Source of the DNA: Lachnospiraceae bacterium
Lineage (GTDB): Bacteria; Bacillota; Clostridia; Lachnospirales; Lachnospiraceae
Direction of reading: 5' to 3'
Assembly (NCBI GenBank): GCA_900770535.1
Contig: CAAHDV010000235.1
Coordinates: 1-25,534 of the forward strand
Length of the DNA: 25,534 nucleotides
Positions within the stretch are counted from its first letter, which is position 1; each line of letters opens with the position of its first letter. The notes beneath the pieces are model-generated. The model worked only from the letters and a program-made list of their open reading frames with translations, did no database searches and was not told the origin of the DNA. The position numbers and the translations under genes were made by a program. Positions 1 to 25,534 of the stretch are shown here, one piece after another.

Positions 1-853
1 AAGATGGCTTGGCTTTCACTATCTCGGTTATTGATTTATTGATATAGTCAGTATGGATATTATCTATTTTATGATGAAGTCTTTGCACTTTGAGCTTTTG
101 CTTTTGTATATTCTTTTGAGTGGACTCTCCTTTCTTTAAATTTTCATACTTGCGTGAGAGACATCTTTGTTCTCTGCGCAATTTCTTTTCCAATTTCTTA
201 ACTCTTGCTGACTTATTGATATTTTTATAAGTTTTACCATTAGAAACAATCGCCAGGTCTTTCAATCCCAGGTCAATTCCCATACCGTCATTGCTATTAT
301 TAACAATCTTAGCGTCGGGAATTTCTACAAGAACTGACACATAATATCTGTCTGCTTTGATGGATACTGTACCGCTTTTGATCTTCCATCCATCTTTAGT
401 TGTTGGTATATAGCCTTTTTCTTTCATGCGTACCCAACCTAAAGTGGGTATGTTTAACCTATGTCTCTCGCATCTACAATCTTTAGGATTATTCTTTACG
501 AAATACATTTTTACATCAGATTTACCTTTCTTTTTGAAATTAGGAAAAGCACTTTGATGTTTAAAAAATCTTGTAAATGCAGTACATCCATCTTCAATAG
601 ACTTTTTTACAGCTTTTGAATACGCTTCTTTCATCCATACTTTTTCAGGATTATTAGGAATGTACTCATTATTGAGCCATACGCTAAAACTCTTGCCAGT
701 CATAAACTTTTCACCTTTATCGTATAAAGCTTTGTTGTGACCGAGATAGAAGTTGTAAACATATCTACAAGTGCCGATAGTCTTGTTGATCTTGATTTTT
801 TGCTCGACTGTCGGATCTATTTCCGTTTTGAAGCTCTTTAGCAATTTCCTCAT
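1..853 (-). CDS. tnpB: TnpB RNA-guided nuclease of IS607 type, partial (C-terminus beyond left edge)
   Basis: About 284 codons run uninterrupted to the left edge. The N-terminal OrfB helix-turn-helix-like segment (residues ~5-45, with GTCRYVYNFYL and GHNKAL) is followed by the TnpB core and the first RuvC motif GIDLGLKDLAIV, whose catalytic Asp is about residue 194. The lysine-rich stretch after it is typical of the family. The RuvC Glu and Asp and the zinc-finger would lie off the window. TnpB proteins are RNA-guided DNA nucleases that help the element persist. The reading frame overlaps the end of tnpA by 89 bases. The ATG at 853 directly abuts its AAGGGG, so a TTG at 844, nine bases downstream of that Shine-Dalgarno, may be the real start; a TAG lies three codons upstream of the ATG. 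Confidence 0.9.
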   Translation of the reverse strand, partial: MRKLLKSFKTEIDPTVEQKIKINKTIGTCRYVYNFYLGHNKALYDKGEKFMTGKSFSVWLNNEYIPNNPEKVWMKEAYSKAVKKSIEDGCTAFTRFFKHQSAFPNFKKKGKSDVKMYFVKNNPKDCRCERHRLNIPTLGWVRMKEKGYIPTTKDGWKIKSGTVSIKADRYYVSVLVEIPDAKIVNNSNDGMGIDLGLKDLAIVSNGKTYKNINKSARVKKLEKKLRREQRCLSRKYENLKKGESTQKNIQKQKLKVQRLHHKIDNIHTDYINKSITEIVKAKPS

Positions 854-1454
854 CCCCTTCTATTTGTTTTTTATACTTACGAAGACCGTACAATCTACAA
901 GAAAAAACGTGAAGTATAGATACAATATCCTGTACAAGTTCTTCTTGCGGTGATAGTTCTTCATTATTCACTACCACTATGGTTGTATTAAACTTCATAC
1001 AGAATTTTTCAAACCACTCATAGCCAAATCTGACAAATCTATCTTTATGTGTAACTATGATAGTTTTGATTTTTTGTTCCATTACTTCATCTAATAATTG
1101 ATTCCACTTTTTACGATTGTAGTTAAGCCCACTTCCATAATCTTCAATACATTGGTCTACAATGATACCTTTAGCATTGCAAAACTGACGTAAAAAAGTT
1201 ACTTGGTTTTGTAAATCATCTTTTTGGTTTCTTGTAGATACTCTGGCATAAATAACAATCTGACGATTATCGCTTTCAGTATTTATCCCCTTAAACTGAA
1301 GATATTGATCATAAGTATAATAACGCCTATTAGTCGGAGTTCGATTTGCTTTCAGAATCCCCTCTCTATCCCAACGTTGTAACGTTTTGACTGAGACGCC
1401 CAATAATTCAGCAAAATCTTTTGGTTTGTAATTAGTGATATTAGATGTGTTCAT
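765..1454 (-). CDS. tnpA: IS607-family serine recombinase TnpA (transposase)
   Basis: This 229-residue protein has a MerR-like winged HTH at residues ~9-52 (YKPKDFAELLGVSVKTLQRW and the TPTNRRYYT wing). A small-serine-recombinase domain follows from residue ~65, with the catalytic motif YARVS (Ser73), the downstream TRNQKDDLQNQ segment and an arginine-containing HKDRFVRFG motif. This order, DNA-binding domain before catalytic domain, is specific to IS607 TnpA. It should excise and insert the element by a serine-linked intermediate with little target preference. The start ATG has GGAGG eight bases upstream. The length is normal and there is no frameshift. It is cotranscribed with the overlapping tnpB. 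Confidence 0.93.
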   Translation of the reverse strand: MNTSNITNYKPKDFAELLGVSVKTLQRWDREGILKANRTPTNRRYYTYDQYLQFKGINTESDNRQIVIYARVSTRNQKDDLQNQVTFLRQFCNAKGIIVDQCIEDYGSGLNYNRKKWNQLLDEVMEQKIKTIIVTHKDRFVRFGYEWFEKFCMKFNTTIVVVNNEELSPQEELVQDIVSILHVFSCRLYGLRKYKKQIEGDEEIAKELQNGNRSDSRAKNQDQQDYRHL

Positions 1455-1475
1455 AACAATATCCTCCGTGAGTAT

Positions 1476-1504
1476 ATTCTAACACCTTTAATCACTATTG
1501 GCAA
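1476..1504 (-). promoter_or_regulatory. Probable tnpA promoter
   Basis: On the minus strand, TTGCCA (1499-1504) and TAGAAT (1476-1481) are separated by exactly 17 bases, and TG one base before the -10 makes it an extended -10. It lies just upstream of the tnpA Shine-Dalgarno. Confidence 0.7.
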
Positions 1505-1612
1505 TGATTTTGATTACTTAAAGTTTCCTCCTTTTTCCGAAATTCCCCTCTAATTTTCTGGTTGATTTCTAATCTCTATCTTAATCGAAATGATAGCATT
1601 CCGCAAGCACTG

Positions 1613-1644
1613 AAAAAAGGCACCCTGCAAATCCGCAGAATGCC
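1613..1644 (-). terminator. Rho-independent terminator of the DRTGG-hydS-PHP operon
   Basis: Read on the minus strand, GGCATTCTGC pairs with GCAGGGTGCC (10 bp, two G-U pairs) around a 6-base loop, followed at once by six T. It lies 30 bases after the PHP gene stop. Confidence 0.9.
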
Positions 1645-1673
1645 CCTGGCAAAAATTGAATCTCACTATAACA

Positions 1674-2468
1674 TTATTCTCCCTTCAGATACCCAATCAC
1701 CGCCGCTGCACTTTTCTCCCGCACCTTCAGCTTCCACTCTGCCTCATGGATATGCTCCAGATAGTGGGCATCGGAATCGCAAATGATGCGGCACTGTTCA
1801 AGATAGGGATTGCTCTTTTTCAATTTCGATAATGCTGCCATGTCGTGCAGCTCTGCCGTCCGGAATTTACTCTCCGGAGGCACAAAGCCCAGATTGGAAA
1901 TGAGGCTGTTGGCGTTTTTGTCGATGTGGGCCGGGATCATAACACCGCCGTACTGCCCGGCTACTATATCCCACAATTCATCAAAAGAAAGTTCTGTGCT
2001 GTTGATCAGCAGGTTCGGCTCCGTGCCGATGCAGATATCTTCCTCGTTCATGATCTGCTGCTTTCCAAAAATCTCTTCCCGGTTTGGAAATTTCATGAGT
2101 TTTTCGTAAACGAACCGGTCAAATTCCATCGCCGCGGAAAGTTCCGGGAACAGGCAGACCGCGTGGACTTCCTCCACGGTCGTCAGCTCCATGCCCGGTA
2201 TGACAAGCACACCGTACTGCTTGGCCAGCTTCATCACCGCGGGACAGTTGCGGCAGGAGTTGTGGTCCGTCACCGCAATCACATCCAGGCCTTTGATGGC
2301 CGACATCCCCACAATATTTCCCGGAGTCATGTCATCATCCCCGCAAGGAGAAAGGCAGGAATGGATGTGCAGGTCATAACTTAATTCAAAAAATTCCTGG
2401 CGGTCCGGCTGCAGGTCCTCATGTTCCTGTCCCAAGTCCCGCTGCATAGCAGTTCGTTTACACTCCAT
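1674..2468 (-). CDS. PHP-domain metal-dependent phosphoesterase
   Basis: A 264-residue protein with the PHP-family metal-binding motifs in order: DLHIHSCLSPCGD (HxH), AVTDHNS (Asp-His), GMELTT (Glu), MIPAHIDK (His) and CDSDAH (Asp-x-His near the C-terminus). These are the ligands for a trinuclear metal site. Family members include histidinol-phosphatase, polymerase PHP domains and the nucleotide/RNA phosphatase TrpH; the substrate here cannot be told from sequence. I chose the ATG at 2468 because GGAG sits six bases upstream and the PHP domain begins soon after. A longer reading frame from 2633 merely overlaps the upstream gene. The start overlaps the end of the DRTGG gene by 11 bases, which suggests translational coupling. 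It is the last gene of the operon. Its repeated linkage to sensory hydrogenases suggests it acts on a signalling nucleotide or phosphoprotein, but that is inference. Confidence 0.88.
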   Translation of the reverse strand: MECKRTAMQRDLGQEHEDLQPDRQEFFELSYDLHIHSCLSPCGDDDMTPGNIVGMSAIKGLDVIAVTDHNSCRNCPAVMKLAKQYGVLVIPGMELTTVEEVHAVCLFPELSAAMEFDRFVYEKLMKFPNREEIFGKQQIMNEEDICIGTEPNLLINSTELSFDELWDIVAGQYGGVMIPAHIDKNANSLISNLGFVPPESKFRTAELHDMAALSKLKKSNPYLEQCRIICDSDAHYLEHIHEAEWKLKVREKSAAAVIGYLKGE

Positions 2469-2808
2469 GCACTTCTCCCTGCATCTGCTGCCACACCCAC
2501 AGCGCCGCCTCAAACACCGGCTCCTCGGTGGCCAGCACCATGATATCCTGCTGCTCTGCCTTTTTCCGGGCGGTCTCATCCAGCGCAGCGCCTTCCGCCA
2601 GAATGATGCAGGCGGCATCTGCCAGCGTTGCAACCGCCAGCGTATTCATGTTCCCCATGACCGTGACCCAGTCACAGCCCGCCGGGGCTTTTCCCATGGC
2701 CACGCTTAAGAGATCACAGCAGAACGGGGTTGTAATTTCCCGATCCGGGTTCTCCCCCGCGTGGATCACCTGAAATTTTCCACTGTCCAGAAGTTCTTTT
2801 ACCTTCAC
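2458..2808 (-). CDS. DRTGG-domain protein
   Basis: A 116-residue single-domain protein. Its pattern is the DRTGG fold: a short N-terminal helix (VKELLDSGKF), then DREITTPFCCDLLS, and an alternating strand/helix segment ending in CIILAEG and IMVLATEEPVFEAA. DRTGG domains occur in phosphotransacetylase Pta and with CBS domains; their ligand is uncertain, though nucleotide-type binding has been proposed. The start is GTG, read from a GTGA overlap with the stop of the upstream hydrogenase gene, with AGGAGG just upstream. No transmembrane segment is visible. It is one of two DRTGG genes in this five-gene operon, so the pair may form a heteromeric sensor or adaptor. Biochemical role unknown. Confidence 0.82.
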   Translation of the reverse strand: MKVKELLDSGKFQVIHAGENPDREITTPFCCDLLSVAMGKAPAGCDWVTVMGNMNTLAVATLADAACIILAEGAALDETARKKAEQQDIMVLATEEPVFEAALWVWQQMQGEVHGV

Positions 2809-4094
2809 GTTTGTCCTCCTTTTTCCTGCTCCAGCAGCCGCCAGATCCGCTCCTTCATAATATAAACACAGTCCTCTTCCTTCGCCTCGCCCCGGGCAAT
2901 ATCCTCCGCCAGAGCTTTGCAGGACGGCGCGCCGCAGGCTCCGCAGTCCAGGCCAGGAAGCTGCTTGCTTAAGGCTTCAATCCGGCTTAACCGCACAAAA
3001 CTCTCCAGCATGGTCTCACCCAGATTGTAGACCGGCTCATACTCCACGCTCTCAGTCCATGTCATCAGTTCCTCTGCTTTTTCCTCTGTTTCCGCATCCA
3101 TGTGGCTTCTTGCCACCGGCATGTACTTGCGCAGATGCTTCAGTTTAACTTCGGCCACATAGGGATTTTCCACCGTCAGCACACCGCCCACGCAGCCGCC
3201 GCTGCAGGCATCCAGCTCCACAAATTTCAGATTGGTAAACTTCTGGTCCTCCATATCTTCCAGAACCCGGATCACATTCTCGATACCATCCGCCGCCAGA
3301 TAGCTCTCCGTAAAAAGTCCGCCTGCCTCGCCGCCGCTGTGCCCCCAGCTGATGCCGATCTTGCCGGAAATGCTGATATTCTCCGGGTCTTCGTCTACCT
3401 GCTTCATATATTTCAAGAGCTGTGGGTACACATCCTTAATGGCAAGCACACAGTCAATTTCACTTTTTTCCGTTCCAATCGGTGATCTCGCGTAAGTCAC
3501 CTTGGATGGGCACGGAGAGATAAAGCAGATGCCGATGTCCTCTCTGGGAAGCCCCGTCTTTTCCATAGCCCTTTTCACGGCCAGGCCAGCCGCCACCTCC
3601 ACCGGCGGATTTAAGGGAAGCAGATGCGGGATCAGGTTTGGAAACCGCACTCGGATGAGCCGCACCACGCTGGGACACGCCGTGCTGATCAGAGGCAGCT
3701 GTTCCTCATGCTCCGTCAGATATGCGCGGGTAGCCTCGCTGACCAGCTCCGCTGCCGCACTTACCTCAAATACATCGTCAAAACCCATGAGCAAAAGCGC
3801 ATGGAGCACAATATTGATATCATCCAGATTGTTAAACTGGCTGTATAACGAAGGAGCCGGAAGCGCCACCTTGTAGCGGAAGCGCTCCATCTCCTCCATC
3901 TGATCATAAATCGCGTGTTTTGCGTGATGAGGACATACCCGGATGCACTCACCGCAGTCAATACAGAATTTTTTGTTGATCCGGGCTTTGCCATCCTGCA
4001 CGCGGATTGCCTGGGTGGGGCAGCGCTTCAGACAATTGATACAGCCTTTGCATAATTCCTCATCCAGCCGCACGGAATGGTAAAACTTATCCAT
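2805..4094 (-). CDS. Putative sensory [FeFe] hydrogenase, group D-like (HydS-type)
   Basis: A 429-residue protein. Two ferredoxin-type [4Fe-4S] motifs lie at the N-terminus (Cys15/18/21/25 and 44/47/50/54), then an H-cluster domain (~75-320), then a C-terminal four-Cys Fe-S domain (Cys384/387/392/409). H-cluster motifs are ISTACPSV (L1, Cys140), ISPCPSK (L2, Cys195 and Lys198) and DACSGGCVGG (L3, Cys297/301). All four cluster-ligand cysteines are therefore kept, but the proton-relay Cys before Cys140 is Ala139. That substitution, the lack of a PAS domain, and linkage to bifurcating hydABC match the group D sensory hydrogenases (TamHydS-like). Low turnover and H2/redox sensing are expected by analogy. 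I chose ATG 4094: GGAGGTG lies nine bases upstream, and the alternative TTG at 4112 overlaps that ribosome binding site. It is 77 bases downstream of the ATPase gene. Confidence 0.85.
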   Translation of the reverse strand: MDKFYHSVRLDEELCKGCINCLKRCPTQAIRVQDGKARINKKFCIDCGECIRVCPHHAKHAIYDQMEEMERFRYKVALPAPSLYSQFNNLDDINIVLHALLLMGFDDVFEVSAAAELVSEATRAYLTEHEEQLPLISTACPSVVRLIRVRFPNLIPHLLPLNPPVEVAAGLAVKRAMEKTGLPREDIGICFISPCPSKVTYARSPIGTEKSEIDCVLAIKDVYPQLLKYMKQVDEDPENISISGKIGISWGHSGGEAGGLFTESYLAADGIENVIRVLEDMEDQKFTNLKFVELDACSGGCVGGVLTVENPYVAEVKLKHLRKYMPVARSHMDAETEEKAEELMTWTESVEYEPVYNLGETMLESFVRLSRIEALSKQLPGLDCGACGAPSCKALAEDIARGEAKEEDCVYIMKERIWRLLEQEKGGQT

Positions 4095-4171
4095 ACCGCC
4101 TTTCACCTCCAAATGTCATTTTCTGGTGTTTTGGGAACGCCTGACTTTCGCCACTGCATCCCGGTATATAC

Positions 4172-4597
4172 TCATATCAGATTCACTTCCATCGTGATCT
4201 TCGTGCCTACACCAAGTTTGGTCTCTATCTTCATGTCATCGGTATATTTTTTCATATTCGGCAGGCCCATTCCGGCCCCGAATCCAAGATTTCGCACTTC
4301 ATCCGGCGCTGTGGAATAACCGGCCTGCATGGCAAGACCAATATCCGGGATGCCCGGTCCCACATCGTCCAGAACCATCCACACCTTTTCCGGTGTAATT
4401 TCCACCGTAATTTCTCCTCCATTTGCGTGAATCACCATGTTGATCTCGCCCTCATACATGGCAATGGCTACCTTGCGCACGGCCTCCGGGCTGATGCCAA
4501 GCTGCTTTAATTTCCCTTTTACATCGCTGCTGGCTTCCCCTGCCCGGGTAAAATCATCTGCCGAAACATGATACTGTAGTACGATCGCGTTTTCCAT
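4172..4597 (-). CDS. Stand-alone HATPase, RsbW/anti-sigma serine-kinase-like
   Basis: A 141-residue GHKL ATPase domain with no histidine phosphoacceptor or sensor region. N box: AMYEGEINMVIHANGG; G1: DDVGPGIPD; G2: GFGAGMGLPNMKKY, which should form the ATP lid. This matches the RsbW/SpoIIAB class (HATPase_c_2), which phosphorylates a STAS antagonist on serine and binds sigma factors. No STAS protein or sigma factor is in the window, so the target is unknown. Its ATG shares one base with the upstream TGA stop (TGATG), with GGAGGTG before it, so translation is tightly coupled. Next to the group D hydrogenase gene it is the natural candidate signal-transducing kinase, by inference. Confidence 0.85.
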   Translation of the reverse strand: MENAIVLQYHVSADDFTRAGEASSDVKGKLKQLGISPEAVRKVAIAMYEGEINMVIHANGGEITVEITPEKVWMVLDDVGPGIPDIGLAMQAGYSTAPDEVRNLGFGAGMGLPNMKKYTDDMKIETKLGVGTKITMEVNLI

Positions 4598-4944
4598 CAG
4601 ACTGCACCTCCACCAAGTCCTGCGCTGTAGAGCATGCCGCAGGTAGAGAACATCCGGTGTCCCGTTTCCATGACAATCAATTCACGTTCTTTTGCCATAG
4701 TAAGAATGGTTTCATCCGGATGTTTTCTCCGTACAAAGATCACACAGACAATGTCTAACATCTCCGCCGTGCGGATCACCTGCGGATTGCAAAGTCCTGT
4801 GATCAGAACCGAATGATCCTTGGAAAAGGCCAGCACATCGCTCATCATGTCGGATGCGCAGGCACTTGTGATCTCGCGGTCCAGAAATTCTTCCCCCGTA
4901 AGCACCCGGGCACCGAGGATCTTCTGAACATCTCTTGCTGTCAT
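4597..4944 (-). CDS. DRTGG-domain protein, first gene of the operon
   Basis: A 115-residue protein of the same family as the gene at 2458-2808, sharing the LxGxExLDREITSACASDMMSDVL-like core pattern (here beginning MTARDVQKILGARVL) and the strand CVIFVRRKHPDETIL followed by LIVMETGHRMFSTCGML. The start at 4944 is supported by AGGGGG nine bases upstream. The frame stays open to 5046, but no ribosome binding site supports that longer start. The leader is then about 110 bases; I recognise no riboswitch in it. The extra C-terminal segment, with Cys and a GLGGG tail, is absent from the other DRTGG gene. Ligand and partner are unknown. Confidence 0.8.
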   Translation of the reverse strand: MTARDVQKILGARVLTGEEFLDREITSACASDMMSDVLAFSKDHSVLITGLCNPQVIRTAEMLDIVCVIFVRRKHPDETILTMAKERELIVMETGHRMFSTCGMLYSAGLGGGAV

Positions 4945-5062
4945 AGGCAGATTCCCCCTGTCATAAAATAAATGAAACATGGCTTTCGCATTATTGGTTG
5001 AGCCATTTTTACCATTGCTAATTTCGTCATGCTTTTGACAAACCATACAGTTTTATAGGGTA

Positions 5063-5091
5063 ATAATATCATTATTTCTGTTCATAATCAA
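5063..5091 (-). promoter_or_regulatory. Promoter of the DRTGG-hydS operon
   Basis: On the minus strand TTGATT (5086-5091) and TATTAT (5063-5068) are 17 bases apart, with TG one base before the -10. Transcription would start near 5056. Confidence 0.7.
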
Positions 5092-5122
5092 CAAAAACAT
5101 TTATTGTGTCTTTAAATTAACG

Positions 5123-5146
5123 GAGAAAAAATGTAGATTTTTTCTC
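5123..5146. promoter_or_regulatory. Perfect 9-bp inverted repeat in the divergent hyd promoter region
   Basis: GAGAAAAAA (5123-5131) and TTTTTTCTC (5138-5146) flank a 6-base spacer. It ends about ten bases before the putative hydC -10, where a regulator could bind. It could also end stray transcripts. No known operator is recognised. Confidence 0.45.
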
Positions 5147-5152
5147 GTCTTC

Positions 5153-5170
5153 ATGTTAATATATTATAAG
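5153..5170 (+). promoter_or_regulatory. hydC -10 region overlapping a Rex-like site
   Basis: ATGTTAATATATTATAAG agrees with the clostridial Rex operator consensus (TTGTTAA, four bases, TTAACAA) at 10 of 14 defined positions; the left half-site has 6 of 7. It contains an extended -10 (TG, T, TAATAT at 5157-5162). No good -35 is visible. Rex senses the NADH/NAD+ ratio and is known to control hydrogenase operons, so the match is sensible, but the right half-site is poor. Confidence 0.45.
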
Positions 5171-5203
5171 CATTTTACAAACGCAATAAAGAGGAGGGTT
5201 CAC

Positions 5204-5698
5204 ATGGCTTGTAAAAAAGAGACGGTTCCTTTCAGCGGAACACCGGAGCAGGAAGCTGCGCTGAAAAAGGTGATCGCGGAACTGAAGGACACTAAAGGCG
5301 CGCTCATGCCGATCATGCAGCAGGCACAGGATATTTACGGCTACCTGCCAATTGAAGTCCAGACTATGATTTCCGATGAAACCGGAATCCCGTTAGAGAA
5401 AATCTACGGCGTTTCCACATTCTACTCCCAGTTCGCGCTGCAGCCCAAGGGCAAGTACCAGATTTCCGTATGCCTCGGTACTGCCTGCTATGTAAAGGGC
5501 TCCGGCGCCATCTTTTCCAAACTGGAGGAGCTTCTTGGCATCACCAACGGAGAATGCACCCCGGACGGACGTTTCTCGCTGGATTCCTGCCGCTGTGTCG
5601 GCGCCTGCGGACTGGCCCCCGTCATGATGATCAACGACGAAGTTTACGGACGGCTCACCCCGGACGACATTCCTGGCATTCTTGCCAAATACAATTAG
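5204..5698 (+). CDS. hydC: Electron-bifurcating [FeFe] hydrogenase, subunit HydC (NuoE-like)
   Basis: A 164-residue NuoE-family protein: an N-terminal helical bundle (with ALMPIMQQAQDIYGYLP) then a thioredoxin-like [2Fe-2S] domain. Ligands are the CLGTAC pair and the CRCVGAC pair (CxxxC). The C-terminal GRLTPDDIPGILAKY is typical. In HydABC it relays electrons between HydB and HydA. ATG 5204 is chosen because GAGGAGGG lies five bases upstream; a longer frame from 5153 would start within the putative promoter. It is the first gene of the plus-strand hyd operon, and its stop lies three bases before the next gene. Confidence 0.95.
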   Translation: MACKKETVPFSGTPEQEAALKKVIAELKDTKGALMPIMQQAQDIYGYLPIEVQTMISDETGIPLEKIYGVSTFYSQFALQPKGKYQISVCLGTACYVKGSGAIFSKLEELLGITNGECTPDGRFSLDSCRCVGACGLAPVMMINDEVYGRLTPDDIPGILAKYN

Positions 5699-5701
5699 CC
5701 T

Positions 5702-6259
5702 ATGATGCCGGAAATTTCTTTAAACATCCTTGACGTAGCAGAAAATTCCACCCGCGCCGACGCATCCCTGGTGCAGATCACGGTAGATGTACAGCCGGAT
5801 GCGGACAGACTCACCGTCATTATCACGGATGACGGCTGCGGCATGACAAAAGAACAGGTTGAACGGGTCACCGACCCCTTCTACACCAGCCGCACCACAA
5901 GAAAGGTAGGCCTGGGTGTTCCGTTTTTCAAGTTCGCTGCCGAAAGTACCGGCGGAAGCTTTTCCATCGAATCGGAACCCGGAAAAGGAACCACGGTCAC
6001 AGCCATCTTTACGCTGAACCACATAGACCGGATGCCCCTTGGCGATATGACCGCCACCATCCACACCCTGATCCAGGGCCACCCGGACACCGATTTTCTC
6101 TACGTTTACCGCTGCAGCGAAAAGGAATTTTCCCTGGATACCCGCGAAATGCGCGCCATTTTAGGAGACGTTCCTTTTGACACACCTGAAATTTCCAGTT
6201 ACATCAAAGACTATCTGACCGAAAACAAACTCGAAACCGACGGAGGAGCCGTTTACTGA
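5702..6259 (+). CDS. Stand-alone histidine-kinase-like ATPase (hyd operon)
   Basis: A 185-residue GHKL ATPase domain at residues ~1-105 with N box (LNILDVAENSTRA), G1 (DDGCGM), F box (DPFYTSR) and G2 (GLGVPFF), then about 80 residues I do not recognise. There is no DHp phosphoacceptor helix, transmembrane segment or sensor domain, so this is not an ordinary histidine kinase. A comparable ATPase gene is found within hyd operons of acetogens such as Acetobacterium woodii (from memory). It may phosphorylate or bind a hydrogenase subunit or regulator. Two adjacent ATGs (5702 and 5705) follow the hydC stop with no clear Shine-Dalgarno, so translation probably depends on coupling. A 107-base gap with no gene follows. 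Confidence 0.85.
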   Translation: MMPEISLNILDVAENSTRADASLVQITVDVQPDADRLTVIITDDGCGMTKEQVERVTDPFYTSRTTRKVGLGVPFFKFAAESTGGSFSIESEPGKGTTVTAIFTLNHIDRMPLGDMTATIHTLIQGHPDTDFLYVYRCSEKEFSLDTREMRAILGDVPFDTPEISSYIKDYLTENKLETDGGAVY

Positions 6260-6366
6260 CCAGTTTCCATGACTGCAGGATCTGCGCTGTTTTCCAGCAC
6301 AGTATTTCATGCCAGAAGCCGGAAGCCGAACAGAAACCACCGTCAGAACAGGAGGACGAACATAAC

Positions 6367-6744
6367 ATGAAAAGTCTTGAAGAATTAAGAGCAATCCGCG
6401 AGAGAATGCAGAGTCAGGTCAGCATGCGTGCGGAAGACCACACCCACACTCGCGTTGTGGTCGGCATGGCTACCTGTGGCATCGCCAGCGGTGCCAGACC
6501 GGTTTTAAACGCCCTTTCCACTCTGGTTCAGGAGAAGGGCCTGACCGATAAAATTTCCGTTACCCAGACCGGCTGCATCGGCCTTTGCCAGTACGAGCCT
6601 ATTGTAGAGGTCATGGAACCGGGCAAACCGAAAGTCACCTACATCAAAATGAATGCGGACAAGGCTGCCGAAATAGTAGAACGCCATCTCATCGGCGGAC
6701 ACATTGTCGAAGAATATACCTTAAATTCTGCAGATCTGAAATAA
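6367..6744 (+). CDS. Thioredoxin-like 2Fe-2S-type protein, HydD-like
   Basis: A 125-residue protein. After ~28 polar residues comes a thioredoxin-like ferredoxin fold: VVVGMATCGIASGA, then VTQTGCIGLCQYEP, ending IVERHLIGG. Aligned with hydC and the HydB N-terminus, the second Cys of the first pair and both Cys of the second pair are present, but the first Cys is replaced (Gly-Met-Ala-Thr-Cys). Only three of the usual four cluster ligands remain, so it may not bind a standard [2Fe-2S] cluster. A small subunit in this place is part of the HydABCD complex in Acetobacterium (from memory). AGGAGG lies eleven bases upstream of the ATG. It sits 12 bases before hydB. Confidence 0.85.
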   Translation: MKSLEELRAIRERMQSQVSMRAEDHTHTRVVVGMATCGIASGARPVLNALSTLVQEKGLTDKISVTQTGCIGLCQYEPIVEVMEPGKPKVTYIKMNADKAAEIVERHLIGGHIVEEYTLNSADLK

Positions 6745-6756
6745 GGAGGACAACAG

Positions 6757-8544
6757 ATGTATCGTTCACATGTATTGGTTTGCGGCGGAACAGGCTGTAC
6801 CTCCTCCGGAAGCCAGCAGATTATGGAAACCTTAAAAGAAGAAATCAAAAAAGCCGGACTGGAATCGGAAGTCTCTGTAGTCCAGACCGGATGCCACGGT
6901 CTCTGCGCCCTGGGCCCGATCATGATCGTGTACCCGGACGCAAGCTTCTACTCCATGGTCAAGGTAGAAGACATTCCTGAGATTGTTCAGGAGCATTTAT
7001 TAAAAGGACGTGTCGTTACCAGACTCCTCTATCAGGAGACGGTTACCCCGGCTGGCGTAAAAGCCCTCATCGATACCAACTTCTATAAAAAGCAGCACCG
7101 CATTGCCCTGCGCAACTGTGGTATCATCAACCCGGAAGTCATTGAAGAGTACATCGGAACCGGCGGCTACCAGGCTCTGGGCAAGGTTCTCACCGAGATG
7201 ACCCCAGACGACGTCATCCAGTGCCTGATGGATTCCGGCCTGCGCGGACGCGGCGGCGGCGGATTCCCCACCGGTCTCAAATGGAAGCTGGCCAAGCAGA
7301 ACGACGCGGACCAGAAATACGTCTGCTGTAACGCCGACGAGGGTGATCCGGGCGCATTCATGGACCGCTCCGTCTTGGAGGGCGATCCCCACGCAGTCCT
7401 GGAGGCTATGGCCATTGCCGGTTACGCCATCGGCGCAAACCAGGGCTACATCTATGTGCGCGCGGAGTATCCGATTGCGGTAGAGCGTCTGAAAATTGCC
7501 ATTAACCAGGCCCGCGAGATGGAGCTTTTAGGAAAAGACATCTTCGGCAGCGGCTTTGATTTCGATATCGACCTGCGTCTGGGCGCAGGAGCCTTCGTCT
7601 GCGGCGAGGAAACCGCCCTCATGACCTCCATCGAGGGCAACCGCGGTGAGCCAAGACCGCGTCCTCCGTTCCCGGCACAGAAAGGCTTATTTGGCAAACC
7701 GACCATTTTAAATAACGTAGAGACCTACGCGAACATCCCGCAGATCATCTTAAACGGTCCGAAGTGGTTCGCATCCATGGGTACCGAGAAATCCAAAGGC
7801 ACCAAGGTATTCGCGCTGGGCGGCAAGATCCATAACACCGGCCTGGTGGAGATTCCGATGGGTACCACCCTCCGCGAAGTCATTGAGGAGATTGGCGGCG
7901 GCATCCCGAACGGCAAGAAATTTAAGGCAGCCCAGACCGGCGGCCCGTCCGGCGGATGTATCCCGGCAGAACATTTCGATATCCCGATCGACTACGACAA
8001 CCTCATCTCCATCGGTTCCATGATGGGCTCCGGCGGCCTCATTGTTATGGATGAGACCGACTGTATGGTAGACATTGCGAAATTCTTCCTGGAATTCACC
8101 GTGGAAGAATCCTGCGGTAAGTGTACCCCGTGCCGCATCGGCACCAAGCGCATGCTGGAGATCCTTACCAAGATCACCAAGGGCACCGCTACCATGGAAG
8201 ACCTCGATAAACTGGAAGAGCTCTGCTACTACGTGAAAGAGAACTCTGCCTGCGGCCTTGGCCAGACGGCTCCGAACCCGGTTCTCTCCACCCTCCGCTA
8301 CTTCCGCAATGAGTACGAGGCCCACATCAAAGAGAAACGCTGCCCGGCAGGTGTCTGCAAGGCACTGCTCTCCTACCACATCGACGCAGACAAGTGTAAG
8401 GGCTGTACCCTGTGCGCAAGAAACTGCCCGGTTGGCGCCATCATCGGCTCCGTCAAGAATCCACACATCATCGACACCGACAAGTGTGTTAAGTGCGGCG
8501 CCTGCATGGAGAAATGTAAATTCGGCGCGATCTACAAACAGTAA
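6757..8544 (+). CDS. hydB: Electron-bifurcating [FeFe] hydrogenase, subunit HydB (NuoF-like, FMN/NAD-binding)
   Basis: A 595-residue protein. An N-terminal thioredoxin-like [2Fe-2S] domain (residues ~1-85; CGGTGC and TGCHGLC) is followed by the NuoF core, with the glycine-rich FMN/NADH motif GLRGRGGGGFPTG (~163) and NADEGDPGAFMDR. An SLBB segment (IHNTGLVEIPMGTTLREV) and the ESCGKCTPCRIG [4Fe-4S] motif come next. Two C-terminal ferredoxin [4Fe-4S] motifs (CKGCTLCARNC and CVKCGACMEKC) complete it. HydB binds NAD(H) and the FMN at which electrons from NADH and ferredoxin are thought to meet. AAGGAGG lies seven bases before ATG 6757. The length and order of domains are normal for HydB. Confidence 0.97.
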   Translation: MYRSHVLVCGGTGCTSSGSQQIMETLKEEIKKAGLESEVSVVQTGCHGLCALGPIMIVYPDASFYSMVKVEDIPEIVQEHLLKGRVVTRLLYQETVTPAGVKALIDTNFYKKQHRIALRNCGIINPEVIEEYIGTGGYQALGKVLTEMTPDDVIQCLMDSGLRGRGGGGFPTGLKWKLAKQNDADQKYVCCNADEGDPGAFMDRSVLEGDPHAVLEAMAIAGYAIGANQGYIYVRAEYPIAVERLKIAINQAREMELLGKDIFGSGFDFDIDLRLGAGAFVCGEETALMTSIEGNRGEPRPRPPFPAQKGLFGKPTILNNVETYANIPQIILNGPKWFASMGTEKSKGTKVFALGGKIHNTGLVEIPMGTTLREVIEEIGGGIPNGKKFKAAQTGGPSGGCIPAEHFDIPIDYDNLISIGSMMGSGGLIVMDETDCMVDIAKFFLEFTVEESCGKCTPCRIGTKRMLEILTKITKGTATMEDLDKLEELCYYVKENSACGLGQTAPNPVLSTLRYFRNEYEAHIKEKRCPAGVCKALLSYHIDADKCKGCTLCARNCPVGAIIGSVKNPHIIDTDKCVKCGACMEKCKFGAIYKQ

Positions 8545-8559
8545 TGGAGGAGAATGGCT

Positions 8560-10308
8560 ATGGAGAATATCACAATTAAAATCAACGGCATGGAAGTCAG
8601 TGCCCCGAAAGGCTCCACCATTCTGGAGGCAGCCCGCCTGGCACACATTGAAATTCCGACCCTCTGCTTCTTAAAAGACATCAACGAGATCGGCGCCTGC
8701 CGCATCTGTGTTGTGGAAGTAAAAGGCGCAAGAAGCCTGGTGGTTTCCTGCGTATACCCGATCAACGATGGCATGGAAGTCTGGACCAACACCCCGAAGG
8801 TGCTGGAATCCCGCAGAAAAACCCTGCAGCTTCTGCTTTCCAACCATGACCGCAAGTGCTTATCCTGCGTCCGCAGCGGAAACTGCGAACTGCAACAGCT
8901 CTGTAAAGAACTCGGTGTTGCCGATGAAGGCTATTACGATGGCGAGCGCACTCCGTCCATCATCGATGACAGCGCCGTTCACATGATCCGCGACAACAGC
9001 AAGTGTATCCTGTGCCGCCGCTGCTCCGCAGTCTGCGAGAAGGTACAGGGCATCGGCGTCATCGGCGCCAACATGCGCGGCTTTGCCACCTTTATCGGCT
9101 CCGCCTTCGATATGGGCCTGGGCGAGACCTCCTGTGTCTCCTGCGGCCAGTGTATCGCAGTCTGCCCGACCGGCGCCCTGCAGGAGAAATCCCAGGTGGA
9201 CGAGGTTCTGGCAGCCATTGCAGATCCGGACAAACACGTTATCGTGCAGACCGCTCCGGCTGTCCGCGCCGCCTTGGGTGAGGAATTCGGCTACCCGATC
9301 GGCACCAACGTACAGGGCAAGATGGCGGCAGCCCTGCGCCGCATCGGCTTTGACAAAGTATTCGACACCAACTTCAGTGCCGACTTAACCATCATGGAAG
9401 AGGCTCATGAATTCTTAGACCGCGTGCAGAACGGCGGCGTGCTTCCGCTCATCACCTCCTGCTCCCCGGGCTGGATCAAATACTGTGAGCACTACTTCCC
9501 GGATATGACCGAGAACTTATCCAGCTGCAAATCCCCGCAGCAGATGTTCGGCGCCATTGCAAAATCCTACTACGCAGAGAAGATGCACCTGGATCCGAAA
9601 AATATCGTTTCCGTTTCCATCATGCCGTGCACCGCAAAGAAATTTGAGATTCAGCGCCCGAATGAGGCGGCAAACGGTGTCCCGGATGTAGACTACTCCT
9701 TAACCACCAGAGAACTGGCCCGCATGATTCGCAAGGTCGGCCTGAAATTCAACACCTTACCGGATGAAGAGTATGACGCACCTCTGGGCCTTGGAACCGG
9801 CGCAGCCGTGATCTTCGGCGCCACCGGCGGCGTTATGGAGGCAGCACTCCGCACCGCAGTAGAAACCCTGACCGGCGAGGAATTACAGAATCTGGACTTC
9901 ACCGATGTCCGCGGCATGGAAGGCATCAAGGAAGCTACCTACCCGGTGGCAGGCCTGGAAGTCAAGGTTGCCATCGCCTCCGGCCTTGGAAACGCAAAGA
10001 AGCTGCTTGAAAAAGTCAAATCCGGTGAAGCAGACTACCACTTCATCGAGATCATGGGCTGCCCGGGCGGTTGCATCAACGGCGGCGGCCAGCCGCAGCA
10101 GCCTGGCTACGTGCGCAACACCGTAGATATCCGCGGCCTGCGCGCCAAAGTCCTCTACGACTCCGACAAGAACAACCCGATCCGCAAATCCCATGAGAAT
10201 CCGGCCATCAAGGAGCTGTACGCAACCTTCCTCGGAGAACCGGGAAGCCAGAAAGCACATCATCTGTTACATACCACTTATGTGAAGAGAAAAGTGAACG
10301 AGATTTAA
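8560..10308 (+). CDS. hydA: Electron-bifurcating [FeFe] hydrogenase catalytic subunit HydA (group A3)
   Basis: A 582-residue protein. It has an N-terminal plant-type [2Fe-2S] domain (Cys36/47/50/64), a NuoG-type His-Cys3 [4Fe-4S] site (His96, Cys100/103/109) and two ferredoxin clusters (Cys149-159 and 192-202). The H-cluster domain has L1 TSCSPGW, L2 MPCTAKKFE and L3 MGCPGGCINGGGQP, and is followed by the small-subunit (Fe_hyd_SSU) domain to the C-terminus. It makes or oxidises H2 in the cytoplasm. L1 has Ser next to Pro where the other three hydrogenases here have Cys; I recall TSCSP as usual in HndD/HydABC-type enzymes. ATG 8560 is preferred over 8554 because GGAGG lies nine bases upstream. 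It is the last gene of the operon. Confidence 0.97.
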   Translation: MENITIKINGMEVSAPKGSTILEAARLAHIEIPTLCFLKDINEIGACRICVVEVKGARSLVVSCVYPINDGMEVWTNTPKVLESRRKTLQLLLSNHDRKCLSCVRSGNCELQQLCKELGVADEGYYDGERTPSIIDDSAVHMIRDNSKCILCRRCSAVCEKVQGIGVIGANMRGFATFIGSAFDMGLGETSCVSCGQCIAVCPTGALQEKSQVDEVLAAIADPDKHVIVQTAPAVRAALGEEFGYPIGTNVQGKMAAALRRIGFDKVFDTNFSADLTIMEEAHEFLDRVQNGGVLPLITSCSPGWIKYCEHYFPDMTENLSSCKSPQQMFGAIAKSYYAEKMHLDPKNIVSVSIMPCTAKKFEIQRPNEAANGVPDVDYSLTTRELARMIRKVGLKFNTLPDEEYDAPLGLGTGAAVIFGATGGVMEAALRTAVETLTGEELQNLDFTDVRGMEGIKEATYPVAGLEVKVAIASGLGNAKKLLEKVKSGEADYHFIEIMGCPGGCINGGGQPQQPGYVRNTVDIRGLRAKVLYDSDKNNPIRKSHENPAIKELYATFLGEPGSQKAHHLLHTTYVKRKVNEI

Positions 10309-10342
10309 TCTTTCCTATAGCAGGGCGTTTTTTTATCATAAT

Positions 10343-10388
10343 AAAATGCAGCTTCCGGTACCAAACATACTCCGGAAGCTGCATTTTT
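10343..10388. terminator. Bidirectional terminator between hydA and the cyclophilin gene
   Basis: AAAATGCAGCTTCCGG (10343-10358) and its exact complement (10372-10387) enclose a 13-base loop, with A-runs/T-runs at both ends. It serves hydA on the plus strand and the dpp-peptidase-cyclophilin operon on the minus strand. Confidence 0.92.
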
Positions 10389-10404
10389 CAACTCAATTTC
10401 TATC

Positions 10405-10980
10405 TTACTTCGGCCAGCACTTCGGCAATCTCGGATTCTCCACGCGCACCGGTTCCGGGTAACTCTCCCCGAACAGTTCCAGCTCCACATGATCCAGGAT
10501 CTCCGGCTCTACCGGGCGGTTTACTTCTACGTCAGGAATCGGGAAATCGACCGGAACGGTTGGAACCTTTGCGATCCGCAGAATTTCTTCCATGCCGGAA
10601 ATAACTTTTCCGAACACTGGATAAATGCCTTTGTGGTCCGGGCAGTCACGCAGCGGGAAGAAGAACTCGCAGCTTGCCAGTCCCGCGTCGCCGTAACCGC
10701 CCATGCAGACGCAACCCGGATGGGAATCGAGCGGTGTCACGTCCGGGTTTAAGGCAAACTCGTTCGGGATCAGGTACTGCATTTCCTTATGGCCAAACGC
10801 CGTGTAACTCATATCGACCCAGTTGCCCGGCACAATGCGCTCAATGGCATGATGGTCCAGATAGCCGTGGGATGCCGCATAGAGAAAGCTGTTCACGGTA
10901 TTTGGCGCGGACTCCGGCAGCAGCTCGATCACGATGTCGGCTCCATTTGCCATATGCAGGGTTGCGATTGGATGTTGCAT
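10405..10980 (-). CDS. Divergent cyclophilin-type peptidyl-prolyl cis-trans isomerase
   Basis: A 191-residue protein with the cyclophilin pattern: ADIVIELLPESAPNTVNSFLYAASHGYLD, AIERIVPGNWVDM (aligning with the FHRxIPGFxxQGG region) and CEFFFPLRDCPDHKGIYPVFGKVISGMEEI. The catalytic Arg is kept (the Arg of IERIVPG), but the QGGD segment is replaced, so the active site is unusual. No signal peptide is visible, so it is probably cytoplasmic. ATG 10980 is preferred over the TTG at 10986, since GGAGGG lies nine bases before the ATG. It follows the M24 peptidase gene by 15 bases, at the end of a peptide-uptake operon, where prolyl isomerisation could help use proline-containing peptides (inference). 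Confidence 0.85.
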   Translation of the reverse strand: MQHPIATLHMANGADIVIELLPESAPNTVNSFLYAASHGYLDHHAIERIVPGNWVDMSYTAFGHKEMQYLIPNEFALNPDVTPLDSHPGCVCMGGYGDAGLASCEFFFPLRDCPDHKGIYPVFGKVISGMEEILRIAKVPTVPVDFPIPDVEVNRPVEPEILDHVELELFGESYPEPVRVENPRLPKCWPK

Positions 10981-10995
10981 GCTCAAAAGCCCTCC

Positions 10996-12072
10996 TTACT
11001 CAATGATCTGCAGGGTCTTCGGATAGTGGTTCAGCACTTCCACGCCATCCTCAGTTACCAGTACCAGATCCTCCACGCGCACGCCGGTGTCTCCGGTTAA
11101 GTAAATGCCCGGCTCAATGGAGAAGATCATGCCAGGCTTGGTCTCCCAGGTGTTTGCGGAAGAAACATCGCCAAACTCATGGCAGGACATGCCGATAAAG
11201 TGTCCCAAACGGTGGGTAAAGTTTGGGCCCCAGCCTGCATCGGTGATGAGGTCGCGCGCTGCCTTGTCCAGATTGCAGATCTCCACGCCCGGATGAATCT
11301 TGCTGATAGCAGTCTCGTTTGCTGCCTTTGCGGTCTCGTAAACCTTGCGGTGCTCGTCACTGACCGTCTTAAAGTAGAAGGTACGGGTCATATCGGAGCA
11401 GTAGCCGTCCTTGATGCAGCCTACATCGAACAGCACGCAGTCACCCGGTTTTACTACGGTGTTATCCGGGGAATGATGCGGGTCTGCCGCATTTGCGCCG
11501 AACGCAACCAGCGGTGGGAAGGAATAGCCCTCAGCGCCCAGGCTCAGGTAGATGTCTAACATCTGGTCTGCTACTTCCTGCTCGGTCACGCCCTCATGGA
11601 TCAGTGCCTTGAACTGTGCCATGGCCTTATCGTTGATGTCGGATGCCACACGCATCTTCTCCTGCTCTTCTGCGTCTTTCACGCCGCGGGTCACATCCAC
11701 GGCCGGGGAACCATTCACAAAACCTGCAGCCGCCTTCATCTCCATAAGCGGCAGCAAAAAGCGTGCCTTTAAGTCTTTGTCCACGCCGAGAACTGCGTCC
11801 TTGTCCAGGTATTTTGCCACGATCTCAGCAACCGGATCGGTGTCGGAGTACCACACCTTCTCCACGCCAACCTCCTGCGGCACATGGAACAGATGATTTA
11901 AAAAGTAGACATGATGGCCGTCTGCTTTCAATAATAATGCGTAAAAACGCTCGATCGGCATCATGGAAACACCAGTCAGATAACAGATGGACATTGGGTC
12001 CGTGATCAGCATCTGGCTGACTCCCTGCTTCTGCAATTCATCCAGAATGCGTTTTGCTCTTGCTTCGTTCAT
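10996..12072 (-). CDS. M24-family Xaa-Pro aminopeptidase/dipeptidase
   Basis: A 358-residue protein with an N-terminal creatinase-like domain (residues ~1-125) and a C-terminal pita-bread metallopeptidase domain. The five metal ligands are visible: Asp in LFDVGCIKDG, Asp in SDMTRTF, His in RLGHFIG, Glu in SIEPGIY and Glu in VRVEDL. It should release N-terminal residues from peptides with proline at position 2, or split X-Pro dipeptides, in the cytoplasm; which one cannot be told. GAGGAGG lies eight bases before ATG 12072. It lies downstream of the dipeptide/oligopeptide transporter, so it probably digests imported peptides. No signal peptide is seen. Confidence 0.93.
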   Translation of the reverse strand: MNEARAKRILDELQKQGVSQMLITDPMSICYLTGVSMMPIERFYALLLKADGHHVYFLNHLFHVPQEVGVEKVWYSDTDPVAEIVAKYLDKDAVLGVDKDLKARFLLPLMEMKAAAGFVNGSPAVDVTRGVKDAEEQEKMRVASDINDKAMAQFKALIHEGVTEQEVADQMLDIYLSLGAEGYSFPPLVAFGANAADPHHSPDNTVVKPGDCVLFDVGCIKDGYCSDMTRTFYFKTVSDEHRKVYETAKAANETAISKIHPGVEICNLDKAARDLITDAGWGPNFTHRLGHFIGMSCHEFGDVSSANTWETKPGMIFSIEPGIYLTGDTGVRVEDLVLVTEDGVEVLNHYPKTLQIIE

Positions 12073-12132
12073 AGTAAAAACCTCCTCATGTATTATTTAC
12101 TTTTTCCCAATAAACCGCTACTTGCCAAAAGG

Positions 12133-12163
12133 GGCGCCTCAGACCGGACAGGTCCTCGACGCC
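12133..12163 (-). terminator. Weak stem-loop between dppC and the peptidase gene
   Basis: On the minus strand GGCGTC pairs with GGCGCC (one G-U) around an inner GGAC/GTCC stem, followed by CCTTTTGG. The T run is short, so it may only partly separate the transporter from the peptidase genes. The rest of the 133-base gap shows nothing I recognise. Confidence 0.4.
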
Positions 12164-12205
12164 ACTTCCATCATACTGTTTCTTTTTGTTTCTGTAAACT
12201 AAATT

Positions 12206-13042
12206 TTAGAACTGGGTGCGTAGCTTCGGATCCAGCAGGTCGCGCAGGCCATCGCCGATGAAGTTCGCGCCCACCGCCATGGTAAAGATCGCAAGGCCCG
12301 GGAAACCGGATACCCAGAATTTGTTAAAGTAATCCACACCATCGGACACCATCATGCCCCACTCCGGAGTAGGCGGCGCGGAACCAAGCCCTAAGAAGCT
12401 TAAGGTGGAGAACATCAGGATCTTGTTTCCGATGTCCGTTGTCGCCATAATCAGCACGGAGCTGACGCTGTTTGGGATGATCTCTTTCATCAGAATGCGC
12501 ATGCGGGACGCTCCAAGCGCCTCTGCCGCATTGACGTACTCATTCTCCTTAACGCTTAAGACCACGCTTCGCATAAGTCTTGCATAAGTCGGCCAGGATA
12601 CAATGACCAGCGCGAACATGGTATTGAACAGGTTGGAACCCATCACAGCGTTGATGATCATCGCCAGGATCAGGGACGGGAACGACAGGATCATCTCGGA
12701 AAAACGCATCATAACGTTGTCGAGCCAGCCGCCCACATAACCTGCCAGCGCGCCGTAAAACGTGCCGATGACACCGGCAATCGTCACGGAGAGGCATCCG
12801 GCAAGCAGGGAATACCGTCCGCCGTAGATGACGCGGCTGAAAATGTCGCGTCCAAAGTTATCGGTTCCAAACAGATGCTGGGCCGACGGCGCGTTTAAAC
12901 GCAGAGTCAGGTCCTGCGCGATCGGATCATACGGCGCAATAACCGGAGCAAAGACAGCCGCAAGGATCCATCCCAGGCAGATCGCAATTCCCAGCGTAAA
13001 CAGGTAATTGGATTTCAGTAATTTTTTCAGGGAATATATCAT
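12206..13042 (-). CDS. dppC: Dipeptide/oligopeptide ABC transporter permease, DppC/OppC family
   Basis: A 278-residue inner-membrane permease. It has an N-terminal membrane segment (YLFTLGIAICLGWILAAVF), the FGTDNFGRDIFSRVIYGGRYSL signature of DppC/OppC after a large loop, and further membrane segments. The EAA cytoplasmic loop (EALGASRMRILMKEIIPN) contacts the ATPases. The C-terminal GDGLRDLLDPKLR is typical. The ATG at 13042 shares a base with the dppB stop (TAATG), with GAGGTG six bases upstream; a GTG at 13051 is less likely. Peptide versus nickel or other substrate cannot be fixed from the permease alone, but the context favours peptides. Confidence 0.93.
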   Translation of the reverse strand: MIYSLKKLLKSNYLFTLGIAICLGWILAAVFAPVIAPYDPIAQDLTLRLNAPSAQHLFGTDNFGRDIFSRVIYGGRYSLLAGCLSVTIAGVIGTFYGALAGYVGGWLDNVMMRFSEMILSFPSLILAMIINAVMGSNLFNTMFALVIVSWPTYARLMRSVVLSVKENEYVNAAEALGASRMRILMKEIIPNSVSSVLIMATTDIGNKILMFSTLSFLGLGSAPPTPEWGMMVSDGVDYFNKFWVSGFPGLAIFTMAVGANFIGDGLRDLLDPKLRTQF

Positions 13043-14061
13043 TAGCTGCACCTCACTCTTGGGTCGATGATTCCGTACAGAATATCTACCACCGTATTAA
13101 TGATCATGTAATTCAGCGCGATCAGAAGCGCCACGCCGATGATTGCCGGATAATCCGCCGCCATGACGGACTCGTAAGCAAACTGGCCAACACCAGGCCA
13201 CTTAAAGATCGTCTCAACCAGAACCATGCCGCCGAGCAGGTTTCCAAGACCCAGGCCGATGACGGTCATAACCGGGATCAGCGCATTGCCAAGCGCGTGT
13301 CCAATGATGAGTCCCAAGCTGCTCAGGCCCTTCGCCTTTGCAGTACGGATGTAATCAGTTGAGAGCGCATCGAGCAGGTTGGAACGGGTCGTACGGGTAA
13401 TAAGGCCCATGGTGAATGCCGCCAGCACGATGCTCGGCAGAATCAGATGCCGCACTGCGTCCATCGCCTTTGCGGTGTTGCCCTCTAACAGGCTGTCCAG
13501 CACATACATGCCGGTCACGGTCTGGGGCGCGGAAAAGCTGTTGCTTAAGCGTCCCGGTCCCGGGAAAATCTTCAGTTTATAGTAGAAGAAATACAGCATT
13601 AACAGGGCAAACCAGAATGCCGGGATGCTGACACCGGTTACGGAGACAGCACGCACAAACTGGTCGATCACGCTGTTTCGGCGAATGGCAGAAATAATAC
13701 CAAACAGGATGCCGAACAGGGACGCGATCACGATGGAGAACAGAGCAAGCTCCAGCGTTGCCGGATAGCACCGCGCCAGGTCGTCGAGGACCGGCCGGTT
13801 CGTGCGGATGGATGTTCCCAGATCAAAATGCAGCAGATCCCGGATATAATAGAAATACTGCACGATCAGGGGCTTATCCAGTCCGTGTCTTACCCGGTAG
13901 GCCGCTACGATCTCCGGGTCATTTAAGGCTCTCTGGCTTAAGTTCGCCACCACCGGGTCGCCCGGGATCATCTTGGTTAAGATGAACACCAGCGTAGCGA
14001 CACCAAGCAGCATGACGATCAGATAAACCACGCGTTTTCCAATAAATTTCAACTCTCCCAT
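13042..14061 (-). CDS. dppB: Dipeptide/oligopeptide ABC transporter permease, DppB/OppB family
   Basis: A 339-residue permease with the N-terminal DppB pattern (a first membrane segment VVYLIVMLLGVATLVFILT, then MIPGDPV). A binding-protein-dependent transport domain with about five more membrane segments follows. The EAA loop reads TAKAKGLSSLGLIIGHALGNALIPV, and the typical C-terminus is LYGIIDPRVR. AAGGAAAG lies seven bases before ATG 14061. It pairs with DppC, whose start overlaps this stop by one base. It lies 17 bases after the binding-protein gene. Confidence 0.94.
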   Translation of the reverse strand: MGELKFIGKRVVYLIVMLLGVATLVFILTKMIPGDPVVANLSQRALNDPEIVAAYRVRHGLDKPLIVQYFYYIRDLLHFDLGTSIRTNRPVLDDLARCYPATLELALFSIVIASLFGILFGIISAIRRNSVIDQFVRAVSVTGVSIPAFWFALLMLYFFYYKLKIFPGPGRLSNSFSAPQTVTGMYVLDSLLEGNTAKAMDAVRHLILPSIVLAAFTMGLITRTTRSNLLDALSTDYIRTAKAKGLSSLGLIIGHALGNALIPVMTVIGLGLGNLLGGMVLVETIFKWPGVGQFAYESVMAADYPAIIGVALLIALNYMIINTVVDILYGIIDPRVRCS

Positions 14062-14078
14062 TTGGTATCTTTCCTTTG

Positions 14079-15721
14079 TTATTTTACATTGATTTCAGTT
14101 AGGTCGATGGTGTAGGCATCGAAGATGTCCACGCCTGCCAGACGACTGCTGTGCGCGATGTGCGCCGGAGCCTGTGCAATGACGATGAACGGGCCATCCT
14201 CATACATCTCGTCCTGGATCTTTCCAAGTACGTCTGCACGCTCGGTATCGTCGGTTGCTGCCATTGCGTCCTCATAGAGGGCTGCCAGATCCTGATTCAT
14301 GTCTGCGGTCCAGCCTGCGCGCTTTCCGACTACGCCGCCCGGTAAGAACTCAAGCTGTACGTTCGGATCGCTGTAGTCTACGCCCCAGTACATCACAGTG
14401 AAGCCCAGGGTGCCGTTGCGGTACTCATCGCCGTAGCCTGCTGCCCATGCCTCGGTCTTAATGTTCACGTTGATGCCGATCTGGGATAAGTCATCCTTTA
14501 CTTTCTGAGCCAGGTCAGTTAAGAGGATACCCTCCATATCCAGGTCAGAAACGGTCATATCCACGTCAAATCCATCCGGGTAGCCTGCATCTGCCAGAAG
14601 CTGTTTTGCCTCGTCTAAGTTGGTGTAGTCGTCCGGGCGCTCGCCCTTGCTTCCCATAAAGCCATCCTGAATGATGGAGTAAGGAGTCAGGGTTCCCTCT
14701 CCGCAGATCATGCGGATGCCGGAGTAATCCAGTGCCTTGCGGATTGCTTTCTGTACATCCGGGTTGGAAACCGGGCCGCCGTACTGCTCATCCATGTTCA
14801 TCATCACGAAACCGATCATCTTGGTGGTTCCGTCCACGATCTCCACGTTGTCTGCGGATTTCAGCTCATCCATGGTGTCATCGGTCAGGTTCAGTGCCAC
14901 ATCAATATCACCGGTGGACAGGGTCATCATCTGGGTGTTCGCATCCGGCTGGATCTTTAAGATGTATTTGTCTACGTTGGTTGCCTCACCCCAGTAGTTC
15001 GGGTTCTTCTCCAGAACCACTTCCTCATCCGGAGTGTAGCTGGTCAGCACATACATGCCGCTTCCTGCGCTTGCGCTGTCGAGGAAGCTCTGAGCGGCAT
15101 CGGTGGAAGAAGCATCCTCCGCGTCGGTTCCGCCGTTCTCTTTTACGACTGCGCTGTCAAGAACAGCCAGGGAGCTGTAGGTCAGCTTGGAAAGAATTGC
15201 GCTGTCCGGCTGATTTAAGTGGAATACCACGGTCTTGTCATCCGGAGTCTCAATGCTCTCGATGGTGTCGCAGATAAAGGACGGGTTGCCCTTTAAGTTC
15301 TTGGTACGGTTGATGCTGAATGCCACATCCGCGGAAGTAATATCATTGCCGCTGGCAAATTTCAGGCCATCTTTAAGGTAACGGTTAAGGTCAGGCCATC
15401 CTCGGAAAACTCATAGGAGTCAGCAAGGCACGGCTGCGGGGTTCCGTTGTTCTCATAAAATTTAAAGAGGTTCTCATAGCAGGCATTGACAATGAGCTGC
15501 GGGTACTTCTCGTACACATAACCCGGATCCAGGGTGGAGAATCCAGAACCCATGGCAATGATGACGGTGCTTCCATTTCCATCGGTGCTGCTTCCGGTCT
15601 CAGCGCTTCCGCTGGTTCCTGCTGCTGTGGTGCCATCTGCACTCTGTCCGCCGCCGCATGCCATAAGACCTGCTGCTACAGCCATGGAGAGGGCAAGGAC
15701 TGCGATTTTTTTCTTTTTCAT
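14079..15721 (-). pseudogene. dppA: Peptide-binding lipoprotein (DppA/OppA, SBP_bac_5), interrupted by one frameshift
   Basis: Two adjoining reading frames form one extracellular solute-binding protein of about 547 residues, the normal family length. The N-terminal part (15362-15721) starts with a lipoprotein signal (MKKKKIAVLALSMAVAAGL, then the lipobox LMAC with lipidated Cys), has a Ser/Thr/Gly-rich linker, and reads ...SEDGLTLTVTLK before failing. One extra A at the AAA run (15372-15374 on the plus strand as TTT) would restore ...TVTLKDGLKFASGNDIT..., which continues directly into the second part (to 14079). The rest of the gene is intact, with many Thr/Asp-rich stretches typical of the family. 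So this is either a very recent mutation, a phase-variable run, or a sequencing error. GGAGG lies eight bases before the ATG. Confidence 0.88.
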
Positions 15722-15811
15722 AATGTTTTCCTCCTCTTTAATGTATTTCTATCTGAACGGTCCTTCCAGAAAAGACCAGCTCATTCATTATTCATATAAT
15801 GTTGGGGGCAA

Positions 15812-15844
15812 AAGTTTTTCTGCAAGCAAGCTTGCGTCAAACTT
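15812..15844. other. Two-tier inverted repeat in the dppF-dppA gap
   Basis: GCAAGC and GCTTGC (15822-15827 and 15830-15835) sit inside an outer AAGTTT/AAACTT pair (15812-15817 and 15839-15844). There is no T run, so this looks less like a terminator than an RNA-processing or stability stem that could raise dppA expression over the ATPase genes. The 143-base gap shows no gene. Confidence 0.45.
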
Positions 15845-15864
15845 CTGACCTTTTGACCCTGGTA

Positions 15865-16830
15865 TCAGTCATATAACAGGCAGGCCACATAATGTCCCGG
15901 CTCTATCTCTTTTAACTCCGGCACTTCCTTTGCGCACCGGTCGCACGCTTTCGGGCAGCGGATGTGGAACCGGCAGCCGGAAGGCGGATTGGACGGGCTT
16001 GGAACCTCGCCGGTCAGGTGAATGCGCTCCTGGCGGTCCACCGCGTCAACCTGCGGGATTGCGGAGAGCAGTGCCTCCGTGTACGGATGGTACCGCTTCG
16101 CGTACAGCTGGTCGTAGGCGGCGATCTCAACCATCTTGCCAAGATACATCACGCCAACGCGGTCACTGACCTGATACACAACATTTAAGTTGTGCGAGAT
16201 AAAGAAATACGTCAGTCCAAGACGCTCCTTTAACTCCTGCAGCAGGTTTAACACCTGCGCCTGCACCGATACATCCAGCGCGGAAACCGCCTCATCGCAG
16301 ATGATGAGTTCCGGTTCCAGTGCCAGCGCGCGGGCAATGCCGATACGCTGTTTCTGTCCGCCGGAAAGCTCATGCGGATAACGGCTCAGATGGTAGGTGT
16401 CCAGTCCGACCAGATGCAAAAGCTCCTCAATGCGGGCATCCACATCCATCTTCCCGGTCATATGATGAATCTCGAACGGCTCCATCATGATCTGGCGCAC
16501 CGTGCGCCTCGGGTTTAAGCAGGCGGACGGATCCTGGAAAATAATCTGGGCTTTCTTTCGCATCTGCTTTAAGGCGCTGCCCTTTAAACCGGAAATATCT
16601 TCCCCGTCCAGGTAAATATGGCCATCCGTTGCCGGGATCAGTTTGATGAGAGTGCGGCCCAGCGTGCTCTTTCCGCAGCCAGACTCACCAACCACGCCAA
16701 ATGTCTCACCCTTCATAATGTCGAAAGACACATCATCGACCGCCCGGACTGCTCCGGATTTTTTATCTTTTCCTTTAAAATATACCTTTACATGATCGGC
16801 ATGGACCAGCACGTTCTTGTTAGTTTCCAT
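15865..16830 (-). CDS. dppF: Peptide ABC transporter ATPase, DppF/OppF family
   Basis: A 321-residue ABC ATPase: Walker [11 protein letters not shown]-loop [11 protein letters not shown], signature LSGGQKQR, Walker [14 protein letters not shown]-loop FISHNL. The C-terminal oligopeptide-transporter extension has a cysteine cluster ([14 protein letters not shown]), which in this subfamily may bind an Fe-S cluster. ATG 16830 is chosen: AGGAGG lies about eight bases upstream. The start overlaps the dppD stop by 11 bases, so the two ATPases are translationally coupled. It energises import by the DppB/DppC channel as a heterodimer with DppD. Confidence 0.95.
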
Positions 16831-17830
16831 TGCCGTCACCTCCTGTTGTCTCATTTGGATCGCAGAGCCAGCAGCGTACCTGCCGTGAGTCGCTCACCTC
16901 AAATACCGGCGGCTCCTGCTTTTTGCACTGCTCAGTTGCCTTCGGGCATCTCGGCCAGAAACGGCAGCCCTCAATGCGCTCCGTCGGGTTCGGTACCATG
17001 CCCTCAATCGTGGAGAGCGGCGCGCGCTCTTTGGTAATGCGCGGGATCGCATTTAAAAGTCCCTGCGTATACGGATGAAGCGGAGATTCAAAAATCTCCT
17101 GTGCCGGTGCTTTCTCCACCATACGGCCGTTGTACATAACCATAACGGTGTCGCACAGCTCGCTCACCACACCAAGATCATGGGTGATAAAAACGACCGA
17201 TGTGTTCATGGTCTGGTTTAAGTCACGAATCAGGTCCAGGATCTGTGCCTGGATCGTCACATCCAGCGCCGTGGTCGGCTCATCCGCGATGAGGATCTGC
17301 GGCTGGCAGGCAAGCGCCATCGCAATCATGACACGCTGGCGCATACCGCCCGACATCTGGTGCGGATACTCGTAAGCACGCATGGACGGATTTGCAATGC
17401 CGACCGCCTCCATCATGCGGATGGCTTCCTCCATGGCCTCTTTCTTCTTCATGCCGCGGTGCAGCTTCAGCGATTCCGCGATCTGCTTGCCGCAGCGGAT
17501 AATCGGGTTTAAGGAAGTCATTGGTTCCTGGAAGATCATGGAGATCTCGTTGCCGCGGATTTTCTGCATCTCGCGCTCTGAAAGCTGTACCAGGTCTTTT
17601 CCGTTATAAAGGATCTGACCCCCGGTCACTTTTCCCGGAGGATTCGGAATGAGCTGCATCATAGCCAGGGAAGAAACGCTCTTTCCGCTTCCGCTCTCGC
17701 CCACAATGCCAAGCTTTTCCCCTTTGCGGAGGCTGTAGCTTAAATGATCCACCGCCCGCACGGTTCCCGCCATGGTCTTAAATTCCACACAAAGATCTTT
17801 GATTTCCAGTAATTTTTCCGCCTGATTCAT
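16820..17830 (-). CDS. dppD: Peptide ABC transporter ATPase, DppD/OppD family
   Basis: A 336-residue ABC ATPase: Walker [11 protein letters not shown]-loop [10 protein letters not shown], signature MSGGMRQR, Walker [13 protein letters not shown]-loop FITHDL. The C-terminal extension has the Cys cluster [14 protein letters not shown]. It is the first gene of the operon, so the order here is ATPases first, then binding protein and permeases. The ATG at 17830 has only a weak GAGAG upstream, but no better start lies nearby and the domain begins at once after it. A promoter and leader hairpin lie just upstream. Confidence 0.95.
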
Positions 17831-17859
17831 ATATACTCTCTCGCTTCTGTCGGTTTAAA

Positions 17860-17898
17860 GCGTCAAAGCGCCAATGCAAAAAAAATAAGGCGCGACGC
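17860..17898 (-). promoter_or_regulatory. Leader stem-loop ahead of dppD
   Basis: On the minus strand GCGTC-GCGCC pairs with GGCGC-TTT-GACGC around a loop holding eight T. It lies in the ~80-base leader between the promoter and dppD. It could be a regulatory or stabilising structure; no known riboswitch is recognised. Confidence 0.45.
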
Positions 17899-17918
17899 AC
17901 TGTTACAATATGAAAGTG

Positions 17919-17947
17919 AGAATACCATATTTTAGGAAAAAATTCAA
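17919..17947 (-). promoter_or_regulatory. Promoter of the dpp operon
   Basis: On the minus strand TTGAAT (17942-17947) and TATTCT (17919-17924) are 17 bases apart, with TG one base before the -10. Transcription would start near 17912. Confidence 0.75.
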
Positions 17948-17997
17948 GTATTACGGCGGAATCTTTTGCGGAACTAAACACCAAAAACGGAGTTGGC

Positions 17998-18066
17998 CTA
18001 CTCTACCAGCTCCGCAATCAGTGCAAACAGCTCCTCCACATGGATCGGCTTCGCGATATGCCCGTA
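17998..18066 (-). pseudogene. C-terminal remnant of a receiver-domain (hybrid kinase or response regulator) gene
   Basis: About 22 minus-strand codons ending in TAG read GHIAKPIHVEELFALIAELV, which is the last strand and helix of a CheY-like receiver domain with its conserved Lys-Pro. Nothing upstream in this frame continues the domain; the homology stops at about 18066. This looks like a truncated signalling gene whose body was deleted or displaced, next to the inverted-repeat segment that follows. Confidence 0.6.
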
Positions 18067-18186
18067 TGATCCTATACAATTTTTGTGAACTTGTAACCGC
18101 TCATGCTGTTGTAAAAACACGGGACAACACGAAACACGACTTAGCCAGCAATTTGAATGTCCTATGCTTAACTAAATGACATTGCC

Positions 18187-18565
18187 TACTGAACAGTTAC
18201 TAAACATCATCTTTTCCATTATAAACTTTTCCAAATTCCCGCATCTCGCTACGTTTTGGAAAGCGTAAATCCTGATTATGGCTACATATCTTTTACGTTT
18301 TTGGCAAGCCAATACATGCCAGCAGCTATCGTTTTTTTTGCAACGGAGTCAATAAAGCAGGGCGTGCGAAAAATTGATTCTGGAATTTTCCGCATATCCA
18401 GATGTTTGCATTTTGAGCACACGTGTCCGAATGTGGCGGATGTTAATCCGACACAGGCGAACATGTGTCAGCGAAAGCAAGCAAACAACGGATATGTGAA
18501 AATGTAAGAATTCAATTTTCCACACGCCCGGACTCTTGATTAGTTTTGCTTGTAACTGTTCAGTA
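18187..18565. repeat. Inverted-repeat-bounded segment, possible miniature mobile or dispersed repeat
   Basis: TACTGAACAGTTAC (18187-18200) and its exact complement (18552-18565) bound 379 bases. The inside holds a small hairpin (CGGAT-GTTA-ATCCG near 18438) and two small frames (18256-18507 plus, 18282-18464 minus) that I do not recognise and that lack good ribosome binding sites. It is AT-richer than its neighbours. No target duplication is evident. Together with 17831-18186 this explains most of the 768-base gap without genes. The identity is unproven without other copies. Confidence 0.4.
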
Positions 18566-18578
18566 CCCTCACAGTTAC
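18552..18578 (-). other. Stem-loop just downstream of the group B hydrogenase gene
   Basis: GTAACTGT and ACAGTTAC pair perfectly around an 11-base loop, 21 bases after the hydrogenase stop. There is no T run, so termination is uncertain. One arm is shared with the larger inverted repeat at 18187-18565. Confidence 0.45.
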
Positions 18579-18598
18579 TTTTGCTTCAATATTGCTTT

Positions 18599-20056
18599 TT
18601 AGTGTCTGTGCATTGCCACCTGATCTACGCCCAGGTTCTTTAAGTTTGCATGCACTTCGCGGTCATCTGCCTGGCCGATCAGCAGGTCTCTTGCCTTCTT
18701 GACCTCCAGCTCGGTCTTGTGCTTGCTCGGGCCGCCTACACAGCCGCCTACGCAGACCATACCCTCTACAAAGTCTGCCGGAAGCTTGCCAACCTTCATG
18801 AGCAGCAGTGCTTTCTTACACTCAGCAGCGCCGTTGCACTTCATGACATTCGGAGCGATATCCTCGTTCATCTCCTTGAAGCACTCTACCACGGCTGCGG
18901 TTACACCACCGGAGTTACCGAAGCGTTTACCAAATACGGAACCTTCCTGATAGGTGTTCTCCTCCGGCTCCAGCTCTACATCCTTCGCACGCATCATGGC
19001 ACGGATCTCACCAAAAGTCATCGCATAGTCGGCGTTGTCCTTGATATTTAAGTCCAGAGTCTCACTCTTTTTTGCGATACACGGTCCGATAAATACAGTA
19101 ACGGTCTCCGGGTCTTTTTCTTTGAGCATTCTGGAGACTGCGCACATCGGGGAAACGGTGGTGGACATGTTATCCAGAAGCTGCGGGAAGTGCTGCTTGA
19201 TCATGTTTACGAATGCCGGACAGCAGGAGGTGGTCATCTTCTTGCCCTCTTTGTAAGCCTCTGCCCACTCAGCAGCCTCTGCTGCTGCAGTCATATCTCC
19301 GCCTAACGCAACCTCTACCATGTCTGCGAAGCCAACCTTCTTTAACGCCGTCTTCCAGCTTGCCATGGTGATATCCGGTCCGAACTGGCCCTCGGTTGCC
19401 GGTGCCACCATTGCTACGACCTTCTTGCCTGCGTTGATCATGTTGATGACATCTACCATGAAGGTCTTGGAGCCGACTGCTCCGAACGGACAGCTGTGGA
19501 TGCAGGCGCCGCACTGGATGCACTTGTTCTCATCGATCTCGCATACGCCGTACTCATCATATGTAATAGCGTCTACCGGACATGCCTTCTTACACGGACG
19601 CTCCAGATGCGCGATAGCGTTGTACGGGCAGGCATTTGCGCACTTGCCGCACTCTTTACACTTGTTCGGATCAATGTGGGCACGGGTGTCTCCCATGCTG
19701 ATAGCACCGAAATTACAGGAGTTCTGGCAGGCTTTACCCATACATTTTCTGCAGTTATCGGTTACGGTGTAAGATGCGATCGGACACTCCTCGCAGGCTG
19801 CGCCGATGACCTGAACCACGTTTCTTGAATCCTTGCCGCTGGTCGGGCATTTGCCCTCTGCCAGGCGGACACGCTGACGGATGATCTCGCGCTCTTTATA
19901 GATACAGCAGCGGAACTGCGCCTGCGGTCCCGGGATGATGGTGTACGGAACCTGGTTCTTATGCTCCTCATCCAGCTCACCAGCCCATGCCAGCTTTGCT
20001 ACCTCGTACAGTACGTCGTGTTTGATGCGTAAGATTGTTGCGTCATTTGTTACCAT
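18599..20056 (-). CDS. [FeFe] hydrogenase, group B-like, monomeric with several Fe-S clusters
   Basis: A 485-residue protein. The N-terminal ~200 residues are rich in Cys motifs: CEECP, NCRKCMGKACQNSC, CKECGKCANAC, CKKACP and CIQCGACIHSC, so at least three to four [4Fe-4S] clusters. The H-cluster domain carries TSCCPAF (L1, Cys278/279), GPCIAKKSE (L2, Cys326, Lys329) and CVGGCVGG (L3, Cys435/439), so all ligands and the proton-relay Cys are present. Group B enzymes have this cluster-rich N-terminus, with no [2Fe-2S] or small-subunit domain. It is probably soluble and ferredoxin-linked; its role is not settled in the literature. ATG 20056 has GGAGG six bases upstream. It follows the SpoIIE gene after 126 bases and a weak terminator. 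Confidence 0.87.
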   Translation of the reverse strand: MVTNDATILRIKHDVLYEVAKLAWAGELDEEHKNQVPYTIIPGPQAQFRCCIYKEREIIRQRVRLAEGKCPTSGKDSRNVVQVIGAACEECPIASYTVTDNCRKCMGKACQNSCNFGAISMGDTRAHIDPNKCKECGKCANACPYNAIAHLERPCKKACPVDAITYDEYGVCEIDENKCIQCGACIHSCPFGAVGSKTFMVDVINMINAGKKVVAMVAPATEGQFGPDITMASWKTALKKVGFADMVEVALGGDMTAAAEAAEWAEAYKEGKKMTTSCCPAFVNMIKQHFPQLLDNMSTTVSPMCAVSRMLKEKDPETVTVFIGPCIAKKSETLDLNIKDNADYAMTFGEIRAMMRAKDVELEPEENTYQEGSVFGKRFGNSGGVTAAVVECFKEMNEDIAPNVMKCNGAAECKKALLLMKVGKLPADFVEGMVCVGGCVGGPSKHKTELEVKKARDLLIGQADDREVHANLKNLGVDQVAMHRH

Positions 20057-20175
20057 GATTTTCCTCCTCATTTCCAGAGACCCACTCCGCAAAGATTCCT
20101 GATGGAAGCCGCGCATTGCGCAGACCGCATCAGAACGGATCTCCTGCTCAACTCTTATTTTCTTTGTATTTGTAT

Positions 20176-20195
20176 AAAAAACCTAATAATAGGTT
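20176..20195 (-). terminator. Short terminator overlapping the SpoIIE-family gene's stop codon
   Basis: On the minus strand AACCTA and TAGGTT pair across a 4-base loop and run into six T; the TAG stop lies in the 3' arm. The 6-bp AT-rich stem suggests partial termination, which would lower group B hydrogenase expression. Confidence 0.5.
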
Positions 20196-21364
20196 ACGGT
20201 TACCTGTTTTCCCATCTCTTCCACCACAGTCTTTAACTGCTCCACCAGATTCTGGCGGATGCCAAGATCAAAGGGCAGGCCCGGGTTCTGATAAGCACTG
20301 TTGATGGCTTTTCCCACATATAAATGCAGTTCAGTGCAGTCCTCAATCAGCATCTTGGCTACCATGGAAGCACCATTTTGCTTATCCAGTTCCAGGAAGA
20401 AATCCTCTGAAACCGTTTCATTCTTCGCATAGCGCCGCAGAAGCTGCACCACACGGTTTAAGGTCAGCACGCCCTCCGTTACCAGCTCAATGCCATCCAT
20501 ATAGGCAATGGGCGGGATATCCGGATCCACATAATTCATGGACACGTCCAGCTTCTTCTTTAGGACTCTGGACACGATGGTGGCACTGGTTCCGCCGCAG
20601 ACGATCCGCTTAGTGGAATCGTCCCCCGACATAAAGCTTCGTACCATCTCCTCATCCATGGAAGGATCCTGGGCCGGGCCGGTCATCAAGTGTACCGGCT
20701 TCGCGTTGATGATGCGCATGCAGGCCACCGTGGTATCATCCCCGGGGCGGTACTGGTAAAGCTCGTCACAGGCCTGGCAGATGGATGCCGCAAGGCGCAT
20801 GGCTGATATAGTCAGGGCATACTGCTTCACTGCATATTTGGCAATATCTTCCCAGAGCCAGCCAAAATTTAGAAGCTGCCCTACGCCAGCGTGGACGGTT
20901 CCATCGCTCATCAGGATCAGCGCATCGCCCCGCTGGACCGTAAAACGGTACTCATTAATCTTTTTTCCCTGCACTTCCCGGATGTTCTGGGGGATCGGCA
21001 CAAGCTGGCCGTTCCGGATAAAAATGCAGCTGGGATTGTCAAACTCTACCAGATAGGCATCTCCGCTGTGGAATACCTGAAGGATGCTGAAGGTGGAGTA
21101 GGCTACCTGCCGCACCTTGCAGATGGGCAGCGTCTCCACAATGGTCTCCACACATTCTTCCAGCGTAGCGCCGTTTAAAAACATGGTTCCCAGGATCTTG
21201 GAGGTCAGGGTGGCAAGGATGTTGGCCTTTACGCCGCTTCCCATGCCATCTGCCAGGATCATGATGTTGGAATCTTCAGTTTTCAGCAGCTCCACCTTGT
21301 CTCCGCAGAGAACCTCGGTAAATTTATTCAGGCTCTTATAAGCAACATCTACGGTAATTGCCAT
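20183..21364 (-). CDS. SpoIIE/PP2C-family serine/threonine phosphatase
   Basis: A 393-residue protein. The PP2C/SpoIIE catalytic domain covers residues ~1-225, with metal-binding aspartates in LADGMGSG, LMSDGTVHAG and PGDDTTVACM. About 165 further residues follow as a separate domain I do not recognise (YMDGIELVTEGVLTLNRVVQLLRRY is its most regular stretch). There are no membrane segments, unlike sporulation SpoIIE. Genes of this type next to PAS-bearing hydrogenases define group C3 [FeFe] hydrogenase loci, where the phosphatase is taken to be the signal output. The ribosome binding site GGAGG is inside the last codons of the hydrogenase gene, and the ATG follows its TAG by one base, so the two are coupled. 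Confidence 0.9.
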   Translation of the reverse strand: MAITVDVAYKSLNKFTEVLCGDKVELLKTEDSNIMILADGMGSGVKANILATLTSKILGTMFLNGATLEECVETIVETLPICKVRQVAYSTFSILQVFHSGDAYLVEFDNPSCIFIRNGQLVPIPQNIREVQGKKINEYRFTVQRGDALILMSDGTVHAGVGQLLNFGWLWEDIAKYAVKQYALTISAMRLAASICQACDELYQYRPGDDTTVACMRIINAKPVHLMTGPAQDPSMDEEMVRSFMSGDDSTKRIVCGGTSATIVSRVLKKKLDVSMNYVDPDIPPIAYMDGIELVTEGVLTLNRVVQLLRRYAKNETVSEDFFLELDKQNGASMVAKMLIEDCTELHLYVGKAINSAYQNPGLPFDLGIRQNLVEQLKTVVEEMGKQVTVTYY

Positions 21365-21365
21365 A

Positions 21366-23099
21366 CTACTTACCTCCGTTGTCGCTTCCGTCCTCCAGAA
21401 GGGATCTGCAAAGCTTCGTCAGCGTCGTCTTGGTCTCTGCCGTTGTCTCGCCGAGAAGGCCCGCGATCTCCTGGGCTACCATCATCTGCTTGTGGATGAC
21501 CTTCTGCGCCAGGTCGATGGTATCTAACTTGCGCTCATACTCCAGGCGTGCCTGCTCCTCTTCCTTTGTAATATCAATGAAGGTGGCCAGCACCACATTC
21601 TGCTCCGGTATGTATACAATATTCTGTAAGGTGTCCAGCTTGAACTCCGGATAATGGACCTTTTTGCCGTGAATGTTCTGGTGTGTATCAAATACCCACT
21701 GGAAATCCGCCGGATCAATGAATTCGTACAGATACATCTGTAGCGCCTCCGCCCGGGTCTTGCCGAAATACTTCTCACCCACCGCGGAATACTCCAGAAG
21801 CTTCATATCCTGATCCACGATCATGACCACATTTGGCGATGTCTCCATAACCAGGTTCGCAAAGGACTTGGATTTCTCGTACATGAACGGAATGCACATA
21901 TCAAGCTCGGCCTTTTTCTGATACACCGCAATGGCTTTCTCGCGGCAGGTCGGATAACCGCAGGCGCCGCAGTTTAATTCATCGTCCGGGCGCATTTTCC
22001 CGGTCTTTGCAAGAATCTGGCGGATCTCCTCCTCAGAGGGAACCGGATCATGCGGGGTACGGTCGAAAAATACCTTATTCAGCGATACCGCCTCAAGCAC
22101 CGGAGCTGTCTCTTCCTCCGGCACCGGATCGTGGCTGATCCGTTCTTCCATATCCAGCTTCACCTTAAACCGGGAAATGGAACGGTCATTAACAGTTGGC
22201 CCCTTAATGCAGCCGCCGGAGCACATGTTCATCTCAATGAAGCAGCCCGTGATCTCGCCGCGTACCATGCTCTGGCACAGATCAATGCAGTTGCTCTCAC
22301 CATGTACATAAAACTTCCGGTAATTATCCTGTCCGGACTGTGTAGCCACCACCGAATTGATCACGCCGCTGGTCACCGGATAGAGGCGGTTTACCCGCGG
22401 GTCCATCCGCTCAAACGGGGTATCCTCGCAATCCTCGATGACGATATCCTCTTCATTCAGCCAGCGGTTGATGTCATTGAAGTTTAACACCGCGTCGATG
22501 CAGTCCGCATGGCGCGGATCCAGTGCCTCCTGCTTTTTCGCAATGCAGGGGCCAAGGAAAACGACTTTGGTGTCCGCTCCCATCTGCTGTTTGATCATCC
22601 GTCCGTGGGCGATCATCGGAGAAACCACCGGAGCCAGATACGGAATCAGCTGCGGGTAATATTTCTCGATCAGCGCGTTCACGCTGGGACAGCAGGTGCT
22701 GATGATGTTTTCCATGGTTCCTTCGGAAAGAAGCTTCGCGTACTCCGCCGTTACCAGAGCGGCTCCCTCCGCAGTTTCCCGTACATCGGCAAACCCTAAG
22801 CGCATCAGCGCACAGCGTACCTGCCCGATGGTGTGGTATTTTAAGAGTCCCATATAAGACGGCGCAATGGAAATGACAACCTTCTCTCCCGCCTCAACCA
22901 TGCCTTTTACCAGGCTCAGGTCACTGACCAGCGTTTTGGCCGACTGGGGGCAGATCTGCAGGCAGCGCCCGCAAAGAATACAGTTCTCCGGCATGATCTC
23001 CGCACGCCCGTCTTTTACCATGATGGCCTTGACTTCGCAGTTACGCACACATTTGTAACAATGACGGCATTTCGTTGCTTTAAAGTCAATAATTGCCAT
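21366..23099 (-). CDS. PAS-containing sensory [FeFe] hydrogenase, group C3-like
   Basis: A 577-residue protein. Two ferredoxin motifs (Cys11/14/17/21 and Cys40/43/46/50) are followed by an H-cluster domain with STCCPSV (L1, Cys136/137), GPCIAKKQE (L2, Cys185, Lys188) and MCSGGCIKG (L3, Cys293/297). A four-Cys Fe-S domain (Cys377/380/385/402), a PAS domain (~415-515, TSPNVVMIVDQDMKLLEYS onwards) and a C-terminal helical region complete it. This is the architecture of HsfB/HydS sensory hydrogenases, in which a change at the H-cluster is thought to pass through PAS to the partner phosphatase. Both the ligand and relay cysteines are present, so activity is possible. It starts two bases after the 2Fe-2S gene stop, as one transcript. 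Confidence 0.92.
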   Translation of the reverse strand: MAIIDFKATKCRHCYKCVRNCEVKAIMVKDGRAEIMPENCILCGRCLQICPQSAKTLVSDLSLVKGMVEAGEKVVISIAPSYMGLLKYHTIGQVRCALMRLGFADVRETAEGAALVTAEYAKLLSEGTMENIISTCCPSVNALIEKYYPQLIPYLAPVVSPMIAHGRMIKQQMGADTKVVFLGPCIAKKQEALDPRHADCIDAVLNFNDINRWLNEEDIVIEDCEDTPFERMDPRVNRLYPVTSGVINSVVATQSGQDNYRKFYVHGESNCIDLCQSMVRGEITGCFIEMNMCSGGCIKGPTVNDRSISRFKVKLDMEERISHDPVPEEETAPVLEAVSLNKVFFDRTPHDPVPSEEEIRQILAKTGKMRPDDELNCGACGYPTCREKAIAVYQKKAELDMCIPFMYEKSKSFANLVMETSPNVVMIVDQDMKLLEYSAVGEKYFGKTRAEALQMYLYEFIDPADFQWVFDTHQNIHGKKVHYPEFKLDTLQNIVYIPEQNVVLATFIDITKEEEQARLEYERKLDTIDLAQKVIHKQMMVAQEIAGLLGETTAETKTTLTKLCRSLLEDGSDNGGK

Positions 23100-23101
23100 A
23101 C

Positions 23102-23341
23102 TTACAGTCTCCCTAAAATTTCCTTTGCAAAGAAGTCATCGGTAGTTTCCGGCTTCAAGGAGAACAGTTCTCCGTCTACCGTCACGCAGACACCGTTGAC
23201 ACAGTTGCCGGTACAGAATGCTCCGTTTAAATCTACCTTATCAGAAACTCCGTGTTCCTTTACCAGCTCCTGCAGGCGCTGGATGATTTCTCTTGATCCT
23301 TTTAAATGACATGCACTTCCGATACAGATCGTAACTCTCAT
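23102..23341 (-). CDS. Small thioredoxin-like [2Fe-2S] protein
   Basis: A 79-residue protein with all four ligands of a thioredoxin-like [2Fe-2S] ferredoxin: CIGSAC near the N-terminus and CTGNC in the middle. It resembles the C-terminal half of NuoE/HydC without the helical bundle. It probably carries electrons to or from the sensory hydrogenase that follows by two bases. ATG 23341 is chosen: GGAGG lies eight bases upstream, and the alternative TTG at 23356 overlaps that site. It is the first gene of the sensory-hydrogenase operon. Confidence 0.88.
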   Translation of the reverse strand: MRVTICIGSACHLKGSREIIQRLQELVKEHGVSDKVDLNGAFCTGNCVNGVCVTVDGELFSLKPETTDDFFAKEILGRL

Positions 23342-23388
23342 AACCCAATCCTCCAAAATTTAACTGTTGTTGACAGATAATGACCCAA

Positions 23389-23405
23389 ATGCGCACAGTG
23401 CGCAT
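23389..23405. promoter_or_regulatory. Perfect palindrome at the sensory-hydrogenase operon start site (operator candidate)
   Basis: ATGCGCAC and GTGCGCAT flank one base, a 17-base perfect inverted repeat. It starts directly after the -10 box and so covers the transcription start, the classic place for a repressor. No known family's operator is recognised. Confidence 0.6.
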
Positions 23406-23434
23406 ACTATAAATTCATTTTCTCATATTGACAC
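23406..23434 (-). promoter_or_regulatory. Promoter of the 2Fe-2S/sensory hydrogenase operon
   Basis: On the minus strand GTGTCA (23429-23434) and TATAGT (23406-23411) are 17 bases apart. The leader to the start codon is about 60 bases. Confidence 0.65.
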
Positions 23435-23540
23435 ATTTTTATCAATAAGCAAATTGCATAAAACGGCGCAAAACCTTGTTTTTTCTTGTATACACGGCAT
23501 TCTTCCACCGGTTCTCCATCGCAGAATCCGACCGCAAAAA

Positions 23541-23597
23541 ACTTTTTTCAATTTTTTCAAAAAAGTGCTTGCATTATTTCCCGAATGATGCTATATT
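23541..23597 (+). promoter_or_regulatory. tRNA operon promoter with A/T-rich upstream element
   Basis: TTGCAT (23569-23574) and TATATT (23592-23597) are 17 bases apart. An A/T tract with inverted arms ACTTTTTT and AAAAAAGT (23541-23566) lies directly upstream, like the UP elements of strong stable-RNA promoters. Confidence 0.8.
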
Positions 23598-23610
23598 ATT
23601 GGAGTCGCTT

Positions 23611-23684
23611 CGAGGCGTGGCTCAGTTTGGTAGAGCGCTGCGTTCGGGACGCAGAGGTCGCAAGTTCGAATCTTGTCGCCTCGA
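23611..23684 (+). tRNA. tRNA-Pro (anticodon CGG)
   Basis: The acceptor CGAGGCG pairs with CGCCTCG. The D arm is GCTC...GAGC and the anticodon stem CTGCG/CGCAG has loop TTCGGGA, giving CGG. The T arm has GTTCGAAT and the discriminator base is A. It is 74 bases with no encoded CCA. Confidence 0.95.
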
Positions 23685-23688
23685 TTCT

Positions 23689-23760
23689 GGCCTCATGGTC
23701 AAGCGGTTAAGACGACGCCCTCTCACGGCGTAAACTCGGGTTCGATTCCCGATGAGGTCA
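23689..23760 (+). tRNA. tRNA-Glu (anticodon CTC)
   Basis: The acceptor GGCCTCA pairs with TGAGGTC (one G-U). The anticodon stem ACGCC/GGCGT has loop CTCTCAC, giving CTC. The T arm is TCGGG-TTCGATT-CCCGA. It is 72 bases with no encoded CCA, four bases after tRNA-Pro. Confidence 0.95.
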
Positions 23761-23761
23761 T

Positions 23762-23792
23762 ATGCTTTGGATATTATGTCCAAAGCATTTTT
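23762..23792 (+). terminator. Terminator between tRNA-Glu and tRNA-Thr
   Basis: ATGCTTTGGA (23762-23771) pairs perfectly with TCCAAAGCAT (23779-23788), followed by five T. It lies one base after tRNA-Glu. Confidence 0.85.
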
Positions 23793-23800
23793 GTTAGGTC

Positions 23801-23873
23801 GCTTCTGTAGCGCAGTTGGTAGCGCAACGCATTCGTAATGCGTGGGTCGCCGGTTCGAGTCCGGCCAGGAGCT
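23801..23873 (+). tRNA. tRNA-Thr (anticodon CGT)
   Basis: The acceptor GCTTCTG pairs with CAGGAGC (one T-G). The anticodon stem ACGCA/TGCGT has loop TTCGTAA, giving CGT. The T arm is GCCGG-TTCGAGT-CCGGC and the discriminator base is T. It is 73 bases with no encoded CCA. It lies eight bases after the internal terminator, with no promoter of its own visible. Confidence 0.95.
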
Positions 23874-23880
23874 TGTAGTG

Positions 23881-23907
23881 AAACCCCTTGAGAAATCAAG
23901 GGGTTTT
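23881..23907. terminator. Terminator after tRNA-Thr
   Basis: AAACCCCTTGA (23881-23891) pairs with TCAAGGGGTTT (23896-23906) around a GAAA loop, followed by T residues. It could also serve the convergent EAL gene, though the T run on that strand is only three. Confidence 0.9.
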
Positions 23908-23961
23908 CGTGTTTTCAGGATATTATGTTATCGTGGAAAAATGGTGTTCACCAGGTTCCGC

Positions 23962-25534
23962 TTACTGGTCCAGCAGGGTCTCAAATTCCTTTAACGGCAT
24001 TGGCTTTGCGTAATAAAAGCCCTGGAAAAAGTCGCAACCGTGTTCTTTCAGAAATGCCGCCTGTTCTTTGGTCTCTACGCCCTCCGCAATGACTTTCATA
24101 TCAAGCCGGTGGGCCAGCTCAATCAGGGACATGAGAATATGGTCTGTCTTTTTGCTGGTTCCAATCCGCTGTACAAACCCCATATCCAGTTTGATGATAT
24201 CAAATTCATAGTCCCGCACTGTGCTGAAGGAAGAAATTCCACTGCCAAAATCATCAATCAGAATCTTTGCGCCTTCCTTCTGCAGGTTTGTCAAGAAACG
24301 GCCTCCGTTATCCGAAATGTCTGCGTACGCGGATTCTGTCAGTTCATAATGGAACATATTGATCGGAATTTTCTTCTCTGCGAGATTATCCCAGATTCGT
24401 TTCATAAAATGATCATCCATCAGGTCCATACGGGATAGATTCACAGCCACCGGGAGTACCTTCCGGCCCTCACGATGACGTCTTGCAATTGCCTCCTGAA
24501 CAGTCTGATTGACAAAGGCATCCAGCTTGGTAATATGTCCGCTGTCCTCCAGCACCGGAATGAAACGGCCAGGCAGCACCGGCTTCTGGTTGTCTGGAAT
24601 CCAGCGTACCAGCGCCTCAGCAGCCACAATTTCTTCTGTTTTCGCGTCATAGACCGGCTGGTAATACACACAGAACTCCTGCTTTTCGATGGCCTGCTCC
24701 AGATTGATCATGACCCGACTGTTTTCTTCGTATTCCAGCTTCATTTTTTCGTTATAAACGACATACGGTCTCACATACTGGTTGGAAATATAGTTCTTGG
24801 CCAGCTTGGCGCAGTCACACATATCGGATACGCTTAAATCACACTGCTCCGGAATATAATAAATACCACATCTTACATGGAGTTCAATCTGAGTGTTGCC
24901 ATCGCGGTAAGAATAATGCAAAAACTCCGTCAGCTGTTCCAGATTCAGGTATTTCACATTGACCAGCGCAACAAAGCGGTCCGCTTCCATGCGCGCTGTA
25001 ATCAGCGGATTTAAGAAGCTTTTCTGGATCAGTTCCACGATCTTCTTTAAAATCTTATCTCCGGTATCGTAGCCAAACAGATCGTTGATTGCTTTAAAGC
25101 GCTGAATATTGAAAAACAGGATTGCATAGGAATCTCCAGTTTTCTGATGCAGGATTTTTTCCGCACGCCGGAAAAATCCCGCGCGGTTTGGGATTCCCGT
25201 CAGAACGTCTGTCTCCAGTTCCTGCGTCATATCATCCGCCACAAGCAAAAGCATATTTTCGGAGCGGTCAAGCCAGTAGCAGGTATAGCGTTCTGTCATA
25301 TTTTTGATACTGCGCACCGTAAAAGAAAACTGTCCCTGTTTTTCCATGGTTTTTCTTAAGAAATCCAGGTCTGTACAGGAAAGGAAACGTTCCTGGTCAT
25401 TCGGATGAATATGCCGGCTGACAAACAGCTCCGTAATTTCTTCATAGGGATAATTTTTCCGTTCTTCCAGGGGAAGTCCCTTCATCCGGCAGCAGCGTAA
25501 ATTGGCGATCTGCCGGTCCAGGCTGATCAGGCTG
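23962..25534 (-). CDS. Degenerate-GGDEF/EAL protein, probable c-di-GMP phosphodiesterase, N-terminus beyond right edge
   Basis: The frame stays open to the right edge; the methionine at 25485 is internal, so at least 523 residues are seen. A PAS-like N-terminal region (HPNDQERFL and following) precedes a GGDEF domain that begins normally (DVLTGIPNRAGF). Its active-site loop reads MEADRF where GGDEF is expected, so cyclase activity is probably lost. The EAL domain keeps its key motifs: AEALVRW, VNLSR, ELTES, DDFGSG, KLDM, EGVET and QGFYYAKPMP, so c-di-GMP hydrolysis is likely. It converges on the tRNA operon; the first ~250 codons face the window edge, and no promoter can be seen. Confidence 0.9.
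   Translation of the reverse strand, partial: SLISLDRQIANLRCCRMKGLPLEERKNYPYEEITELFVSRHIHPNDQERFLSCTDLDFLRKTMEKQGQFSFTVRSIKNMTERYTCYWLDRSENMLLLVADDMTQELETDVLTGIPNRAGFFRRAEKILHQKTGDSYAILFFNIQRFKAINDLFGYDTGDKILKKIVELIQKSFLNPLITARMEADRFVALVNVKYLNLEQLTEFLHYSYRDGNTQIELHVRCGIYYIPEQCDLSVSDMCDCAKLAKNYISNQYVRPYVVYNEKMKLEYEENSRVMINLEQAIEKQEFCVYYQPVYDAKTEEIVAAEALVRWIPDNQKPVLPGRFIPVLEDSGHITKLDAFVNQTVQEAIARRHREGRKVLPVAVNLSRMDLMDDHFMKRIWDNLAEKKIPINMFHYELTESAYADISDNGGRFLTNLQKEGAKILIDDFGSGISSFSTVRDYEFDIIKLDMGFVQRIGTSKKTDHILMSLIELAHRLDMKVIAEGVETKEQAAFLKEHGCDFFQGFYYAKPMPLKEFETLLDQ

Follow-up and report, generated by a model that had tools for sequence, protein, structure and literature searches.

Each half of the hydrogenase locus considered here singly resembles a gene cluster already described and published in other bacteria. 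The locus lies in a stretch of 25,534 nucleotides from a Lachnospiraceae bacterium (GCA_900770535.1, contig CAAHDV010000235.1), which is called the window below. According to the excerpted text of one study, all the Thermoanaerobacter strains that it covered carry a hyd operon with a histidine kinase and an upstream gene of group D architecture (PMC3608648). The window shares with this Thermoanaerobacter/Caldanaerobacter locus an A3-type operon, a neighbouring D-type gene and a kinase-type ATPase; it differs in its RsbT-like, DRTGG and PHP genes, which go unmentioned in that excerpt (PMC3608648). A limited literature search found no paper that mentions [FeFe] hydrogenase together with DRTGG.

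The second half resembles hfsABCD of Thermoanaerobacterium, in which HfsB is a PAS hydrogenase, HfsC a serine phosphatase homologue and HfsD a ferredoxin-linked hydrogenase (PMC11837493, in excerpt). The likeness, drawn from the description of the cluster, covers gene order and gene types from the second gene on; HfsA is described there as bearing a partial likeness to a hydrogenase large subunit (PMC11837493), whereas the first gene in the window encodes a small [2Fe-2S] protein. The excerpts name the Thermoanaerobacterium hfs cluster as one apart from hydABCD, whereas the window's lies 8.3 kb from hydA and is convergent with it. The same source connects the two clusters genetically: high ethanol production needs hfsD, hydAB and nfnAB together with the absence of hfsB, and reversion of the hfsB deletion phenotype was accompanied by a mutation in hydC (PMC11837493). 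Deletion of hfsB raises adhE expression (PMC5707799). Ruminococcus albus likewise has a PAS sensory and a ferredoxin hydrogenase (hydS/hydA2) and, in its genome, a bifurcating enzyme (hydABC), although a D gene or a linkage of the two sets is unmentioned in the excerpts of these accounts (PMC11837493, PMC5707799). In Vallitalea guaymasensis, the C3 gene (peg.96) and the B gene (peg.98) stand two gene numbers apart, like the pair in the window, but its three multimeric bifurcating sets are at distant gene numbers (PMC6163223, HydDB). No description of a four-way hydrogenase linkage was found in the limited literature search.

Four hydrogenases in two gene clusters

A sequence-only reading had placed four hydrogenase-domain proteins in the window, one from each of four [FeFe] hydrogenase groups. 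The ORFs are real, with PF02906 found in each by profile search: an A3-type HydA, a group B protein, a group C protein with a PAS domain and a short protein of group D. In a tree of 103 rows these types fell into four clades (SH-aLRT 96–100) and no two of the window's proteins shared one, which upholds the assignment of one protein to each group. The 25 D rows formed a single clade apart from C (SH-aLRT 100) in this tree, which holds no named group D reference. The earlier coordinates were exact for C3 and agreed apart from start codons for the other three (D starts at 4112 rather than 4094, HydA at 8554 rather than 8560 and B at 20116 rather than 20056); that reading had also placed the peptide-transport genes and the SpoIIE-type partner correctly.

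The bifurcating operon lies on the forward strand and begins with the gene for HydC (NuoE-like, 5153–5698, PF01257), followed by genes for a histidine-kinase-type ATPase domain protein (5702–6259, PF02518), a HydD-like small [2Fe-2S] thioredoxin-like ferredoxin (6367–6744, with PF01257 just below and NF041613 below cut-off), HydB (NuoF-like, FMN/NADH, 6757–8544, PF01512 and PF10589) and the catalytic subunit HydA (8554–10308). HydA exceeds the cut-off of NF040763 for the NADH-dependent type A6 (925 against 765 bits) and also that of TIGR02512 for group A, and its closest PDB sequence match is HydABC of A. woodii (7q4v/7q4w). Both the NuoF-type and the NuoE-type subunit are encoded in the operon (5153–8544), which is predicted to specify a bifurcating HydABC of group A3 (A6 in NCBIfam).

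Divergent from it, on the reverse strand, the D operon starts with a DRTGG domain gene (4597–5046, PF07085) and an RsbT/SpoIIAB-like serine kinase-type ATPase gene (4172–4597, PF13581). The kinase-type protein matches TIGR01925 below cut-off and an anti-sigma F factor in the PDB (2e-5), and a 96% homologue (P0123) carries the JGI name RsbT. The group D hydrogenase-like gene follows (2805–4112; PF02906, C-terminal Fe-S motif PF04060, clade and residues), then a second DRTGG-like gene (2458–2808, a weak PF07085 match of 20.2 against 25.2 bits) and a PHP-domain phosphoesterase-like gene (1674–2633, PF02811), whose true start is probably later than the listed TTG. The first DRTGG gene and the RsbT-like gene each occur in 80 of 80 D loci; the second DRTGG gene was matched in 78 of 80, with cross-matches to the first possible, and the PHP gene in 75 of 80, some loci stopping at a contig edge.

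The group D protein resembles TamHydS of Thermoanaerobacter mathranii: a search found no PAS domain in it, it has a C-terminal Fe-S site, and it matches 15 of 20 TamHydS residues as named in PMC13104023 and PMC10407848 when these are scored in four blocks, each free to shift. By this score it conforms to the group D pattern of Ala at the CpI C299 position, a Glu pair for the proton path and C-terminal cluster residues; the counterparts of R32, R42, S384, E122 and K126 were unmatched. Under the same scoring C3 matched 7 residues, B 6 and HydA 7, none of 300 shuffles of D exceeded 10, and scores of 15 or more were reached by 77 of 86 D relatives. With a single fixed offset instead of block shifts, only Ala137 of the 20 residues matched.

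From 23356 down to 18599, likewise on the reverse strand, stands an operon in hfsABCD-like order. Its first gene encodes a small [2Fe-2S] thioredoxin-like protein (23102–23356, PF01257), comparable to HfsA by position only; such a gene stands before C3 in many relatives. The second (21366–23099) encodes a predicted C3-type sensory hydrogenase of HfsB/HydS-like kind, assigned by its C-terminal Fe-S motif, PAS and clade. The window copy taken singly falls below the Pfam cut-off for PAS (18.2 against 22.6 bits), but PF00989 matches all 13 members of the C3 alignment (E up to 0.05, best 8e-9), as does PF04060 for the C-terminal Fe-S motif, and the PAS domain proposed from sequence, which lies after the H-domain, is thereby sustained. 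The structure model of this protein (pLDDT 68.6) is too weak for domain detail, and neither C3 nor D reached the cut-off of NF040763, TIGR02512 or TIGR04105. As a rule, a phosphatase gene adjoins a group C3 hydrogenase gene; here the adjoining gene (20183–21364, PF07228) encodes an HfsC-like SpoIIE-type PP2C phosphatase with an unassigned C-terminal part; the model of the protein (pLDDT 79) matches a SpoIIE phosphatase in Foldseek (5e-13). The last gene (18599–20116) encodes an HfsD/HydA2-like group B hydrogenase, assigned by its clade and by TIGR04105 (610 bits against a cut-off of 450).

Conservation of the neighbourhood

The reading preferred here, with a probability of about 0.68, is that two known hydrogen modules adjoin and have been kept together in the clade, and that they would supply two catalysts and two sensors. 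Among 39 relatives carrying D, all four genes lie on one contig in 26, with a median span of 16 kb; the span is at most 30 kb in 17 of the 39 and at most 70 kb in 23, and it reaches 87–236 kb in three of the 26. The genes are on different contigs in the other 13, three of which have a second C3 beside B. Where contigs allow measurement, the two halves are thus mostly near each other, and the neighbourhood is supported as one kept in relatives, not a chance meeting peculiar to the window. This part of the island proposed by the sequence-only reading stands; the peptide-use operon as a part of such an island is rejected, and the four genes as one indivisible set are not supported. The gap between the halves holds other genes in all five relatives compared, so the peptide operon is filler.

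A possible but clearly less probable account is that the modules are neighbours by descent only, through one chance ancestral meeting followed by slow decay, without shared regulation. Of the 26 genomes with all four genes on one contig, 25 have the convergent layout of the window, including those with spans of 185 and 236 kb (strands judged by eye); a single event with later insertions would fit this. In the window's clade this order is probably one ancestral event, and the many linked genomes are therefore non-independent. Presence of group B was likewise not associated with A3 (p 0.57) or D (p 0.22) among 150 genomes of the family, in which presence was scored at chosen cut-offs. By contrast, other lineages have the C3–phosphatase cassette directly downstream of hydA (L141–L149, L166) or downstream of the D operon (L154, L073, L074). 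The C3 tree, labelled for nearness to A3/D (26 yes, 4 no, 19 unlabelled) and for B in the operon (27 yes, 19 no, 3 unlabelled), also speaks against descent alone: the best tree implies at least five changes of the operon trait and at least three of nearness, and looser labels (L116, L117, L121, L125) give four and six. The hfs–hyd genetic interaction in Thermoanaerobacterium points the same way.

Consistent with descent alone, a search for an operator common to the hyd/D and hfs promoters found none. With up to 3 mismatches allowed, the first pattern for a Rex-like palindrome matches in 12 of 72 hyd/D gaps against a mean of 2.65 in 20 letter shuffles, and in 23 of 52 stretches upstream of hfsA against a mean of 1.95 in shuffles, the sequences in both sets being related. 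The listed hfs examples resemble part of a -35/-10 promoter, and the two sets do not share their commonest 9-letter words. Within the window, position 753 is the only match of the first pattern; a second pattern matches there too and, with 3 mismatches, at 23545 upstream of hfsA.

Predicted sensors, their partners and possible joint control

In the same 150 genomes, C3 is accompanied by A3 in 29 of 32 C3 genomes and by D in 25 of 32, and D by A3 in 33 of 35 D genomes. Since C3 tracks A3 more than it tracks B, the pattern suggests that the bifurcating enzyme, and not just the operon partner B, is served by the phosphatase branch. Improbable is a single hydrogen control unit in which D and C3, with different H2 affinity, would set the balance between bifurcation and ferredoxin venting through opposed kinase and phosphatase acting on a shared non-STAS target.

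Also improbable is the proposal that the D-operon kinase and the hfs-operon phosphatase form two arms of one partner switch joining both sensors. Both proteins are of partner-switch types, and D and C3 occur together in 25 of the 150 genomes (p 2e-14, kinship ignored); however, at the cut-offs used, C3 is missing from 10 of the 35 genomes with D, and D from 7 of the 32 with C3. The kinase profile matched 16 of 40 regions; the D operon is present in all 16, and no C3–phosphatase region lacking it was matched. A STAS gene was looked for near the locus in one genome (G009) without a find, and another that has both D and C3 (G124) gave only one short STAS match. With kinase and phosphatase separable and no STAS gene near in G009, the locus does not show the kinase, phosphatase and STAS antagonist set of a partner switch, and a single switch across both halves was rejected as unsupported.

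The preferred reading of two adjoining modules takes the identity, order and conservation of the genes as its basis, and proposes substrates, H2 sensing, signal direction and targets by way of characterised relatives. The first module comprises hydC, the ATPase gene, the [2Fe-2S] protein gene, hydB and hydA with the divergent D operon (DRTGG, RsbT-like kinase, D, DRTGG, PHP), and the second the hfsABCD-like operon of small [2Fe-2S] protein, C3 sensor, SpoIIE-type phosphatase and group B hydrogenase. HydABC would balance NADH and reduced ferredoxin against H2, and the group B enzyme would vent reduced ferredoxin as H2. Judged by their families, C3 and D are likely H2 sensors: H2 bound at the H-cluster of C3 would signal through the PAS region to the neighbouring phosphatase and on to its target, and D would act as a second sensor with the RsbT-like kinase as its own partner. 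The sensors would in turn act on the catalysts.

In excerpted accounts, H2 elicits no response from the C-terminal cluster of TamHydS (PMC13104023), and group B hydrogenases are reported to drive H2 output in gut bacteria (PMC12578642). How [FeFe] sensory hydrogenases relay their signal is a question for which this locus gives named genes. The locus is not exotic, and it is good for testing: in relatives of gut bacteria, it is a conserved locus with both predicted sensor types near two catalysts, each sensor next to a kinase- or phosphatase-type gene of its own.

Four hydrogenase-domain proteins and their groups

The hydrogenase domain PF02906 is found in four ORFs of the window: group D (2805-4112), HydA of the A3 type (8554-10308), group B (18599-20116) and C3 (21366-23099). 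Matches by chance are no issue, since even the lowest-scoring of the four proteins, at 100.7 bits, is well above the cut-off of 22.1. The sequence-only reading was right in its count of four. It had also placed them in four separate groups, which is borne out by a tree of 103 rows (from 265 proteins thinned, plus two PDB anchors), made by a quick method that gave a long-branch warning and with outside anchors from group A only. Each type forms one side of a branch: C3 (40 rows, SH-aLRT 96), D (25 rows, 100), HydA with the anchors (23 rows, 100) and B (15 rows, 98). HydA scores above the NCBIfam thresholds for the NADH-dependent type A6 and group A models and B above that for group B; C3 and D fall below the cut-off in all NCBIfam hydrogenase models tried (these same three).

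The nearest relative of solved structure to HydA is the bifurcating HydABC of A. woodii. The L1 motif of HydA is T-S-C-S-P-G-W versus T-S-C-C-P-G-W in CpI, whose second Cys is a cluster ligand. At this position, 84 HydA sequences have Ser in 81 and Cys in 2 (1 unread), and the Ser is also present in A. woodii HydA1. C3 has a Cys at the position of CpI C299 (T-C-C-P), as do 52 of 67 C3 sequences (8 with another residue, 7 unread); PMC10055695 gives this Cys for only 17% of sensory sequences. The PAS profile PF00989 matches 13/13 members of the C3 alignment, with the window's C3 at 18.2 bits, under the 22.6 cut-off. A protein labelled Ventrimonas sp. (P0009) has 99% identity to this C3, so the window probably comes from a Ventrimonas or a close relative.

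For group D, PMC13104023 and PMC10407848 name 20 usable residues of TamHydS, the group D protein of Thermoanaerobacter mathranii, and the comparison uses this published numbering rather than the TamHydS sequence. With a single fixed offset, Ala137 alone of the 20 matched in the window's D. With four blocks each freely shifted, 15 of 20 matched, including Glu252, Glu289, Cys379, Cys404 and, by a separate offset, Ala137; equally free shifts gave 7 in C3, 6 in B, 7 in HydA, and a mean of 7.7 (maximum 10) in 300 shuffles. At least 15 residues matched, again with free block shifts, in 77 of 86 D relatives.

Two known operons in one neighbourhood

Both gene orders have been published, and therefore neither half of the window is new. 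In every Thermoanaerobacter strain of PMC3608648, the bifurcating genes have a histidine kinase upstream, together with a putative hydrogenase of group D architecture; the paper cites earlier work for the same order. The hfsABCD operon, as described in PMC11837493 and PMC5707799, encodes a PAS hydrogenase (HfsB), a serine phosphatase homologue (HfsC) and a protein similar to HydA2 of R. albus (HfsD); its gene order is matched by the window's right half, where the first gene matches HfsA in position alone. PMC11837493 states that high ethanol yield requires the presence of hfsD, hydAB and nfnAB and the absence of hfsB, and that reversion of the hfsB deletion phenotype came with a hydC mutation. 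A C3/B pair two gene numbers apart appears in PMC6163223. In the open PMC papers searched, no title or abstract start described the four-way linkage. Two known operons here make up one conserved neighbourhood.

A scan of genome_contigs with D yielded 239 relatives, 80 of which were kept, the closest at 81% identity; they are labelled Lachnospiraceae, Lachnoclostridium, Lacrimispora, Enterocloster, Hungatella, Clostridium and Clostridia, apart from a handful of unexpected labels (Paenibacillaceae, Planctomycetia). Whole genomes were searched for 39 of the 80, with B recognised by score and place. All four types are present in 39/39. D is on the contig of A3 in 39/39, and B on that of C3 in 36/39; in G034, G035 and G039, the C3 copy used was the one at the shorter distance from A3 or with the more similar sequence, and a second C3 lies beside B. 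The linkage of the two halves, first proposed from the window, holds in most of these relatives: 26 carry all four genes on one contig, with spans of 12.3-236 kb and a median of 16.4 kb (<=30 kb in 17, <=70 kb in 23; 20.3 kb in the window). The remaining 13, with the genes divided among contigs, carry little weight because they are draft assemblies. HydA and B are convergent in 25 of the 26 (strands judged by eye), the exception being G037.

The sequence-only reading had the halves interrupted by a peptide-use operon. Cyclophilin, M24 peptidase and oligopeptide-transport genes do lie there in the window, but other gap DNA is found in L181, L182, L183, L186 and L187, five relatives' loci with no similarity to the window's gap or mutually (blastn, E 1e-3). 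Their gap ORFs of >=150 residues are likewise unalike, apart from ABC ATPases that L186 has in common with the window at 22-27% identity. Hence the peptide operon is filler of its own lineage. In Lacrimispora-type genomes, the gap between the two hydrogenase domains is ~1 kb. The window's peptide-binding protein gene appears in two ORFs in different frames (14079-15721, minus strand), seemingly through a frameshift or sequence error: 14079-15326 holds SBP_bac_5 from profile position 41 onward, and 15362-15721 has a lipoprotein-like start and no Pfam match.

An IS607-like element (2-1454, minus strand) adjoins the D operon at the left edge; it has a serine resolvase with a MerR head (PF00239) and an OrfB/TnpB-type gene (PF01385). 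Three tRNA genes, Pro, Glu and Thr (23610-23873, plus strand), lie immediately past the start of the hfs-like operon, and next to them is a GGDEF-EAL protein gene (23962-25485, minus strand).

Co-occurrence in the family and the recurrent C3-phosphatase cassette

A sample of 150 genomes from the family to which G009 belongs has D in 35, C3 in 32, A3 in 43, B in 50 and all four in 14. The B counts are lower bounds because more distant B genes, for example in L168 and L173, escape the strict cut-off (1e-130); the A3 cut-off (1e-200) admits some HydA copies at just 54-60% identity. With kinship ignored, A3 accompanies C3 in 29/32 C3 genomes (p 3e-17) and D in 33/35 D genomes (p 6e-22), and C3 occurs with D in 25 genomes (p 2e-14) and with B in 16 (p 0.034); B showed no such association with A3 (16 genomes, p 0.57) or D (15, p 0.22). 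C3 and A3 share a contig in 21 of their 29 genomes, within 70 kb in 19 and 5 kb in 11. Nine of the 14 genomes with all four have them on a single contig, including G165 across ~350 kb. Locus L142 carries an additional hydC-hydB-hydA set (0-4.1 kb), diverged to 42-54% identity, on the far side of hydA, C3 and the phosphatase; in L158, a comparable set lies past group B.

Going by known families, HydABC links H2 with NADH and ferredoxin, and group B enzymes presumably vent electrons from ferredoxin. Gene content and order are what was observed. C3 probably acts as an H2 sensor signalling via its phosphatase, whose predicted model resembles SpoIIE and RsbU-type PP2C domains, and D probably functions with the adjoining RsbT/SpoIIAB-like protein, present in 80/80 D loci. 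That this kinase-type protein and the C3-side phosphatase form one switch is improbable, as the two are separable across genomes: 10/35 D genomes of the sample lack C3 and 7/32 C3 genomes lack D. The kinase profile matches 16 of 40 regions, every one with D. STAS matches number 1 to 4 per genome across eight genomes, and G124, which has D and C3, has one, a short match. No operator common to the hyd/D and hfs promoters was found.

The C3-phosphatase pair recurs in several layouts. It lies behind hydA on the same strand in L141-L149 and L166, and behind D and PHP in L154, L073 and L074; C3 lies 4-8 kb behind hydA in L150 and L152, the latter with no phosphatase match within the stretch examined. 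With B, the pair forms an hfs-like operon near A3 in the window's clade and elsewhere in L151, L153 (49 kb from A3), L156-L160, L163, L164, L167, L168 and L173. By the best C3 tree, which has 49 rows, the presence of B in the operon must have changed at least five times and nearness to A3/D at least three times. In the window's clade, the convergent layout probably arose once; the recurrence of the cassette in varied layouts is the best sign that the parts are functionally tied.
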